Shown here piece by piece: positions 1 to 64,000 of a stretch of 64,000 bases of DNA. The position numbers were made by a program, and so were the translations under genes. How positions within the stretch are numbered: position 1 is the first letter of the stretch; every line of letters begins with the position of its first letter. Source of the stretch: Dulcicalothrix desertica PCC 7102 (lineage in GTDB: Bacteria; Cyanobacteriota; Cyanobacteriia; Cyanobacteriales; Nostocaceae); the NCBI RefSeq assembly GCF_003991905.1, contig NZ_RSCL01000020.1, positions 143,715-207,714 of the forward strand, in the 5' to 3' direction. Below the pieces are notes generated by a model. It ran no database searches. It was not told the DNA's origin and worked only from the letters and a program-made list of their open reading frames with translations.

Positions 1-58
1 AGCTATTTCTGAACCTGCTAAGGGGAACCCAGACATATGTATTACTCCTACGTGACAG

Positions 59-82
59 GAGACGTGATGAATCACATCTCTA
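59..82. repeat. Imperfect palindrome of the GAGACG family
   Basis: Arms GGAGACGTGAT and ATCACATCTCT face each other across a short loop. Similar but more perfect palindromes ending in GAGACG/CGTCTC lie at 1169-1192, 39918-39945 and inside the MITE at 58684-58775, so this is one member of a dispersed hairpin family. It may also act as a transcript end for the gene to its right. Confidence 0.45.
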
Positions 83-91
83 CATTGTTTG

Positions 92-991
92 TTATTTGGT
101 TTTGGCTGATATTGTGGGTGCTAAGACAACGGGAGTTTGTTTGACTTTTTCCTCGAATGGTCGGACTTTTTCGATTAGTTTAATAAATTGTTCGTAGTTG
201 GGTATTTTGGCAGTAGGCACATAACCAGCATCTGCGACAATATCAGCAGGCGCCTCACGCATCGATTTTTGGATTACAGAAAATAGCCTACGGTCGAGAT
301 TTGGTGATGCGAGTACAACACCTGCTGGTATCCAACGACTTGTATGTAAAACTCTAAACTTGGTTTGGGTAAATTCGCGCCGCAACGTTTCATAATCATT
401 TTCAGACATAGCAATAGCTTCAACAGTGCTATCGCTCAACCAAGTTAGTGCAGCTTTTGGAGTTGGCGCCAGTTTGATTTGTGCTAGTGTCATTCCATAC
501 AAGTCGTACAATGGCACATAAAAAGCAGCAGCGGAACCAGGTTTACCTAAAGCAATAACTCTATTAGCCAAGTCGCCAATTTTTTGATAAGGTTTATCAT
601 CACGAACCAAGATTAAAGAACGCTGCGTGCTAGTAACACCCTCCATTGAAAAAATCGGTTTATATTGTGACGAAGCAATAGCAATTGCCGCTAGTCCTGG
701 TGGTGCAAAAACGACTTCCCAGGTTTTGCGCTCTACTTGTGCAACTGCTTGTAGTTCATTGTAAGCAGGCTCAAGTTCGACAATTTTTTTAGTTTTGGTA
801 GCAATATAATCCTTAAATTGTTCGTACCTAGAAAGCAAATTGGCGCCTTCACCGTAGCTAACAACACCAATACTGAGCTTATCGATATTCGAGTTGTCAT
901 CATTATTATTCTTAGTTTCGCATCCTACTGCAAATAGTCCAATAATTAGAACTTGCAGCAGCAGAACGCGCGATAAACTCATAAATTTCAT
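92..991 (-). CDS. PhnD-like ABC transporter substrate-binding lipoprotein
   Basis: A 299-residue exported protein. The N terminus has a hydrophobic signal segment (residues 8-23) ending in the lipobox LFAVGC, so Cys24 should be lipidated and the protein anchored outside the inner membrane. The rest fits the PhnD/phosphate-phosphonate-type periplasmic binding fold, with the early strand LSIGVVSYG, a GLAAIAIASS segment and VIALGKPGSAAAFYVPLYDL typical of these proteins. No permease or ATPase gene is adjacent, so the ligand cannot be inferred; phosphonate-like oxyanions are only the family default. Family call fairly secure, substrate unknown. Confidence 0.7.
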   Translation of the reverse strand: MKFMSLSRVLLLQVLIIGLFAVGCETKNNNDDNSNIDKLSIGVVSYGEGANLLSRYEQFKDYIATKTKKIVELEPAYNELQAVAQVERKTWEVVFAPPGLAAIAIASSQYKPIFSMEGVTSTQRSLILVRDDKPYQKIGDLANRVIALGKPGSAAAFYVPLYDLYGMTLAQIKLAPTPKAALTWLSDSTVEAIAMSENDYETLRREFTQTKFRVLHTSRWIPAGVVLASPNLDRRLFSVIQKSMREAPADIVADAGYVPTAKIPNYEQFIKLIEKVRPFEEKVKQTPVVLAPTISAKTK

Positions 992-1168
992 TACAGAGAG
1001 TGAGTTATAGCGTGATGATTAATTATTTATCTGAATGAAAGTTGAAATGAAACAGTAATTAAATAAATATACTTTGCAATATTTTGTTAAAAAAGTGTTA
1101 TAAATTACTAATATAATATGTTTTTAATTGTCATTTTTAATTATTTCAATTGTTAATCAGTAACAAAT

Positions 1169-1192
1169 AGAGACCGTATTAATACGGTCTCT
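1169..1192. repeat. 24-bp perfect palindrome
   Basis: AGAGACCGTATT is followed directly by its own reverse complement. It lies in the AT-rich 992-1215 gap between two minus-strand genes, just after the Uma2 stop codon, where it could end that transcript. Same hairpin family as 39918-39945. Confidence 0.6.
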
Positions 1193-1215
1193 ACAGATGT
1201 TAATTTAGAATTTAA

Positions 1216-1965
1216 TTATATTTCTGGCTCAATCCCCATTGCTCGCAATTGGTTTGCTAATCTTTCGGCACGCTGACTTTCTTGTTCAGCACGCTGACTT
1301 TCTTGTTCAGCACGCTGACTTTCTTGTTCAACCAGTTCGGTGCCCCAAAGCAAAAGATTTCCTTCTTCATCCCACCAGCGCAACCAGTACCCAGTTCGAT
1401 TTTCTTTAGTCCCTTGCCATACTCCAAGGAAAAGGTTCATTTGAGAAACCCAATAACGATTATTTTGGTCAGCATCTTGTATGGTGTACTTTCCAGAAGT
1501 ATTTAAAACGTAAAACTCAATATCACCTGTATCAGGCTGAAATATCACATAGTTACTCACCTTTAAAATGGTCTCGTAAAAATACCATTTGCCTGGTGGG
1601 TAAGTTGGTTTTACAGAATACTCATTGCCTTCGGTATCAGAAACAAATTCTACGACAATTACAGGCATATCACCTTGTAAAGTCGGTGTATAACTGCGCT
1701 CTACTTCGCTTCTAGGTACGATAATATTAGGTATATATGTCCAATCAGGCGCCTTAATTACATATTTACCATTTACTTTCACGCATATACCATAATTGGT
1801 AGGAGTTAAAGCATTTGCTGGCAGTTTGCCATTCATTTCTAAAATTTCAGATAATGCTGCTGCAAGTGAGGGTTGGTTGATATTATCCACTGGTTCTGAA
1901 GGTAATACATAATCATCAGGTAGTTTTTCCCACGTCACTTGTAGTTGGGCAGGAGATATTATCAT
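1216..1965 (-). CDS. Uma2 family (DUF820) putative endonuclease
   Basis: A 249-residue protein of the Uma2/DUF820 family, which is greatly expanded in cyanobacteria and has a PD-(D/E)XK restriction-endonuclease-like fold. Typical landmarks are VTWEKLPDDYVLP near the start, IVPRSEV and VVEFVSDTEGNE in the core, KWYFYETILKVSNYVIF, then GYWLRWWDEEGNLL. The C terminus (about 218-245) is a tandem EQESQRA heptad tract predicted to be coiled coil, encoded by three 21-bp DNA repeats. The biological role of Uma2 proteins is not established. It is separated from radA by a repeat-rich gap. Confidence 0.8.
   Translation of the reverse strand: MIISPAQLQVTWEKLPDDYVLPSEPVDNINQPSLAAALSEILEMNGKLPANALTPTNYGICVKVNGKYVIKAPDWTYIPNIIVPRSEVERSYTPTLQGDMPVIVVEFVSDTEGNEYSVKPTYPPGKWYFYETILKVSNYVIFQPDTGDIEFYVLNTSGKYTIQDADQNNRYWVSQMNLFLGVWQGTKENRTGYWLRWWDEEGNLLLWGTELVEQESQRAEQESQRAEQESQRAERLANQLRAMGIEPEI
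1268..1330 (-). repeat. Three tandem 21-bp repeats inside the Uma2 gene
   Basis: Units 1268-1288, 1289-1309 and 1310-1330 are identical or nearly so. They encode the EQESQRA repeats at the C terminus. The unit length is a multiple of three, so copy-number change would lengthen or shorten the coiled coil without a frameshift. Confidence 0.85.
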
Positions 1966-2320
1966 GACTTTTTTCCAATTGAGTACAAATTGTTAAGGAA
2001 AAACTCTGTAGATATATATACAGTAAGTTACCTTTTAATAAACCAAAGCTTGTGTCTGTTTTTAAACTGTACTATTAATTGTACAAAACTTAAAAGAGTA
2101 AAAACGCCTCGGTACCGAAGCGTCTTTACTCTTTTATTATGCAAACGGGTTATCAATTTACAATATTCAAAGCGTGAAAACTTTGAAGATGCTTCGGTAC
2201 CGAGGCATGACATAAAAGATGCTACCCTGCGGGAAAACTGCGTTAACGTTCCTCAGCATGACAGAAGTCGAGATTTTACCCGTTTGCAGTACAACTACTC
2301 AGCACGAGCGCACTCAGCAC
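1966..2320. repeat. Intergenic mosaic of palindromes between radA and the Uma2 gene
   Basis: No gene is supported here. A 44-bp inverted repeat (2092-2135) is centred on CGGTACCG with outer arms AAAAGAGTAAA/TTTACTCTTTT. A second palindrome, ATGCTTCGGTACCGAGGCAT, occupies 2189-2208. From 2218 to about 2253 the sequence matches the inner part of the 189-bp MITE found at 46753-46941 and 54247-54435 (GATGCTACCCTGCGGG and following bases), then diverges. The strong hairpins could end transcription of radA. Confidence 0.6.
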
Positions 2321-3943
2321 TTAATAATCAGTACTTTCGACTTCATCGTCGTCATCGGGGGCAAAATCTTCAACACTGAGTGATTGTTGAGGAATTGCGG
2401 CGATAATAGCGTCGATAACTTTTGCTACTGGTATAATCTCGATATCTAATTCGGGGAATTTTTGCCCTTTTGGGACAATTGCGCGCTTAAATCCGAGTTT
2501 TGCTGCTTCTTTGAGTCGCATTTCCATTTGCGAAACTGGACGAACTTGTCCACCTAAACCGACTTCACCAATTAGCACTGTACTCGAATCTACTATTCGG
2601 TCTCGGAAACTCGCTACTAAGGCAATGGCAACTCCTAAGTCAACGGCAGGTTCTTCGACGTTTAAACCACCTACAGAAGCTACATAAGAATCTAGCTTTG
2701 ACATTGGAATTCCTACTCGCTTTTCTAGAACTGCGAGAATTTGCACTAGACGGTTATAGTCAATACCTGTTGTGGAACGACGTGGAGATGAGTAACTTGT
2801 TGGACTTACTAATGCTTGTAGTTCAACTACGATGGGACGTGTTCCTTCACACGCTACTACTATTGCACTTCCAGGCGCCGGGTCATCGCGGTTTCCTAAA
2901 AATAATTCTGATGGGTTGGGTACTTCTCGTAACCCGTTGGCAACCATTTCAAAAATACCAATTTCATGAGTGGCACCAAAACGGTTTTTAACGGTTCGTA
3001 GTAAACGGTGTGAAGCAAACCTGTCACCTTCAAAGTAAAGCACTGTATCTACAAGGTGTTCTAATACCCTTGGTCCTGCAATTGCACCTTCTTTAGTCAC
3101 GTGTCCGACTATCAACATCGTGATATCTTCGTGTTTTGCGACTTTCATTAGGGCTGCTGTACATTCGCGTACCTGTGCTACTGAACCAGGCGACGATGCA
3201 AGACTTGGGAAAAATACCGTTTGAATACTGTCTATTACCGCTAAATCTGGCTTTAAAGAATCAATTTCGCGCAATATTTCTTCTAAATCTGTCTCTGGCA
3301 AGATGTACAAATCGGCGCCTACTGATTTAGTCGTTTCAATTAAAGGTATTTCTTCTAACTTTATGCTTTTAGTCGCATTTCCGTTTTCACTATTAACGGT
3401 ATTACCATTACCATTCTCTGGGTTTTCTATTTCTACAGGGTTATCAGTAGGCGCCTCAATATCGATGGTTGGTGAAACCCCCAAACGTGAAGCACGCAAT
3501 TTTACCTGTTGTCCAGATTCTTCACCAGAAATATACAGAATACGATAACGCTGTGCGAGTTGATTCGATACCTGTAACAACAGCGTTGATTTACCAATAC
3601 CAGGGTCTCCACCGATGAGTACCATCGAACCAGGTACTACACCCCCACCTAAAACACGGTCGAGTTCGCCGTATCCTGAAGGTAAACGTAAAACTTGACG
3701 GTCGCTAATTTGGTCGAACCTGAGAGATGCCCGTGCTTTTGGAGGTTTCTTAGCAGTTTTGTTGTTGCCTGATTGATTGTGCCAGCTACCAACACCCCGA
3801 CTTGGAGAAGCATCACTGGCAGCTTGGTTAGAAATTTGTTCTTCCAGCGAATTGTAGGTACCGCAACCGGGACACCGACCGAACCACTGTGGTGATTCAC
3901 AACCGCATTCGTTGCAAACGTAAATTGTACGAGACTTTGGCAT
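2321..3943 (-). CDS. radA: DNA repair protein RadA
   Basis: A RecA-like ATPase with a Lon-protease-like C-terminal domain that helps process recombination intermediates by driving branch migration. The N-terminal zinc finger uses Cys10, Cys13, Cys24 and Cys27. The Walker A motif GGDPGIGKST is at 111-120, the RadA signature KNRFGAT follows in the ATPase core, and the Lon-like domain starts around DYNRLVQILAVLEKR. At 540 residues it is longer than most RadA proteins because of an Asn/Glu-rich low-complexity insertion at about 163-208. The acidic tail DDDDEVESTDY is probably disordered. It is transcribed divergently from rpaB across a 167-bp gap. Confidence 0.95.
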   Translation of the reverse strand: MPKSRTIYVCNECGCESPQWFGRCPGCGTYNSLEEQISNQAASDASPSRGVGSWHNQSGNNKTAKKPPKARASLRFDQISDRQVLRLPSGYGELDRVLGGGVVPGSMVLIGGDPGIGKSTLLLQVSNQLAQRYRILYISGEESGQQVKLRASRLGVSPTIDIEAPTDNPVEIENPENGNGNTVNSENGNATKSIKLEEIPLIETTKSVGADLYILPETDLEEILREIDSLKPDLAVIDSIQTVFFPSLASSPGSVAQVRECTAALMKVAKHEDITMLIVGHVTKEGAIAGPRVLEHLVDTVLYFEGDRFASHRLLRTVKNRFGATHEIGIFEMVANGLREVPNPSELFLGNRDDPAPGSAIVVACEGTRPIVVELQALVSPTSYSSPRRSTTGIDYNRLVQILAVLEKRVGIPMSKLDSYVASVGGLNVEEPAVDLGVAIALVASFRDRIVDSSTVLIGEVGLGGQVRPVSQMEMRLKEAAKLGFKRAIVPKGQKFPELDIEIIPVAKVIDAIIAAIPQQSLSVEDFAPDDDDEVESTDY

Positions 3944-4110
3944 TTTAATTTAGTTAAATAATCTTAATTTTTCCTTAAGTTTTAGGCAAAAGTAAAAGCT
4001 AGTAATCGCAAGCCTTGTAGGTTTTTACTAACGAATAATAGGAATGATATCTTAATAATATGGTAGTAAAAATTAATCATGCAAAGTTTAGTTAAGGAGC
4101 GTTGAGAAAC

Positions 4111-4839
4111 TTGGAAAGCCATAAAGAAAAAATCCTAGTGGTAGACGATGAGGCTAGCATTCGTCGAATATTGGAAACGCGCCTTTCGATGATTGGCTAC
4201 GAAGTAGTCACCGCTGGGGATGGAGAAGAAGCTTTGGAAACATTCCGCAAAGCCGAACCCGACTTGGTAGTTTTGGATGTAATGATGCCAAAATTGGACG
4301 GGTATGGGGTTTGTCAAGAATTACGTAAAGAATCAGATGTACCTATCATTATGTTAACAGCCCTAGGAGATGTGGCTGACCGCATCACAGGGCTGGAATT
4401 AGGTGCTGATGACTACGTAGTCAAACCATTTTCTCCGAAAGAACTCGAAGCTCGAATCAGGTCTGTTCTCCGCAGAGTAGATAAGACAGGAATTTCAGGC
4501 ATTCCAAGTTCAGGCGTGATTCATGTCAGCACTATAAAAATTGATACAAATAAACGTCAAGTTTATAAAGGTGATGAACGCATCCGGTTGACAGGAATGG
4601 AATTTAGCTTACTTGAATTACTCGTAAGTCGTTCTGGGGAAGCATTTTCTCGGTCAGAAATTTTGCAAGAAGTTTGGGGATACACACCCGAACGTCACGT
4701 AGACACCCGTGTCGTAGACGTACATATATCTAGACTCCGTGCAAAACTAGAAGACGACCCAAGCAACCCAGAATTAATATTGACAGCACGAGGTACAGGC
4801 TACCTTTTTCAACGCATTATCGAACCGGGTGAAGAGTAA
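4111..4839 (+). CDS. rpaB: Response regulator RpaB (OmpR/PhoB family)
   Basis: Essential cyanobacterial transcription regulator of photosystem and high-light genes and of phycobilisome-photosystem energy transfer. The receiver domain (about 6-120) has the acidic pocket VVDDE, phosphoacceptor Asp56 in LVVLDVMMP and the conserved Lys in DDYVVKPF. The OmpR-type winged helix fills the C-terminal half (EVWGYTPERHVDTRVVDVHISRLR). The start is a TTG either way. I chose 4111, giving MESHKEKIL as in known RpaB proteins, with AAGGAG at 4094-4099; a TTG at 4102 would sit too close to that ribosome binding site. A 4-unit heptamer repeat follows the stop codon. Confidence 0.93.
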   Translation: MESHKEKILVVDDEASIRRILETRLSMIGYEVVTAGDGEEALETFRKAEPDLVVLDVMMPKLDGYGVCQELRKESDVPIIMLTALGDVADRITGLELGADDYVVKPFSPKELEARIRSVLRRVDKTGISGIPSSGVIHVSTIKIDTNKRQVYKGDERIRLTGMEFSLLELLVSRSGEAFSRSEILQEVWGYTPERHVDTRVVDVHISRLRAKLEDDPSNPELILTARGTGYLFQRIIEPGEE

Positions 4840-4846
4840 ATAATTA

Positions 4847-4876
4847 GTTAGGAGTTAGGAGTTAGGAGTTAGGAGT
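4847..4876. repeat. Heptanucleotide tandem repeat (GTTAGGA)4
   Basis: Four exact GTTAGGA units, directly after the rpaB stop codon. Such short tandemly repeated repetitive sequences are typical of heterocystous cyanobacteria. The same heptamer recurs in both orientations at 41353-41470. Confidence 0.85.
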
Positions 4877-4981
4877 AAAAGACTTGACACGAGACTAAAT
4901 TGCTTACCCATATAATATTAGTTAAGAATTGTGAATACTAAATTTGATAACAATAAATTTAAATTCATAATTCTTAACTCC

Positions 4982-5043
4982 TGTACGGGTGGGTTTACCA
5001 AATTTTTGGTTAGTTACTAGCATATAGGTTAACCCGCCCCTCC
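4982..5043. repeat. GGGCGGGTT-type dispersed hairpin repeat, copy 1
   Basis: About 62 bp with ends GGTGGGTTTAC and GTTAACCCGCC and an AT-rich middle. Close relatives lie at 36902-36961 and 48748-48806. All three lie between genes, two just upstream of a start codon and one between trmD and ispF. Confidence 0.7.
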
Positions 5044-5063
5044 TAACTCATAACTTTTGACTT

Positions 5064-5702
5064 ATGGCAAAAGAAGATCAAAATCGCGTAATCAGGCGCC
5101 TACCGCTAGTAGTGGGTATGTTAGGTGCCGTATTATTGTTTATAAATAGAATATTTACACCAGAACTAACAAACTCCCAATCGCGCGCCGATGTTTTGGG
5201 AGTAATATTAAGTGCTTTATTAGTATTAACAGGGATGCTATGGCAACAAGTGCAAGCCAGAACACCTGACGCAGTTGAATTAATTGGAGAAGAAGGATTT
5301 GAATTGGTAACTGACTTACCAGATACAGTTAAAAACGAATTAGCCTGGGCTTCGCGATTATTACTACTTAATACAGTCACGCGCTCAATCGTCGTAGTCT
5401 ATAAAGGTAAAGTTATATTACGGCGAGGAATATTAGGACAAAAATCAGAAGTAAAACCGGGGGCAATATTAAATCTAGTACTCGAAAAACAAAAAGCAGT
5501 TTATTTAGTTGACGTTAAAGCTTACCCAGGCAAAATAGAGTTTGATTATTTACCAGAAAACACACAAGGCATAATTTGTCAACCAATAGGTTTTGATGGT
5601 GCAATGATATTAGGCGCCAACGCACCACGTAGTTACACCCGGCAAGACGAAAACTGGATAGCTGGAATAGCCGATAAACTAGCTGTTAGTCTAGAAGGAT
5701 AA
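5064..5702 (+). CDS. Cofactor assembly of complex C subunit B (CCB-type)
   Basis: A 212-residue protein with two hydrophobic segments (about 12-30 and 45-62) followed by a soluble domain with the conserved stretches GEEGFELVTDLP and ELAWASRLLLLNT. This matches the CCB2/CCB4-like family, whose members attach heme c(n) covalently to cytochrome b6 in thylakoids of cyanobacteria and chloroplasts. It is followed 19 bp later by a DUF456 membrane protein on the same strand, probably cotranscribed. The assignment rests on recalled family resemblance, so CCB2 and CCB4 are not distinguished. Confidence 0.72.
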   Translation: MAKEDQNRVIRRLPLVVGMLGAVLLFINRIFTPELTNSQSRADVLGVILSALLVLTGMLWQQVQARTPDAVELIGEEGFELVTDLPDTVKNELAWASRLLLLNTVTRSIVVVYKGKVILRRGILGQKSEVKPGAILNLVLEKQKAVYLVDVKAYPGKIEFDYLPENTQGIICQPIGFDGAMILGANAPRSYTRQDENWIAGIADKLAVSLEG

Positions 5703-5721
5703 AACCTCTAATCGAGAGAGT

Positions 5722-6237
5722 ATGCAAATTATTTATTGGTCGTTAGTAGTTGTAATGATATTTGGTATAGTTGGCGCCGTCGTTCCAGCTTTACCAGGAA
5801 GTAGTTTGATATTAATCGCGATTGTTATTTGGGGTGTAGTGCAAAAATCTTTTGCAGCAATTAGCACACCCCTCATTGTCACTGGCGTAGTTTTGCTATT
5901 AAGTATTGGTGTGGACTTCCTTGCGGGTTATATTGGCGCCAAAAAAGCAGGTGCTAGTAACTGGGGACAAATAGGCGCCTTTGTAGGTTTAATAGTGGGA
6001 TTTTTAGGTTTACTACCTGCGCTTCCTGTTGGTGGTCCATTGTTAGGTATGCTACTTGGACCACTACTAGGAGCAATTATAGGTGAGTACTTGTACTGCA
6101 AAAATTTTCAAACTGCCATAAAAGCTGGTATTGGCATCGTCGTCGGTACAGTAGTAGGAAACTTAATCCAAGGACTACTCGCAATCGCCGCAGTCGCCGT
6201 ATTTATTTACACCACCTATCCCCAAGTATTTAACTAA
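5722..6237 (+). CDS. DUF456 family membrane protein
   Basis: A 171-residue, strongly hydrophobic protein with about five membrane segments. The glycine/alanine/proline-rich start GIVGAVVPALPGSSLILIA and the repeated motif VGGPLLGMLLGPLLGAIIGEYL are hallmarks of DUF456. Function is unknown for the family. It follows the CCB-type gene by 19 bp. Its transcript probably ends at the hairpin 6291-6316, shared with the convergent PEP-CTERM gene. Confidence 0.8.
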   Translation: MQIIYWSLVVVMIFGIVGAVVPALPGSSLILIAIVIWGVVQKSFAAISTPLIVTGVVLLLSIGVDFLAGYIGAKKAGASNWGQIGAFVGLIVGFLGLLPALPVGGPLLGMLLGPLLGAIIGEYLYCKNFQTAIKAGIGIVVGTVVGNLIQGLLAIAAVAVFIYTTYPQVFN

Positions 6238-6290
6238 ATATTATACATTAATGTGATGATGTTAAATAGATATTTTGTGGAATGATCTTG

Positions 6291-6316
6291 TGGAATGGGC
6301 ATCCCTGCCCGTTCCA
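6291..6316. terminator. Intergenic GGGCAT-loop hairpin, shared transcript end
   Basis: TGGAATGGGC and GCCCGTTCCA pair across a short loop between two convergent genes. It belongs to the most frequent hairpin family of the window (CTTGTGG..GGGCATCC..GCCC), with further members near 7442-7475, 7536-7565, 17336-17362, 23345-23369, 24833-24862, 31286-31312, 41690-41718, 44768-44799, 48187-48223 and 54141-54170. Use as a terminator is inferred from position. Confidence 0.55.
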
Positions 6317-7078
6317 TCAAACACCGATTTTACGACGTTGACGAGTACCAAACATACCAGCCACAGCCAAGGCGCCTAAGCTAATTACAGTAGCAGGTTC
6401 AGGAACACTACGCATAGCTACACCATCGCCAGTATTAGGAAATTTGGTGCTGTTAGGATTGCCAAGTTGAATTTGAAAATTTTGTACATTTTTAATGGTA
6501 ATTCGTTGTGTGTTACCATTTAGACCTTCAGCAGCGATAATTGAAGGATTTGGAGCGGCGCCATTAACTGTCAAAATTTTGGTTATATCTTTATCTTCAA
6601 CATCAAATAATTCAAGAGTAAGAGAATCAACTTCTTTACCTAGAAAATCGAAGAAGAATTGACCAATTTCTAATTGACCATTTTCAACTGGATTGCCACT
6701 TGCATTTGTTGCTACAGCACGTAACCAGTATTCACCTCCAGGAGGATTTGTACCTGCATCTTGTGTACCAAATGTAATACCAAGACCGTAATTTGTATTT
6801 GCAGTGTCGCGGTTGTCAACAAATAAAAGGCTTTTGCCAAATTTTGTACCGCTACCGTCAACATCTAAGCTGGTGACTTTATAGGTAAAAGGAGATTGTG
6901 CTGCATTTGTAGTATCAATACAAGTCGCATTACTAAGACAACCAAGATTTGTTGTTTTAATTTCACCTTCTATATTCGGAACCAAAGAAGTAGCACTTGC
7001 AGTGGAAGCGAAGGTAAGAACACTGAGACCGATAGTAGCTGCTGCGAGAATTTTTGCGCTTAACATAACTTTTTGCAT
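6317..7078 (-). CDS. PEP-CTERM sorting-domain protein, LEVG-like
   Basis: A 253-residue secreted protein. An N-terminal signal peptide (about 1-29, ending ASA) is followed by a beta-rich body containing QLEIGQFFFDF, which resembles the LEVG family of cyanobacterial PEP-CTERM proteins. The C terminus carries the sorting signal: VPEPATV, a transmembrane segment, then the basic cluster RQRRK. Such proteins are substrates of exosortase; a cyanoexosortase B gene is present at 17364-18254. Likely extracellular or surface-attached; binding partner unknown. Confidence 0.8.
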   Translation of the reverse strand: MQKVMLSAKILAAATIGLSVLTFASTASATSLVPNIEGEIKTTNLGCLSNATCIDTTNAAQSPFTYKVTSLDVDGSGTKFGKSLLFVDNRDTANTNYGLGITFGTQDAGTNPPGGEYWLRAVATNASGNPVENGQLEIGQFFFDFLGKEVDSLTLELFDVEDKDITKILTVNGAAPNPSIIAAEGLNGNTQRITIKNVQNFQIQLGNPNSTKFPNTGDGVAMRSVPEPATVISLGALAVAGMFGTRQRRKIGV

Positions 7079-7590
7079 GGTTGGAATGGAAACTATTACG
7101 TGTTTCTCTCAGGTTGGACACCAGATGTTTGTCTGCGTGTTTTCTCTGATTGATATTTGTATAGTATTTCCGCCTAAGTGCAATCGTCATCCCTTTTTGC
7201 CAAGGTTTACTTGAACTTGATGATACTAATAATATTTGGTAAACTACGCAAAATGAATGTGCTTTTTAATCACGGTACATTAACAAATCAAGTCAAAAAA
7301 GAAGCGCTATAACTCATGCTTTTACAGGTAAAACATAAATGTTTGTATCCACTTTATAAAGTTTTAAAATAACAAACGGCGCCAAAAATCAAGATTTATA
7401 GTACTCGTTAAAATTACCTATAATCCTGAACATACAAAAACCCTTGTGGAATGGGCTTTCTCTTGCCCTGTCCATAATAAAAAGGCGCCCCAACATTTAA
7501 GTAGGCGCCTATATTAAGTAGATATTCTATGTAAGAGTGGCGGGCAAGGATGCCCGCTCCACAAGAGAAGACATTTAATATTTGATATAT
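7079..7590. other. Intergenic region with three hairpins
   Basis: This 512-bp gap holds no supported gene. The left part should contain the PEP-CTERM promoter. The right part carries a CTTGTGGAATGGGC hairpin (7442-7475), a pair of inverted GGCGCC-containing arms (about 7484-7512) and a perfect GTGGCGGGCA/TGCCCGCTCCAC hairpin (7536-7565), the last likely marking the 3' end of the NblB-like gene transcript. Confidence 0.5.
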
Positions 7591-8244
7591 CTAAGCTGGT
7601 CTTTTAGCTTCTACGGCAACTGCTTCTACTTCATCTTTGCTCAAAGACTCTAAAATTGACTGAGCTTGTTCTCCACCTAAAAGACGCAAAGCGAGGACAA
7701 CTCGATGACGAATTTGCCAGTCTGGATTTTCTGCCAGTGGTGCAATTAAAGAAACCGCTTCTGGGTTTCCTAGCTCACCCAAAGAGCTAATTGCCGAAAT
7801 TTTGACTAATTCGTTACTTGAGTCGAGTGCTTCTTTTAGCAATTCAAATCCCCGTGGTTCCCCTAATGCTCCTAATGTAGCAATTACACTGAGTTGTACA
7901 ATCCATTCACCTGTGCTGTGATATAGCTGATTCAAATCATCGTATGCTGTCACTAACTTTAAGGCGCCGATACAATCAGCAGCAGCAGCTTGGACATCGG
8001 GTTCTGGGTCTTGTATCATGCGACGCAGCAATGAAAGCGATAAATCTAAATCTTGACTACCTAAAGTATCTATTTGACTAACTGCTGAGTAGCGAACGCG
8101 CGAATTAGAATCATTCAAAGCAGATTGAATCAATTCAAAACCAATACCCGGTTCTAAGTCCCTAATTAAATTTACGGCACGCAAACGGTCGCCCAAATCT
8201 TCTGAAGAAAGCATCTGCTTAACACTATCAGGTGTAACGCTCAT
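7591..8244 (-). CDS. nblB: HEAT-repeat protein, NblB-like phycobilisome degradation factor
   Basis: A 217-residue all-helical protein with HEAT/PBS-lyase repeats, for example DLGDRLRAVNLI, DSNSRVRYSAVSQI, EPDVQAAAADCIGAL and NPDWQIRHRVVLALRLL. Length and repeat pattern match cyanobacterial NblB-like proteins, related to phycobilin lyases and needed for phycobilisome breakdown under nutrient stress in some species. The ATG at 8244 is preferred over the TTG one codon earlier. HEAT proteins are easily confused with one another, so the nblB symbol is an inference. Confidence 0.65.
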   Translation of the reverse strand: MSVTPDSVKQMLSSEDLGDRLRAVNLIRDLEPGIGFELIQSALNDSNSRVRYSAVSQIDTLGSQDLDLSLSLLRRMIQDPEPDVQAAAADCIGALKLVTAYDDLNQLYHSTGEWIVQLSVIATLGALGEPRGFELLKEALDSSNELVKISAISSLGELGNPEAVSLIAPLAENPDWQIRHRVVLALRLLGGEQAQSILESLSKDEVEAVAVEAKRPA

Positions 8245-8318
8245 CAAAATCTCTCTCTTTAAACGATATAAAACTAAAAATTGTTTGAATAGAGGTGAAT
8301 ATCTAAAGACAGTAGTGA

Positions 8319-8777
8319 TTAACCACTAGCCATTGCACGTATTATGTCACCACGTGTGAGGATACCAATGACTTGACCCTCGCTGTCAAGTATTGGTAGA
8401 CGGTGGATATTTTTGTCATGCATGAGTTTAGCAGCATCACGCAGCGATTTATCGGGAGCTATGGTTATTGGGTCTTTGCTCATTACCTCCCCAACTGTTT
8501 GCCCAAGCGCTTTATGTAAATCGCGTTCGTATGTGGCAGGATTTTGTAAATAAATTACACTATCTAGAAACATAATGTAGGCAGGTGGCGTTACACCTGT
8601 TTCTTGCCACATCAAATCTGTCTCTGAGATTATACCTATAAGCTTTCCGCTATCGTCAACAACGGGTAGCCCACTAATTCGTCGCTCTGCTAAAATTTTG
8701 ATTGCTTCAGTTAAAGAAGTTTCACGCTTAACAACAACCGGGTTACGGCTCATCATATCAGCAACTGTTTTAGTCAT
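8319..8777 (-). CDS. Tandem CBS-domain protein
   Basis: A 152-residue protein made almost entirely of two CBS motifs: first VADMMSRNPVVVKRETSLTEA...GIISETDL, second VGEVMSKDPITIAPDKSLRDA...GILTRGDIIRAM. Paired CBS domains bind adenosine nucleotides or similar ligands and act as energy or redox sensors. A linker of about 35 residues rich in aromatics separates the two. It lies 75 bp upstream of the NblB-like gene on the same strand, so the two may be coexpressed. The partner it regulates cannot be told from sequence. Confidence 0.85.
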   Translation of the reverse strand: MTKTVADMMSRNPVVVKRETSLTEAIKILAERRISGLPVVDDSGKLIGIISETDLMWQETGVTPPAYIMFLDSVIYLQNPATYERDLHKALGQTVGEVMSKDPITIAPDKSLRDAAKLMHDKNIHRLPILDSEGQVIGILTRGDIIRAMASG

Positions 8778-9086
8778 TATACTTTGACCCTGTATACATA
8801 TAGTCTTTTAAATTTATTGTAAGGAAGTTTCCTTATGTACTTGATGCTGCGATACAGATTGTTACCTAGAAACCGGGTTTTTTCATCGAAAACCCGATTT
8901 CTCAGCGTCATTATCATAAACTGGCTTTCTTTAGGATTCTCGTAACCAATCGTAATTATTTTTAATTATTTTTAATTATTTAAATTCTCGGATGCATATA
9001 TATATAGAGAAGTATAAACTTGTATTAAAAGCCTTAAAAATTTGTTTTTACCGCTAATACGTACTCACGTTATATAAAAATTCAAC
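8778..9086. other. Divergent intergenic region with an AGAAACC hairpin
   Basis: This gap separates the CBS gene from the aldolase-family gene and must hold both promoters. The repeat at 8868-8902 (AGAAACCGGGTTTT facing AAAACCCGATTTCT) belongs to a small family also seen at 9864-9880, 33125-33141, 33176-33193 and 39475-39492. A short TTTTTAATTA run repeats near 8957-8985. Confidence 0.5.
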
Positions 9087-9863
9087 ATGCACTCTTTCAC
9101 ACGCCTCAAACCTAAAGCTCCCACTCCACCTACTTTTACTTGTGTTGGTGAAGAACGTTTACATCGTAAACAGCGTCTCGCAGCAGCACTTAGATTATTT
9201 GCTAAATACGGTTTCGATGAAGGTGTTGCCGGACATATTACCGCACGTGACCCAGAATTTTTAGACAGTTTTTGGGTAAATCCCTTTGGAATGCATTTTG
9301 GTGAGATTAAAGCTAGTGATCTTATTCGTGTTAACCATTTGGGAGATGTCGTTGAGGGTGAACATCCTGTTAATGAAGCTGCATTCGCTATTCATTCCCA
9401 AATTCATGCTGTACGTCCTGATGTGGTTTCCGCAGTTCATACTCACTCAATTTACGGTAAAAGCTGGTCGAGTTTAGGACGTGAGCTTGACCCTTTAAGT
9501 CAGGATGCCTGCGCTTTTTACCAGCATCACAGCGTTTATCATGATTACACTGGTGTCGTTTTAGATATAGAAGAAGGTAGACGTATTGCCGAAACTCTTG
9601 GTAATCACAAAGCTTTAATTTTAAAAAATCACGGTTTACTGACGGTGGGTCACTCCGTTGATGAAGCTGCATGGTGGTTTATTTCTATGGAACGCAACAG
9701 TCAAGCGCAATTACTCGCTGAAGCTGCTGGTAAACCAGGTTTTATTAACCACGACTCTGCAACTTTAGCACGTCACCAAGTTGGCTCGCATTACATGGGT
9801 TGGTTTAGTTTCCAACCCTTGTACGATATGATTACTCGACAACAACCTGAACTTTTAAATTAA
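9087..9863 (+). CDS. Class II aldolase/adducin family protein
   Basis: A 258-residue protein of the zinc-dependent class II aldolase/adducin family, which includes fuculose- and ribulose-phosphate aldolases. The metal-ligand motif is HTHSIYGKSW and the family motif KNHGLLTVG follows. The early segment FAKYGFDEGVAGHITARDP is typical of the adducin-like branch found in many bacteria. Substrate cannot be inferred. It stands alone, with a GAAACCCGGTTTC palindrome right after the stop codon. Confidence 0.85.
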   Translation: MHSFTRLKPKAPTPPTFTCVGEERLHRKQRLAAALRLFAKYGFDEGVAGHITARDPEFLDSFWVNPFGMHFGEIKASDLIRVNHLGDVVEGEHPVNEAAFAIHSQIHAVRPDVVSAVHTHSIYGKSWSSLGRELDPLSQDACAFYQHHSVYHDYTGVVLDIEEGRRIAETLGNHKALILKNHGLLTVGHSVDEAAWWFISMERNSQAQLLAEAAGKPGFINHDSATLARHQVGSHYMGWFSFQPLYDMITRQQPELLN

Positions 9864-9880
9864 TAGAAACCCGGTTTCTT
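9864..9880. repeat. AGAAACCCGGTTTCT palindrome
   Basis: Perfect 15-bp palindrome straight after the aldolase-family stop codon and between convergent reading directions. The same palindrome occurs at 39475-39492, and variants lie at 8868-8902 and 33125-33193. Confidence 0.6.
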
Positions 9881-9883
9881 TTA

Positions 9884-10450
9884 TTAGCTTTTACCAACAG
9901 GCGCCGCAGTTATTGCTTCGAGCATGACCTGGTATATATGAGATTGGTCTACAGCACCTTCAACTCCAGGTATCGAGTAAGTCTTTGCTGCGTCGATTTA
10001 CAAATGAAGCAGCGGCGCCTGGTGTAGCATGACTAATGGGAACGGATGTAACTAAACCAGTAGATTTACCTTTGAGTGCAGCTTGTTCAAGAATAGTAGT
10101 TTGGCGCCGTTCGTAAATATCTACACCCATCGCGTTATTATAAGTTTTGGCGCCTGTATAAAGAGTAGTAGCAGTACCAGCAGAATCAGGATAATTTAGT
10201 TTGATATATTCTTTATCATTGCCGGGTGTCCAAGGGTTTTTACCTCCAAGCACTGGGTCATACCCGACAAGATTATTTTTTGGTTGAAAAACAAAACCAG
10301 GGAAAACAGCACTTTTGCCAGTTTCAAAATTTGTTTCATCTAGGGCAGAATTGTTAGGCGAAAACGAACCGCTTTTGTTTTGTATTAAAGTACCGTAAGT
10401 AGTCGCCCAAGTATAACCTTCAAGCTTTTGAAAATTTAAACCTTGTCCCT
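9884..10450 (-). pseudogene. Alkaline phosphatase remnant, 5' truncated and internally deleted
   Basis: Reading down from about 10450, the frame gives GQGLNFQKLEGYTW, YGTLIQNKSGSFSP, then the active-site region YPDSAGTATTLYTG of PhoA-like alkaline phosphatases and on to GAAASFVNRRSK near 10000. There the frame breaks; the next frame supplies SIPGVEGAVDQSHIYQVM and a stop at 9884-9886, which resembles the C terminus of the same family. The N terminus, including signal peptide, is gone, replaced by the TnpB gene, and several hundred central residues are missing. Clearly non-functional. The C-terminal assignment is less certain than the rest. Confidence 0.75.
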
Positions 10451-11692
10451 TACCTTCAGTATAATGTTTAAGTTACTGGCTACTTTTCTTAAAATATTCG
10501 CACTGCCGTTTAAATCGGCATTGACAACCGAACCATTTGCAGTTCGGTATAAACCACGTTTAACTCGCTTCCCAGATGCTGTCCAACCCTCTGGTTTATC
10601 ACCAAATACGGGTAGAGTGTCTCCATCTAAATAACTTGCTTTTGACGTGTAAGATTCCTCAGTTATTTGGAATCTAATACCATGCAAATCACACAATTGT
10701 TTTAATCTATCTTTCAACTTACCTAATGGCATTTGAACGAATTTTTGATTTTGAACTCGTCCAATGTTCGCATTAAGTTTAAATCCTTCATTCCACCCTA
10801 TTACTAGGGTTCCAATGCCATATTTTAAGCAGTGGTCAATAATTAGCTTTGCTGCTTTGTTAATACCGTCGCGCATTTGGTGATTACGCTTACGGGTAAC
10901 ACGGTCTAACCAACTGTCCCAGTATCCCTGTGGTTTATTTTCTTTACGTGTTGACACTTTCTTGTTCCATAATTGGTTCATCGCCTTCATTGCGCGAGCA
11001 TCAATTAATAAGGAATTTCCAAGTGTATCAACACATGCAGCTAGGTTATCCGCAGTCCCCAAGTCAATAGACAAAGCTTGATTAATATCTAAGTCGTGTT
11101 TTTTCTCCTCAACTTCGTAAGACATCTCAAGGTAATAAGCACCATTCTTAGGAAGGATAGTAAACTCTTTAACTTTTGAATAGTCCATGTTTGTTGGCAT
11201 AGGTAGAAAGAACTCAGATACACCAAACCATCGCTTAACAGTCAATCCTAAAGAAAATCTAAGTTGACCTTCATTGATTAGCGGTTTCTGTCCACCTGAA
11301 TTAGGATAAGCAACTTTGAATAGTTTTGAACCTGTTAAATAGTTAGGAACTTGAGGTTTAAAGTGTAGTTGACCACTCAGAAATAAAGCACGCAGTTCCT
11401 TAAAGGATTTGAATGCTTCTGTTACTGACGTTAAAGTTTGTTGCATTGGAGTTGACGGCAAAGATTGAGCAGTTAATGTTTTTGCAACAGATGGCTCAAA
11501 ATCTAAATCAAACTTACCCGTCAACAACTTACCTGTCTTAAAAAATGTTTGACGTGCAAAGTAAACCCCATTGTTGTACAACTTACCCGACTGCTCGCAT
11601 AAGTAGCGCAATATTGCTTTTCTTTCTGTGTCGGGATGTAGCAATACTTGCTGTACTCCCATAGCTTTTTTATCTTTTTTCTTTTTTGCCAT
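10436..11692 (-). CDS. tnpB: TnpB-type RNA-guided nuclease of an IS200/IS605-family element
   Basis: A 418-residue TnpB. RuvC-like catalytic residues are visible: Asp210 in LSIDLGTADN, Glu346 in ITEESYTSKAS and Asp393 in NADLNGSANIL. The zinc ribbon cysteines of classical TnpB are missing; this subfamily has SYLDGDTLPVF instead. No TnpA is present, so it could move only with help from elsewhere. The last six or so codons (KVRDKV, stop) are read from alkaline phosphatase DNA in another frame, so the native C terminus and right end of the element appear deleted. Whether the protein and its guide RNA still work is doubtful. Confidence 0.85.
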   Translation of the reverse strand: MAKKKKDKKAMGVQQVLLHPDTERKAILRYLCEQSGKLYNNGVYFARQTFFKTGKLLTGKFDLDFEPSVAKTLTAQSLPSTPMQQTLTSVTEAFKSFKELRALFLSGQLHFKPQVPNYLTGSKLFKVAYPNSGGQKPLINEGQLRFSLGLTVKRWFGVSEFFLPMPTNMDYSKVKEFTILPKNGAYYLEMSYEVEEKKHDLDINQALSIDLGTADNLAACVDTLGNSLLIDARAMKAMNQLWNKKVSTRKENKPQGYWDSWLDRVTRKRNHQMRDGINKAAKLIIDHCLKYGIGTLVIGWNEGFKLNANIGRVQNQKFVQMPLGKLKDRLKQLCDLHGIRFQITEESYTSKASYLDGDTLPVFGDKPEGWTASGKRVKRGLYRTANGSVVNADLNGSANILRKVASNLNIILKVRDKV

Positions 11693-11712
11693 TGTTCGAC
11701 CTCAATGCTATA

Positions 11713-11730
11713 GTGTTAGTATACCAACAC
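11713..11730. promoter_or_regulatory. Palindrome between tnpB and the divergent small ORF
   Basis: GTGTTAGTATACCAACAC is an 18-bp near-perfect palindrome centred in the 53-bp gap between the two divergent starts. Its place suggests an operator controlling both promoters. Inference from position and symmetry only. Confidence 0.4.
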
Positions 11731-11745
11731 ATACATTATTTTGCA

Positions 11746-11919
11746 ATGGCATTTCAGAAAAAAAATAAATTAGGATTTACAAGTAGTCAACCGTTTGATA
11801 AAGACCCCGTATGCTTCAAGGTATTGCCAGGAGTAAAAGGGAAACTTAAAAATATCCCTAACTGGCAAGAACGCCTAAGACAAGCAGTTGATAAACTAAT
11901 AGAAGAACAATGCGACTAA
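11746..11919 (+). CDS. Small conserved-looking protein carried by the tnpB element
   Basis: A 57-residue ORF beginning MAFQKKNKLGFTSSQP and ending in a predicted amphipathic helix, NWQERLRQAVDKLIEEQ. The ATG at 11746 is preferred to an upstream in-frame start at 11686, which would overlap the tnpB start. It is divergent from tnpB and lies wholly inside the element. Its size, basic N terminus and C-terminal helix would fit a small DNA-binding regulator of the element, perhaps acting at the palindrome 11713-11730. No family is recognised with certainty. Confidence 0.55.
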   Translation: MAFQKKNKLGFTSSQPFDKDPVCFKVLPGVKGKLKNIPNWQERLRQAVDKLIEEQCD

Positions 11920-11936
11920 AGGAGTGATAGAGTCGC
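11912..11936. repeat. Subterminal hairpin of the tnpB element
   Basis: GCGACT and AGTCGC are separated by 13 bases, 16 bp inside the inferred left end. Single-stranded hairpins at this place are the recognition sites of TnpA transposases in this class. Confidence 0.45.
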
Positions 11937-11952
11937 TTTCCTCTCATACCAT

Positions 11953-12529
11953 GTAACCCCGTGAGAAACTCTTGCACTTCTGGATGACATGGATTTAACC
12001 ATGACATATTTTCGTTCGATTCCTTCGACACCTTACTACCACTTGCCGTGGTCGTCAACCATTCTGGATGGCGCCGTGTAATTGGATGATTTTTTGGTAC
12101 CATTAACCCATATTCAAACCAAGGTATCACACGCAAATGTTGACGACGTGTTTGTTCAATTAACGCGCTGAGTGCATCTTGAAAAGGCAAAAGCGGTAAC
12201 GAAGTTAAATAATATTGCTTAAAACCACTAACTTTTTTTGCCACATTACTCGGATGCAATGTATAGCCACGATTCCACACTGCCGGGTAAACTGTATTTA
12301 AACTATGTTTGGCAATATTCGCAACAGCTTCATCTAAACGAGTCGTATAGTAATTTAAAGCTACACCAAAATTAGTTATCCAAATACCGCGTATTTCAGA
12401 ACTTATTGATTTACTTAAATTTACAGTCGGCGCCTGCCATAATGAAATAATCAAGAAACAAGATAACAAAAATAATAAAACCCAACGTTTTTTTCTATGA
12501 GTAGTAATTTGTTTTAGAAATTTAAGCAT
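11953..12529 (-). pseudogene. Glycosyl hydrolase-like 10 (DUF187/GHL10) protein, 3' truncated
   Basis: About 190 residues of the N-terminal part of a GHL10 protein. A membrane anchor or signal segment (about 16-32) is followed by the family motifs EIRGIWITNFGVALNYY, NTVYPAVWNRGYTLHPS, RVIPWFEYGLMVP and SWLNPCHPEVQEFLTGL. The frame is then interrupted by the left end of the tnpB element; the remaining codons up to a stop at 11858 come from the element. Intact family members are about twice as long and process cell-surface polysaccharide. The missing 3' half is not on the other side of the element, so it was deleted. Confidence 0.8.
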
Positions 12530-12559
12530 TTGCCAATATAATTTTAGATGTAACTACAA

Positions 12560-12661
12560 ATTTGAGCAGAGAATGAGCCAGTAGTAGGTTGGGTGGAGGA
12601 ACGGAACCCAACATATATTAATATATTGTTATAATTAAGGCGCCGTTACTCAATCATAAGT
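12560..12661. repeat. 102-bp direct repeat, copy 1 (before the Uma2 gene)
   Basis: Matches 13298-13399 with a single difference. It includes a GTTGGGTGGAGG/GGAACCCAAC hairpin, a TATATTAATATAT stretch and GGCGCC. Its first part still encodes FEQRMSQ and a stop codon, the C-terminal residues of the Uma2 gene that follows, although no gene precedes this copy. Confidence 0.9.
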
Positions 12662-12683
12662 AATACACCAGTAGGAGAAAATA

Positions 12684-13322
12684 ATGGTCAGCAGTCTTAG
12701 AGAACTTATCGAAGAACCGGAGATAGTCAGTGCTGACGACCCAGAAGAAAGGTTTATTAGTAGCGGTGTAAGTTGGAATAATTATGAAGCGCTATTAACG
12801 AAGCTACAAGAAAACTCTCATTACCGTGTCACTTATTTAGATGGAATATTAGAAATTGTGTCACCCTCAATTAGACATGAAAATATTAAAAAGCGTTTAG
12901 CTATTCTCTTGGAACGCTATCTTTACAAAAAGCGGATTAAATTTAAACCGATGGGAAGTTCCACCATCAGAAAACAACTTAAACAAGCTGGCGCCGAACC
13001 AGACGAATGCTACCGTATTGGAAATGTCAAGCCAATTCCCGATTTAGCTATAGAGGTTAATATTACTAGTGGCAGTGTTGATAAGTTAGAAATTTATCGA
13101 CGTTTAGGAGTATTAGAGGTTTGGTTTTGGGAAAATAACAGACTTAAACTTTACCGCAAAAGGGAAGATATACCTTCTGAATTTTTAGAAACTAAAGGTT
13201 ATGAACAGGTTGAAGCAAGTGAACTGCTTCCAGACCTAAATATTCCTTTACTAGAAGAATGCACGTTAATTTCGGACGATATTCTAGCAATTGATCAATT
13301 TGAGCAGAGAATGAGTCAGTAG
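12684..13322 (+). CDS. Uma2 family (DUF820) putative endonuclease
   Basis: A 212-residue Uma2 protein, a different branch from the one at 1216-1965. Core motifs are FISSGVSWNNYEALL, YRVTYLDGILEIVSPS, then KPIPDLAIEVN, which carries the presumed Asp and Glu of the nuclease site, and LGVLEVWFWENNRL. The last residues (FEQRMSQ) are encoded inside a 102-bp direct repeat that is also found just before the gene, so gene and repeat form a cassette-like unit of 738 bp. Role unknown for the family. Confidence 0.82.
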   Translation: MVSSLRELIEEPEIVSADDPEERFISSGVSWNNYEALLTKLQENSHYRVTYLDGILEIVSPSIRHENIKKRLAILLERYLYKKRIKFKPMGSSTIRKQLKQAGAEPDECYRIGNVKPIPDLAIEVNITSGSVDKLEIYRRLGVLEVWFWENNRLKLYRKREDIPSEFLETKGYEQVEASELLPDLNIPLLEECTLISDDILAIDQFEQRMSQ

Positions 13323-13399
13323 TAGGTTGGGTGGAGGAACGGAACCCAACATATATTAATATATTGTTATAATTAAGGCGCCGTTACTCAATCATAAGT
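13298..13399. repeat. 102-bp direct repeat, copy 2 (overlapping the Uma2 3' end)
   Basis: Second copy of the repeat at 12560-12661, with one mismatch. It covers the last eight codons of the Uma2 gene and ends 25 bp before the DUF6088 gene, whose promoter or leader it may supply. Confidence 0.9.
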
Positions 13400-13423
13400 T
13401 TTGGATTTAAAGGTTAATTCAAG

Positions 13424-13846
13424 ATGAATACCCTAGAATCTTCTAAAACATTAGAAGATAAGATATTAGAAAAAATTACGCTTGCCGATAATGAAGTCTT
13501 TATACGTAAGGATTTTAAGGACATTGGTGACTATAACAGCGTAGGTCGTTGTCTCCGTAATTTGCTCAAAAAGGGCAAACTGATAAAAATAGGGCATGGT
13601 CTTTATGCCAAAGCTGCGATATCTCCTTTATCAAAGTGTATTGTTCCTCGAAAGGGGCTGCCTCAGTTGGGTGTTGAGGTATTAAATAAATTTGGGATTG
13701 AAGCATTTCCGTCTAGTTATCAGAGAGCATACAACGAAGGACGCTCTACACAAGTACCCACAGGTAGACTGATTGGGGTAAAAGCACGTACAAAGCGTAA
13801 GATAGGTTATGCAGGTAAATATATAGCTTTTGAGTACCTTGACTGA
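13424..13846 (+). CDS. DUF6088 / AbiEi-like antitoxin
   Basis: A 140-residue protein with an N-terminal winged-helix-like region (DKILEKITLADNEVFIRKDF, VGRCLRNLLKKGKLIKIGHGLYAK) typical of AbiEi and DUF6088 antitoxins, which repress their own operon and neutralise the nucleotidyltransferase toxin. The frame ends inside the start of the following toxin gene, giving a short overlap of up to 17 bp and translational coupling. The gene pair lies next to a repeat-flanked Uma2 gene, consistent with a small defence or maintenance island. Confidence 0.75.
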   Translation: MNTLESSKTLEDKILEKITLADNEVFIRKDFKDIGDYNSVGRCLRNLLKKGKLIKIGHGLYAKAAISPLSKCIVPRKGLPQLGVEVLNKFGIEAFPSSYQRAYNEGRSTQVPTGRLIGVKARTKRKIGYAGKYIAFEYLD

Positions 13847-14765
13847 AATTGAATTAGCAACGATAGAAGTAATAGCTGGTGACTTAAGCGTGGATCCTTC
13901 CTTTATCGAAAAGGATTGGTATTCTATGCGACTCATCGCAGAATTATTGACTATTAACAACCCTAATTTCCGTCTTGTTTTCTCTGGTGGAACAAGTTTA
14001 TCAAAGGGTTGTGGGCTGATTAAACGTTTTTCGGAAGATATTGATTTTAAAGTTATTGCACTAACTCCAAGCAATAGGAATAAACGTGGACAATATAGAG
14101 ACCAAATTGTCGAGGCAATTCGCCTTATAGATTTAGATTGTTCACTTAACGAAGATGATATAGTAAGTAAAAACGAGAATCATTTTTTTCAATTTACAAT
14201 AAATTATTCATCTCAGTTTACATTATCAACCGCACTGCGTCCTTACATAAAAGTAGAAATAACAATTGTTTCAGATGAATTCACTTATGAAGAAAAGTCA
14301 TTACAGTCTTTTCTTTCTCAAGCATTAGATAATCAGCCTGAAGTTTTAAGCATACCTTGTGTCTCTCCATTAGAGACTGCCGCAGATAAATTAAGTGCTT
14401 TGACTTGGCGTGTATTAGAAAGAGAAGCAGGTGGTACTAAATATCATCCTACGGACATTCGCCACTTACATGATTTAGCCGCGTTAGAAAATATTATTGT
14501 TACAAATAAAATATTTTCTGATTTAATTTTTCCAGCTTTAGAAAATGACGCTACACGAGCGAAAAAAATAAATTTAACTGAGATTCAACCGCTTGAACGT
14601 TTACAAAGAGCGTCTTTATGCTTAAAAAATAATCCTATTTATGAACAAGAATATCAAAGCTTTGTCATTGCTATGTCTTATGCGGCTGAAGATGAAAAGT
14701 TGTCATTTGAAAAAGCTTTATCAAGGCTTGATAACATAATAAACAGCTTGAATAACATTGTTTGA
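13830..14765 (+). CDS. AbiEii/AbiGii-type nucleotidyltransferase toxin
   Basis: A 311-residue protein of the nucleotidyl transferase AbiEii toxin family. The signature LVFSGGTSLSKGCGLIKRFSEDIDFKV carries the GG-S and DxD-type residues of the polymerase-beta fold. The later DKLSALTWRVLEREAGG and PTDIRHLHDLAALE segments are typical too. AbiEii toxins block growth on phage infection, giving abortive infection. The annotated start is TTG at 13830; a second TTG at 13839 is possible, both overlapping the antitoxin. All key motifs look intact. Confidence 0.82.
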   Translation: MSTLTEIELATIEVIAGDLSVDPSFIEKDWYSMRLIAELLTINNPNFRLVFSGGTSLSKGCGLIKRFSEDIDFKVIALTPSNRNKRGQYRDQIVEAIRLIDLDCSLNEDDIVSKNENHFFQFTINYSSQFTLSTALRPYIKVEITIVSDEFTYEEKSLQSFLSQALDNQPEVLSIPCVSPLETAADKLSALTWRVLEREAGGTKYHPTDIRHLHDLAALENIIVTNKIFSDLIFPALENDATRAKKINLTEIQPLERLQRASLCLKNNPIYEQEYQSFVIAMSYAAEDEKLSFEKALSRLDNIINSLNNIV

Positions 14766-14824
14766 TGCAGAGTCTCAACTTTCATGGAACTCTGTGTCTA
14801 ATAAGGTAAAAAATTAGATAGTAT

Positions 14825-14849
14825 GTTGGGTTCCGTTCCTCCACCCAAC
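14825..14849. repeat. GTTGGG...CCCAAC hairpin repeat
   Basis: GTTGGGTTCCGTTCCTCCACCCAAC, a member of a dispersed family also seen in the 102-bp repeats, inside the xisI MITE (32130-32215) and at 54468-54500. It sits between convergent genes and may terminate both. Confidence 0.55.
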
Positions 14850-14856
14850 CTACCAA

Positions 14857-16500
14857 CTACCAGCTAAATGCTGCTGTTTTGAAGGGATGCTTTGAGTCTT
14901 CGATTTCTTGAGGCGCCTCTACATTCGTTTTATTATCTAGCTGTGGTACATTATCACGAATGGCGCCACGATAAATTAAGGCGCCGACAGTTTCTAAATT
15001 AAAACCCCAACCAGAAGGTAAATTATTATCACCGTCGTTTTGCCCTAAGTCTATATATATACGAGGTGGAACAAAATATTTCACATTTGTGGCGCCGAGA
15101 AATTCATCAGCTTTGACCATAATTTCATCAACAGCAGCATCAAACGCTTCGTAGCTGTCGTAAGGTTGTTGAAGTTGGTTCTGTACGAAACCCATAAACT
15201 CGCGCACACTAACAATTTTTGGGTCTAGTGGAACTTCGGGTTGCGGTTGCATTGGATAATCTACAGGAGGAACTCCAGGAATTTCTGTAGGAGGTGTAGG
15301 AGGAAGAGTTATGCCAAGTTGTTTTAGGATTAATGGTTCTAACGAAGCAAATAAGTTAGCTTGAGCTTGTGCAACCAAAACATCGTTGACATGAGCTTCT
15401 CGTGGTAAAAGAGTTTTAACTGCGCGTCTTACTACTTGTGAAAGTGTAAATGGTGGAAAAGGAATACTGGAAACTTCAATAGTTTGTCCATGTTGTTCCA
15501 TTAGCACATCAAGCGGTGGTAAGTCTTCTGGCACAACTGGCATTTGGATGTTGAAGAATTTAAACTCAGGATTATTGCTTGTTTTGCTGAGTAAGTTTAC
15601 TTTCCGATTGTTTTGACGGTCTTGCAGTTTCAATAGTTCGGTTACTTTTGCTTCGTCTCCATCGAGTAGTAAACTTAAACCCTGTTTGTTGAAGGGATAT
15701 ACAGGAGTGTTTAGACCAATATATGTGAACTCAGCACAGTAAGTTCTGTTGTTTGCCTCATTCAAATAATCAATGGCATCGGTGGAACCTAGTGCAGCCA
15801 ACGCGCAGTTTTTCAGAAATTCTTTGAGCGACGGTCTGTCATACACTTGTAATGGGTCGCCACCGTTAAAATCATTCTCAGAGAACTCAACGAACGAGTT
15901 CATCACTGCTAACCAGCAAATTATCGTATCGGTGTAACCGCGTGCTTGTTCTTTTGTCACAAACTCCGGAAATACTAACCGTTGTCCAACCGCTACAAAA
16001 CCAGGATGTCCAAACATGCCATCATGATACGTATCCGGTTTGTTCAACGATGCGTAAGACTTTCTCTCGCGCATTGCTGGAACTATGGCGCCTGCATGAT
16101 GTCCGCCACCTTTGATAATCATTTCCATTAAGTCTTCTTGCTCACTTTCTCCCAAAGCCCACCGCAAATCTAAAAGTTGTCCGTATCTATCTTTGTTGTA
16201 TATATAAGTACAAATTAGTAAACCATATTCATCAAGAAATTTGACGACATCATCGTGTCCAGATACTTGTTTATTATCAGGGTCTATAACAGTATCAGAA
16301 TTGGCAATACCGATATATCCAGGTACTTTAAATGGCTCAGTACTAATTATTGTTTCATCATCAACAACGATTTGCTTGTAAAAAAACCGCTGCATATCTT
16401 TAATTGGTTTGCCGTTTCGATTATCTGGCGATTTAATCGCATTAAATACTTTCAAATCAACGTTATAGGGTGAGTATAAGGGCATTTGTGATTCGCTCAT
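14857..16500 (-). CDS. Large conserved-looking protein of unknown function
   Basis: A 547-residue soluble protein with no signal peptide or membrane segment. The N-terminal domain (about 1-330) contains KGGGHHAGAIVPAMRER (His134, His135) and NNRTYCAEFTYIGLNTP (Cys255), followed by RKVNLLSKTSNNPEF and VVPEDLPPLDVLMEQHGQ. A Pro-rich linker (about 398-425) leads to a smaller C-terminal domain with KYFVPPRIYIDLGQNDGDN. I do not recognise the family. The His...TYCAEF layout recalls papain-like NlpC/P60-superfamily hydrolases of the YiiX kind, but this is only a suggestion. It is transcribed alone. Confidence 0.7.
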   Translation of the reverse strand: MSESQMPLYSPYNVDLKVFNAIKSPDNRNGKPIKDMQRFFYKQIVVDDETIISTEPFKVPGYIGIANSDTVIDPDNKQVSGHDDVVKFLDEYGLLICTYIYNKDRYGQLLDLRWALGESEQEDLMEMIIKGGGHHAGAIVPAMRERKSYASLNKPDTYHDGMFGHPGFVAVGQRLVFPEFVTKEQARGYTDTIICWLAVMNSFVEFSENDFNGGDPLQVYDRPSLKEFLKNCALAALGSTDAIDYLNEANNRTYCAEFTYIGLNTPVYPFNKQGLSLLLDGDEAKVTELLKLQDRQNNRKVNLLSKTSNNPEFKFFNIQMPVVPEDLPPLDVLMEQHGQTIEVSSIPFPPFTLSQVVRRAVKTLLPREAHVNDVLVAQAQANLFASLEPLILKQLGITLPPTPPTEIPGVPPVDYPMQPQPEVPLDPKIVSVREFMGFVQNQLQQPYDSYEAFDAAVDEIMVKADEFLGATNVKYFVPPRIYIDLGQNDGDNNLPSGWGFNLETVGALIYRGAIRDNVPQLDNKTNVEAPQEIEDSKHPFKTAAFSW

Positions 16501-16884
16501 TTATTTTTTTACAGATTTAATTGAGGTCATTAAAGATGTCATAAACTTTTATACCGCCTTTTCTAAAAGATTTGTACAAATAAGGATGTATAAATGTTTA
16601 ATTTTATTGAAGTTGGTATTTTAAATAACAAAACATAAAAACAGTAAGTATATGCGGCAAACTTTTTTATTTGCGTCAAGTAAAATACTTGCTATATTTA
16701 TTAAAGATTTCGTAAATCCTCGAATATGAGGAACACTTAAATCAAGCAGTTCGGTCTAGTACAGTATCCGGATACAGTAGTAAATGAAACGAAGTATTTC
16801 CTGGAGATACAGAGTTATCTATAGTACATTTGTTTAATGTAATATAGAGACATTTTTAAGAACTATTAGAACAAGGGGAGTGAC
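16501..16884. other. Divergent intergenic region, no gene seen
   Basis: An AT-rich 384-bp gap between the unknown protein and the DUF6918-like gene; it must hold both promoters. A clear ribosome binding site (AGGGGAG) precedes the ATG at 16885. A short ATCCTCGAATATGAGGA palindrome lies near 16715-16731. Nothing else stands out. Confidence 0.4.
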
Positions 16885-17322
16885 ATGGAACTCAGCAATA
16901 GACTTTTAGACCCAGCGAAAAAAGGAATAGTTGTTTCGGACTGCTGTAATATGATTGAAGAGCAGCTTGCTTCTAAGTCTGGTATCAGTGGTATGGCTTT
17001 GAAAGCTGCTTTTGCTGCTCTTAAAGGAATTAAGCCGGGATATATTAATGGTGCTGTAGAGCAACTTTTACCTTCGTGCTTAACTGCTATTGACCCTATT
17101 TGGAATCAAGGTGTGCAAAATGGTGACCCTGTAGGACATTTGGTCGCGAGTAGTTCTGTTACCGCAGATGCGCTGCTTAGTGTTACCGATGAGAAAGTCA
17201 AAAATTCAAGTCGCCAAATAGTTAAAGGAACCTACGAAAAGCTTCGCGGTTCTGCTAAGAAGCATGTGGAGGAAGCTGTGCCTGATTTTGCTAAGGTAAT
17301 TGAGAAGCACGCGATGGTGTAA
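16885..17322 (+). CDS. DUF6918-like conserved protein
   Basis: A 145-residue, mostly helical cytosolic protein. Segments MELSNRLLDPAKKGIVVSD, GMALKAAFAALKGIKPGYI and DALLSVTDEKVKNSSRQIVK resemble a family spread through cyanobacteria and actinobacteria that I associate with DUF6918; function unknown. It has a strong AGGGGAG ribosome binding site. It ends in the hairpin 17336-17362, shared with the convergent exosortase gene. Confidence 0.6.
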   Translation: MELSNRLLDPAKKGIVVSDCCNMIEEQLASKSGISGMALKAAFAALKGIKPGYINGAVEQLLPSCLTAIDPIWNQGVQNGDPVGHLVASSSVTADALLSVTDEKVKNSSRQIVKGTYEKLRGSAKKHVEEAVPDFAKVIEKHAMV

Positions 17323-17335
17323 ATTTAAGATTGAA

Positions 17336-17362
17336 TGCACAGGCTTTCTGGCCTGTGCCACA
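17336..17362. terminator. GGCACAGGCC-type hairpin between convergent genes
   Basis: GCACAGGC and GCCTGTGC pair across a loop of a few bases between the DUF6918-like gene and cyanoexosortase. A transcript end for both is inferred from position. Confidence 0.5.
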
Positions 17363-17363
17363 A

Positions 17364-18254
17364 TTAGGTGATGGGTTCTTTGGTGGGTTGTGTTGGTTCT
17401 GAGAAATAATTATCAATCCAATTTAGGACTGGGACTAGTGATAAAAGCATTAATGCTGAGTACATGTCACCACCCCAGCTATCGTGAAGCCATTTAAATA
17501 GTCCTTCGTTTCCTGTACCGTGGAAATATGTTAGTAGTGTGTTGCGAATAATATTGGCGCCAACACTAATTACGATAGCGCTACCGAGAAACCAACTAAT
17601 TTTACGACGTGAGCTAATGGCGCCCGTCCAATGTAGTAGCATCAAACATACATACAAAGTTGTAAACAGCATTTTTAAGCCAGCACAGTACGGCGCCACC
17701 TCTACAACTCGTCCATCAACAAATATATATATACCATCTACATTGACGTTCATACCTAACTGATTCAAAATAAAACCAGCTGTGCCAGCAATAAAAGCTT
17801 GTAAAGGTACAGTAAAGGGAGCAATAAGATAAGGAAGTGAATTAGGCGTTGCTAACAATACTAACAATAAAGGAAACCATTGTAGCTTCAATCCGGCTCG
17901 ACCTTTAAGCCATAAGCATAAACCAGTTAAAATAAACGGCAGCGAGAGGTTTACGTATTCACTTACTCCACTGATGTAAAAAAATCCTCCTATTAATAAT
18001 AAAACGGCGCCTAATGGGTGATTTTTAGAGCGCAGTCTATACCATAATTTTCGGTTTTGCCACACCAAGTACGCAGCAAAAGGCAAACCAATCAATCCGT
18101 GGCTAAAATACTCGTGTTCTGTACTAATACTTTTATTAACCCAACCATCAACCCAATGTAAAAGTATAGGAGCATAAAGTAGTACTAAGACACCAATTAT
18201 GGCGAAGTTGAATAACTCGGTTGGATTTGTTGTTCTATAGGAGCGTTGATACAT
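17364..18254 (-). CDS. crtB: Cyanoexosortase B (PEP-CTERM processing membrane protease)
   Basis: A 296-residue protein with about eight membrane segments. The exosortase catalytic residues are present: Cys in VAPYCAGLKM, Arg in ANIIRNTLLTY and His in FKWLHDSWGGD. Exosortases cleave PEP-CTERM sorting signals and attach or release exported proteins during surface polymer assembly. Length and C-terminal shape fit cyanoexosortase B. The symbol crtB is the exosortase-family name and must not be confused with phytoene synthase. A possible substrate is the PEP-CTERM protein at 6317-7078. The adjacent aminotransferase suggests a link to surface glycan synthesis. Confidence 0.85.
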   Translation of the reverse strand: MYQRSYRTTNPTELFNFAIIGVLVLLYAPILLHWVDGWVNKSISTEHEYFSHGLIGLPFAAYLVWQNRKLWYRLRSKNHPLGAVLLLIGGFFYISGVSEYVNLSLPFILTGLCLWLKGRAGLKLQWFPLLLVLLATPNSLPYLIAPFTVPLQAFIAGTAGFILNQLGMNVNVDGIYIFVDGRVVEVAPYCAGLKMLFTTLYVCLMLLHWTGAISSRRKISWFLGSAIVISVGANIIRNTLLTYFHGTGNEGLFKWLHDSWGGDMYSALMLLSLVPVLNWIDNYFSEPTQPTKEPIT

Positions 18255-18290
18255 AGTATGTGTGAGGGAGTAAGAAACTCCCGTAAACTC

Positions 18291-19448
18291 TTAAGTGTTA
18301 AGTATTACTAATTTTTGCTCGCAGAGTACTTCGGCAATTGTTGCCACTGTTTCTTTGACCTGACTTGGCGTTAAACCTGGATACATTGGCAATGATAATA
18401 TTTGTTTTGCTAATGCTTCGGCGTGTGGGAAGTCACCCATTTGATAACCGAGATTAGCAAAAGCGGGTTGAAGGTGGCATGGTATGGGGTAATGAATACC
18501 TGTTTGAATTCCAGCTTCAATAAATTTTTGCTGCAAGTCTTGGCGAGATATTGAACTATCTTCAGTAATTTTAACAACGTATAGGTGATATACATGTCCT
18601 TCGTCGCTTTGATTTTGCATTGGTATTATTCCTTTTGATACCAACGGCGCCAATTCTGAATCGTAAAGCTTTGCAAGGTGTAACCGTTGACGGTTCCATT
18701 CAGATAAATATGGTAATTTTTCTAACAACACTGCTGCTTGTAGTGTGTCTAGACGACTATTTGTACCTGGGTCGGTATGATAATATTTATACGAGGCGCC
18801 GTAATTGCGTAAGCGCGTCATTTTTTGCGCGACTTCCGCATCCGACGTTAGTAGCATTCCTCCATCACCAATGGCGCCTAAGTTTTTACTAGGGTAAAAG
18901 CTAAATGCTGCCGCAATTCCAACCGAACCAGCGCGATATCCATCACGAGTTGCTAAGTGCGCTTGCGCTGCATCTTCAAAAATTAGTAGGTCATGGGTTT
19001 TAGCAAAATTTAGTAATTTTAAAGGCGAAACCATTTGTCCATAGAGATGGACTGGAATAATTGCTTTCGTTTTAGATGTAACAGCCGCAGAAGCCGCTTC
19101 TAAATCGATTAAGGCTGTTTTTGGGCAACAATCAACAAAAATTGGCGTTGCTCCTGCTCTTATTACCCCTATCAATGTTGCAACAAATGTGTTTGCTGGC
19201 AATATTACTTCGTCACCAACACCAATGTTACAAGCTTGTAGCCCTAGAGCAATGGCATCGGTTCCAGATGCAACTCCTATGCCAAACAAAGCGTGCGATG
19301 CTGCTGAAAATGCTTTTTCAAAATCGGTTAACGCCTGACCTAGAATAAAATCTCCATTTTGCAGTACGGACTGTATTGCTGAATTTATTTTATTTTGAAT
19401 CGGTTGATGTTGGAAATTTAAATCTACAAAAGGAATTTTAACGTTCAT
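18291..19448 (-). CDS. DegT/DnrJ/EryC1/StrS family sugar aminotransferase
   Basis: A PLP-dependent aminotransferase of about 385 residues that makes amino sugars for surface glycans. Visible motifs are GVASGTDAIALGLQA (cofactor phosphate binding), LLIFEDAAQAH (Asp contacting the pyridine nitrogen) and FSFYPSKNLGAIGDGG (Schiff-base Lys). The C-terminal HVYHLYVVK and GIHYPIPCHLQPAF are typical. ATG at 19448 is preferred over a TTG three codons upstream. It lies 36 bp upstream of cyanoexosortase on the same strand; the two are probably cotranscribed. Confidence 0.9.
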   Translation of the reverse strand: MNVKIPFVDLNFQHQPIQNKINSAIQSVLQNGDFILGQALTDFEKAFSAASHALFGIGVASGTDAIALGLQACNIGVGDEVILPANTFVATLIGVIRAGATPIFVDCCPKTALIDLEAASAAVTSKTKAIIPVHLYGQMVSPLKLLNFAKTHDLLIFEDAAQAHLATRDGYRAGSVGIAAAFSFYPSKNLGAIGDGGMLLTSDAEVAQKMTRLRNYGASYKYYHTDPGTNSRLDTLQAAVLLEKLPYLSEWNRQRLHLAKLYDSELAPLVSKGIIPMQNQSDEGHVYHLYVVKITEDSSISRQDLQQKFIEAGIQTGIHYPIPCHLQPAFANLGYQMGDFPHAEALAKQILSLPMYPGLTPSQVKETVATIAEVLCEQKLVILNT

Positions 19449-20216
19449 GTTATTCAAATAATCGTAATTGAAAAATATTTTTACTTGTCTGTTTTATAAC
19501 AAAGTACACTCTATATGTGATTGAGCATAAGTTAATAAACAAATCATAAATGTAAAGGAAGTGTAAATTTTGTATTAAGCTTTCTATTTATTTGCCTTTT
19601 CTTTTGCAATTAGATGTATTTTTATTTCTTTAGGATAAACAAGACCGAGTGCTGTCAGGACTTGTAGAGTCGGCACCACTGGTTGGTTTACTATCTTAGA
19701 TTTGCAGTAATAGGCAGTCATGAATTTATATTTATATATCTAGTTGTTTTACATTTGTTGAACCTAAAACTATAGTTTGTAATCAATAATTAGCACAATA
19801 GATTCACCTACCTGCCTCAGTAATAATAATGATATTTTGAATGTTAAAATTACAAGTACTAGCGTAAGTAAATAAATATCTAATCACCGTAATATTATTG
19901 ATATTGGTGATTTAAACATTACAGTAAAACAACGAGATATTGCTTAGATACACAGCTATTAAGGTGCCTTTGTATTGATATTCTGGCTGCAAATGATTAT
20001 CTCTCGTGGTTTGAATGCGGTAGCAGTAGGGGGTGAAAGCAATTTTTATCGGGTATTAAACAGTCCGTTGAATCGCGGACTTGAGAAGGTAAAAAAAAAT
20101 TGGTGGTAATTGTTTGTCTGGCATAAAAATGGGGAATGCTTAGAAATAGGAATAACCAGTTATGTCGTTGGTTATATGAAATACACTATCGAGTATTTAT
20201 CAAGGTAACTGTGGTA
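19449..20216. other. Long AT-rich intergenic region
   Basis: A gap of about 770 bp between divergent genes. It contains one candidate small ORF on the minus strand (19584-19721). A small hairpin, AGTCCG/CGGACT, at 20062-20081 is followed by AAGGTAAAAAAAAA. The segment 19990-20100 is less AT-rich than its surroundings and could be an untranslated leader or a small RNA; there is no family match I can name. Confidence 0.4.
19584..19721 (-). CDS. Candidate 45-residue ORF
   Basis: An ATG-started frame beginning MTAYYCKSKIVNQPVVP and ending HLIAKEKANK, with codon use like the neighbouring genes. No clear ribosome binding site and no recognised family. It could be a small protein or the remnant of a longer gene. 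Confidence 0.25.
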   Translation of the reverse strand: MTAYYCKSKIVNQPVVPTLQVLTALGLVYPKEIKIHLIAKEKANK

Positions 20217-21773
20217 ATGTTAGAGCCGGAAAAGAAATTATTAAGTTTAAAAGACGGTTGGAATGGTTCAGACATTCGTGAGCAAAAACGTCTGAAAGCC
20301 TTATTAGACCTAGGCTTACGCCAACCTGAAACGATTCCTGTATTCGAGGAAGCAACTCAAACTGCTGCCCATTTTCTAGAAGCTCCCATTTCGCTTTTGG
20401 GGTTTATTGACCAGGAACGTCATTGGTTTAAATCCGCAGTCGGTTTATCGCGTTTGGGATTGATGAACCAACTTGCACAAGCTAGAGCTTTACCTCGAAA
20501 GGAGTCTTTTTGTACTTCTGTTGTTGATAGCGCCCAAATTGTCGTCATTAACGATACGCATAAATATTCGAGTCCAGAACTTGTAACCACTAAATTGGTT
20601 AAAGAATATGGAGTACGCGCTTACTTAGGGGCGCCGTTAATCGATGCCAATGGAAATTGTTTAGGGTCGTTGGCAGTTTTTGACCTAGTACCGCGCACTT
20701 TCACTTCGCGAGATATCGAATTTTTACAAATCATCGCGCGTTGGAGCATGAGCGAGTTTGAAAGAAACCGCTTATTAGCAGCACCATCAAAAGAAGAAAA
20801 ATTATATGGGGATGCTGGTTGGTCACAACCGACCTCTAATACCCAACAAATCATTCTTCAGACGCCGATTTTACAAAAAGAGCTTCAACAAGACCGTACA
20901 ACAAACCAGCTTAAACTCGAATTATTATCGCAACTAACACAAGAGTTACGCACTCCACTAACTTCAGTGCTAGGTATGGCAAGCGTGTTAGGACGAGAAA
21001 TTTATGGTCCGCTCACCACCAAACAGCGCGAATACCTCGAAATTATTCAGCATAGTGGTCGTTACTTGCTCTCCCTGGTCAACGAAATTACCGAGTTGGG
21101 AGCAATGGATAGTAGTGTTGAAGCACTAAATGTGGCGCCTGTAGATATTGAAATGCTATGCCAACAAGCAATTAACACGCTTGAAGAAGCAGCAAATCGT
21201 CGCGAGCAAGATATACGACTCTCGCTAGAACCAGGACGCAATCGAATTTTACCTCTCGATAAAGATAAAGTGCGTCAAATGTTGTACCACTTAATTTTTA
21301 GCGTCATTCAGGTTTCAGCAACAGGAAGCATCGTGAGAATTCACGTCTCCTATAAAGAAGATACCTTGAGCATCACAGTATGGGTGTCACATCCTTGGTT
21401 GGGAGATGGAATAACCGAAGTTGACCCATATTTTAGACTCAACCCACAACCTTTGCTTGAATTAACAAGCATCGCCCAAAACTATAATATGAATTTTGAG
21501 AACCAAGAAATGTCAGACTTGGCGGTAATGGTAGAAAAATCGAAAGATTTACCTATCTCAAATGGCGCCGTATCTTTAAACTCTGGTGATTTAGACTTGA
21601 AAGGGCCAACCAACCACATGTCACGCGAAAGCTTGGGGTTATTGCTAAGTTGCCAACTCGCAGAACTTCATAAAGGGCAAATTTCGATTCAGGGGTCTGT
21701 AGAATCTGGTTATCGCTATGTATTGTCATTACCAATACAAAGTATAACCGCCGAAACTGCTAATAACCCATAA
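20217..21773 (+). CDS. GAF-domain sensor histidine kinase homolog with degenerate kinase motifs
   Basis: A 518-residue protein. Residues about 37-185 form a GAF domain (FCTSVVDSAQIVVINDT, LGAPLIDANGNCLGSLAVFD). A HisKA-like helix pair follows, but the H-box reads SQLTQELRTPLTS, with Gln242 where the phosphorylated His should be. The ATPase region lacks a normal N-box (QMLYHLIFSVIQ) and the Gly-rich DxGxG motif. It may be a signalling pseudokinase or a scaffold. I chose the ATG at 20217 (MLEPEKKLLS) over the upstream ATG at 20136 because AAGGTAACT precedes it. It lies upstream of ictB in the same direction. Confidence 0.8.
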   Translation: MLEPEKKLLSLKDGWNGSDIREQKRLKALLDLGLRQPETIPVFEEATQTAAHFLEAPISLLGFIDQERHWFKSAVGLSRLGLMNQLAQARALPRKESFCTSVVDSAQIVVINDTHKYSSPELVTTKLVKEYGVRAYLGAPLIDANGNCLGSLAVFDLVPRTFTSRDIEFLQIIARWSMSEFERNRLLAAPSKEEKLYGDAGWSQPTSNTQQIILQTPILQKELQQDRTTNQLKLELLSQLTQELRTPLTSVLGMASVLGREIYGPLTTKQREYLEIIQHSGRYLLSLVNEITELGAMDSSVEALNVAPVDIEMLCQQAINTLEEAANRREQDIRLSLEPGRNRILPLDKDKVRQMLYHLIFSVIQVSATGSIVRIHVSYKEDTLSITVWVSHPWLGDGITEVDPYFRLNPQPLLELTSIAQNYNMNFENQEMSDLAVMVEKSKDLPISNGAVSLNSGDLDLKGPTNHMSRESLGLLLSCQLAELHKGQISIQGSVESGYRYVLSLPIQSITAETANNP

Positions 21774-21912
21774 GCAACCCGGGAATTGCATGTTGGGTAC
21801 TATTACAATTAACAAGAAAGCAACCAGCAGTTATTAACTTTTTGGAACTATGCAGATTATGATTAAGTCGCACTTCTATCTAGAAGTGAAATCAGAAATC
21901 GCAAAGTTGTTT

Positions 21913-23337
21913 ATGAATCTAGTTTGGCAACGATTTACATTGTCGGATTTGCCACTACGGCAATATCTTAGTACTAGCTACTTACACAGTGTACTGTTTG
22001 GACTGCTGCATTCCTGGAAGCAAAGCAGCATTTTAATGCGGTGGGGAGAGACAATAGCTGCTGTGTTAGTCAGTTTTGTATATGGACTGGCGCCTTTTGT
22101 GACAAGCACGTTGACAGGGGTACTTTTAGGAGCATGTGGAGCTTTTTGGCTTCTATTAACAATATCTGACGAACCCACAGATAAAAATGCTCCAACTGTC
22201 ACCCCCATTCACTTGCTAGTATGCTTTTACTGGGTAGTTGCTCTTGTAGCTACTGCTTTATCACCAGTACGACAGCACGCCATTTCAGACTTCATAAATT
22301 TAACTCTTTATCTATTACTGTTTGCCCTTTGCGCCAGAGTACTTAGATTACCGCCATTCCGTAATTGGTTGCTAGTTTTGTACCTGCTCGTCTCGCTCGT
22401 CGTCAGCGTGTATGGAGTACGTCAAAAGCTTTTTGGCGCCGCACAGTTAGCGACTTGGGTAGACCCAGAGTCACCGCTTGCTAAAAATACAAGAGTATAT
22501 AGTTATTTAGGGAATCCTAACTTACTAGCAGGGTATATACTGCCTGCGGTCATTTTAAGCTTGATAGCAATTTTTGCTTGGCGTGGAACCGCGCGTAAAG
22601 CTTTAGCTGCGACAATGCTAGTTATGAACTTAATGTGCTTTCGATTTGCCGACAGTCGCGGTAGCTTTATTGGGTTAGCATTAGCTTCCATAGTCGTCGT
22701 GCTATTACTGCGGTATTGGTATAGCGAATCTCTACCCAAGTTTTGGCGAACTTGGCTAGTACCAATTTTATTAGGAAGCTTTGTCACATTATTTGCTGTA
22801 GCTTTTGGTGTATCTGAAGAGTTTCGTTTGCGAATAGTTAGTATATTCGCAGGTCGAGGTGACAGTAGTAATAACTTCCGAATCAACGTTTGGACTGCGG
22901 TATTTCAAATGATTCGCGACCGTCCAATAATTGGTATTGGCCCCGGTCACGCTTCGTTTAACAAAGTGTATCCGCTGTATCAAGTACCGCGTTTTAGTGC
23001 GTTAAGTGCGTACTCTATCATTTTAGAAATAACTGTAGAAATGGGCTTTATTGGCTTAGGTGTATTTTTATGGCTTTTAACTGTAACATTTAACACGGGA
23101 TGGCTACAGTTAAGACAATTCCGTCGAATTCATAGTACAGATGGTCTATGGTTAATAGGCGCCATCGGGTCACTAGTAGCTATGCTCGGTCACGGTCTAG
23201 TAGATACAGTTTGGTATCGTCCAGAAATAAACACTTTATGGTGGTTAATGGTTGGTTTAGTTGCATCTTACTGGACATTACAACCTTCTCATACCAACCA
23301 AGAAATCTCACCCAACCCCCAACCCGCAGCAAATTAA
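21913..23337 (+). CDS. ictB: IctB family O-antigen ligase-like membrane protein
   Basis: A polytopic protein of about 474 residues with roughly ten membrane segments. It matches IctB (MNLVWQRFTLS start, LATWVDPESP, VYSYLGNPNLLAGYILP, RGDSSNNFRINVW, IGIGPGHASFNKVYPLYQ, HGLVDTVWYRPE). IctB was first named as an inorganic-carbon accumulation factor but belongs to the O-antigen ligase (Wzy/WaaL-like) family, so its real substrate is disputed. The frame is open up to an ATG at 21850; I prefer 21913 because related proteins start there. A CACAGGC hairpin follows the stop codon. Confidence 0.87.
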   Translation: MNLVWQRFTLSDLPLRQYLSTSYLHSVLFGLLHSWKQSSILMRWGETIAAVLVSFVYGLAPFVTSTLTGVLLGACGAFWLLLTISDEPTDKNAPTVTPIHLLVCFYWVVALVATALSPVRQHAISDFINLTLYLLLFALCARVLRLPPFRNWLLVLYLLVSLVVSVYGVRQKLFGAAQLATWVDPESPLAKNTRVYSYLGNPNLLAGYILPAVILSLIAIFAWRGTARKALAATMLVMNLMCFRFADSRGSFIGLALASIVVVLLLRYWYSESLPKFWRTWLVPILLGSFVTLFAVAFGVSEEFRLRIVSIFAGRGDSSNNFRINVWTAVFQMIRDRPIIGIGPGHASFNKVYPLYQVPRFSALSAYSIILEITVEMGFIGLGVFLWLLTVTFNTGWLQLRQFRRIHSTDGLWLIGAIGSLVAMLGHGLVDTVWYRPEINTLWWLMVGLVASYWTLQPSHTNQEISPNPQPAAN

Positions 23338-23463
23338 CATCTTGTAGCACAGGCATCCTTGCCTGTGCAGTAAAATTTTTTTACCTTATTAGACACAAAG
23401 TACCACGATTGAGAGTTAAGAGAGGCGCCTACTCTGTGTCATAAGTTTTGGGGTGTAAGAAAA

Positions 23464-23609
23464 TTGGCAACGGATGATTCTAGGATGTAACGGATAAGTA
23501 ATTTTAAATAACTGGACGCAAGTTTGTAGCAAATAAGATTTTTAAACTTTCGGCGCCTTCAAAATAACTAATCAACTATCCGTTACATCCGTTTCATATC
23601 CGTTGCCAA
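23464..23609. repeat. GGCAACGGAT-ended inverted repeat element, copy 1
   Basis: A 146-bp stretch starting TTGGCAACGGATGA and ending ATCCGTTGCCAA, with internal GATGTAACGGAT and ATCCGTTACATCC. Related elements lie at 37677-37750 and 63365-63505. MITE-like shape, but no target duplication could be defined. Confidence 0.6.
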
Positions 23610-23748
23610 TCTACCCAGTAAAACTATTGACACAGACCAATAGTGATTCATGTCATAAGTTTTGGTTGTATAGCTTTTTACCTTATTAGACACAGAGGAC
23701 GCAGAGAAGAGAGTTTAGAGAGGCACCACGAGTAGTAAAAATGTAAAT

Positions 23749-23789
23749 AGGGCATTAGCAAAACTTATGGTGCGGTTTGCTAATGCCCT
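23749..23789 (-). terminator. Strong hairpin terminator of the WGxxGxxG gene
   Basis: Perfect 14-bp arms AGGGCATTAGCAAA and TTTGCTAATGCCCT, followed on the minus strand by a T-rich run (ATTTACATTTTTA). It lies 36 bp past the stop codon of the minus-strand gene. Confidence 0.75.
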
Positions 23790-23824
23790 AGTTATTCTAT
23801 TATGACAAATTCTTTATTTCAGAC

Positions 23825-24127
23825 CTATTCGCGGTAGCCACTGGTGCCAACAGCGTTAGGGTCACGATAAGCAGTAGGTTCAGAGCGCTTCTTACCAGCA
23901 AGACCTGCTAAACCTGCTAAACCAAGTAATCCCAACCATCCCCAATCAAAACCGTTATCTCTTGTGTAAGTACCGTCGTTGTTAACTCCGGTAGTAGTTC
24001 GTGTCGTTGAATTACCAAAGGTACCATCGGTAGCGGTTTGAGCATTGGCGCTCATTGATAAAGGTAAAATAGACAAACTTGCAGCTAGTACGCTAGCCCC
24101 GATGACTCTGTTAAAATCGCGTTTCAT
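23825..24127 (-). CDS. WGxxGxxG family secreted small protein
   Basis: A 100-residue protein with a signal peptide (about 1-30, ending SANA) and a Thr/Gly/Asn-rich middle. A short hydrophobic stretch carries the family motif DWGWLGLLGLAGLAGLAG and is followed by KKRSEP. This motif plus basic residues looks like a sorting or anchoring tail. The function of the family is unknown. A strong terminator follows it. Confidence 0.75.
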   Translation of the reverse strand: MKRDFNRVIGASVLAASLSILPLSMSANAQTATDGTFGNSTTRTTTGVNNDGTYTRDNGFDWGWLGLLGLAGLAGLAGKKRSEPTAYRDPNAVGTSGYRE

Positions 24128-24355
24128 AGTTTTTTGCTTTCCCTTTCTTGTTACCCCCTACTTTACACAGTCGATTACTTATAAAAATCACCCATTAGCC
24201 ATAAACTAATTTCAGTTTTAACTAGCACTATAGGAATACAACCTGCAAAATATTGTTATTTGTTAATGATTACAGGTTACAAGCGATTTGTTGGTTATGC
24301 TGAAAGATATACCGCTCAAAAATTATCTATACATAGGAAACAAGCTAGATTATTA

Positions 24356-24823
24356 ATGAAAGACAAAAGCGAAGGTTTCAAAGTTATTGCCGACAATCGT
24401 CAAGCGCGCTTCTTATACGAAATCCTCGAAACCTATGAAGCAGGAATTCAACTGACCGGGACAGAGGTAAAGTCTATTCGCGCAGGAAAAGTTAATCTCC
24501 AAGATGGCTATGCACTAGTTCGTAACGGCGAAGTATGGCTAATCAACGTACACATTTCTCCTTACACTCAAAGTAGCGAGTACTTCAACCACGAACCACG
24601 TCGCACCCGTAAATTACTGTTGCATCGTAAAGAAATTAGAACCCTTGTAGGTAAAGTTGAACAGCAGGGTTTAACGTTGGTACCTCTAAAAATGTACCTC
24701 AAACGTGGTCTTGTCAAGGTTAGCTTTGCTCTTGGTAAGGGTAAGAAGTTACACGACAAACGCGAAGATATGAAGCGAAAAGACGACCAACGCGAAATGC
24801 AACGCGCAATGAAGCGTTACTAA
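24356..24823 (+). CDS. smpB: SsrA-binding protein SmpB
   Basis: A 155-residue SmpB, the partner of tmRNA in rescuing stalled ribosomes. Key segments are IADNRQARFLYEILETYEAGIQLTGTEVKSIR at the N terminus, NVHISPYTQS and the basic C-terminal tail GKGKKLHDKREDMKRKD. The open frame extends to 24260, but the ATG at 24356 (MKDKSEGFKVIADN) gives the usual family length and N terminus. Ends in a GGGCATCC hairpin followed by a 15-bp tandem repeat. Confidence 0.95.
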   Translation: MKDKSEGFKVIADNRQARFLYEILETYEAGIQLTGTEVKSIRAGKVNLQDGYALVRNGEVWLINVHISPYTQSSEYFNHEPRRTRKLLLHRKEIRTLVGKVEQQGLTLVPLKMYLKRGLVKVSFALGKGKKLHDKREDMKRKDDQREMQRAMKRY

Positions 24824-24832
24824 TATTAATCT

Positions 24833-24917
24833 TGTGGGGTGGGCATCCTTGCCCGCCCATTCAAGCACTGCTGATTCAAGCACTGCTGATTCAAGCACTG
24901 CCGATTTAAGCACTGAA
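24833..24917. repeat. Hairpin followed by a 15-bp tandem repeat
   Basis: The CTTGTGGGGTGGGCATCC hairpin (24833-24862) is followed by TTCAAGCACTGCTGA units at 24860, 24875 and 24890 and a degraded fourth unit at 24905, which ends in AGCACTGAAGTGCT. It lies between convergent smpB and lptF. Confidence 0.8.
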
Positions 24918-24946
24918 GTGCTTACTACGAAGAACATTCATACATT

Positions 24947-26125
24947 CTACTTTCTTGCAACTCGTGTTAATAAGAATATACCAGCTCCTAAACCGAATGC
25001 ATTCGGCGACCATGCAGCAATGTGAGGAGATAAAATACCCGCGTCTCCAAGCGCACGTGTAAACACTAGCAATACATAGAAAGAGAAAATTACTATTAAA
25101 CTTATCCCAAAACTGGCGCCTTTACCAGTACGTTGAGGTACAGTACCCACCACAGAACCGACTAAACCAAACACAACACACGCAAATGGGAAAGCAATTT
25201 TTTGCTGAATACGAACCTTAAGTTTACGAATTTTTTGGTCGTCACCACTAAGTCGTTCCAGTTCAAGCTGTTCAAATGACTCAGAAATATTCATTTCCTC
25301 AGTGTCACGTTCACGTTCTGCCAAACTTAATGGAGTACGTGGCAGTTCTATTTTTTGACGCTTGAAACGGACTATATTACGGTAAGAATTATCGGGTGCA
25401 ATTAAATAAGCTGTTCCATTATAAAAATCCCAAATATTCTCTATAGGATTCCATTCTCCAGACTCAGAAACAACAATTTGATTTAAAGCTCCCTCAGAAC
25501 GGTCGATAATCGTCAAACCCTTCATCTGCTTACCATCAAATTCATCCGCATAAAATAAGCGAGTCAATATTTTTTGCTTCTTACCCTTATCATCCTTGGT
25601 TTCGCGGTATTCAGGATAAAATATGTTTTCGCGACGATACGACGGTTTATCTGATTTTATGGCATTTTCAAGAGTCATGGTAGCTTCATAAGTAGCAGCA
25701 GGCACAATTTTCTCGTTGAAAACAAAAGTCATACCTGTAATAATCAAGCTTAACATCACTGCTGGCAGCACCATTCGGTAAACGCTGACCCCACAACTAC
25801 GCATCGCAACGAGTTCGCTTTCACCCGAAAGACGACTATAAGTCATTAAAGTCGCTAGTAACGTTGACATGGGAAATGCAAATACAACTGCCCTAGGCAA
25901 TTGTAAAACAAGAACCTTCAATCCAACCGCAGGTGGAAGACCAGACTCAACCAATTTTCGCATCACTTCAAACAAGCTATCAATAGCTAGTACAAGCGAA
26001 GCAAACGCACCAACACCAAATAAAAATGGTGGCAGCAATTGACCGATAAGGTAGCGGTCCATAATTGTAAATGGAACCAGCGAGCCGAGAGTGTAAAATG
26101 ATTTGAGCTTTTTTGATGCCATCAT
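24947..26125 (-). CDS. LptF/LptG family permease
   Basis: A 392-residue inner-membrane protein with six membrane segments, three at each end around a periplasmic beta-jellyroll domain. It matches the YjgP/YjgQ (LptF/LptG) family, which together with LptB extracts lipopolysaccharide from the inner membrane. Conserved parts are YLIGQLLPPFLFG, SRLSGESELVAMRSCGVSVYRM and the C-terminal GILSPHIAAWSPNAFGLGAGIFL. Cyanobacteria usually have a single such permease, so F and G are not distinguished. It is the last gene of the lptA-lptB-permease run. Confidence 0.88.
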   Translation of the reverse strand: MMASKKLKSFYTLGSLVPFTIMDRYLIGQLLPPFLFGVGAFASLVLAIDSLFEVMRKLVESGLPPAVGLKVLVLQLPRAVVFAFPMSTLLATLMTYSRLSGESELVAMRSCGVSVYRMVLPAVMLSLIITGMTFVFNEKIVPAATYEATMTLENAIKSDKPSYRRENIFYPEYRETKDDKGKKQKILTRLFYADEFDGKQMKGLTIIDRSEGALNQIVVSESGEWNPIENIWDFYNGTAYLIAPDNSYRNIVRFKRQKIELPRTPLSLAERERDTEEMNISESFEQLELERLSGDDQKIRKLKVRIQQKIAFPFACVVFGLVGSVVGTVPQRTGKGASFGISLIVIFSFYVLLVFTRALGDAGILSPHIAAWSPNAFGLGAGIFLLTRVARK

Positions 26126-26229
26126 ATATCACTGAAATAACCAGCACCTGACTATTGCCTAACAACAAATTAGGTGTACTAGATGATTGATGAATTTTAT
26201 ATTTCGCTTCTGCTCGTACCAAACCTGGA

Positions 26230-26958
26230 CTAAACTTGAAAATTATCTCCTAAGTAATATTGCCTAACAAGAGGGTTGTTATACAGTTCTTCAGATGTAC
26301 CGCTAGCTAATATTTGACCTTCTCGCATAATATACGAACGGTCGGTTATAGCAAGGGTTTCACGAACGTTGTGGTCAGTAATGAGAATACCCATGTTGCG
26401 GTCGCGTAGTTGTGCGACAATTTGCTGAATTTCGGAAACAGCAATTGGGTCAACACCAGCAAAAGGTTCATCGAGCAATAAAAAGCTGGGTCCATTAGTA
26501 CCGGCAGCTAACGCGCGTGCTAATTCGCAACGGCGCCTTTCACCCCCCGAAAGTTGGATACCTTTACTTCTAGCGACTTTTTCTAAACGGAACTCCCGCA
26601 ATAGAGTGTCCATACGTATCGACCATTCCCAGCGGGGTACGTTGGTTTGTTCGAGTACTAAAAGAATGTTTTCGCGTACAGTCAATTGGCGAAATATGCT
26701 TGCTTCCTGCGCTAAATAGCCAATACCAAGACGCGCGCGCTTGTGCATAGGTAAGGCAGTAATATCCATGTTATCAAGCCAGACCTTGCCTTGGTTAGGT
26801 TTTTCTAAACCAGTGGCAATATAAAAGGTAGTTGTTTTACCGGCGCCATTGGGGCCAAGTAAACCAACGACTTCTCCTTGAGCAACCGAAATACTAACGC
26901 GATTAACGATTACGCGCTTACCATAAGATTTGTGAATATTCTCTAAAGTTATTTTCAC
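26230..26958 (-). CDS. lptB: Lipopolysaccharide export ATPase LptB
   Basis: ABC transporter ATPase of about 242 residues. Walker A is GPNGAGKTTT, the Q-loop follows in YLAQEASIFRQ, the signature is LSGGERRR, Walker B is FLLLDEPFAGVDP and the switch His is in ITDHNVRET. It powers lipopolysaccharide transport with LptF/G and LptA. Start: GTG at 26958 (MKITLENIHKSYGKR) has GAGGGG at good distance, whereas the GTG at 26967 overlaps that site. Lies between lptA and the permease gene in one operon. Confidence 0.93.
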   Translation of the reverse strand: MKITLENIHKSYGKRVIVNRVSISVAQGEVVGLLGPNGAGKTTTFYIATGLEKPNQGKVWLDNMDITALPMHKRARLGIGYLAQEASIFRQLTVRENILLVLEQTNVPRWEWSIRMDTLLREFRLEKVARSKGIQLSGGERRRCELARALAAGTNGPSFLLLDEPFAGVDPIAVSEIQQIVAQLRDRNMGILITDHNVRETLAITDRSYIMREGQILASGTSEELYNNPLVRQYYLGDNFQV

Positions 26959-26988
26959 AGCTAACACCCCTCAGGACGGCACGCACAA

Positions 26989-27507
26989 TTAATTTCCACG
27001 TCTTAACGCGGGTGTTCTAGGTGCAGGCGCCGGACGGGTTTGTGTTTCATCTACAATATAAATCGATTCTACCTGACGACCGCTTTGTGGTTGGGCGACA
27101 AATCTTCCTTGGTCAATTAAATAAACTACGCGCTCGCCTCTAATACTATTGCCGCCTTGTTGTAAAATATACACATTGCCGCTTAAAATAATTTGTCGCT
27201 CACGGCTGAAGTACTGAGCTTGTGCGGCAGTTGCTTGAATGCCACGGGCAGGATAAAACATTTGTACGTTACCGCGTGCTGTAGCGACTTGGGCTTTAGC
27301 ATCGTATTCTTGAGTATCGGAACTAATGCGAATACCGCGATTTTGAGCTGCGTTTTGAGCATTCGCTGTGGAGGTTAATGAGGCATTTTGACGTCCGAGG
27401 TTACTCAGGTTAAAATTGAGGGCGCTGAAAAGTGTAATAGGTAACACTAAAGCTAAACCAAAACGACGAATCTGACTCTTGGTGAGGAAATTATTAGAAG
27501 GAACCAT
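26989..27507 (-). CDS. lptA: LptA/OstA-like periplasmic protein
   Basis: A 172-residue exported protein: a signal or anchor segment (about 15-35, ending TANA) and an OstA/LptA-type beta-jellyroll domain. The latter is seen in IRISSDTQEYDAKAQVATARGNVQMFYPARGIQATAAQAQYF and ILSGNVYILQQGGNSIRGERVVYL. LptA forms the bridge that carries lipopolysaccharide across the periplasm. The tail is Pro/Arg-rich. First gene of the lptA-lptB-permease operon; its promoter lies in the 27508-28031 gap. Confidence 0.85.
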   Translation of the reverse strand: MVPSNNFLTKSQIRRFGLALVLPITLFSALNFNLSNLGRQNASLTSTANAQNAAQNRGIRISSDTQEYDAKAQVATARGNVQMFYPARGIQATAAQAQYFSRERQIILSGNVYILQQGGNSIRGERVVYLIDQGRFVAQPQSGRQVESIYIVDETQTRPAPAPRTPALRRGN

Positions 27508-28031
27508 AAGAATTTGAGGCTTTATTTATAACTTAGTTGTCTTAACGACTTAATTTTAGTGATTTCTAGTAGTATATCCAGGTACTATTGCACAATCTGG
27601 AATTCCTTACAGAACACACGGTATATTTTGTAGTTTACTACGAGGAATGCAATCGCACCTACTTAGGAACTAGGACGAACGTGCGGAGCTTTATGTTTCG
27701 TTGGATTTATATTTCGTTGGATGGCGTGACGGGAAAACGGAGTAATTAGGAGTAATTCTAATAATTCCGGGTTAGGACGTGTAAAGAAAGCGGCGAAAAC
27801 ACTGATATTTATGCCATTTGCAGGCAAAGAAACAAGCTTTAGTCCCAAAAATACTAAACCGATTCATCGGTCTGATGGGTATCGATATTCTTTTACTACT
27901 ATTGACCCCGAATTACTCCAAAAAATTTGTACCTAATCATACGGGACAACTTAAAATATTTCCTAAATGCCAAGCAATAGTCGATGATATAGAAACAGGA
28001 GTCCTAGTAGTTTAATTTATACCTTTGTCTT
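27508..28031. other. Divergent intergenic region, no supported gene
   Basis: A 524-bp gap between lptA and the DUF2854 gene. A short frame at 27811-27936 (MPFAGKETSFSPKNTKP...) and another at 27818-28015 look weakly protein-like but match nothing I know, and could be remnants. ATATTTCGTTGGAT repeats partly at 27689-27722. Confidence 0.35.
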
Positions 28032-28580
28032 ATGTTCGGTAAACTTCGCTTATCTATTCTCGGTTTAACAGTAGGTGGCATTTTAACAACGATTGGTTTT
28101 GTTGCTTATGCTAACGATAACGCTACACTCAACCTGGCTGGTTTCTTTTATGGTATACCTTTATTACTAGGGGGACTAGCGCTCAAAGCTAGCGAACTCG
28201 ATCCAGTACCTTTTACTCAACCGACTACCCCAGAAGTATTGAAGTTACGCGAAGAGCAAGCAACCGTTACTCAAAATAAAATCCGTAAAGATATTACTCG
28301 CTACTGCTACGGACAAGAAGCTCATTTCGACCAAGCACTCGAATACTTACAGTTAAGTCCTTCAGATGATGAGATGCCAATAGTTACAGGTTTGCGCGAA
28401 ACCTCTACGTCGGGAGCATATACTTTAACATTAGAATTTGATTCACCCTGTGTCCCGTTAGAAGCTTGGCAGGCAAAACAGGAAAAAATGACAAAGTACT
28501 TTGGACCGAACGTTGAGGTCAAAGTCGCGCAAACAGGTGAAGAACAAATTGAGCTAACTTTAATTACTACTAAAAGTTAA
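28032..28580 (+). CDS. DUF2854 family membrane protein
   Basis: A 182-residue protein with two N-terminal membrane segments (about 9-27 and 35-51; GLTVGGILTTIGFVAYAN, GFFYGIPLLLGGLALKASEL). A soluble domain follows, beginning at QATVTQNKIRKDITRYCYGQEAHF. This is the DUF2854 layout, conserved in cyanobacteria and plastids; function unknown. A perfect hairpin terminator follows, shared with convergent crr7. Confidence 0.8.
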   Translation: MFGKLRLSILGLTVGGILTTIGFVAYANDNATLNLAGFFYGIPLLLGGLALKASELDPVPFTQPTTPEVLKLREEQATVTQNKIRKDITRYCYGQEAHFDQALEYLQLSPSDDEMPIVTGLRETSTSGAYTLTLEFDSPCVPLEAWQAKQEKMTKYFGPNVEVKVAQTGEEQIELTLITTKS

Positions 28581-28587
28581 ATAATAT

Positions 28588-28613
28588 GTTGGTTGCGCGT
28601 TAGCGCAACCAAC
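28588..28613. terminator. Hairpin between convergent DUF2854 and crr7 genes
   Basis: GTTGGTTGCGC and GCGCAACCAAC pair across a 4-base loop. It lies between two stop codons 36 bp apart, so it probably ends both transcripts. Confidence 0.7.
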
Positions 28614-28616
28614 CTA

Positions 28617-28877
28617 CTATTTTTCTAAGCGTACAGCGTACCATTGCAGGTACTCTCCGGGACTAAGGTTTAATTCGCAACTGGTATCAATTAAATATTT
28701 TACTTGTGCTTCTACTGTATCAAATTGGCGCAAATCATTAGGTAAATCCTCAGAGTTGAGCTTCAGTAAGGTCGCTTTGAGTTTTTCGTGTAACTCCGAG
28801 ACTGAGATAATTTGTTCGGGTTGGTTGGTTTCGAGGACGACAAAATAATCTTCCTCATACATTATTGAATTTGGCAT
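28617..28877 (-). CDS. crr7: Chlororespiratory reduction 7 (CRR7)-like protein
   Basis: An 86-residue soluble protein with the CRR7 features IMYEEDYFVVLETNQPEQ at the N terminus and LSPGEYLQWYAVRLEK at the C terminus. In plants and cyanobacteria CRR7 is an assembly factor for the photosynthetic NDH-1 complex. It is a single gene and the start ATG gives a normal family length. Confidence 0.82.
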   Translation of the reverse strand: MPNSIMYEEDYFVVLETNQPEQIISVSELHEKLKATLLKLNSEDLPNDLRQFDTVEAQVKYLIDTSCELNLSPGEYLQWYAVRLEK

Positions 28878-29370
28878 TTTACAGATTAGTTGTATTTTCT
28901 GAAACTGTGGCTAAGTGGTATACATGTTCTCTTCCTTAGCCATGTGTGATTATTTCTTTAATTCTAATAGTGTGCGTTGTCTTAGTGGCGCCTTTTATAG
29001 CAAGCAGTAGAGCATCATTTTTTTAGAGAATGAGATTAGACGGGAATAGATGGGAAATATAAAATTACACCTAGCTGTCTATAGGTTAAAAAAGTAAACC
29101 AATTTTTGTGTCTTGTATACAGTATCTATGCATCACCGTCATCTATTACCCGTATTAATTTCGTTAAATCATTACCAAATTCAAAATGTGGTATTTGACT
29201 GCTGGCATTTTTATCATCTTATATATCTAAGTAATTCAGCGTAATTAATATTTTTTAACTATACATATATAAACAGTGGAACTTACGCAAAATCACTATT
29301 ATAGTATACAACTTTTTGCGATAAAAGGCTCGCTAACAATCAAATTGAAAATATTTTTATAACGCAACTC
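28878..29370. other. Divergent intergenic region, no gene seen
   Basis: A 493-bp AT-rich gap containing the promoters of crr7 and of the GGDEF response regulator. No repeat family and no convincing small ORF were found. Confidence 0.35.
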
Positions 29371-30411
29371 ATGTCAGGGAAAAGACCAATTACAATTTCT
29401 AGTAAACCACCTTTGATTCTTGTGGTTGATGATGATAAAACCATGCGGTTATTACTGCGTGAGTTTATGGAACAAGAAGGTTATCGAGTAGTTGAAGGGA
29501 ATAATGGTAAAGATTGTCTAGAAGCTTTTGCTGCGGATAAGCCAGATTTGATACTTTTGGATGCGGTAATGCCAGAAATGGACGGTTTTACTTGCTGTAA
29601 AGAACTGCTTCAGATTGCCAAGAACAATCTTGCCGTTGCACTTGCCAACTTTGACAGTGGTAATGGTTCATTTGGTAATACGGTAATTTCCAAGCTTTGG
29701 GAACGAACTCCAATATTGATGATAACTGGACTAGATGACCCAGAGTCAGTAGACCGTGCGTTTGAAGTTGGAGCTAGTGACTTTGTAACTAAACCTATTC
29801 ACTGGGCAGTATTGCGTCAGCGAGTCCGAAGACTATTACAGCAAGCTCAACTTTATAAACAACTAGAAGCGGCAAACCAAGCTTTACAGCAACTTGCAAA
29901 CGTTGATGGATTGACAAATGTCGCAAATAGGCGCCACTTTGATCAATGTATCAATTCCAAGTGGCTAACTCTAGCACAAGAAAAGGCGCCGTTATCGTTG
30001 ATATTGTGTGACATCGATTATTTCAAACGTTACAACGACAAATATGGACATCCAGCAGGAGATACATGCCTGCAAAAAGTTGCTACTGTCTTGAAATACA
30101 CAGCACAAAAAGACCAGAATTTAGTCGCACGTTACGGTGGAGAAGAATTTGCGGTGATTATGCCATATACCACTGCTGCCAGTGCAGTCAGTATTGCAGC
30201 ATCAATGCAAGCAGGAGTACGCGAACTGGAACTATTCCATATCGAATCTGCTGTCAGTCAATATGTAACCTTGAGTTTAGGAGTTGGCACAATTATTCCT
30301 AGTTTCGACTCCTCACCGCAAGAGTTAATAACAATTGCTGACAAAGCGCTATACCAAGCCAAAGAACAAGGGCGAAACCGCATCATTATTAAACAAGCAC
30401 AAACTTTATGA
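29371..30411 (+). CDS. Response regulator with GGDEF diguanylate cyclase output
   Basis: A 346-residue protein: a receiver domain (about 12-155) with phosphoacceptor Asp in LILLDAVMPEMDG, an acidic pair in LVVDDDKT and Lys in FVTKPIHW. A coiled-coil linker (QLYKQLEAANQALQQLANVDGLTNVANRR) leads to a GGDEF domain with the intact signature YGGEEFAVIMP. It should make cyclic di-GMP when phosphorylated. The receiver carries an insertion of about 25 residues (NNLAVALANFDSGNGSFGN) between Asp and the Thr strand. There is no adjacent kinase. Confidence 0.9.
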   Translation: MSGKRPITISSKPPLILVVDDDKTMRLLLREFMEQEGYRVVEGNNGKDCLEAFAADKPDLILLDAVMPEMDGFTCCKELLQIAKNNLAVALANFDSGNGSFGNTVISKLWERTPILMITGLDDPESVDRAFEVGASDFVTKPIHWAVLRQRVRRLLQQAQLYKQLEAANQALQQLANVDGLTNVANRRHFDQCINSKWLTLAQEKAPLSLILCDIDYFKRYNDKYGHPAGDTCLQKVATVLKYTAQKDQNLVARYGGEEFAVIMPYTTAASAVSIAASMQAGVRELELFHIESAVSQYVTLSLGVGTIIPSFDSSPQELITIADKALYQAKEQGRNRIIIKQAQTL

Positions 30412-30766
30412 ATTTAATCATAGAAATGAATACATAAAAAAATCATTTTGTCAAATTAAAAATTTAGTAATAACACGTATAAAAAGACTTTAAAATAATT
30501 ATGTTCAAATTAAAAGTGCCAGAACTGATAATTACCAATTCTGACACTCTATTTGCAGTCGATTTTTTCATGTAGGAGTCATAAAAAAGGTTGACTCCTG
30601 TTTAATAACGGTTATTTATTTTCAGGGTCTTTATATAGGCTAACCCCGTTTCAACAATTATTAGTTTCTCAGAAATTTTGGCAATTTCAAATTTCATAAT
30701 ATTTTTTTTATGTTTCCTCACCTTTTATTGCGGCATGTTGCGTTGTGTGAACAATCATTACATTAA
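30412..30766. other. Intergenic region with two hairpins between convergent genes
   Basis: A 355-bp gap. The hairpin 30515-30548 has near-perfect arms AGTGCCAGAA/TTCTGACACT; that at 30574-30599 has arms AGGAGTC/GACTCCT. Either could terminate the GGDEF gene. The region 30600-30766 shows nothing else. Confidence 0.45.
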
Positions 30767-31063
30767 TCATTTTGATTTTCGTTGCTCCCGTTGAAGTTCC
30801 CATCGCCAGAGAAACCCCATGAGAGCAATGACTCCCACTTGTAGCGCAAAATTAGGCAATGCGGCTTCAACATCACGTCCAGCTATAATTTGGGATAAAA
30901 ACACAAAGGCGCCGATAAAACCGGAAGCAGCGCAACCAACATAGATAAACTTCCGCAACCCTCGGTAAGGAGCAGCCATTTCAGCCACCAAACGCGCTCT
31001 TATTTCTGGGTCGAGTTGAGACGCGCGTCCCTTAACCTGTTCTTTAGGATTTTTTTCTACCAT
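30767..31063 (-). CDS. DUF3493 family protein
   Basis: A 98-residue protein with two membrane segments (about 38-60 and 71-88) preceded by RASQLDPEIRARLVAEMAAPYRGLRKFIY, typical of DUF3493. The family includes plastid proteins linked to photosystem II accumulation (LPA3-like), so a thylakoid role is plausible but not shown. It is divergent from the tRNA-Thr gene. Confidence 0.75.
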   Translation of the reverse strand: MVEKNPKEQVKGRASQLDPEIRARLVAEMAAPYRGLRKFIYVGCAASGFIGAFVFLSQIIAGRDVEAALPNFALQVGVIALMGFLWRWELQREQRKSK

Positions 31064-31107
31064 ATTTATGCAAATAGTGCTATAGTTGTGTAGGATTTAT
31101 ATTGTAT

Positions 31108-31180
31108 GCCGATGTGGCTCAGTTGGTAGAGCACTCGATTCGTAATCGAGCGGTCGCGGGTTCAAATCCCGCCATCGGCT
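31108..31180 (+). tRNA. tRNA-Thr (CGU anticodon)
   Basis: A 73-nt cloverleaf: acceptor GCCGATG/CATCGGC, D arm GGCTCAGTTGGTAGAGC, anticodon stem CTCGA/TCGAG with loop TTCGTAA (anticodon CGT, reading ACG), T arm GCGGGTTCAAATCCCGC, discriminator T. CCA is not encoded, as usual in cyanobacteria. Confidence 0.95.
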
Positions 31181-31211
31181 TATAGAATTAATTATGCTCA
31201 TATAAATAATT

Positions 31212-31312
31212 ATCTTGTAGAACTCATCTTGTAGAACTTATCTTGTAGAACTCATCTTGTGGAACTCATCTTGTGGAACTCATCTTGTGGAACGGGCATC
31301 CCTGCCCGTTCA
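31212..31312. repeat. Six 14-bp tandem repeats leading into a GGGCATCC hairpin
   Basis: Units ATCTTGTRGAACTC start at 31212, 31226, 31240, 31254, 31268 and 31282. The last unit merges with the common hairpin CTTGTGGAACGGGCATCC, so the array seems to have grown from one arm of the dispersed hairpin. Confidence 0.85.
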
Positions 31313-31370
31313 GAGGTACAGGCAAGTTATCTATCCCACAATAAAGTTTGATTTTTTAAAATTTTTTATT

Positions 31371-31613
31371 TTACTGCTCCAATTCTTCCATCAGCATTTT
31401 ATGATCTTTCCACATATCGAGGCGCCCGTCGCGATAGATTTTGGCAATAAATGGTGCAGGATGCTTACAAGCGAATTCTTGCATCGAGACAATAGTATTT
31501 AAAAAGATTGTTGCAATATCTTCGCCTGATACACTTTGAGACGCAAAAGCAAACATTTTGATGCGGGCACGAGCAACAGCAATCCTTTCTAAAAAGTTTT
31601 TACCATATTTCAC
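31371..31613 (-). CDS. Small protein of unknown function, downstream of an antitoxin-like gene
   Basis: An 80-residue soluble protein (start GTG) with helix ERIAVARARIKMFAFASQS and the end FIAKIYRDGRLDMWKDHKMLMEEL. No family is recognised. It lies 12 bp downstream of an antitoxin-like gene, the place where a toxin would stand, and it is small enough to be one. It might also be the C-terminal piece of a longer protein. The TA role is inferred from order and size only. Confidence 0.5.
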   Translation of the reverse strand: MKYGKNFLERIAVARARIKMFAFASQSVSGEDIATIFLNTIVSMQEFACKHPAPFIAKIYRDGRLDMWKDHKMLMEELEQ

Positions 31614-31625
31614 CTCTCTTAATAG

Positions 31626-31862
31626 TCATCTTAAATCTTCTTGGTGTAAAGATTTTGCATATTCATCAATCCCCTCTTCAGCAAGTTTTCTATCTTCCTC
31701 ACCAAACTCTTGATATAGAGCCGCCATTTGCCTTTCATCAATTTTCAAACTAGCTACACGGTTTTTGTATCTAAGAAAGGCAAGAAAATCTGCAACCTGT
31801 TGAAGTTGCTGTTCATTAAGGTTGTTTAACTCTTGGGTAATCACTTCTTTAAGGACAATCAT
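31626..31862 (-). CDS. Antitoxin-like small protein (DUF2281/VapB type)
   Basis: A 78-residue protein starting MIVLKEVITQELNNLNEQQLQQVADFLAFLRYK, the helical pattern of DUF2281-type antitoxins common in cyanobacteria. The acidic C-terminal tail FGEEDRKLAEEGIDEYAKSLHQEDLR resembles toxin-wrapping tails. It is followed closely by an 80-residue unknown gene. Confidence 0.6.
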   Translation of the reverse strand: MIVLKEVITQELNNLNEQQLQQVADFLAFLRYKNRVASLKIDERQMAALYQEFGEEDRKLAEEGIDEYAKSLHQEDLR

Positions 31863-31988
31863 AAAAAATCCTTGTCAGCATGGTTTGTAAATACTGTTTA
31901 TCCTATTGTAGCTATGTAAAGCTTCTAATATATCATAACTACACTGTTGATATTAATCAATTGAACTTATACTTCTAAATCTCAAAAT

Positions 31989-32460
31989 CTATCCAACTGC
32001 AAAATCACTAAATTGTCGCATATAAGGTGTATGAAATCCTAGGACAATATCTTCTCTTGCTACACCCATACTCATTAATTGTACTGCAATATCACATTCA
32101 GTTCCATTCCAATACTGCTCGGTTAAGAATTTTTGTAGGTTGGTGTCGAGGAACGAGACCCAACATTTTCAAGAGTCTGTTGGGTTCCGCAAAGCCTCCA
32201 CCCAACCTACAATTAGCCTTATCCGACAAGTATTGAGTTCCATTCCACTGAATCCAAATTTTTTCATTTTTAATATCTAAATGCATCACTAGGCCAAATA
32301 TTCTCTTACGATTATCCCAGCCTACATATATAAGTTGGTAATGGTCGTGTTTCGTATCAAAAACCTTTTGCAATTCAACCTCTTCCTCATCAGAATCTCG
32401 CTCTGCGTATTCTGCGAGCATTTTTTGAATAGCTTCCCGGTATTCATCTATTTTTGCCAT
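31989..32460 (-). pseudogene. xisI: xisI, fdxN-element excision controlling factor, disrupted by a MITE
   Basis: The N-terminal part reads MAKIDEYREAIQKMLAEYAERD through FDTKHDHYQLIYVGW to KIWIQWNGT, all typical of XisI. A 126-bp element plus a 10-bp target duplication then interrupts the gene. Beyond it the sequence ECDIAVQLMSMGVAREDIVLGFHTPY...FSDFAVG and a stop at 31989-31991 complete the protein. Removing 136 bp restores an uninterrupted 111-residue frame. The insertion is not a multiple of three and causes an early stop after LEWN. The usual partner xisH is absent next to it. XisI homologs are often present far from any fdxN element. Confidence 0.88.
32110..32235. mobile_element. CAATACTG-ended MITE inserted in xisI
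   Basis: 126 bp. Left end CAATACTGCTCGGTTAAG, right end (reverse complement) CAATACTTGTCGGATAAG. Flanked by 10-bp direct repeats AGTTCCATTC at 32100-32109 and 32236-32245. The interior is a copy of the GTAGGTTGG/CCAACCTAC hairpin repeat. It has the same ends and the same duplication length as the element at 58684-58775. Confidence 0.85.
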
Positions 32461-32655
32461 TTTACAACCTCTTCTTTCTCTTCATCGTATAATTGCTCAA
32501 TATGTAAAATTTGTCACACTTGATTTTTGCCGTTGGGTTATTGCACCAACTATTAGTTTATTCTTTGATAATAGTTGATTTTTACAAGTTAGCTCGCTCT
32601 CAATCTATATAAAAGCCTATAAAATAGACATTAAAATATAAGGTGTGCAGAGTGA

Positions 32656-32841
32656 ATGTCTCAAATGCCAACAGTTGCCCAGCTTGAAAGACAGTATAGC
32701 ATTGTCTATCAGTTGACTTACTTTGCTTTACAACCCATACATCTTGTTTGTATGGATAGTCGAACTCGTTATTTGTACATTATTGCTGGCAACGATGAAG
32801 AGTTAGAATTCCAGATTACCCCAGATGGAGAGGTGTTTTGA
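32656..32841 (+). CDS. DUF6888-like small protein
   Basis: A 61-residue protein: MPTVAQLERQYSIVYQLTYFALQPIHLVCMDSRTRYLYIIAG, then LEFQITPDGEVF. This matches my memory of the DUF6888 family, cyanobacterial proteins of about 60 residues that are usually paired with DUF6887 as here. Stop and next start overlap (TGATG), so the two are translationally coupled. Function unknown. Confidence 0.65.
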   Translation: MSQMPTVAQLERQYSIVYQLTYFALQPIHLVCMDSRTRYLYIIAGNDEELEFQITPDGEVF

Positions 32842-33050
32842 TGACTCAAATTAATTATGATGGTATGTCAGACCAGGAGTTAAAGCAGTACTTTCTTCGG
32901 AATCGTGAAGATAAATTAGCACTTCAGGCATATTTAGATAGGTTAAGCACGCGCGAACGTAAGGTTATTGCTACTGCTGATGACCCTGATTTTGAGGCCA
33001 AAATTAAAGCGGCAATTGAGGAAAAGATGCGGATGAAAAGCAAGTCTTAG
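32841..33050 (+). CDS. DUF6887-like small protein
   Basis: A 69-residue protein starting MTQINYDGMSDQELKQYFLRNREDKLALQAYLDRLS, the DUF6887 pattern, with a Lys-rich C-terminal helix (KIKAAIEEKMRMKSKS). The ATG at 32841 shares a base with the preceding stop. The pair has toxin-antitoxin-like size and order, but no activity is known. Confidence 0.65.
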   Translation: MTQINYDGMSDQELKQYFLRNREDKLALQAYLDRLSTRERKVIATADDPDFEAKIKAAIEEKMRMKSKS

Positions 33051-33124
33051 AAATGCTACATTTCAGCGATGGGAACTTTAAAGTAAGGAAATATTCAAAA
33101 TTGTTATAGATTTTACGTTGATGC

Positions 33125-33193
33125 CGAGAAACCTGGTTTCTTTTGGTTTTGTTGAGGATTGTTGTGTTCAGTGATGAAGAAACCAGGTTTCAC
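33125..33193. repeat. Two AGAAACCNGGTTTC repeats
   Basis: GAGAAACCTGGTTTC at 33125 and AAGAAACCAGGTTTC at 33176, variants of the palindrome at 9864 and 39475, between the DUF6887 gene and flv1. Confidence 0.55.
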
Positions 33194-33212
33194 AGGTTTC
33201 AGGTTTCTTTGT

Positions 33213-34916
33213 TTAGTAGTGGTTGCCGGATTTGCGGTGGTGTACTGCGGTGACGCTATCTTGGTTTAGGACTTTACCGTCGTCTACTGTGGCGTATACT
33301 AGCCAGTGGTCGCCTACTTCCATGCGGTCTTTGACTGTGCATTCTAGGTAAGCTAAGGCGCCCATTAAAACAGGTGAACCGTTTGCTGCATCAGTAGTTT
33401 CTAGTCCGGCGAATCTGTCTTGACCAGGTGCGTAGTTTTTCATGAAGTGTTTACGGATTTCTCGGCCTTCGGCTAATATATTGACGACGAAGGGGTTTCC
33501 GGTGTGCATTAAAGTTTCTAATGCGCGGTCTTTGGCTACGGATATTGTTAAACCAGGGGGACTAAAGCTTGCCTGTGATATCCACGATGCAAGCATGGCG
33601 CTTGATACATCGCCTTGTTTGGCTGTAACTACTGATAGGGAACCGAGAATTCTTCCTACTGCTTGTTCTAAGCTGCTTGCTGGTGCGCTTGCTACGCGAA
33701 CTCGGTTTGTGCGTTTTATTGCTTGGGCAAAGTCGGTTCCTGCTTCTTCACAGAATTGGATGGTTTTATCGTCAGGTTTGAATTTGACGCGGATGGGGTC
33801 AAACCCAAAACGATATCCTCCGTCTTTGAGTTTTGTTTCCAAGATGTCAATAGCTTCGCCGCTCCATCCATAGGAACCAAATACTCCTGCTAGTTTAGTT
33901 TTACTTGCATTTGCTAGTACTATACCTAAAGCTGTTTGTACGGGTGTGGGTGCGTGTCCTCCTAGTGTGGGGGAACCCATGATAAACCCGGCTGATTTTT
34001 CTACTGCTTCTTGAATTTCTGCTGGGTCGGCAAATTCACAGTTGATTGATTCTACCCTTACACCTGCTTTGGTTATTCCGTGAGCAATGGCTTGAGCTAC
34101 TGTTGCGGTATTTCCGTAAGCGGAAGCGTAAATTAATGCTACGGTGTTTTCTTGATTAGTTTGCTGCTGTATCCATTCGCGATACGATTTAGTTAGTTCG
34201 ATTAATCCGTAACGAACCATTGGCCCGTGGTTAGGAGCATACATTCGCACTTTCAAGTCAGATAGTTTTTCTAGTGCTGTATCAACTTGACGCGCGTGAG
34301 GCGCCATTACACACTCAAAGTAATATCTTCTATCCTCTAGGAACGATTGCCAACCTTCATCAAATACTTGGTCGCCACATATATGGGCACCAAATAATTT
34401 ATCTGTGTATAAAATTTCTGTCTGTGGGTCGTAAGTGCAAAGTTCGTCAGGATAACGAGGATTAGGTGTAGGAATAAATTCGAGGTGGTGTCCTTTTCCT
34501 AAATCTAGTGTTTCTTCACCACGTTTTACTAATATAGGTAAATCTGCATTTTCTAACGCACCACGTAAATTGATGGCGCCTGGATTAGAACAGACGAACG
34601 TAATTTGGGGTGCAATTTCAAATAAAGCCTTTAATGTTGCCGCACGGTTAGGGTTGACGTGACCAAGAATTACATAATCTATCTTTTTAATATCAACCCG
34701 TTGCTGTAGCGCATTTAAGAAAATTTCTGTAAAGGTTTCTCCAGGTGGGTCAATAAGCGCTATTTTATTAGCTTCGATTAAAAAACAATTGGCAGTTGTA
34801 CCCTTCGCTAAAGCATACTCAACTTCAAATCTTAAACGTGCCCAACTGCGAGAACGAAATACGCGCGTATCTGTAGCAACCGGCAAAACTTGAACATCGC
34901 GAGGTTTTATTGACAT
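33213..34916 (-). CDS. flv1: Flavodiiron protein Flv1 type
   Basis: A 567-residue class C flavodiiron protein: metallo-beta-lactamase-like domain (about 25-250), flavodoxin domain (LIYASAYGNTATVAQAIAHGI, about 260-400) and C-terminal flavin reductase domain (about 420-560, SAMLASWISQASFSPPG). The usual iron-ligand motif HxExDH is replaced by His86-Val-Asn88-Pro-Asn90-Arg91, as in Flv1-type proteins, which work as a heterodimer with Flv3. Together they photoreduce oxygen to water at photosystem I. It lies downstream of flv3 in the same direction. Whether this is the vegetative (A) or heterocyst (B) form cannot be told. Confidence 0.9.
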   Translation of the reverse strand: MSIKPRDVQVLPVATDTRVFRSRSWARLRFEVEYALAKGTTANCFLIEANKIALIDPPGETFTEIFLNALQQRVDIKKIDYVILGHVNPNRAATLKALFEIAPQITFVCSNPGAINLRGALENADLPILVKRGEETLDLGKGHHLEFIPTPNPRYPDELCTYDPQTEILYTDKLFGAHICGDQVFDEGWQSFLEDRRYYFECVMAPHARQVDTALEKLSDLKVRMYAPNHGPMVRYGLIELTKSYREWIQQQTNQENTVALIYASAYGNTATVAQAIAHGITKAGVRVESINCEFADPAEIQEAVEKSAGFIMGSPTLGGHAPTPVQTALGIVLANASKTKLAGVFGSYGWSGEAIDILETKLKDGGYRFGFDPIRVKFKPDDKTIQFCEEAGTDFAQAIKRTNRVRVASAPASSLEQAVGRILGSLSVVTAKQGDVSSAMLASWISQASFSPPGLTISVAKDRALETLMHTGNPFVVNILAEGREIRKHFMKNYAPGQDRFAGLETTDAANGSPVLMGALAYLECTVKDRMEVGDHWLVYATVDDGKVLNQDSVTAVHHRKSGNHY

Positions 34917-34927
34917 AAGAGTTATGA

Positions 34928-35030
34928 GTGCTGAGTGCTGAGTGCTGAGTTTTGAGTGCTGAGTTTTGAGTGCTGAGTGCTGAGTATAAAGTTTTAAATT
35001 AAAATTCCTAACTCAGCACTCAGCACTTTC
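34928..35030. repeat. Heptamer repeat (GAGTGCT)n between flv3 and flv1
   Basis: Several GAGTGCT units with two GAGTTTT variants, then an inverted set CTCAGCACTCAGCAC near 35018. Together they can fold into a long imperfect hairpin between the two flv genes. The same heptamer occurs at 59094-59121 and in part at 41380-41405. Confidence 0.8.
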
Positions 35031-35045
35031 AACTCATAACTTGAT

Positions 35046-36770
35046 TTAGTAGTGATTACCAACTTTACGGTGGTGTACTGCTGTTAGTCCTTCGGGTTTG
35101 GAAACTCTGCCAGCGTAGACTGTACAGTAAACTATCCAGTGGTCTCCTGCGTCGAGTCGGCTTGCTACTTCACATTCCATGTACGCTAATGCATCCGCGA
35201 GAATGGGGGCGCCGTTTTGAGATGGTTGTGTACGTACTCCTTCAAAACGGTCTGCACCTGGTGCAAATCGTTTGAGGAAGTGTTTCATTAAGCCTTGATA
35301 ATTGGCTTCTTCAAGGACGTTGAGGACAAATTTATCACCTACTTGCATCAGTGATTCAATCGCACGGTCTTTGGCGACGGCAACGCTAAAACCTAATGGT
35401 TTAAAGCTTGCTTGTGAGACCCATGAAGCTAACATCGCGCTTTGTACATCACTTTTCTTAGCTGTAATGATGTATAAACCGCCACTTATTCTACCTAAAG
35501 CTTTATCTAGGTCGGCGCCTAGTGCTTTCATTTGTTTAATGCTTTTATCACGTGTTACCCACTGTGCTAAGTCAGTACCTGCTTCTTCGCAAAGTTTGTA
35601 GATGTTTTCTGTTGGGGTTTCGCGAATTTCGATAACTGGGAATGCGACGTGTAAACCTAATGCACGAAATTTATTGAGTAGTGGGTAAGTAGGTTCATCG
35701 TTTCCACCACCTGTTTCAAAAATACCAATAGCTTGTTTCTCTTTGGCTGAACCTAATATTGTTCCAAGGGCACCTTGAATATTAGGGTCGTTAGTAGCAG
35801 GTGTCATACCAACCACAATACCTGCAACTCGACTTACAAGTTCACGTAATTCTTGTAAATCTGGGTTGCCGCTTAGGTCTATCATTTCAACAGCTACACC
35901 TGTTTTGCTAATACCGTTTGCAAGTGAAGCTGCTAGTCTATCTGAGGCGCCATATTCAGAAACGTAAAATACAGCAACTGTAGTTTCCGCTTTTGTTTGG
36001 GTTTGACTCCAGGTACGGTATCTTGTTGTTAGTTCGTCAACGTTATGCAGTAATAGTGGCCCGTGACCTGTGGCTATCATGTCGATATGTTCGAGTTCAC
36101 CCATCCGCTTTAGTGCAGATAGTACCGAGCGCGCGTTTGGCGCCATCAAACATTCGTAGTAGTATTTATAGTCGGGCGAAATAGCTTCCAAATTTTCATC
36201 GAATGTCGCATCCGAACAGTAATGCAATCCAAATGCATCACAGGTGTAGAGAGTTTTAGTTTTGTGGTCGAATGTAAAAATGGTGTCGGGCCAGTGTAAA
36301 TTGGGAGCAATCACAAATTCCAGTTCATGCCCGTTGCCCAAGTCTAATTTATCGCCGTTTTTGACGATTTGCCGCTTGAATGGAGTATGTACAAGATTTT
36401 CTAAAAATTGAATCGCTACCTTGGAACCAACTACAGTAATATCTGGCGCCAGTTTCAAAACGTCTTTAACTAAACCACTGTGGTCGGGTTCTGTATGACT
36501 GATAATTAAATAGTCGATTTCGCTAAAGTCGATTAATCCTTTTACTGCATCCAAATATAGATGACGGAACTTTTCATGGGAGGTATCTACAAGGGCTATT
36601 TTCTCTCCACGAATTAAAAATGAGTTGTACGTGGTGCCATTTTGCAACCCAAATTCAATATCGAAGCGGTCTCTATCCCAATCTAGCGAGCGAATCGTTG
36701 TTGTATCGCAGGCAATATCCGCAATCTGTATAGTAAGTCTTTTTTGAGTCTTTTCGGTGAGTGCTACCAT
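35046..36770 (-). CDS. flv3: Flavodiiron protein Flv3 type
   Basis: A 574-residue class C flavodiiron protein with the same three domains as Flv1. Here the diiron ligands are complete: His92-Thr-Glu94-Pro-Asp96-His97 in SHTEPDHSGL, with further ligands in YTCDAFGLHYC and ATGHGPLLLHN. The flavodoxin part is VAVFYVSEYGASDRLAASLANGI and the flavin reductase part SAMLASWVSQASFKPLG. It forms the Flv1/Flv3 heterodimer, an electron valve protecting photosystem I under fluctuating light. First gene of the flv3-flv1 unit. Confidence 0.92.
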   Translation of the reverse strand: MVALTEKTQKRLTIQIADIACDTTTIRSLDWDRDRFDIEFGLQNGTTYNSFLIRGEKIALVDTSHEKFRHLYLDAVKGLIDFSEIDYLIISHTEPDHSGLVKDVLKLAPDITVVGSKVAIQFLENLVHTPFKRQIVKNGDKLDLGNGHELEFVIAPNLHWPDTIFTFDHKTKTLYTCDAFGLHYCSDATFDENLEAISPDYKYYYECLMAPNARSVLSALKRMGELEHIDMIATGHGPLLLHNVDELTTRYRTWSQTQTKAETTVAVFYVSEYGASDRLAASLANGISKTGVAVEMIDLSGNPDLQELRELVSRVAGIVVGMTPATNDPNIQGALGTILGSAKEKQAIGIFETGGGNDEPTYPLLNKFRALGLHVAFPVIEIRETPTENIYKLCEEAGTDLAQWVTRDKSIKQMKALGADLDKALGRISGGLYIITAKKSDVQSAMLASWVSQASFKPLGFSVAVAKDRAIESLMQVGDKFVLNVLEEANYQGLMKHFLKRFAPGADRFEGVRTQPSQNGAPILADALAYMECEVASRLDAGDHWIVYCTVYAGRVSKPEGLTAVHHRKVGNHY

Positions 36771-36901
36771 AGCTCTCCTCCTGTATATATTAAGTATTTA
36801 TTACATCTAGCTCTATTGTGGCATGAGTTAAATGTAAATAATTATTAAAAAAGCTATCGATGAGTTAAATAAAATAAAAGAGTCAGGAGGTGTGGAGGTG
36901 T

Positions 36902-36961
36902 GGAGGGGCGGGTTTACAAAATTTTTGATTATAACTAGGATATGGGTTAACCCGCCCGTAC
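36902..36961. repeat. GGGCGGGTT-type dispersed hairpin repeat, copy 2
   Basis: Starts GGAGGGGCGGGTTTAC and ends GGTTAACCCGCCCGT, with ACTAGGATATG in the middle, close to the copy at 4982-5043. It ends 16 bp before the coaX start codon and so may form the mRNA leader. Confidence 0.7.
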
Positions 36962-36976
36962 AGGTTTAAGGAGTTG

Positions 36977-37702
36977 ATGTTGGAAAGCTGGTTGGGGTTA
37001 ATGATTGGGAATTCTCGGTTGCATTGGGGATTATTTGAGCGCGAGGATTTTATTTATAGTTGGGATAGCGATTATTTATTAACCCCAGAGTTACCCTGTC
37101 CTTTGAATCCTCATCTGCCTTTGTATCTTGCTTCTGTTGTTCCTTCACAGACTGCAATATGGCAAAATTACCCAAATGTCAAGATTATTTATTTAGAAAA
37201 TATTCCACTAAAGCAAATGTATCCAACTTTGGGTATTGATAGAGCTTTAGCTGTATTAGGCGCCGGTCAAGTTTTAGGGTTTCCTGTACTAGTCATTGAT
37301 GTAGGGACTGCACTGACTTTTACTGGCGCCGATAATAATAAAGCCTTGGTAGGTGGGGCTATTCTACCAGGATTGAGTATGCAAATGACAATGTTACAAA
37401 TACGAACTGGCGCCTTACCTAAAGTTGACCTACCGCAAAAGCTACCTTCACGCTGGGCAATAAACACTCCTGAAGCGATACAAAGCGGAGTAATTTATAC
37501 AATACTAGCGGGAATTACAGATTTTGTTACTCAGTGGTGGCATGACTTTCCACAAAGCCAAATTGTCATGACTGGTGGCAATAGTACGTTAATTTATTCT
37601 TATCTACAATCTGCTTATCCAGAAATAGCCACACACATAGTTGTAGAACATAACTTAATATTCTGGGGAATGAAATTTGCAACGGATGTAACGGATATCT
37701 AA
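36977..37702 (+). CDS. coaX: Type III pantothenate kinase
   Basis: A 241-residue CoaX, which phosphorylates pantothenate in the first step of coenzyme A synthesis. Visible features of the ASKHA fold are LGLMIGNSRLHWGLF, the core Asp in VLVIDVGTALTFTG, and GGAILPGLSMQMTMLQIRTGALP. ATG at 36977 follows AAGGAG closely (36968-36973). The C terminus (FATDVTDI) is encoded by the GGCAACGGATGTAACGGAT repeat, so the native tail was probably replaced or extended when that repeat arrived. Confidence 0.88.
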   Translation: MLESWLGLMIGNSRLHWGLFEREDFIYSWDSDYLLTPELPCPLNPHLPLYLASVVPSQTAIWQNYPNVKIIYLENIPLKQMYPTLGIDRALAVLGAGQVLGFPVLVIDVGTALTFTGADNNKALVGGAILPGLSMQMTMLQIRTGALPKVDLPQKLPSRWAINTPEAIQSGVIYTILAGITDFVTQWWHDFPQSQIVMTGGNSTLIYSYLQSAYPEIATHIVVEHNLIFWGMKFATDVTDI

Positions 37703-37750
37703 TTCGTCTAAAACAAATCATCCGTTACATCCGTTGTTATCCGTTGCCAA
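37677..37750. repeat. GGCAACGGAT-type inverted repeat, copy 2
   Basis: Runs from TTGCAACGGATGTAACGGAT to ATCCGTTGCCAA, 74 bp. Its left arm encodes the last codons of coaX. The inverted arms leave a short AT-rich loop. Confidence 0.7.
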
Positions 37751-37754
37751 GGTC

Positions 37755-38591
37755 TTAATTAAAAACTGCCCAACTAACTTTACGGGTTTTAATAAAGTCA
37801 CGAATTTGTTCTGTAACAGCACTACTACAAAAATGCGGTAAATTCTGCTCTCCGTGAGCAATCGTATTTATACTAGCTCCAGGTATTAATTCAGCATAAG
37901 TGTTACTCATCGCAATTGCTTCTTGTGTATCTTTGCCGCCTTGTAAAATTAAAACTGGAACTACTAAGAAAGCAAGACGATTTTCGAGAAGTTCTGCACG
38001 TACTTCGGGAAGTTGACGCTGAAATAATAGCTCACACGCTGTTGGATATTGCTCCATAATTAAACGCAGGCGCCATTCTTCTTGAACTTTAATTTCCTTT
38101 CCCAACATTTTGGCAATTGGACGTATTAATTTTAATAAGGCAAACACTAACTCTGAACGCTGAAGTATATTTTTCATTTGCTTCAAACGTTTGTCGGTTG
38201 AAGAAGTTGCTACACCTTCGGGGGAAACCAAAATTAAACCGAGAACTCGTTCTGGATATTTCAAAGCATAACTTGCCGCTATCCAGGCGCCTAATGTATC
38301 TCCAACTAAATATACCCGCTCTAACTTTAATGCTAAAAGAAACTCTGCTAAGGACTCGACTTGCACATCTATTGAATAATGAATATCGGGAATCTCAGAC
38401 TCTCCAAATCCTAATAAATCTGGCGCCAAACAATGATAATCGTGCGATAACGACTCCATCACTGGTACCCATTGACTACCTTCGTTCCAGCTACCATGCA
38501 AAAAAATAACATTGGAACCTTGACCGACTTCGCGCCAAAATATAAGCCCTTGAGAGAGCTTTCTCCGAGAGTTACGAAATAAACTATCCAT
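37755..38591 (-). CDS. Alpha/beta hydrolase fold protein with Thr at the nucleophile position
   Basis: A 278-residue alpha/beta hydrolase. The oxyanion region is FLHGSWNEGSQW and the cap-side motif DLLGFGESE. The nucleophile elbow, normally Gly-x-Ser-x-Gly, reads LVGDTLGAW, with Thr99 (codon ACA) in place of Ser. The late Asp/His region is seen in LILQGGKDTQEA and IAHGEQNLPHF. Close relatives usually have Ser here, so activity may be altered or lost. No operon partner. Substrate unknown. Confidence 0.8.
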   Translation of the reverse strand: MDSLFRNSRRKLSQGLIFWREVGQGSNVIFLHGSWNEGSQWVPVMESLSHDYHCLAPDLLGFGESEIPDIHYSIDVQVESLAEFLLALKLERVYLVGDTLGAWIAASYALKYPERVLGLILVSPEGVATSSTDKRLKQMKNILQRSELVFALLKLIRPIAKMLGKEIKVQEEWRLRLIMEQYPTACELLFQRQLPEVRAELLENRLAFLVVPVLILQGGKDTQEAIAMSNTYAELIPGASINTIAHGEQNLPHFCSSAVTEQIRDFIKTRKVSWAVFN

Positions 38592-38740
38592 TTTAATGTA
38601 GAAGCAAGGAGTTAAAAAGTTAATAAAAGCGTGACCGCGTTATTACTGACTTCTGTTATACACGCAGTTCATCGGGAACGTGCGGAAATAAAAGTCAGAG
38701 TTATTAATTTTAGGTACTCAAAATAATCAATACTATAGTA

Positions 38741-39235
38741 CTAACAAACTGTCGTCAAACCTTCTAAGTAGTCTTTTAATTGTTGAGCATGGTCGTGAGA
38801 CATTGGTTCTGAAGGTATGGAATCTGGAGAGAACGCTTGTATTTCTATGACTTCCATTGTGTCTTGAACCGACATATTGCCTTGAACTTCTGCTTCAACG
38901 ACTACACAGATAGAATGAATTCTGGGGTCACGGTCGGGTGCCGAGTACACGCCAACTAAGCGGGTAATTTTTACCAAATCTAACCCAGTTTCTTCTTTTA
39001 ACTCACGCTCAACCGTAATAGGTATATCTTCTCCCCAATCAACCATACCTCCAGGTAACGACCAAAGACCGTTGTCACGGCGCCGAATTAGCACAATTTT
39101 TCCGTCAGGTAAAATTGGAATTATACTTGTACCAGGAACGGGGTGACGAAATATAACACCAAGTACAGTTTGTCCAAAACGCCACAAGCCACGTGTGGAC
39201 TGAATTACGAAAGCAAATAAGGCAAAAATATTCAA
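38741..39235 (-). CDS. NUDIX hydrolase
   Basis: A 164-residue protein with a complete Nudix box, GGMVDWGEDIPITVERELKEETGL, which binds Mg and hydrolyses nucleoside diphosphates linked to another group. The N terminus is hydrophobic (IFALFAFVIQSTRGLWRFGQTVLGVIF) and may associate with membrane. The start is a TTG. Substrate unknown. Confidence 0.85.
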   Translation of the reverse strand: MNIFALFAFVIQSTRGLWRFGQTVLGVIFRHPVPGTSIIPILPDGKIVLIRRRDNGLWSLPGGMVDWGEDIPITVERELKEETGLDLVKITRLVGVYSAPDRDPRIHSICVVVEAEVQGNMSVQDTMEVIEIQAFSPDSIPSEPMSHDHAQQLKDYLEGLTTVC

Positions 39236-39651
39236 TATCCGTTTGGGAAAGTAATTTAGCTATAAGTGTTCCAAGTCGCCACGATTATTTACTCAAATAC
39301 CTAATTACATTAGCTAATTTAAGCTATGTCATTAATTTCTGATTGAATTATAAATTTCGTGGTTTTGGGCTATATTCTAACCATTACCCTAGAACAAATC
39401 AATATTAGCATCCACTAAATATTTCAGCAGTGTATGCTTAAATACGTATTTTACATTTATTGAATAATTATACAAGAAACCCGGTTTCTTCAAGATTTGA
39501 CATAACGGCAGGCTGTAATGTATACTAGATTGCTGTTCTATAAATAATCAAAGCTAGAACGGCAGAAACTATTTGATAGGATTGGTAACTGTAAGATTAC
39601 CAAGCAGATGCCAAAGCATAGCTTTTTTGTTGTTTACAAAATGAGGTGAAC
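39236..39651. other. Intergenic region with a probable leader for the small basic protein
   Basis: Contains the palindrome AAGAAACCCGGTTTCTT near 39475-39492. A perfect 7-bp hairpin, TTGGTAA/TTACCAA, lies near 39582-39603, followed by GCATAGCTTTTTT and by GAGGTGA just before the ATG at 39652. The hairpin and T-run suggest a structured or attenuated leader. Confidence 0.45.
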
Positions 39652-39819
39652 ATGGCCAAGCGCCGTAACCCAAAAAAAGAAAAGGCGCTACGGAACCAGG
39701 CTTACGCCCGAAAGTTCCGTAAACGGACGACTACGGGAAGAATGCAGCGAAGATTCCAGCAAAGAGCGCCTAAGAGCGAAGAAGAAGAGAGTACAGCAGC
39801 AATGGACGCTGAGGGATAA
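39652..39819 (+). CDS. Small basic protein conserved in cyanobacteria
   Basis: A 55-residue protein: MAKRRNPKKEKALRNQAYA, then KFRKRTTTGRMQRRFQQ and an acidic tail SEEEESTAAMDAEG. The N-terminal two thirds are very basic and helical, suggesting nucleic-acid or ribosome binding. Base composition is clearly more GC-rich than the flanks, as in highly expressed genes. GAGGTGA precedes the ATG and a strong hairpin terminator follows. I recall similar ORFs in other cyanobacteria but no known function. Confidence 0.72.
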   Translation: MAKRRNPKKEKALRNQAYARKFRKRTTTGRMQRRFQQRAPKSEEEESTAAMDAEG

Positions 39820-39866
39820 TACTACATTATTGCGCTCGCTCGTTCATAAAAGTCGCTGTTACAAAG

Positions 39867-39905
39867 TTGGGGGATACATTACTGTATCCCCCAATTTGCT
39901 TTTTA
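39867..39905 (+). terminator. Rho-independent-type terminator of the small basic gene
   Basis: TTGGGGGATACA and TGTATCCCCCAA form a 12-bp stem with a 4-base loop, followed by TTTGCTTTTT. Among the clearest terminators in the window. Confidence 0.85.
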
Positions 39906-39917
39906 ATACACCCCGTC

Positions 39918-39945
39918 GTAGAGACGTTACATGTAACGTCTCTAC
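39918..39945. repeat. 28-bp perfect palindrome at the argH 3' end
   Basis: GTAGAGACGTTACA followed by its reverse complement. It overlaps the argH stop codon at 39942-39944. Same family as 1169-1192 and the interior of the MITE at 58684. Confidence 0.8.
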
Positions 39946-41336
39946 CTGGTTGGTACGTTTAAAGTGGCACGAGCATTCTTTAATGCTTCTCGAACTTGAG
40001 TAAAGCCAGTACCACCGTAGCTGTTACGTGCGGCAACGACTTGAAGCGGGTTAATAGCTTGGTAAATATCTGCTTCAAAAGCTGGATGTAGTTGTTTCCA
40101 CTCTTCTAAAGTTAAATCTTTAAGAAGTTTATTTGTGGCAATACAAGTTTTAACGACTTTGCCCACAAGATTATAAGCTTCGCGAAATGGAACTCCCTTG
40201 GTTGCTAAATAGTCAGCTACATCAGTCGCGTTAGAAAAATCTTCGCATACAGCGTCAGCCAAGCGACGATTACGAAATTGTAACCCTTCGCGTAGCAATA
40301 TTGTCATTGACTCTAAACAATCTGTAACGGTTTTGACGCTATCAAATAAACCCTCTTTATCTTCTTGTAAGTCCTTGTTATATGCCAAAGGTAGTCCTTT
40401 CATCATTACCAACAGCGCTTGGAGATGACCGAATACACGACCAGTTTTACCCCGTACCAGTTCTGGAACATCGGGGTTTTTCTTTTGGGGCATAATACTT
40501 GAACCAGTTGCACAGCTATCTAATAAAGTCACAAAGCCAAATTCTTGACTTGCCCAAAAAATTACTTCTTCAGCAAGACGGCTCAGGTGAACCATAATTA
40601 AACTAGCTGCACACGTAAATTCAATCGCAAAGTCTCTGTCGCTGACACCATCCAGACTATTTTCGTAAACAGCATCAAAATGTAATAGTTCAGCAGTATA
40701 GTGGCGGTCGATAGGAAAAGTTGTTCCTGCTAAAGCACCACATCCAAGCGGCGATATATTAACACGGCGCCGAACATCACTCAACCGTTGGCAGTCACGC
40801 TCTAGCATTTGGAAATAAGCAAGAAGATGGTGAGCTAAACTCAGCGGTTGCGCGCGTTGTAAATGCGTATAGCCAGGTATTAAAGTTTCAACATTTTGTT
40901 CTGCAATATCCAGTAATACAGATTGAAATTCTCGAATTTGGCGTTGAATTTGTTCAATTTGCGCTCGTAAATAAAGACGAGTATCAGTACCAACTTGGTC
41001 ATTACGCGAACGAGCAGTGTGTAGTTTTTTTCCTACATCACCTGTAATTTCCGTCAGGCGCCGTTCCACAGCAAAATGTACATCTTCAGCATCAACACCC
41101 GGTGTAAACTTACCAGAGCGATACTCTTGACGAATTTGTTCCAAACCAGAAACAAGCTGTTCGCCTTCCAATTCAGAAATAATACCAGTATGAGCAAGCA
41201 TTTTAGCGTGTGCCTGCGAACCAGTAATGTCATACTCAATTAATTCAATATCAAAGTTAATACTCGCATTAAAGCGAGCAATATGAGGATGCAGTCCTGA
41301 TTCAAATCGTGGACTCCAATTCGGTTGCTGAGTCAT
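39942..41336 (-). CDS. argH: Argininosuccinate lyase
   Basis: A 464-residue enzyme of the fumarase/aspartase superfamily that splits argininosuccinate into arginine and fumarate, the last step of arginine synthesis. The signature [12 protein letters not shown] is present with the catalytic Ser, and [13 protein letters not shown] and [14 protein letters not shown] are complete. The stop codon lies inside a repeat palindrome. Arginine feeds cyanophycin, whose genes lie at 50-54 kb. Confidence 0.95.
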
Positions 41337-41352
41337 AAAAAAATAGCGAGAA

Positions 41353-41470
41353 AGAGTTAGGAGTTAGGAGTTATGAGTGAGTCGTGCTGAGTGAGTCGTG
41401 CTGAGTAATAAGTTTTTATTCCTAACTCTTAACTCCTAACTCCGCGCCTCCTAACTTCTAACTCCTAACT
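41353..41470. repeat. Heptamer repeats in inverted orientation before argH
   Basis: GTTAGGA units at 41356-41372 are followed by two GAGTCGTGCT units. The opposite-strand set (CCTAACTCTTAACTCCTAACTCC and on) runs from 41420 to 41470. The two arms could fold into a long hairpin. Confidence 0.8.
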
Positions 41471-41476
41471 TTGTTT

Positions 41477-41680
41477 TTAGCCGTAGCTAGTTAGATTCCG
41501 AATCATATAGCCAATAGCCAGCCCAATCAACAGTGCCCACGCTTGCCCAGTTTGTACAAAGTGCGTAAACGACTTTTGTATCTGACCTAAGAGATTCGGG
41601 TCAGTAACGTTTTGAGCCAAAACCGTCAAATCTATATGTCCCAGTCCAAATTGAAACACCCAATCACTAAAAATATCCAT
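41477..41680 (-). CDS. Small single-pass membrane protein of unknown function
   Basis: A 67-residue ORF with a soluble N terminus (MDIFSDWVFQFGLGHIDLTVLAQNVTDP) and one C-terminal membrane segment (AWALLIGLAIGYMIRNL). I know no family name. Its coding look (good ATG, sensible residue mix) supports a real gene; the flanking repeats leave it isolated. Confidence 0.55.
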   Translation of the reverse strand: MDIFSDWVFQFGLGHIDLTVLAQNVTDPNLLGQIQKSFTHFVQTGQAWALLIGLAIGYMIRNLTSYG

Positions 41681-41689
41681 AAGTTCTTT

Positions 41690-41718
41690 TGTGGCACAGG
41701 CATCCTGCCTGTGTAATA
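41690..41718. repeat. CACAGGCATCCTGCCTGTG hairpin
   Basis: Member of the dispersed GGCATCC hairpin family, placed upstream of the 67-residue membrane protein gene. Confidence 0.55.
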
Positions 41719-41787
41719 ATTTTATACAAATTAAATAATGACAAAACTGTCATAACCTGAATACACAAGTAATGTCCACTACTTGCC

Positions 41788-41871
41788 CTAAGCAGAAATA
41801 CTGACAGTCAGTACAAAGCTGAGAGCGAAAGCAGCTAAAATTACCCAATTTTTTGTTAAAAAACGTACCAT
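41788..41871 (-). CDS. Candidate 27-residue membrane peptide
   Basis: ATG-started frame MVRFLTKNWVILAAFALSF... ending VSISA: one basic stretch and one membrane segment. Its size is like that of tiny photosystem or stress peptides of cyanobacteria, but it matches none I know. Evidence is composition only. Confidence 0.3.
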   Translation of the reverse strand: MVRFLTKNWVILAAFALSFVLTVSISA

Positions 41872-41926
41872 TTTAAAGTATACCGACCGTATTTGTGAAT
41901 AAAATACAGTCATAACCTCAACACTC

Positions 41927-42706
41927 TTAAGGCGCCAACCGCAATTTCTCGGCTGTTCGTAAAATTTGTCCAGCTAGTACAGCAGAACCAAAGCCATTAT
42001 CAATATTTACAACTCCAATACCTGCTGCACACGAATTTAACATCGTTAACAGTGGTGCCAGTCCAGCAAAACTGGCGCCATAACCAATACTAGTAGGCAC
42101 AGCAATTACAGGACAATTAGCGAGACCTGCAACAACACTAGGTAAGGCGCCTTCCATACCAGCAACAACAATTAACACAGAAGCGGATTCAATAACGTGA
42201 CGGTTATTAAGTAAACGGTGAATACCAGCAACACCAACATCCCATAGTCGCTGCACACGAAAACCACAAAGTTCAGCAGTCACGGCAGCTTCTTCAGCAA
42301 TTGGTAAATCAGCAGTGCCAGCAGAAATAATACCAATTTCACCGTGATATTTCGGTTCTATTGTATCGGGAGTAATAGCGCAAATCCTCGCCATTTCGTA
42401 ATAGCGCAGTTCTCTAACTTTAGGTTGCAATAATTGATATACATCGGGTGAAATGCGTGTTGCCATAACTACAGGGTTACGCTGACGCATTACATTCATA
42501 ATTTGGGCAATTTGTTCGGGAGTTTTGCCCTGTCCCCAAATAACTTCTGGAAAACCTGTTCTGAGTTCCCGATGATGGTCTATTTTCGCAAATTCTCCAA
42601 CTCTTTCGTATGCTAAATCTTTAAGTTTATCAAATGCGGTATCGGTAGAAAGGCTACCATTAGCTACAGATTCGAGAAGGAAGCGTAGATTTTGGTCATT
42701 GGTCAT
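41927..42706 (-). CDS. larB: Nickel-pincer cofactor biosynthesis protein LarB
   Basis: A 259-residue LarB, which carboxylates and hydrolyses nicotinic acid adenine dinucleotide in the first step of nickel-pincer nucleotide synthesis. Motifs are GFPEVIWGQGKTPEQI, ISAGTADLPIAEEA, LWDVGVAGIHRLL and VVAGMEGALPSVVAGL. No larC or larE is nearby in this window. It sits 4 bp after a solute-binding protein gene on the same strand, probably without functional link. Confidence 0.9.
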   Translation of the reverse strand: MTNDQNLRFLLESVANGSLSTDTAFDKLKDLAYERVGEFAKIDHHRELRTGFPEVIWGQGKTPEQIAQIMNVMRQRNPVVMATRISPDVYQLLQPKVRELRYYEMARICAITPDTIEPKYHGEIGIISAGTADLPIAEEAAVTAELCGFRVQRLWDVGVAGIHRLLNNRHVIESASVLIVVAGMEGALPSVVAGLANCPVIAVPTSIGYGASFAGLAPLLTMLNSCAAGIGVVNIDNGFGSAVLAGQILRTAEKLRLAP

Positions 42707-42710
42707 TTTA

Positions 42711-44516
42711 TTATTCTTTAACTTTTAATTCATATTTATTCCATAGTGTCGCACCTTGGGCGCCAAGTGCAGAAAATTTGACGTTTTGAATACGGTTACG
42801 GATTGCTACCAAAGACAATGGAGTTACTAAGTAAATTTCAGGTAGATATTCCTGCGTTATTTGTTGAGTTTTACCGTAAATTTGCTTACGTTTATTGTCG
42901 TCTAATTCTTGTGCTGCTTCGATATACAGGCGCCCAATTTCTTTTTCCCAATCATTCACTTTTCTACCAATTAACTGTGACTGTCCTCGCTGTGGCTTTT
43001 GGTTGAATGAATGCGAGTTGCCATCTGGTATCCATTTATTGGCGCCATCGTTAGGCTCAAGCGAACCAGTAAAGCCAAGAAGGTAACATTCCCAATCAAG
43101 CCCATTATTTAGTTTATCAACAAGCGTATTAAAAGAAATAGGATTTGCGTCTACCTGTATACCAATTTTAGCTAAATCACCCTTGATTTGCGCTGCCATT
43201 GTCACACGGGTTTTATTTTCTACGTTTGTATTCAATGTAAAACGCACACGCAAACCATTCTCATCGACTAACTGATTTTTAGCATCATATTTAAATCCAG
43301 CATCTAAAAGTAATTTCTTTGCCAATTCTTGATTGTACTCGTAGACTTTTAAACCTTTTGCAGGTAATAAATAATACGGACTTTGAATATCAAGAGGTGA
43401 GTTATGTAATTCACCTAAACCCCGGAATACATTATTTAACATTGTTTCACGGTCAATAGCATGAGCAACCGCGCGTCTAAATGCTACATTATTAAACCAA
43501 CGTGATTTTATTGGGTTAACTAGAGGTTGCCCATTTTGGCGTTTGCCAGTGTTCAAGTTAAAAGAAATAAAGGTCTTACTAAAAGTCGGGCCGCCATTAT
43601 ATATAGTAAAATCACCACGTTTTTCTTCGTTCTTGAGTAAAGAAAAGTTTTCTGGGGAAACAGTCAACGTATCCAAACCACCCGAACGGAATTGCAGTAC
43701 TCCAGTATCAGTAGATTCAATAATTTCCCAAACAACTCGTTCAACATAAGGTAACCTGTTACCTTGAGTATCTTGGCGCCAATAATAAGGATTACGTTTA
43801 AATACTACCCGTTGACTAGGAATATATCTATCAATCAAATATGGCCCATTTACAATAATATCCTTTGGGTTAGTACCAGTACCCCATGTCGATAGAAATA
43901 ATGTATTGCCATTTGTGTCTTTAGTTTTTGTCGTTTTTTCTAAAACATGTTTAGGCAAAATTCCCACACCATCAGGTGAACCAGTAGTGGAAAACAAAAA
44001 CGGAGCAAACGGTTCAGGGAAAATAAACTCTACACTACGCTTATCAATTTGACGCACTTCGGGAAACGTGCGACTTTTACCAATTTTTAAAGTATCTTGC
44101 CAACTTGTAGGAATATCTGGATTAAAAACAATCTCTTTATAAGTAAAAACAACATCTTCTGCTGTTAAAGGATGACCATCTGACCACTTCAAATTATCCC
44201 GCAAAGTAAAAGTAACACGTTTATTATCCTCAGAGAACTGCCAAGACTCAGCTAACGCAGGCTCAATTTTCCTTGTTATCGCATTAATAGTAGTTAACCC
44301 TTCTGCTATGAACAAAAACACATTCGGAAATTCTTCGTTCAGAGCAAAATTAAAAGTTTTTGGGTCACTCAGCAAAGTCGTAGTCCACTGTGACTTATTA
44401 CTTTTAGTCCTTAAATTACTAGGGTTACAACTAGTAATAGCAACGTGAAAAAAAACAAACAGCGTGCAAATCAACACAACTGTAACAAAACGTCGATAAC
44501 TTCGTTGTAAGAACAC
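42711..44516 (-). CDS. Family 5 ABC solute-binding lipoprotein (peptide type), paralog 1
   Basis: A 601-residue exported lipoprotein. Signal segment about 10-28 ends in the lipobox AITSC, with Cys30 as the lipidation site. The SBP_bac_5 fold is seen in LAESWQFSEDNKRVTFTLRDNLKWSDGHPLTAEDVVFT and AHAIDRETMLNNVF. Family 5 proteins bind oligopeptides, nickel or sugars. Start is GTG at 44516 with AGGAAG upstream. A similar gene precedes it. No permease genes lie here, so the transporter is elsewhere. Confidence 0.85.
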   Translation of the reverse strand: MFLQRSYRRFVTVVLICTLFVFFHVAITSCNPSNLRTKSNKSQWTTTLLSDPKTFNFALNEEFPNVFLFIAEGLTTINAITRKIEPALAESWQFSEDNKRVTFTLRDNLKWSDGHPLTAEDVVFTYKEIVFNPDIPTSWQDTLKIGKSRTFPEVRQIDKRSVEFIFPEPFAPFLFSTTGSPDGVGILPKHVLEKTTKTKDTNGNTLFLSTWGTGTNPKDIIVNGPYLIDRYIPSQRVVFKRNPYYWRQDTQGNRLPYVERVVWEIIESTDTGVLQFRSGGLDTLTVSPENFSLLKNEEKRGDFTIYNGGPTFSKTFISFNLNTGKRQNGQPLVNPIKSRWFNNVAFRRAVAHAIDRETMLNNVFRGLGELHNSPLDIQSPYYLLPAKGLKVYEYNQELAKKLLLDAGFKYDAKNQLVDENGLRVRFTLNTNVENKTRVTMAAQIKGDLAKIGIQVDANPISFNTLVDKLNNGLDWECYLLGFTGSLEPNDGANKWIPDGNSHSFNQKPQRGQSQLIGRKVNDWEKEIGRLYIEAAQELDDNKRKQIYGKTQQITQEYLPEIYLVTPLSLVAIRNRIQNVKFSALGAQGATLWNKYELKVKE

Positions 44517-44810
44517 TCGTGTGCTTCCTAAATCCTAAATAGTTATCTATTATACACACAAAAGACCTTACCATTATGAAATTATTTTGTTAAAAATATT
44601 ACATAAGTATTCTAGAAGGCAAGTGAATCTAAGTGAATGCAGTTAGATTATTTGTGTTTATTAATAATGCTATCTAAAAGATTAATGTCCATATTTAAAA
44701 AATAATCCCCTATTTTGCTTGCTCTTGGTTTAATTATTAATTTATCTATAAATAACTAATTTTCTGTAGGGCGGGCAGGGATGCCCGCTCCACAAGAGAG
44801 AGAGAGATGT
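44517..44810. other. Gap between the two solute-binding protein genes
   Basis: 294 bp, AT-rich, ending in a GGCGGGCAGGGATGCCCGC hairpin (44768-44799). The hairpin may terminate the upstream paralog; a promoter for paralog 1 is expected in the rest. Confidence 0.45.
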
Positions 44811-46616
44811 TTATTGAGGTTGTTTGACTTTGATGTCTTGGATATTCCAGAAGGAACCACCTGTTGCAGAATGACGAATTCCTATAAATTTGTCTCGTAC
44901 AGCAGATAGTGAGTAGGGGTTAACTAAGTGAATTAAAGGTAGATATTCCTGTGCAAGTTGCTGTGACTCGGCATAAATTGCTTTACGTTTTGCCTCGTCA
45001 AATTCTTGTGCAGCTTTTACGTACAATTCACCAATTCTTGCTTCCCAAGGATAAACTACTCGTCCTTCTATTGGTTTTGCTCCTGCGCGTGGTTTTAAGT
45101 TAAACATATGCGAACCACCATCTGGAGTCCACAAGTTAGCGCTGGAGTTTGGCTCGAAACCGGCGCCAAAACCAAGCATTGCTGTGTCCCAATTAAGAGT
45201 ATTATCAAGTCCATCTAAGAGCGCACTCCAAGCTACAGGAGTAAAATCAACAGTAATACCAATTTTTCCTAAATCTTGTTTAATTTGCGCTCCCATTGCT
45301 TCGCGGATTTTATTTCCTGCGTTTGTAAGCAGTGTAAACCTAACGCGGTTGCCTGACTCATCAAGTAACAGTCCGCGATTATCGTATTTAAAGCCAGCTT
45401 TGGTAAGTAACTGTCGCGCACGTTCAGGACTGTAGTTATATACTTTTAGTCCTTCTTGGGGAGATAAATAGTAAGGACTTTTTGCATAAAGTGGAGAATC
45501 TTGGGGTTCTCCCAATCCTCGATAGATATTATTTATCATTGTTTGTCTATCGATGCCGTATGCAACAGCTTGGCGAAATTCGACGGTATTAAACCAGCGT
45601 GACTTTATGGGGTCAACAAGCGGTACACCATTACGTTTAGCTTTGTTAAGGTTAAACATCATAAACGTTGTGCTTGCCGCAGGCCCACCATTGTAAATTT
45701 TAAAATTACCTTGGTCTTCTTGAGCTTTCAGCAGCGAGAAATAATCAGGTGTTACAACAACATTATCAAGTCCACCCGAACGAAACTGAATTAACCCAGT
45801 ATCGGTTGATTCGACAATTTGCCAAATTACTCTTTCTATATATGGTTGTTGTTGACCTTTAGCATCTTTACGCCAGTAGTAAGGATTGCGGGTAAATATA
45901 ATACGTTCACCCGTATTATATCTGGCAACCTTGTAAGGACCGTTAACAATAATTTGGTCTGGGGGAGTATCAACACCCCACTTCGAGAGAAATACTGGTT
46001 TTCCTTCAGAGTCTTTAGTTTGAATAAATGGACGAAGCGCATGTGCTGGTAAAAGCGGTAAACCTGTTACACCTAGAAACGGACTAAATGGTTCAGGTAT
46101 ACTAAACTCTACACGTCGTTCGTCTACTTTACGCACGGTAGGTAATAAACCTTTGGCGCCGACTCTAAGAATATCACGCGCGTCAGTAGGAATTGCTTCG
46201 TTGAGATAAATATCATTAAAGGTAAAAACGACATCATCAACCGTTAGGGGTTTCCCATCCGACCACTTCAACCCCTGACGCATCGTAAAAATAATTTTGA
46301 GTTTATCTTCGGAAATTTGCCAAGATTCAGCTAAATCAGGTTGTGTTTCACCTGTAAATGGGTCTTCAGTTACTAATCCTGCAAAAGTTAAACCAAATAT
46401 ATTAGGGAACTCGTTACTAAGCGCGTAGTTAAAAGTCTTAGGGTCACTAAGAATGCTTACAACAAGCTGATTTGTTTGTGCTGCACTGGTTTTCAGTCCT
46501 GCTGGGTTACAAGCATTCAGGGACAGGGTAACGAACACCCCAACTAACCCAATAAGCCAAATACGCTTTAATTTTAATATTTTGGTCAATATTCGGGTCA
46601 AAATAGCCATATTCAT
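44811..46616 (-). CDS. Family 5 ABC solute-binding lipoprotein (peptide type), paralog 2
   Basis: A 601-residue protein parallel to its neighbour along the whole length: shared segments include LRDNLKWSDG/MRQGLKWSDG, IVNGPY, FTRNPYYWR and VESTDTG-LQFRSGGLD. Signal segment about 18-35 with lipobox LSLNAC. The pair arose by tandem duplication and has since diverged clearly. Probable role is peptide or related solute capture outside the inner membrane. Confidence 0.85.
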   Translation of the reverse strand: MNMAILTRILTKILKLKRIWLIGLVGVFVTLSLNACNPAGLKTSAAQTNQLVVSILSDPKTFNYALSNEFPNIFGLTFAGLVTEDPFTGETQPDLAESWQISEDKLKIIFTMRQGLKWSDGKPLTVDDVVFTFNDIYLNEAIPTDARDILRVGAKGLLPTVRKVDERRVEFSIPEPFSPFLGVTGLPLLPAHALRPFIQTKDSEGKPVFLSKWGVDTPPDQIIVNGPYKVARYNTGERIIFTRNPYYWRKDAKGQQQPYIERVIWQIVESTDTGLIQFRSGGLDNVVVTPDYFSLLKAQEDQGNFKIYNGGPAASTTFMMFNLNKAKRNGVPLVDPIKSRWFNTVEFRQAVAYGIDRQTMINNIYRGLGEPQDSPLYAKSPYYLSPQEGLKVYNYSPERARQLLTKAGFKYDNRGLLLDESGNRVRFTLLTNAGNKIREAMGAQIKQDLGKIGITVDFTPVAWSALLDGLDNTLNWDTAMLGFGAGFEPNSSANLWTPDGGSHMFNLKPRAGAKPIEGRVVYPWEARIGELYVKAAQEFDEAKRKAIYAESQQLAQEYLPLIHLVNPYSLSAVRDKFIGIRHSATGGSFWNIQDIKVKQPQ

Positions 46617-46752
46617 ATATATAGGATTCCTATGCTGAAATCATATGAGTATATCTACTTAGTTAGTAAATTAATTCCGTAGATACACTGTTTGTGGCAA
46701 TTATCATAGCAAATTTTTTGATTTCGACATTCAAGTGGAGGCGCCTTTCTTA

Positions 46753-46941
46753 GAGGATGTTTGAAAAGTCGGCTCAGGTATAAATTGTCCCAAGCGAGTG
46801 GAGTCTTACGGAACGTAATGCGGAGCATTTGCCGCAGGCTAGAATCTAGGGTTTTGAACATATACTGAGATGCTACCCTGCGGGAAAACTGCGTTAACGT
46901 TCGCGACTCATGACATTCACGGACACTTTTCAAACAACCTC
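46753..46941 (-). mobile_element. 189-bp MITE-like element, copy A
   Basis: Ends GAGGATGTTTGAAAAGTC and (reverse complement) GAGGTTGTTTGAAAAGTG form imperfect terminal inverted repeats. TTA lies directly on both sides (46750-46752, 46942-46944), consistent with a target duplication. It is the inverted copy of 54247-54435, same length, with about two mismatches seen. It contains a spurious ORF starting MKSVRECHESRTL. Confidence 0.85.
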
Positions 46942-46948
46942 TTACAGT

Positions 46949-47560
46949 TTAGGGATTTTGCGCTTGTAACCAACCTAAAAAATTTGTGGTTTTGCTAAAA
47001 TATCTAATACCAGTATCTTGTAATAACTGTGCTACTTCGCGCTTACCAAACTCTTTAGAATTAAAGCTTAAAAATGCCTTTGTTATATCAGGATGTAAAA
47101 GCGCGTGGCGAATTATACATTCCAAAATTATTTTATCAATCAGGTGCTTATCTTCCAAAATTTTTCTATCTATACTTTCCTGAATTGCAGCAATTTCTAA
47201 GGGTATTTCTTCAGCTTTATTTGCTACAGCATCCAAGGTTAAATCAAAACGATTCTTAACGTCACTTATTCTCTCTTGAAAACTAATTTTCGATTGATCA
47301 AGACTCGATGCTGTAAGTTGAGCATTGATTGAAGTTATATCTCGCTTAGACTCACTAATTTGATTGTTTATTTTTTCAATAAAATCTTTATTGTGTTTCT
47401 GTTCATTTTGCCAAGTTGTATGAGCTTCTAAAAAACAAATACTAGGTATTACAATAGAAATAGATGCTGGTGTATTAAATAGTAAGTCTTGCGCTTCGAC
47501 ATCCTGTCCTTTCGCAATACCCATTATTAGATTAGTTTCAACGTATAGTATCACTTTCAA
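46949..47560 (-). CDS. PIN-domain-like protein (DUF4935 type)
   Basis: A 203-residue protein. The N terminus ILYVETNLIMGIAKGQD and SICFLEAHTTW, with the late DKIILECIIRHALLHPD and FLSFNSKEF, give the acidic residues of a PIN-type ribonuclease fold. A long coiled coil (about 55-115, NQISESKRDITSIN) is inserted in the middle. The first strand has Glu where VapC proteins have Asp. It follows an unknown gene by 3 bp, so the two are coupled. A MITE sits just beyond its stop codon. Confidence 0.7.
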   Translation of the reverse strand: MKVILYVETNLIMGIAKGQDVEAQDLLFNTPASISIVIPSICFLEAHTTWQNEQKHNKDFIEKINNQISESKRDITSINAQLTASSLDQSKISFQERISDVKNRFDLTLDAVANKAEEIPLEIAAIQESIDRKILEDKHLIDKIILECIIRHALLHPDITKAFLSFNSKEFGKREVAQLLQDTGIRYFSKTTNFLGWLQAQNP

Positions 47561-47563
47561 TTC

Positions 47564-48100
47564 TTAATGATATGCCTTAGTCATTCCGCCTTCAATTAAC
47601 TGCAAAAAACCGATTTCTTGCATTTCCTTTAAATACGGTGGTGTTTCTGAATTCCAATTATACCCTAAATCTCGTAGCCAAGACTCTATCAATCCGATAA
47701 AATAGCTATTATATAATTTTTTTTCTTTAAATTTAGGTTCGTAATGGCTAAGTACATCTGCTGTATTTAAAGTTAAAATAGGCTCAGACAAATTCTGACC
47801 ATCCCAGCGTAAAAACTCAATATTATCTTTGTCGGCAAGCATCGCAAAAGGAATGATATTTTTAGTTGCAAATTTTAAGACATCAATTAAGTCTAAAAGT
47901 GCATATTTTCTGGTATCTGGATTTTTAAAGCTATGTGGTTCGCTTGTAACTTTGGCAATAAGTATAACATTTTCGTCTTTATCTAAAGCAATGAAGTCAG
48001 GAAGTTGTATATCTCTCAAGTTTGTTACTAACATTGCTAAATGTTCTTTTCCATCCATGAAAGACTCTGAGTAAGTTTCTTTTCGCATCCAGTCGTACAT
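47564..48100 (-). CDS. Unknown protein coupled to the PIN-domain gene, possible degenerate PD-(D/E)XK fold
   Basis: A 178-residue soluble protein. LPDFIALDKDENVILIAKVTSEP looks like the beta-hairpin of restriction-nuclease-like folds, where the expected ending would be E-V-K; here it reads K-V-T, so catalytic residues seem lost. Later segments FAMLADKDNIEFLRW and SYFIGLIESWLRDLGYNW are also reminiscent of such proteins. Operon with the PIN gene suggests a two-part system, the present protein perhaps binding or restraining the nuclease. This is inference. Confidence 0.55.
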   Translation of the reverse strand: MYDWMRKETYSESFMDGKEHLAMLVTNLRDIQLPDFIALDKDENVILIAKVTSEPHSFKNPDTRKYALLDLIDVLKFATKNIIPFAMLADKDNIEFLRWDGQNLSEPILTLNTADVLSHYEPKFKEKKLYNSYFIGLIESWLRDLGYNWNSETPPYLKEMQEIGFLQLIEGGMTKAYH

Positions 48101-48186
48101 AATCTTTAACTACTTTAATTTGTGTCAGTTGGACAATTAACTTATATGTTAGATTAAATCATTGCTGTTGTGGAATATAAGATTTT

Positions 48187-48223
48187 TGTGGGGATGGCGG
48201 GCAAGGATGCCCGCTCCACAAGT
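48187..48223. repeat. GGCGGGCAAGGATGCCCGC hairpin
   Basis: Member of the dispersed GGCATCC hairpin family, between ispF and the PIN-domain gene pair, all of which are on the minus strand. Might end the ispF transcript. Confidence 0.55.
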
Positions 48224-48252
48224 CCACAAGATACTTATTAACAAGATGCTTA

Positions 48253-48735
48253 TTAACCTGCTGCTTGTAATAGAACTACTGCGTAGGCACAAATTCCTTC
48301 TTCGCGTCCAACTGGCCCTAGTTTTTCATTTGTAGTAGCTTTAATGCCTATTTGTGTTGGTTCTAGTTGCAAGACTCCTGCTATTTTGTCGCGCATTTTT
48401 TCGATGTGAGGTTTTAGTTTTGGACGTTCTGCGACTACTACTGAGTCGATGTTGCCAATTTTCCAACCTTTATCTACTATTAATTGGTTTACTTGGCTTA
48501 ACAAAACTAAACTATCGGCACCTGCCCATTTTTGATCTGTTGGTGGAAAATAATGTCCAATGTCACCCAAAGATAAGGCGCCTAACATCGCGTCCATTAT
48601 TGCATGAGTTAGTACATCAGCATCACTATGTCCAAGTAAACCGAGTTCATGGTTAATTTCAACGCCACCGAGTATAAGACGGCGCCCAGTAGTTAAGCGA
48701 TGGATATCGTAGCCGTTACCAATACGTATTGTCAT
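48253..48735 (-). CDS. ispF: 2-C-methyl-D-erythritol 2,4-cyclodiphosphate synthase
   Basis: A 160-residue enzyme of the MEP isoprenoid pathway. Metal-binding GYDIHRL and [20 protein letters not shown], then [11 protein letters not shown] and [12 protein letters not shown], are complete, and the end has [24 protein letters not shown]. Normal family length. It lies downstream of trmD, separated by a dispersed hairpin repeat. Confidence 0.96.
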
Positions 48736-48747
48736 TGTTGGTTATTG

Positions 48748-48806
48748 TAGGGGCGGGTTAACGAGACTAGAGTCAATTTTTAGGATATCTGTAAACCCGC
48801 CCTTAC
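48748..48806. repeat. GGGCGGGTT-type dispersed hairpin repeat, copy 3
   Basis: Starts GTAGGGGCGGGTTAACG and ends GTAAACCCGCCCTTA, inverted relative to copies 1 and 2. It abuts the trmD stop codon. A second CAACCCGCCC lies inside the trmD tail. Confidence 0.65.
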
Positions 48807-49531
48807 TCATTGTTTTGTTTGTCAACCCGCCCACATTCGTTGTTTTGTTGTTCTTCCCAAGCCTTGAGCAAGTCGGGGCGCCGTATTTTTGTGCGTTCGA
48901 TTTGTTGAGATAGGCGCCATTTGGCAATTTCTTTATGATTGCCGCTAAGGAGGACATTGGGGACTTTCCAACCACGAAAGTTGGCGGGGCGAGTATATTG
49001 GGGGTAGTCGAGGAGATTTTCCTCAAAACTTTCGTATTTAATAGACTCGACTTTGGCAACGGTGCCAGGAAGCAAGCGGGTGACACCGTTGATTAATGCC
49101 ATTGCAGGAATTTCACCACCGGTTAAAATAAAATCTCCAAGGGAAATTTCACGGGTAACAATTTGTTGTACTCGCTCATCAATACCCTCGTAATGTCCGC
49201 ATATGACTATTAGCTGGTCATAGTTAATTGCTAGCTCTCGTAACAAAGGTTGATTGATAGTTTGTCCTTGAGGACTCATCAATATGACCTCTCTTCGCGG
49301 TAGAATTGGCAGCGACTCAACGGCGGCAAAAATGGGTTCGGGCTTCATGAGCATCCCGACACCACCACCGTAAGGTTCGTCATCGACTTTACGATGCTTG
49401 TCGTTAGTAAAGTCGCGTGGGTTAACCAAATTGACTTGGGCAATCTGTTTGGCTAAGGCTTTACCCAACAGTCCTGAGTTGAGAACTGAGGTAAAACAGT
49501 CTGGAAACAGCGTAACTATATCAAAGCGCAC
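48803..49531 (-). CDS. trmD: tRNA (guanosine(37)-N1)-methyltransferase
   Basis: A 242-residue SPOUT methyltransferase that makes m1G37 in tRNAs to prevent frameshifting. Motifs: VTLFPDCFTSVLNSGLLGKA, VDDEPYGGGVGMLMKPEPIF, VICGHYEGIDERV, SLGDFILTGGE and the late YTRPANFRGWKVPNVLLSGNH. Start is GTG. The C-terminal tail NNECGRVDKQNNE is a near-duplicated, repeat-derived extension lying next to a dispersed hairpin. Confidence 0.95.
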   Translation of the reverse strand: MRFDIVTLFPDCFTSVLNSGLLGKALAKQIAQVNLVNPRDFTNDKHRKVDDEPYGGGVGMLMKPEPIFAAVESLPILPRREVILMSPQGQTINQPLLRELAINYDQLIVICGHYEGIDERVQQIVTREISLGDFILTGGEIPAMALINGVTRLLPGTVAKVESIKYESFEENLLDYPQYTRPANFRGWKVPNVLLSGNHKEIAKWRLSQQIERTKIRRPDLLKAWEEQQNNECGRVDKQNNE

Positions 49532-50036
49532 AGTAATTCGTATTCGAGGACACTATTGTTAAGTTTGAATGTCGATTGCAGAGCGAGCTTTCTATGTTGT
49601 GTAGAATACATCAATTTGTATGTCGCGAGTTTGAAAGTACTGTAAATAGTACGTCAGATAGCACAAAAATTTTTCTAATTACTTAATTTATGTTTAAATA
49701 TTGTCACATCTAGATTTAAATTAATAGATTAACTGGGTTAACAACTTCATGACAATGCATAAAGCTACTTAAAGAACGCTCCGTGTGTCAAGACCTGCTT
49801 TTATAGAGCAGTTTTCCGAATAACGGGCTGTTCGACTGGTGAATCAACACCCAATATAGATAGCAATACGGGACATGTAGGGGACATGCTGCTTTTAGAT
49901 CGCAGAGGGTATCGAATGGTAGTTGCCTCAATTTGATAAGAGCCAGTAATGTCCTTTAAGGAAACGGGAGCAAAATCATTAGATAAAGCTTGCGTACTTG
50001 TTTTATTCACCTGAAGTTGTTGACAGGAGATACACA
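49532..50036. other. Divergent region between trmD and cphB
   Basis: 505 bp containing the promoters of trmD and of the cphB-cphA operon. A frame at 49801-50037 on the minus strand is open but overlaps the cphB start and looks non-coding. I saw no perfect GTA-N8-TAC NtcA site; GTACTGTAAATAGTAC near 49637-49652 has a 10-base spacer. Confidence 0.4.
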
Positions 50037-50900
50037 ATGCGGCAATTAAAAGCTAAATGGCTGGAAATGACGACACCCCAAGCAACTAAAACCGCCGTTC
50101 TCGTGATTGGAGGCGCCGAAGATAAGGTTCATGGACGCGAAATACTGCGAACTTTCGTAGCCCGTTCTGGTGAATCCGATGGTTATATTACTATTATTCC
50201 ATCAGCATCGCGAGAACCCGGTATTATCAGTGGACGCTATGTCCGTATTTTTGAAGAAATGGGCGCCTCGAAAATTGAGGTTTTGGACATTCGCGAACGC
50301 GAGCAGTGTGAAGACCGTAATTTTAAAGAGTCCCTAGAAAACTGTACAGGGGTTTTTTTGACTGGAGGCGACCAGTTACGGCTATGCGGCGTTCTCTCAG
50401 ATACTTCAGCGATGGATATTATTCGGCGCCGGGTACGTTCTGGGGAATTAACGCTAGCGGGCACGAGCGCTGGGGCAGCAGTGATGGGTCATCACATGAT
50501 TGCCGGCGGGGGTAGCGGTGAGTCTCCCAACCGTTCGTTAGTTGATATGGCCACTGGTTTGGGCTTAATTCCCGAAGTGATAGTTGACCAACATTTCCAC
50601 AATCGTAATAGAATGGTACGTTTGGTAAGTGCCATTGCGTCGCACCCTGACCGTATTGGCATTGGTATTGATGAAGACACATGCGCGATGTTTGAGCGCG
50701 ACGGTTGGCTACAAGTCCTAGGTAAAGGCAGCGTTACCATCGTTGACCCTACCGAAGTCACCCACACTAACGAACCTTACGTTGGCGCCACCGAACCGTT
50801 AACGATTCATAACATGCGGATGCATATTCTCAGCCACGGTGATAAATATCACCTCTACCAACGCACTGCCTTACCCGCCAACTACCGAATTTCCAGCTGA
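50037..50900 (+). CDS. cphB: Cyanophycinase
   Basis: A serine-type exopeptidase of about 287 residues that cuts cyanophycin into beta-Asp-Arg dipeptides. The nucleophile is in the GTSAGAAVMG elbow; AVLVIGGAEDKVHGREIL, GVFLTGGDQLRL and DQHFHNRNRMVRL are typical. The ATG at 50037, after CAGGAGA, is preferred to the open extension from 49998. It lies upstream of cphA in the same direction, the usual cph operon order. Confidence 0.95.
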   Translation: MRQLKAKWLEMTTPQATKTAVLVIGGAEDKVHGREILRTFVARSGESDGYITIIPSASREPGIISGRYVRIFEEMGASKIEVLDIREREQCEDRNFKESLENCTGVFLTGGDQLRLCGVLSDTSAMDIIRRRVRSGELTLAGTSAGAAVMGHHMIAGGGSGESPNRSLVDMATGLGLIPEVIVDQHFHNRNRMVRLVSAIASHPDRIGIGIDEDTCAMFERDGWLQVLGKGSVTIVDPTEVTHTNEPYVGATEPLTIHNMRMHILSHGDKYHLYQRTALPANYRISS

Positions 50901-51072
50901 CGGAATAGTGTGTCAGAGGTTACACTGAGTTGACCGCTCCAGCATCGACGTTGCACGAGAAAAAGTGAGAATAATACGATGTAAGAAGAAAAAACTGTTT
51001 CAATTGAACAGTGAAGCGGTCATTCGAGTAAGAAACTAGAAATTGACTCCGAATCTCCATCTACCTATTCCC

Positions 51073-53775
51073 ATGAGAATCCTCAAAATCCAGACCTTAC
51101 GCGGTCCCAACTATTGGAGCATTCGACGCCACAAGTTGATTGTCATGCGCCTCGATTTAGAGAACCTCGCCGAGACGCCCTCGAATGAAATCCCCGGTTT
51201 TTACGAAGGATTAGTTGAGGCGCTGCCAAGTCTGGAGAGTCACCATTGTTCTCCTGGCTGTCGTGGTGGCTTCTTGATGCGAGTCAAAGAAGGCACAATG
51301 ATGGGTCACATCATTGAACATGTTGCCTTAGAACTGCAAGAGCTAGCTTCGATGCCTGCTGCCTTTGGACGTACACGCGAAACTGCTACACCAGGAGTCT
51401 ACCAGGTTGTTTTCGAGTATGAAAACGAGGAAGCAGGGCGCTACGCTGGCAGAGCAGCAGTAAGACTGTGCCAAAGCATCGCTGACCGAGGACGGTATCC
51501 AAAAGCCGAACTTGAGCAAGATTTGCAAGATTTGCGTGACTTTGCCAAGGAAGGAGCGCTTGGACCTTCAACCGAAGCCATTGTTAAGGAAGCTGAGAAA
51601 AAAGGTATCCCCTGGATGACTCTCGGCGCCCGTTTCTTAATTCAATTAGGCTATGGCGCTGCTTCTAAACGCATTCAAGCTACCATGACCAACAATACAG
51701 GTATTTTGGGAGTGGAGCTAGCGTGCGACAAAGAAGCAACCAAACGCATTTTGGCATCGTCAGGAATTCCCGTTCCCAAAGGCACAGTCATCAATTTCCT
51801 TGATGATTTACAAGAAGCTATTGAGTTTGTTGGTGGCTATCCAATTGTGATTAAACCATTAGATGGCAACCACGGACGCGGTATTACAATTGATATTCGT
51901 AGTTGGGATGAAGCTGAAAGCGCATATGATGCCGCACGTCAAGTATCTCGTGCGGTAATTGTTGAAAAATATTACGTCGGACGTGACCACCGCGTATTAG
52001 TCGTGGACGGCAAAGTTGTAGCGGTGGCAGAACGTGTACCCGCACACGTTGTAGGTGATGGCAAATCTACAATTTCCGAACTAATTGAAGAAACCAACAA
52101 TGACCCAAATCGTGGTGAGGGACACGACAAAGTACTTACAAAAATAGAATTAGACCGGACTAGCTATCAATTGCTAGAACGCCAAGGTCTTACTTTAAAT
52201 AGTGTTCTACCTAAAGATAGAATTTGTTATTTACGTGCAACTGCCAATTTAAGTACTGGTGGTATAGCAGTTGACCGAACCGACGAAATTCACCCTGAGA
52301 ATATTTGGTTAGCGCAGCGCGTCGTTCGAGTCATTGGCTTGGACATTGCTGGTATGGATGTTGTTACTTCCGATATCAGTCGTCCTTTACGCGAAACCGA
52401 TGGTGTGATTGTCGAGGTTAACGCTGCTCCTGGTTTTCGGATGCACATCGCTCCTTCGCACGGTACACCCCGTAACGTCGCAGGCGCCGTGGTTGATATG
52501 CTGTTCAAAAATGAACAAGCAAGTCGCGTCCCTATTCTCAGCGTCACTGGTACAAATGGGAAAACTACTACCACCCGCTTGTTAGCGCACATCTTCCGTC
52601 AAACAAGTAAAGTAGTAGGATATACCACAACAGACGGAACTTATATCGGAGATTATTTAGTAGAAGCAGGCGATAATACTGGACCCCAAAGCGCCCAACT
52701 AATTCTACAAGACCCAACAGTAGAGGTTGCAGTCTTAGAAACAGCGCGTGGAGGTATCCTTCGTTCTGGTTTAGCGTTTGAAGCTTCTAATGTAGGAGTA
52801 GTATTAAATGTTGCCGCAGACCACTTAGGATTAGGCGATATTGATACTATTGACCAGTTGGGGCATCTTAAAAGCGTAGTGGCAGAAGCTGTATATCCAG
52901 ATGGTTATGCAGTCCTTAACGCCGATGACCCACGAGTAGCGGCAATGGCAGAAAAAACCAAAGCGAACATTGCTTACTTCACAATGAAATCGGACTCACA
53001 GCTTGTACGTGACCATATCCAGAAGGGTGGAGTCGCGGCACTGTATGAGAACGGTTACATATCGATATTAAAAGGTGACTGGACACACCGAATAGAGAAA
53101 GTAGAAAATATTCCTCTGACAATGGGTGGACGGGCGCCGTTTATGATCGCGAATGCGTTAGCAGCATCGTTAGCGGCATTTGTACAAAACGTTAATATCG
53201 AACAAATTCGAGCCGGGTTAACAACGTTCCGTGCATCGGTGAGTCAAACACCAGGACGGATGAACTTGTTCAACTTGGGTAACTACCACGCACTCATAGA
53301 CTACGCTCACAACCCCCACAGCTACGAAGCACTAGGGTCATTTGTTCGTAACTGGACAACAGGACAACGAATAGGTGTAGTTGGAGGGCCTGGAGATAGA
53401 CGCGACGAAGATTTTGTCATGCTTGGTAAACTTGCCGCTGACATTTTCGACCGAGTAATTATCAAAGAAGACGACGACACACGCGGGCGCCAACGTGGTT
53501 CAGCCGCTGAGTTAATCTTGAAAGGTATCAAACAAGTTAAACCAAACTTTACTTACGAAACCATACTGGATGAAACTCAAGCAATTAACAAAGCACTTGA
53601 AGGGGCGCCAGACAACAGCTTAGTCGTGATATTACCCGAAAGCGTCAATCGCGCAATTCAACTAATTAAAGCGCGCGGAGTTGTCAAAGAGGAAACACAA
53701 CAAACTCAACCAACAACCGTTAGTGACTCCTCACAAGTAGGCGCCTCCGGAACCACAGTAGTAAATCGATTGTAG
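51073..53775 (+). CDS. cphA: Cyanophycin synthetase
   Basis: A 900-residue CphA1-type enzyme that builds the Asp-Arg polymer cyanophycin, a nitrogen store important in heterocystous cyanobacteria. The N-terminal domain (about 1-160) starts MRILKIQTLRGPNYWSI. The ATP-grasp domain (about 160-480) contains PIVIKPLDGNHGRGI and VEVNAAPGFRMH. The Mur-ligase-like domain has the P-loop VTGTNGKTTTTRLLAH and VAVLETARGGILRSGL. The ATG at 51073 is chosen over an open extension to 51043. Complete. Confidence 0.96.
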   Translation: MRILKIQTLRGPNYWSIRRHKLIVMRLDLENLAETPSNEIPGFYEGLVEALPSLESHHCSPGCRGGFLMRVKEGTMMGHIIEHVALELQELASMPAAFGRTRETATPGVYQVVFEYENEEAGRYAGRAAVRLCQSIADRGRYPKAELEQDLQDLRDFAKEGALGPSTEAIVKEAEKKGIPWMTLGARFLIQLGYGAASKRIQATMTNNTGILGVELACDKEATKRILASSGIPVPKGTVINFLDDLQEAIEFVGGYPIVIKPLDGNHGRGITIDIRSWDEAESAYDAARQVSRAVIVEKYYVGRDHRVLVVDGKVVAVAERVPAHVVGDGKSTISELIEETNNDPNRGEGHDKVLTKIELDRTSYQLLERQGLTLNSVLPKDRICYLRATANLSTGGIAVDRTDEIHPENIWLAQRVVRVIGLDIAGMDVVTSDISRPLRETDGVIVEVNAAPGFRMHIAPSHGTPRNVAGAVVDMLFKNEQASRVPILSVTGTNGKTTTTRLLAHIFRQTSKVVGYTTTDGTYIGDYLVEAGDNTGPQSAQLILQDPTVEVAVLETARGGILRSGLAFEASNVGVVLNVAADHLGLGDIDTIDQLGHLKSVVAEAVYPDGYAVLNADDPRVAAMAEKTKANIAYFTMKSDSQLVRDHIQKGGVAALYENGYISILKGDWTHRIEKVENIPLTMGGRAPFMIANALAASLAAFVQNVNIEQIRAGLTTFRASVSQTPGRMNLFNLGNYHALIDYAHNPHSYEALGSFVRNWTTGQRIGVVGGPGDRRDEDFVMLGKLAADIFDRVIIKEDDDTRGRQRGSAAELILKGIKQVKPNFTYETILDETQAINKALEGAPDNSLVVILPESVNRAIQLIKARGVVKEETQQTQPTTVSDSSQVGASGTTVVNRL

Positions 53776-53781
53776 GGGAAT

Positions 53782-53836
53782 CTCGTTGTAAGCGCTTCAG
53801 CGCTTTCCCCTTAAGTACTTAAGTACTTACAACGAG
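53782..53836. terminator. Long hairpin between convergent cphA and tatA
   Basis: CTCGTTGTAAG and CTTACAACGAG form an 11-bp outer stem enclosing a second palindrome (AGCGCTTCAGCGCT) and AAGTACTTAAGTACTT. Likely ends both transcripts. Confidence 0.7.
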
Positions 53837-53842
53837 CATTTT

Positions 53843-54028
53843 CTACTTCTTCTCATCAATATCATCATCCTGAGTCGGCACCTCCGAATTCGGATTATTC
53901 AACTCATCCTTAAACCCCCGTAGAGTTTTACCAAGCGCACTACCCAACTCAGGAATTTTTTTCGGTCCAAATACCAATAGTGCAACTACACCAATAACCG
54001 CCATTTCCGTCCATCCCAATCCAAACAT
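53843..54028 (-). CDS. tatA: Twin-arginine translocase subunit TatA/TatE family
   Basis: A 61-residue protein: N-terminal membrane helix MFGLGWTEMAVIGVVALLVFGPKKIPELG, then an amphipathic helix SALGKTLRGFKDEL and an acidic tail. This is the full TatA layout; TatA oligomers form the pore for folded Tat substrates. ATG at 54028 is preferred over the GTG at 54037. Alone in its transcription unit. Confidence 0.93.
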   Translation of the reverse strand: MFGLGWTEMAVIGVVALLVFGPKKIPELGSALGKTLRGFKDELNNPNSEVPTQDDDIDEKK

Positions 54029-54140
54029 AAGTACCACCTCTAAAAAATCTTCCTTAAATTACTATAATTGATCCCTCCAACCCCCCGAAGTCGCGGGAGG
54101 CTATAAATTTTCTTATTTTTCTTGTGGAACTTCTTGTAAA

Positions 54141-54170
54141 AATTCTTGTGGAATGGGCATCCTTGCCCGT
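54141..54170. repeat. GGGCATCCTTGCCC hairpin with upstream partial units
   Basis: CTTGTGGAATGGGCATCC family member; two degraded CTTGTGGAA/CTTGTAAAA half-units precede it, as in the tandem array at 31212. Followed by ACAGAGTACACAGAGTACACAG. Confidence 0.55.
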
Positions 54171-54246
54171 TCAGTCTCCCTTGTGCATTGGATATAATAT
54201 ATTTTTTACCACAGAGACACAGAGTACACAGAGTACACAGAGCTTA

Positions 54247-54435
54247 GAGGTTGTTTGAAAAGTGTCTGTGAATGTCATGAGTCGCGAACGTTAACGCAGT
54301 TTTCCCGCAGGGTAGCATCTCAGTATATGTCCAAAACCCTAGATTCTAGCCTGCGGCAAATGCTCCGCATTACGTTCCGTAAGACTCCACTCGCTTGGGA
54401 CAATTTATACCTTAGCCGACTTTTCAAACATCCTC
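54247..54435 (+). mobile_element. 189-bp MITE-like element, copy B
   Basis: Same length as copy A (46753-46941) and nearly identical, in opposite orientation. Starts GAGGTTGTTTGAAAAGTG, ends with the inverse of GAGGATGTTTGAAAAGTC, flanked by TTA on both sides (54244-54246, 54436-54438). The two copies are 7.3 kb apart in inverted orientation. Confidence 0.85.
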
Positions 54436-54599
54436 TTATAGAGGCGCCAACAAGCCAAAATTAATGACGTAGGTTGGGTGTCCGATTGGAACCTAACATT
54501 CTGCCTTAAAATTAAGGCATTAGTTATGCATTAAAAACTAATTTTTTTTATAAACTAAATATAGAAAGTTTGCTTTTATAACATTAATGAATAATTATT

Positions 54600-54849
54600 T
54601 TATTCTTTATATATTGGTCTGTTAAGAGCAGAATTAAGGTATTGCTGGATGATTAAGTGACTTTAAAGTTTCGGCTTCACGTTCAAACAGTTTTAAATCG
54701 TCCCACTCAAAGTCATTGCTAAAATTAAGTAGTTTGATTACAACTGGTTGATTTGATTGTAAATCTAGTGCTAATAAAGTTCGGCGCCCTGCTTTTTTAC
54801 CGAGTAGTTGTTCAACCTGGTAGCGTTCCCCTAAAATCTCACCTTTCAT
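54600..54849 (-). pseudogene. Deleted duplicate of the neighbouring Ser/Thr kinase gene
   Basis: The first 71 codons (KGEILGERYQVEQLLGKKAGRR through LKSLNHPAIP) nearly equal the N terminus of the kinase at 55013-56428. Directly after a stop formed at the junction, a shifted frame gives LNSALNRPIYKE and a stop at 54600-54602, matching the last residues of the same kinase (SSALDRPIYKEENNDK). About 400 central codons are deleted. Duplication followed by internal deletion is the simplest account. Confidence 0.85.
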
Positions 54850-55012
54850 ATACAGTTTTTGCTATACGCTTTTTCATGGTTATAGCTACAAGATGCTGGT
54901 ATTCGCAAGATGCACGCGCTAATCACATGGAAACTTAAAATATAGTTTATGTAAGAAAAACATTGGAAACTAATATTTTATATAATATAAATCCAGAAAA
55001 TATACTTTTACA

Positions 55013-56428
55013 CTATTTATCATTATTTTCTTCTTTATAAATTGGTCTATCAAGAGCAGAACTAAGCAAATTAGCTAACCAAGTTATTTCAGCTTCGCTT
55101 AAATGGTTTGCGCGGCTAATTAAAAATTTATGAAACCCTACATAAATTGATATTTCTTGAATATTTTTAGAATGTTTAGTTAGTGTTATATTACTTATAT
55201 ATTGTCGTGAAACTGTGTTATTTAAGTTAAATACTGTTGATTCATTACCATAATTGGTTGTAATAAATGTTGAATTTATCAATATTCTTTTCTGCTCTAC
55301 TAACTTATGAAATGGTAAAAAAACTAAGTAACCTAGTGGTAATAATATCGCTGAGTACATTAAGCTAAAACCAATAATTCTGAAAAAAGCAATTGCATTT
55401 ATTCCTATAAATATGCTGTACAATATTATAAAAAATGAAAATACTACTAAAGTTGGAGTACAAAAAGCAAGAAGTTTGGCTATCAATTTCATAAATTTAT
55501 TTTTGATGATTACAGGAGGGGGAATAATAATTTCTAAAAATTCTTTTTGATTTTTAACAATGATACTGCTACCTTTTAACGGTAAAAAAGAGCTTGTTTC
55601 AAAAGCCTTATAATCGTAAAGCTTATTATCTAATAATATTTCTAGTGTATCGCTTGCAGAACTGTAGCGCTGATTTAAACTCGGAAGAGTCATCAGCTTT
55701 AACCACTCAACAAATTCCTTACTCACTTTAGCTTGATCTTCAAATTCAATCTTTAAATCAACTTGTGGTAAATCAGCAGGATGACTACCTGTTACTAGGT
55801 AAATTAACGTGGCGCCTAAACTATAAATATCAGAAGCTGGTACCGCGCGTCCACCGAATTGTTCTGGCGCCATATACCCATAAGTTCCAACAACAGTCAT
55901 AGTTCCACCTTCTTTTGCTGCGACTGTTTGCACCGAACCAAAGTCTACTAAATAAACTTTTCCAACCGAGTTACCCGACCTGTCGCTTAACAAAATATTG
56001 CTGGGTTTAATATCACGGTGTATTACAGGTGGGTTTTGCGAATGTAGGTATATTAGTATCTCTAAAAGTGAAGAAGCAATTTCTTTGACTTCGCTTTCTG
56101 TAAAAGTACGTCCAGCTTTTAAATATTGTTCTAAAGTTTTGGCTTCAATATAGTTTTGTACAAGCGCAAAACCTTTTACTGTGTCTAAACTCACTTCAAA
56201 GTAATCTAGATAACGTGGTATTGCTGGATGATTAAGTGACTTTAAAGTTTCGGCTTCACGTTCAAACAGTTTTAAGTCGTCCCACTCAAAGTCATTGCTG
56301 AAAGTGAGTAGTTTGATTACAACTGGTTGATTTGATTGTAAATCTTGTGCTAAAAAAGTTCGGCGCCCTGCTTTTTTGCCGAGCAGTTGTTCAACTTGGT
56401 AGCGTTCCCCTAAAATCTCACCTTTCAT
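55013..56428 (-). CDS. Membrane-linked Ser/Thr protein kinase
   Basis: A 471-residue Hanks-type kinase. The N-terminal kinase domain (about 1-265) has VVIKLL with the ATP-binding Lys, VIHRDIKPSNILL (catalytic loop), VDFGSVQ (metal-binding Asp) and YMAPEQFGGRAVPASDIYSLG. The Gly-rich loop is poor (LGKKAGRRT). The C-terminal domain (about 300-460) starts LEIIIPPPVI, has two membrane segments and ends in a soluble part; a related domain occurs in the gene at 63471. Start MKGEIL (56428) is conserved with the pseudogene copy; a GTG nine codons upstream is possible. Confidence 0.85.
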   Translation of the reverse strand: MKGEILGERYQVEQLLGKKAGRRTFLAQDLQSNQPVVIKLLTFSNDFEWDDLKLFEREAETLKSLNHPAIPRYLDYFEVSLDTVKGFALVQNYIEAKTLEQYLKAGRTFTESEVKEIASSLLEILIYLHSQNPPVIHRDIKPSNILLSDRSGNSVGKVYLVDFGSVQTVAAKEGGTMTVVGTYGYMAPEQFGGRAVPASDIYSLGATLIYLVTGSHPADLPQVDLKIEFEDQAKVSKEFVEWLKLMTLPSLNQRYSSASDTLEILLDNKLYDYKAFETSSFLPLKGSSIIVKNQKEFLEIIIPPPVIIKNKFMKLIAKLLAFCTPTLVVFSFFIILYSIFIGINAIAFFRIIGFSLMYSAILLPLGYLVFLPFHKLVEQKRILINSTFITTNYGNESTVFNLNNTVSRQYISNITLTKHSKNIQEISIYVGFHKFLISRANHLSEAEITWLANLLSSALDRPIYKEENNDK

Positions 56429-56526
56429 ATACCGTGTTATATCAAGCTTTTTCACGGTTATAGCTACAAGGTACAGGTATTTGCAAGAAGCGCGCCTTTA
56501 TTACACAGAAACTTTAAAATACATAA

Positions 56527-56898
56527 TTAAGGTCTTGGTACTATACTGGGGTGTTTTCCTGCGTAATAAACAATTACTTTTAATTGTTCTTCATTTGGGA
56601 TGTAATATACCCTGTCTCCTCCTGTTAATTCATATTCCCAGGCGCCTTATGGTTTTCCTTTTAGAGGGAAAACACGACCTTGTAGCCTAGTAATTGGTGT
56701 AGTACTTAAGAACTCATAACAGCGGTAGCAGTTTTCTGGATAACGAGTTAACAAAGTTTCCCAATTACGATTAATCTTGCGATTCTTAGCAACTACAAGC
56801 CAAGTTTGTTCTGTATCAAATAAACCAGGCGTAGTTAGTTTTACTTCTGGAGATTCTATATTTTCTAATATTGAATCATCAGAGATATTTTCTGACAT
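56527..56898 (-). pseudogene. RelE/ParE-like toxin gene with an in-frame nonsense codon
   Basis: The first 83 codons end ...TPITRLQGRVFPLKGKP before a TAA at 56647-56649. In the same frame the protein continues GAWEYELTGGDRVYYIPNE, KVIVYYAGKHPSIVPRP and a normal stop at 56527. The NWETLLTRYPENCYRCYEFL and GDRVYY parts resemble RelE-superfamily toxins. A single change at the TAA would restore a 123-residue protein. It follows an antitoxin-like gene by 8 bp. Confidence 0.75.
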
Positions 56899-56906
56899 AT
56901 AAAAAC

Positions 56907-57176
56907 CTAAGCTGCACCCTCAATAATTGGTTTAGTTAACGGTACTTCATCTGATTCAGCATTAAAAGCTGCTGCGATTTCAGGACTAGAAATAGCAAGT
57001 GCGCTTTCATGCCATTCATGGATAATTGCTTGAAGTTCTGTCCATGCCTCATTTGACATGCTAGTTGAGTGATAAGCATCGTTAATTTCTGCGACAAAAT
57101 CTTGAAGAGCCTCAGAATCAAACACCCCAAGCCAGCCACACGGATGCTCTGCACTTATTTTTTCTTGAAGTAGCAA
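56907..57176 (-). CDS. Antitoxin-like partner of the broken RelE-like toxin
   Basis: An 89-residue protein: LDSEALQDFVAEI-type N terminus (here CGWLGVFDSEALQDFVAEINDAYHS), a helical WTELQAIIHEWHESALAI and an acidic tail. This resembles small antitoxins placed before RelE-like toxins. The start codon is a TTG and the region just upstream is a HicA remnant, so the true N terminus is uncertain; it may itself be truncated. Confidence 0.55.
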   Translation of the reverse strand: MLLQEKISAEHPCGWLGVFDSEALQDFVAEINDAYHSTSMSNEAWTELQAIIHEWHESALAISSPEIAAAFNAESDEVPLTKPIIEGAA

Positions 57177-57182
57177 AGAGCT

Positions 57183-57278
57183 ATTTTATCTATTCCTGTT
57201 CATAGTAATCGAGATTTACCAATAGGTACTTTGAAAAGTATTATGAATGATGCAGGGCTGACGGAAGAAGATTTATAA
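57183..57278 (+). pseudogene. HicA toxin C-terminal remnant
   Basis: The frame ILSIPVHSNRDLPIGTLKS followed by IMNDAGLTEEDL and a stop at 57276-57278 is the C-terminal half of a HicA mRNA interferase (motif PVH then GTLxxI and the AGL-EE end). The N-terminal half with the catalytic His region and any hicB are missing. Confidence 0.75.
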
Positions 57279-57390
57279 TTTTATAAGTATTTAATTAGTT
57301 ATAGCTAAATAACGTGGAGTCGTCAGTTTGATTCCGGCGCCTCCACGTACATAATAGTTTGTGTAAATTTAATCACTTACACGCTCGATT

Positions 57391-57846
57391 TTATTCTTGT
57401 GTTTCTTCGCTTGGTTCTGACTCGGTTTGTTCCGCTTCTGGTTCAGGTTCAGCTTTCGCAACAGGTCTAACTGGTTTGGGACCGCGCGCTAATGCTGGAT
57501 TAGCTGGTGGTCTCGAATCATCACCGAAGGAACCTTTTTTACCTTTGCCGGAGCGTTTATCTTTACGGTCGTTTCTGTCATTACGGTCGTTACGGTCATC
57601 ACGGTCGTTACGCTTTGAACCTAAGCGGATTGAATCACGAGAGTCTTCAACATCTGAATCTTGGGAATCTTTGTCAGTTCTCTTTTTAAGTACAGGTAAA
57701 GGAACAGGTGAAGACTGAGGTTGTGATTCTAATTGCGGTTCTGCTTGTGCTTCTGTTTGTGGTTCTGCTTGCGGTTCTGCTTGTGGTTCCGATTGAGTTT
57801 CAGCAATCGCCTGACGTTCAGATTTCTTGATTGGACGTTCTACCAT
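57391..57846 (-). CDS. Low-complexity, probably disordered charged protein
   Basis: A 151-residue protein starting MVERPIKKSERQAIAE, followed by a Gln/Pro/Glu tract (QAEPQAEPQTEAQAEPQ), a charged middle with RNDRNDRNDRNDRKD repeats and an acidic end. It has no membrane segment. The repeats are also visible in the DNA (CGGTCGTT units near 57570-57610). No known family; the pattern is that of a disordered, possibly RNA-associated protein. Confidence 0.55.
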   Translation of the reverse strand: MVERPIKKSERQAIAETQSEPQAEPQAEPQTEAQAEPQLESQPQSSPVPLPVLKKRTDKDSQDSDVEDSRDSIRLGSKRNDRDDRNDRNDRNDRKDKRSGKGKKGSFGDDSRPPANPALARGPKPVRPVAKAEPEPEAEQTESEPSEETQE

Positions 57847-57996
57847 TGTTAATTTATATTAAGGTAATTGTATGATACCGCGCTTTGGTGATATGTAAAG
57901 TCGCAGTATCACTTCAAGTTGAAACGGTATATAACGAGTTTACTAGGAGTAGAGTAAAACAACATGCGGTTTTCATACTCCTTTGGAGGTTTTACA

Positions 57997-58597
57997 ATGG
58001 CATACAACGAATTTACTTGGGGTAAAGCTAGGCAAGATTTTGGGTTAACGGCAATTGAAGGAACGCGCTTTTTCGGTGAAATTGAACCAGTGGCGCCGAG
58101 TGAAATGTTTACGGATGTTACTCGCACGCAGTTTACCTTGGGCAACCGCAACAGGAAATGAGAAATCGTTTATGAAGGTATTATTAATCCGATTTTGTTA
58201 GAAGTACGCGATATATTAGAGCGACAAATTAGCGTGTTTTCGGGTGAGAAGTTTGATGTTGACGCAAGCGTTGGGCTGGACGGTTTCTGTGATTTCTTGA
58301 TTAAAATCATCTGAACAAATTGAAGTTGAGGCGCCTGTCGTTGTAGTTGTAGAAGCAAAACAAGAAAATATAAAATCTGGGTTGGGACAATGTGCGGCAA
58401 CAATGGTAGCTGCTCAAAGGTTTAATCAAAATAAACAGCTATCTGTTAAAGCTATTTACGGCAGCGTTAGTACTGGGACGCAATGGCGGTTTTTGAAACT
58501 TGAGGGAAATATTTTAACTTTAGATTTAATGGATTATCCAATTCCACCTGTAGAGCAAATTTTGGGCTTTTTGGTTTGGATAATGAAGCAAAATTAA
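57997..58597 (+). pseudogene. Cyanobacterial PD-(D/E)XK-like protein, two disabling mutations
   Basis: Begins MAYNEFTWGKARQDFGLTAIEG after a good GGAGGT site (57985-57990). An in-frame TGA at 58159 interrupts it; the frame then gives EIVYEGIINPILLEVRDILE and VDASVGLDGFCDFLI. At about 58304 an extra A in an A run shifts the frame, after which KSSEQIEVEAPVVVVVEAKQ and GQCAATMVAAQRFN run to a stop at 58595. The family is common in cyanobacteria; VVVVEAK would be the nuclease motif. Non-functional here. Confidence 0.8.
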
Positions 58598-58611
58598 TTA
58601 CATGGGATACT

Positions 58612-59020
58612 TAACGGCGCCTAATTTCCTAGAGGATAAGTTAGATATTGATATATCCTCTAGGAAAAAGACCCAACGGCGCCCAATACTGCTCGGTTAA
58701 CGTATTCAAAGACGTGACATGTCACGTCTCTACAGGGCTTTTACGTTTCGCAATTGTCTTAACCGAGCAGTATTGCAACGGCGCCAAAATTTCTAGGTAA
58801 AAACTAATATATATGTTCATTCCCTAAAAAAATAGCCAACGGCGCCTAATTTCCTAGAGGATAAGTTGGATATAGATATATCCTCTAGGAAAAAGACCCA
58901 ACGGCACCAAAATTTCTAGGTAAAAACTAATATATATGTTCATTCCCTAGAAAAATAGCTAATGGCGCCCAATTTCCTAGAGGATAAGTTGGATATTGAT
59001 ATATCCTCTAGGAAAATGTG
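58612..59020. repeat. 123-bp tandem hairpin array
   Basis: Three copies of a 43-bp hairpin (TTTCCTAGAGGATAAG...CCTCTAGGAAA at 58625-58667, 58850-58892, 58973-59015) alternate with two copies of an AAAATTTCTAGG...CATTCCCTA segment (58786 and 58908). Spacing between hairpins 2 and 3 is 123 bp. Between 1 and 2 it is 225 bp, which becomes 123 bp when the inserted MITE and its 10-bp duplication are removed. GGCGCC or GGCACC marks each junction. Confidence 0.88.
58684..58775. mobile_element. CAATACTG-ended MITE inserted in the tandem array
   Basis: 92 bp with near-perfect ends CAATACTGCTCGGTTAA and TTAACCGAGCAGTATTG. Flanked by 10-bp duplications CAACGGCGCC (58674-58683 and 58776-58785). Interior carries a GACGTGACATGTCACGTC palindrome, unlike the interior of the xisI copy. 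Confidence 0.88.
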
Positions 59021-59093
59021 GATGGGTACTTCTTATTTTCTCTCCTCTGTGGTAAAAAACTATGTAACTGTACAGGCTTTTCATGCTGTGCTA

Positions 59094-59121
59094 CTCAGCA
59101 CTCAGCACTCAGCACTCAGCA
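59094..59121. repeat. Heptamer repeat (CTCAGCA)4
   Basis: Four exact units ahead of the hydrolase stop codon, the inverse of the GAGTGCT repeats between flv3 and flv1. Confidence 0.85.
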
Positions 59122-59132
59122 CTTTTAACTAA

Positions 59133-61982
59133 TTAAAATGTGATAGGCGCCACTGGTTCGATGTCTGGGTTAAAGCCTCCTATTTGGTTGGTTCGCAGTA
59201 CCCATGCGGTGGCGCCAAGTTTGAGAAATGTTTCTAAGACGGTATCGTTAGCTACACGAGGGAGTATGGCACGCCAAGATAGTAAGCCAGTAACTAGGTT
59301 TTTAATGGGGTCGTCTTCTAAGCTGCTTCCTAAACTTTTGCCTGGTTGTTGCCAGTCTACACGCGCACCAAAAGGAAGAATTTGACGTTTTAATTTTTTA
59401 CCTAGTTCTTCAAGTTGGGTTAAATTATCTGCTTGGTCGGGATGTTGTTCTATCCATTCGTCAATGAGAGAATTAGAACGGATGACTTGAGTTATTTGTT
59501 TGAGTGCTGCATATAAAGCTTGGTTGGAGTCTTGAGAACAGTTGTTTGCGGCGCCTACATAGGTACCTCCTGTTCCGTCACCGATACGATAGCGTGCTGC
59601 CATAATTTCGAGTTGGCGAATCATTTGGTCTAAAGGTGAATATACTGTACCTTCGGTGGTTTCAAAGTATCCCGTGAAGGGTTCAAATTTAATTAAAGTA
59701 TCACATACGGGACGTATCCCTGCCCAACCATATTGACGGTCACCTAAAAATCGTGACCAGTGTAATGTTCCTGCTGTTAACCCATCTATATTTTGGGTGT
59801 ATATTTGATGGTACACAATATCAAATCGTAGTTCGTCTGTTAATGGTTCGCGTACTACTGTTGCTACACCATAAGCGAAGTGTCCAAAGTATACAGGCCC
59901 TTTTGCTGCTGCCTCAGTTTTTCTACCGCCAATCCCACCGTAGTTATGTAGTAGCAGCGCGCGTTCTCCTTCTCGCCAAGTTTGTTCGCTCTGTATATTT
60001 GAGTCGTCATAACAAAGTAAAGCTGAACTTATTTTACCTTTTTGCAGAGCTAAATTATCCCAAGATTCTTTTTTAATATAGTGTTTTACTTCAGATTTCC
60101 CGATGATTTTATGTTCTGGTTTCAATTGAAAAAGCGCGCGGGGAGCAATTGAACGCACTACAAATCGTTTAGACTCATTTTGGGCGCCATATATATACCA
60201 CCCGGTTTGATTAATCGGTGAAGAGTCAATATCTTGGTTTGTAAATGGTTGTACACCATCAACATTCGCTACTACAGAAGGCATTGATACAAATTCTTCG
60301 GCACCATCAAATTGTTTAGAATCACGGTTGTAATGTATTACCCGGAATAAATCATTCCCTATTGGCTCAATAAATTGTACTAATGCGTAATATAAGCCTG
60401 TTATTTGTATTGGTTCACGTTTGATACAAAGATAATCTTTATCACCTATCTCCATTAACATTGGGTCATCTAACATTACCATGATGTCATCATAAGGATG
60501 GGCGCCTGCTAATGATTCGAGGGGGTTTACTAGGCGCCAGTGATTAACACGGGTAGGAAGAATTAAGCCTTGCTCGCTACTATACTCTGCTTCAGCGTTG
60601 AAATGCACATCTTTTGTTACTGAGCGGATATCTTTTTGTAACTCTGGAATATCTGAAAAGCGTAATTGCACGACTTTTCCAAGTAAATACTCATAACCTT
60701 TTGCAGTATGATGCACCTCAAATAAGACTTCTTTAATAACACTACGCTGATTTTTTGGTGGCAAAATTAGGCGCCCCATCCAAGCAGCGATAGGTTGATA
60801 CTCTTGAGGTAAAGATTGCTTATTCGGGTAAAAATCTGGATGGTTAAATGTAGCTTCCCAATATTTTTCGTAGTTGCTTTGACGACGTGGAGGAGCAAGT
60901 TCTTTTAAATAAACTGTATCTTGTAAAATTCCAGATACCCAATCAATCGTTTGCTGTAAATAAGTGCGACCATCGGGTAAAAGTTTATTTGGATCCATCA
61001 CTCCCCCAGGTTGTTGATGACCAACTTTACCCAAAGAAATTAAGCTAACTTTACCGCGTCGCTTTGCACGGTTCCAATAAGACAGAAAAAATAACTTCCA
61101 ACGTTTAGGAAAAGCAATGGCGCCTAACCTTTCCAATGGGTCTTTTTTTCCAGCTAGATGATAAACATGTTGAATTTTAAGAATATTATTATTACCACTG
61201 AACACTCCCCCTAGAGAGATAATATCAATTGGTGGTGAAAAAAGTACATCATCAAGATAGGGAGCAGCAGCCATTGATATTTGTCCCCCACCGCTAAATC
61301 CAATTAAGGTGATGGGAACATTACTACCTGCCTGATAACCATGTTTTATTAAACTGTTATATATTACTTGTGCGGTTCCTCGATTGTAAATGGCGCCATA
61401 TCTTTGGTCAGCAGAAACCCACACTACTAATGCATTGCGTATATTAATGATGGCGCCAAGAATATTCGCAGGATTTTTGATACGTAGTTTATCAGCAAAT
61501 CGCCAAAACCAAGATAATGGGTAATCTTCAGTTAAAGAACGATTTAATACCGAATATGGCATTACTCCCCGTATTAAATGAAAACTTTCGGGTAATGCTG
61601 CCGTTAAATCCCTGAGAAATCGCTCTACATCAGGTAAATATTCGTACTTTGCTTGTCCAACTCCGTCTAAGTAAATAATATAATGAGATACTTTATGTAG
61701 TGGCGCCTCAGTTTGCGTTTCAACTTCAGAGTAAATACTTGTATCAACGGTATCACCAAACCATCCAGCCCACCAACCGAGTGCTTCTATAGGCGCCAAC
61801 ATTGCCGCCAAAATCAAAGCAATAAAACCAATAATACCTAGATTAACTGTAATTTTAAATGTACGTGTTAATGCTGCATAAGTACCATTTATAACAGGTT
61901 GAAACTGAAATAAAGCTAATACACCAAGCAATGCTACCAGAGCTATGACAGAAAATTTGATAACTTGCTTTCTACTACTCAT
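59133..61982 (-). CDS. Large membrane-anchored alpha/beta-hydrolase-like protein
   Basis: A 949-residue protein with two or three N-terminal membrane segments (about 8-25, 46-75). A domain with the hydrolase elbow ITLIGFSGGGQISMAAAPYL (about residues 230-250) follows YIIYLDGVGQAKYEYLPDV. A long C-terminal part of unknown fold ends with GDGTGGTYVGAANNCSQDSNQALYAAL, a Cys-containing stretch that I recall in related cyanobacterial proteins. Start codon overlaps the stop of the Yip1 gene (ATGA). Likely a membrane-bound lipase or esterase, but this is inferred from the elbow only. Confidence 0.65.
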   Translation of the reverse strand: MSSRKQVIKFSVIALVALLGVLALFQFQPVINGTYAALTRTFKITVNLGIIGFIALILAAMLAPIEALGWWAGWFGDTVDTSIYSEVETQTEAPLHKVSHYIIYLDGVGQAKYEYLPDVERFLRDLTAALPESFHLIRGVMPYSVLNRSLTEDYPLSWFWRFADKLRIKNPANILGAIINIRNALVVWVSADQRYGAIYNRGTAQVIYNSLIKHGYQAGSNVPITLIGFSGGGQISMAAAPYLDDVLFSPPIDIISLGGVFSGNNNILKIQHVYHLAGKKDPLERLGAIAFPKRWKLFFLSYWNRAKRRGKVSLISLGKVGHQQPGGVMDPNKLLPDGRTYLQQTIDWVSGILQDTVYLKELAPPRRQSNYEKYWEATFNHPDFYPNKQSLPQEYQPIAAWMGRLILPPKNQRSVIKEVLFEVHHTAKGYEYLLGKVVQLRFSDIPELQKDIRSVTKDVHFNAEAEYSSEQGLILPTRVNHWRLVNPLESLAGAHPYDDIMVMLDDPMLMEIGDKDYLCIKREPIQITGLYYALVQFIEPIGNDLFRVIHYNRDSKQFDGAEEFVSMPSVVANVDGVQPFTNQDIDSSPINQTGWYIYGAQNESKRFVVRSIAPRALFQLKPEHKIIGKSEVKHYIKKESWDNLALQKGKISSALLCYDDSNIQSEQTWREGERALLLHNYGGIGGRKTEAAAKGPVYFGHFAYGVATVVREPLTDELRFDIVYHQIYTQNIDGLTAGTLHWSRFLGDRQYGWAGIRPVCDTLIKFEPFTGYFETTEGTVYSPLDQMIRQLEIMAARYRIGDGTGGTYVGAANNCSQDSNQALYAALKQITQVIRSNSLIDEWIEQHPDQADNLTQLEELGKKLKRQILPFGARVDWQQPGKSLGSSLEDDPIKNLVTGLLSWRAILPRVANDTVLETFLKLGATAWVLRTNQIGGFNPDIEPVAPITF

Positions 61983-62647
61983 CTTCGTCTCCTGCGGTGC
62001 GTGCGCTTATTTCCAAAACCTGTTTGCAAAGTTTCTTCTAATTGTCGCAAATCAGTGACAAGATAAGTTCCTGCCGCAGTATTAGATAACCACTTTCCAA
62101 AACCTGCTACTGGTCTACCAATACTACGCTGTGCCACCTGAAGTACAAACCAACCAATAATACCGCACCAGAAGACTTGCCACAAAGTTAAATCAGCGGT
62201 AATTGAAAATCCTCGCACAAATGCTAGCAAGTTCCACAGCGATAGCAAAATTTGAACTGGAATCCCCAAATACGGTAACGCAATGAAGAACGAAAGCAAT
62301 AACGGCGCCGTTGCTAGTCCCAAAGTGCGATACACTACACCAAACTGAACATCTGCTCTAAATAGTAAATTACTAACACCCCAAATGCTCAAAACCCAAA
62401 ATAAATAACTAAAAGCAAATAACAATGCTGAAATAAGTAAACATAAAACAAAACGTAACCTACTAACTCGATTTACAAATAATACAATTGCTTGAGCTAG
62501 CGCATTAGAAAGACCCACCAACAACAGCAAAATAAAAATTGACCTATTACCTTGAGGAAAACCTTCCATCATCCTAAATGCTTCTGGGTTCAGCGTTATT
62601 GCTGCTATTACCACTTCCCAGAATTTATTTAGTAATTGAGTACTCAT
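61979..62647 (-). CDS. Yip1-domain integral membrane protein
   Basis: A 222-residue protein with about five membrane segments (SIFILLLLVGLSNALAQAIVLFV, LRFVLCLLISALLFAFSYLFWVL and on) and the layout of YIP1-family proteins. The basic C terminus GNKRTHRRRRR is cytosolic by charge. It overlaps the next gene by 4 bp, so stoichiometric coupling with the hydrolase is likely. Function unknown. Confidence 0.7.
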   Translation of the reverse strand: MSTQLLNKFWEVVIAAITLNPEAFRMMEGFPQGNRSIFILLLLVGLSNALAQAIVLFVNRVSRLRFVLCLLISALLFAFSYLFWVLSIWGVSNLLFRADVQFGVVYRTLGLATAPLLLSFFIALPYLGIPVQILLSLWNLLAFVRGFSITADLTLWQVFWCGIIGWFVLQVAQRSIGRPVAGFGKWLSNTAAGTYLVTDLRQLEETLQTGFGNKRTHRRRRR

Positions 62648-62662
62648 AGTGAAGGCGCCTAC

Positions 62663-63223
62663 CTACCTTGGTTCTAATTTTACAAACATAAATGGTGTAT
62701 CAGGTGTTACTGAAAACGCATCGAACGAATAGTTACTCCAGATTTTTTGTTTTTCGTTGAAACCACCCAAAACCCCATTCACATAAACGTTCTCAGTGCG
62801 TTCTTTTCCATATTGGCGTACAATGCGCTGCTGTGCAACTGGAATCATAAAGTTGTTTCCACTGCCTGCATTGGATAATTCATTTCTGGGAATGACTCCT
62901 ATTTTTATTGCCGCTCCTTTGCGCGCGTTCAATGCTGTATTAATTGCATTAAGTGCGCGTTCTGCTGTTTGCTGATTTTCCCAAAATGCTGTTGTAGTTG
63001 GATTCTTAAAAATTTCACCAAACGTCCCGTAGATAAATTTTGCATTGTAGCGTCGGTTATCAATAGTTAAATTATTGATTGCTATTATATTTCCTCTTTT
63101 GTCTTTAACTAAATTGAAATTTACGTTTCTTTGCGTGGATGTTTGGGCAGGTGTTGAAATTATTGCGCTAGGGTAAAATAATGTTAAGGCGCCTGCTATT
63201 AAAAGTGAAAAAGCAATTTTCAT
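62663..63223 (-). CDS. Secreted protein of unknown function
   Basis: A 186-residue protein with a signal peptide (about 1-26, MKIAFSLLIAGALTLFYPSA). The mature part has VKDKRGNIIAINNLTIDNRRYN, then YGTFGEIFKNPTTTAFW and a C-terminal FSVTPDTPFMFVKLEPR. The pattern of short beta-strands resembles small cyanobacterial exported proteins without a named family. It heads an operon with the Yip1 and hydrolase genes, 15 bp upstream of the Yip1 start. Confidence 0.65.
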   Translation of the reverse strand: MKIAFSLLIAGALTLFYPSAIISTPAQTSTQRNVNFNLVKDKRGNIIAINNLTIDNRRYNAKFIYGTFGEIFKNPTTTAFWENQQTAERALNAINTALNARKGAAIKIGVIPRNELSNAGSGNNFMIPVAQQRIVRQYGKERTENVYVNGVLGGFNEKQKIWSNYSFDAFSVTPDTPFMFVKLEPR

Positions 63224-63364
63224 ATCTATTCAATCTTTAAATTTATACTTAGCTTATATTACTACTCCGTAATAAACGCTGTGACATAAAATCCGATTTG
63301 ATGATTTATGATTATGCAATCTTTACTATTAGTGGGTTATTTATGAAGTTTATTTAAATGCCAA

Positions 63365-63505
63365 TTGGCAACGGATACAACAGATGTAACGGATAATTTA
63401 TTCGTCAAAGATGTATATAATGTATTATATATAGATATAAATAATTAAGTAGAAATATAGTTATTTATAATTAACCATCCGTTACATCCGTTACATCCGT
63501 TGCCA
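63365..63505. repeat. GGCAACGGAT-type inverted repeat, copy 3
   Basis: TTGGCAACGGATACAAC and GATGTAACGGAT on the left face ATCCGTTACATCCGTTGCCA on the right, about 140 bp overall. The right arm encodes the end of the next gene (ATDVTDVTDG). Confidence 0.65.
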
Positions 63506-64000
63506 GCCAATCATTTACTTCGTGCGCTAACCACTCCAACTCAACCTCAGATTTAACACTGCCTGTATTAACTTTGAGTTTATACTCGTTAACACCAGCA
63601 TGAATAGTTAGCTGTGAATGAACCTCTACATGTTCACCGTCTACATCTCTGGTAAAGTGCTTAGGTGTGTAAACAACTTTATCGATATTACTAATACGCA
63701 AGCGAGTTTTACCAAATACGCAAAATATTACCCAGTACACCATAAAAACACCTACTCCCCAAAAGGGTAGGGAAAACAAAGCTAGAGCTATATTTGTGGG
63801 AGATGGCATACTCAAGGCGCCTGCTGTCCAAGCAAAAATTCCCGCGTTCCAAGCTATGGCAAATAATCCTATAAATGTTAGCGGTACGTCAACACCCGAT
63901 GGTGGTATTAATATTTCTAAAGTGTCTGCATTTTTGGTAAGTTCAATTTTACTCCCACTTGGTTTTATACCAGTAGTTACTAGTTTTGCTGGCACCTCTA
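63471..64000 (-). CDS. C-terminal membrane domain of a larger protein, possibly a kinase (partial)
   Basis: The frame is open to the window edge, so the gene is incomplete. It contains SKIELTKNADTLEILIPPSG, two or three membrane segments (LTFIGLFAIAWNAGIFAWTAGAL, LFSLPFWGVGVFMVYWVIFCVF) and a soluble end with ELEWLAHEVNDWL. The same order, LEIxIPP, membrane pair, soluble part, EITWLANLLSSAL-like end, occurs at the C terminus of the kinase at 55013, so this may be the tail of another Ser/Thr kinase. A GTG at 63995 would give a stand-alone 174-residue protein. The final residues are repeat-encoded. Confidence 0.6.
   Translation of the reverse strand, partial: EVPAKLVTTGIKPSGSKIELTKNADTLEILIPPSGVDVPLTFIGLFAIAWNAGIFAWTAGALSMPSPTNIALALFSLPFWGVGVFMVYWVIFCVFGKTRLRISNIDKVVYTPKHFTRDVDGEHVEVHSQLTIHAGVNEYKLKVNTGSVKSEVELEWLAHEVNDWLATDVTDVTDG

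Follow-up and report, generated by a model that had tools for sequence, protein, structure and literature searches.

GGCGCC as a probable alternate HIP of the Calothrix genus, with a candidate orphan GRCGYC-type methyltransferase

Elhai (2015; PMC4390886) named GGCGCC an "alternate HIP" of Calothrix PCC 7103, which belongs to the same genus as the source genome used here, and the interpretation of GGCGCC as standing in for HIP1 was already made in that study for that strain. Alternate HIPs were held there to be sporadic, and the model given in that paper is the only published one for GGCGCC that we found in the literature. BsaHI, HgiDI and HindV are GRCGYC restriction-modification systems, and their description (PMC2413257) states that M.BsaHI methylates the central C of the site.

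We analyzed a stretch of 64,000 nt (the window, meaning the whole stretch of DNA under analysis) of Dulcicalothrix desertica PCC 7102, NZ_RSCL01000020.1, positions 143,715 to 207,714, with a GC content of 0.396.

1..64000, no strand assigned: GGCGCC, 127 dispersed copies, 100 within 49 ORFs and 27 outside; GCGATCGC, 0 copies

A sequence-only reading of the window had counted about 125 GGCGCC by eye, with about 4 expected, and the over-representation held when counted: there are 127 copies, compared to expectations of 3.8 (order 0), 6.2 (order 1) and 5.7 (order 2). Thus, the comparison of palindromes to a Markov model, which that reading had proposed, placed the observed number far above the order 0-2 expectation and nowhere near it. 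No other 6-mer palindrome of the window comes near GGCGCC in over-representation; the next is CGCGCG (22 vs 6.4, order 1). It should be noted that the order-4 model, maximal for a 6-mer, yields an expectation of 66.5, a high value because the 5-mers of the model derive from the GGCGCC sites themselves. High numbers were also found beyond the window. In a 464-kb sample of the source genome (G000), consisting of the window and 20 stretches of 20 kb, we found 808 GGCGCC (O/E 21.4 at order 1 and 24 at order 2), and the whole genome (11.4 Mb) contains 19,393 GGCGCC and 1 CCGCGG, the reversed control.

An excess produced by GC content, codon usage or dispersed repeats would be consistent with the 56 of 100 coding sites that lie in frame 0 (GGC GCC). 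We tested this compositional explanation and regard it as practically negligible, given the O/E of 21 (order 1) and 24 (order 2) in 464 kb, the sites outside ORFs, the reversed control found just once in 11.4 Mb, and two relatives with a GC content of 0.41 that have 0 GGCGCC in samples of 19-20 kb each and 4-5 genome-wide.

The 100 sites inside the 49 ORFs, which were chosen from the ORF list, occupy all three frames. The coefficient of variation of the spacing is 0.98 in the window. In the 464 kb, gaps shorter than 100 bp are the sole shortfall compared to random placement (0.113 vs 0.165+-0.013), whereas gaps above 1500 are as frequent as at random (0.072 vs 0.069; 787 gaps). Above about 100 bp, the distances between sites are those of random placement. 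Both genes and gaps hold sites, as the sequence-only reading had stated, but its "spread evenly" does not stand: even spacing is ruled out by the window value and by the gap distribution.

HIP1 was not seen once in that reading, and we also found 0 GCGATCGC and 0 CGATCG in the window. HIP1 is not abundant elsewhere in the genome either, a point the reading had left to be checked: there is 1 copy in the 464 kb, and the whole genome has 58 versus 62 of the control for HIP1.

The family survey comprised 217 genomes: seven of the Calothrix genus, including the source genome and PCC 7103 (G060), the strain of Elhai, and 210 others. The density of GGCGCC is 1150-1711/Mb in all seven genus genomes and no higher than 111/Mb in any of the remaining 210; the alternate HIP GGCGCC, previously published for one strain, is common to all seven genus genomes examined. 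HIP1 numbers 31-163 per genome in the seven, a level similar to that of the control, and more than 1,100 in 206 of the 210. HIP1 is somewhat above its control in three of the seven (G060, G061 and G063), the excess reaching fourfold in G063 (147 vs 37). Outside the family, some genomes have a similar GGCGCC density, but their controls are also high (for example G435, 9,489 in 3.8 Mb, control 2,450; G502, 5,932 in 3.3 Mb, control 2,807). Among all further genomes with GGCGCC raised genome-wide compared to the control, G561, G448, G512 and G194 had no excess in small samples of 19.8, 34.5, 53.2 and 60 kb, respectively.

A DmtC-like m5C methyltransferase gene (E<=1e-100) is present in 201 of the 217 family genomes, and from this distribution alone we infer that its specificity is CGATCG; at the same threshold it was found in none of the seven genus genomes. 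Nine genomes outside the genus that lack the gene still hold 2,878-7,016 HIP1; therefore, absence of the gene alone does not remove HIP1. Conversely, G182 has the gene, yet only 30 HIP1. In-place replacement of HIP1 by GGCGCC was rejected, as two HIP1-rich relatives, with 13 HIP1 sites aligned for each, show it at none of these. The suggestion of a lineage with another palindrome in the place of HIP1 stands in part, namely that HIP1 is lost and that GGCGCC occurs at a HIP-like density.

We surveyed the C5 (m5C) methyltransferases of the genus.

G000:C4:441733-442671, minus strand: P0001, candidate GRCGYC-type m5C methyltransferase by homology, outside the window
G000:C20, near 114 kb, some 29 kb ahead of the window: P0002, second genus-wide C5 methyltransferase

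P0001 matches PF00145 (7.9e-66), with M.HaeIII as the best solved match, and shares 55% identity with a plasmid gene that carries the annotation hindVM. Relatives (E<=1e-40) occur in 63 of the 217 family genomes, including all seven of the genus. The neighbors, a RuBisCO-like protein and a GHL10/SLH protein, are kept in six of the seven, the seventh locus being apparently cut by contig ends, and dN/dS is 0.05-0.16 (four comparisons). The recognition-loop positions were set by what we take to be residues 225 and 227 of M.HaeIII. The BsaHI-class loop pattern, R at -12 and G/A at -10 from the TL motif, is found in 23 of 24 family sequences (the 24th was not extracted), and fits the BsaHI paper only if distances count intervening residues, a literal count giving R or K at -11 and I at -9. 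These similarities make P0001 the best candidate for a BsaHI/HindV (GRCGYC)-type m5C methyltransferase, which by homology would be able to modify GGCGCC. P0002 is also present in all seven genus genomes, and related enzymes occur in four of the five HIP1-rich genomes examined.

The GRCGYC restriction enzyme, RE_HindVP, was detected in 43 of the 217 family genomes, 42 of them above its cut-off, and in none of the seven genus genomes by the same profile search; P0001 is therefore an orphan. Thus, the search for an orphan methyltransferase proposed in the sequence-only reading yielded the P0001 type in 7/7 genomes. The suggested own methylase for GGCGCC finds partial support, in that P0001 would fit by homology, but its GRCGYC family also spans GACGCC, GGCGTC and GACGTC, which are depleted in the 464 kb (O/E 0.36, 0.31 and 0.05, respectively). 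The GRCGYC specificity leaves this depletion unaccounted for. Among the 56 genomes outside the genus with a P0001 relative, 39 also have RE_HindVP, and GGCGCC is depleted there (median 0.71/Mb). The P0001-like gene adjoins RE_HindVP in many non-genus relatives, and in two such relatives the locus also carries the BsaHI enzyme motifs WGKNQF and SPERRFD. Another 17 non-genus genomes have a P0001-like match, in some cases a fragment, and no RE_HindVP; none exceeds 43/Mb GGCGCC, and an orphan methyltransferase is therefore not sufficient for the enrichment.

We consider it likely that GGCGCC is the alternate HIP of the Calothrix genus. The HIP1 system would have disappeared in the common ancestor, which would have retained a methylase from a GRCGYC restriction-modification system that was otherwise dead. 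This methylase would modify the central C (GG-m5C-GCC); GGCGCC sites would then have accumulated, with retention continuing today. The central C would decay by deamination to GGTGCC/GGCACC, the rest of the site being held more tightly, synonymous positions included. A wider claim, on which we are evenly divided, is that of a genus-wide HIP switch: a single loss of HIP1 and its m5C methylase would predate the split of the seven lineages, and the methylase orphaned from the restriction system would have become the core enzyme of a new HIP kept at synonymous sites. Sites would be purged where the restriction enzyme is present (the median of 0.71/Mb) and more than 1000x denser where both the enzyme and HIP1 are gone; therefore, one methylase family would be accompanied by opposite genomic effects.

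The comparison of genomes bears on retention. The shared fraction is 0.48-0.79 for GGCGCC versus 0.18-0.60 for other G/C hexamers in six pairwise comparisons, which repeat shared history, so that the counts are not independent. At 4-fold degenerate flank sites, 3-24% differ versus 13-65% elsewhere. Among the one-base differences, 189 of 256 are central-CpG transitions (GGTGCC/GGCACC), the pattern expected if that C is methylated. In part, the CpG bias is a general one, as 45 of 82 one-base differences of AGCGCT and 52 of 72 of ATCGAT are in the center. TG/CA at the central CpG, compared to other CpGs, is commoner in three of six genomes, equal in one and slightly rarer in two.

The route of retention is the least certain step of the preferred explanation: it may be a methylation-linked repair bias (T:G to C:G in context) or selection for the site in its methylated form. 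In our estimate, repair bias of one kind or another has a little under an even chance, selection is a sizeable minority possibility, and something else is distinctly less probable.

In the model of Elhai 2015 (PMC4390886), G-m5C-directed mismatch repair ratchets GRCGYC near-misses to GGCGCC until about 1 site per 1000 bases is reached, as a by-product without necessary function, and a second methyltransferase copy may be critical. This model was published for a congener, permits the one-step change GGTGCC to GGCGCC, and gains from the methylation of the central C by M.BsaHI, an enzyme of the P0001 type, a condition that Elhai called unknown. However, a set-point of about 1 kb should, in our reading, give regular spacing, whereas the observed spacing is random except for fewer gaps under 100 bp. 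The differences run mostly via GGTGCC/GGCACC and rarely via GACGCC/GGCGTC (10 of 256), partly because the latter hexamers are themselves less frequent (26 vs 90 copies in the 464 kb). Moreover, the trait is clade-wide, in contrast to the sporadic pattern stated, and only one group-0 methyltransferase is present in each of G000 and G063; therefore, a second copy is not needed, and its requirement is unsupported. We regard the model in this form as rather unlikely.

Very-short-patch (Vsr) repair acts on CCWGG in E. coli, and a similar system tied to the methylase could turn GGTGCC into GGCGCC; the central C>T differences are the substrate on which it would act. Such action should deplete GGTGCC and GGCACC, whereas their O/E in 464 kb is 0.92, that is, they are not depleted. 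Vsr (PF03852) was found in none of the seven genus genomes and in one of the 217 family genomes, so that canonical Vsr repair is ruled out and Vsr-type upkeep as a whole is very improbable. Together, the random spacing and the lack of Vsr in the seven genomes speak against two of the proposed upkeep routes.

Selection on HIP1 has reportedly been treated by Xu, Lawrence and Durand in 2018. Selection acting directly on the (methylated) GGCGCC, as an element with a function in, for instance, DNA uptake, recombination or nucleoid structure, would agree with the conservation of synonymous positions, with the excess sharing in G063 (0.48 vs 0.18 at 19% divergence) and with the presence of the trait in all seven genus genomes. 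On the other hand, random spacing, sites in all codon frames and in gene interiors match no specific architecture, the site is not known to have a function, and the present data do not separate selection from repair bias. Such a function is possible, although doubtful.

The purpose of HIP sequences is a long-open question on cyanobacterial genomes, and a genus with a possible HIP swap beside HIP1 relatives and relatives with a restriction-tied methylase provides natural controls. The results weaken two parts of the model of Elhai, the second methyltransferase copy and the saturation at about 1 kb, and the clade-wide trait takes away its argument that clades do not share alternate HIPs. Compared to the alternate HIP of PCC 7103, as described in PMC4390886, the hexamer and genus are the same, HIP1 and GATC are scarce, and a GRCGYC-type methyltransferase is present; the CGATCG methyltransferase is lost or broken there. 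The present study differs in the genome analyzed, in finding the trait in 7/7 genus genomes and in finding that a single methyltransferase copy suffices in two, and adds the comparison with restriction-enzyme-bearing relatives and the site conservation. Like HIP1, GGCGCC is a short GC-rich palindrome of similar density that lies both inside genes and in intergenic DNA and is linked to solitary methyltransferases, but the sequences differ, and HIP1 is absent from the window and no more frequent than its control in the genome. Finally, P0001 shares the methyltransferase fold and the recognition-loop pattern with the BsaHI/HgiDI/HindV systems (PMC2413257), whereas the genus, unlike these systems, has no RE_HindVP in its seven genomes and is enriched in GGCGCC instead of avoiding it.

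The palindrome GGCGCC occurs 127 times in the window, compared to Markov expectations of 3.8 (order 0), 6.2 (order 1) and 5.7 (order 2), while the count of the usual cyanobacterial repeat HIP1 (GCGATCGC) in these 64 kb is zero. The sequence-only reading saw GGCGCC as over-represented and HIP1 as seemingly absent, and neither of the two outcomes that it named as refuting this was observed. One was a Markov-corrected expectation close to the count, yet 464 kb of the Dulcicalothrix desertica PCC 7102 genome contain 808 sites, with observed/expected ratios of 21.4 (order 1) and about 24 (order 2). The other was abundant HIP1 elsewhere in the genome, yet in all 11.42 Mb (109 contigs) we counted 58 copies of HIP1 versus 62 of its control, and 19,393 GGCGCC sites versus a single copy of the reversed control.

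Several other palindromes deviate from expectation. Among over-represented 6-mer palindromes, CGCGCG ranks second both in five sampled congeners (L246-L270; ratios of 3.7-8.5, top in NIES-4105) and in the window (22 versus 6.4 expected). Strongly avoided palindromes in the 464 kb (the window and stretches L144-L163, order 1) include GATC (112 versus 1083 expected), GGCC (95 versus 818), TGCGCA (0 versus 108) and CCGCGG (0 versus 29), which suggests traces of several past restriction systems. The window also carries two dispersed repeats.

Dispersed repeats in the window
46749-46944: many copies in congeners, about 72-96% identity
34916-35042: many copies in congeners, about 72-96% identity

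The excess of GGCGCC is a property of the genus. Among the 217 genomes of the family, all seven of the window's Calothrix genus (the seven Calothrix genomes below) have 7,475-20,380 sites each (1150-1711/Mb), whereas the other 210 do not exceed 110.8/Mb (median 3.7); therefore, the trait is genus-wide. HIP1 is found 31-163 times per Calothrix genome (controls 37-75) and more than 1,100 times in 206 of the 210 others, the remaining four being G182 (30), G194 (535), G191 (574) and G184 (990). In a class sample of 388 genomes, some match the GGCGCC density of the genus, but their control counts are high, too (G435, G502 and others). In samples of G435, a cyanobacterium of another family (GC 0.54), the observed/expected ratio is 3.8 for GGCGCC and 24 for CGGCGCCG. 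The latter was found 78 times in 75 kb (L273-L277) versus 3.25 expected, with one HIP1, and is possibly a further alternate HIP; genome-wide, G435 has 9,489 GGCGCC sites versus 304-343 in three congeners in the class sample.

Searches with PF00145, followed by clustering of 60 open frames at 55% identity (short partial matches left out), yielded two C5 methyltransferase groups common to all seven Calothrix genomes. One of these includes P0001 (313 aa), the candidate GRCGYC-type methyltransferase of the window's genome, where it is the single member of its group, as is the gene of G063. Its nearest solved structure is M.HaeIII, and a gene annotated hindVM on an E. coli plasmid matches it at 55% identity. 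P0001 has the BsaHI-class (GRCGYC) recognition-loop residues, which are present in 23 of 24 sequences tried, provided that the published distances count intervening residues (the 24th was not extracted); M.BsaHI itself acts on the central C (PMC2413257). The neighboring genes, for a RuBisCO-like protein and a GHL10/SLH protein, are kept in PCC 7102, PCC 7103, PCC 7716, C42, NIES-4105 and FI2; the HK-06 counterpart appears to be split between contig ends, its two parts being 94-95% identical. The dN/dS of P0001 is 0.05-0.16 in four comparisons.

The cognate restriction enzyme family, RE_HindVP, was detected in 43 of the 217 family genomes and in none of the seven Calothrix genomes. Where coordinates were compared, no more than about 60 bases separate it from a P0001-like gene (e.g., G169, G054, G067, G057, G050, G059 and G004); in G066, the two are on separate contigs. 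At the CSU_2_0 locus, the neighbor of the methylase is RE_HindVP (2e-154), and this locus, like that of C. elsteri, has two motifs of the BsaHI enzyme, WGKNQF and SPERRFD.

GGCGCC density in 210 non-genus genomes by gene presence (gene fragments scored as presence)
Methylase and enzyme: 39 genomes, median 0.71/Mb
Methylase only: 17 genomes, median 6.08/Mb
Enzyme only: 4 genomes, 1.16/Mb
Neither: 150 genomes, 5.09/Mb

Genomes with both genes differ from those with neither (Mann-Whitney p 1.2e-6, kinship uncorrected), whereas no difference was found between the 17 methylase-only genomes and the 150 with neither (p 0.57, kinship uncorrected). It follows that an orphan methylase does not suffice by itself. 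Four HIP1-rich genomes of one genus (G076-G079) have a P0001-like methylase, RE_HindVP was not found in them, and their modest GGCGCC excess (144-277 versus 9-42 for the control) is perhaps an early stage.

In undirected pairwise alignments of the window's contig region with six congeners (pairs that are not independent), GGCGCC has a shared fraction of 0.48-0.79, versus 0.18-0.60 in other hexamers composed solely of G and C. Of 256 one-base GGCGCC differences, 189 are central transitions (third-position C>T or fourth-position G>A); in the window alone, such transitions are 68 of 90. Part of this bias is also seen in control palindromes, where the center accounts for 45 of 82 (AGCGCT) and 52 of 72 (ATCGAT) one-base differences. 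At 4-fold degenerate G/C positions, GGCGCC flanks differ at 3-24% versus 13-65% elsewhere, and for the center, three genomes are at background level and the other three under it. We read these alignments as pointing to a putatively methylated, deaminating center inside an otherwise retained site. There is also a strand asymmetry among the central differences, of which 119 are fourth-position G>A and 70 are third-position C>T.

If the sites were maintained by Vsr repair, a Vsr gene and a depletion of GGTGCC/GGCACC would be expected; however, Vsr was not found in any of the seven Calothrix genomes, and these sequences are at 0.92 of expectation in the 464 kb. With a set-point at about 1 kb, the sites should be regularly spaced, but the 787 gaps are randomly distributed apart from a shortage of those under 100 bp (0.113 versus 0.165±0.013 at random). 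The sites fall in all codon frames (56/18/26 of the 100 within ORFs), and 27 lie outside the 49 ORFs used (of 54 predicted, five were left out as likely spurious overlaps). Upkeep may proceed via a non-Vsr repair bias or via selection.

A single C5 methyltransferase group, for which we infer CGATCG specificity, is common to all five HIP1-rich genomes examined and was not seen in the genus; at E<=1e-100, it is found in 201 of the 217 family genomes and in 0 of 7 Calothrix genomes. This gene is neither sufficient nor strictly needed for HIP1, because nine non-genus genomes without it still have 2,878-7,016 copies and, conversely, G182 has the gene, yet only 30 copies.

The GGCGCC enrichment is real and striking, and was previously described for the congener PCC 7103, the methylase of which is 99% identical to that of PCC 7102. 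In its treatment of 97 genomes, Elhai (2015, PMC4390886) names GGCGCC as an alternate HIP in PCC 7103, reports that this strain has two GRCGYC methyltransferases, a broken CGATCG methyltransferase and hardly any GATC sites, and makes the case that alternate HIPs occur sporadically and not in clades. Added to that description here are the extent of the trait across the genus, the contrast involving the orphan methylase, and the pattern of substitutions, which make the question testable.
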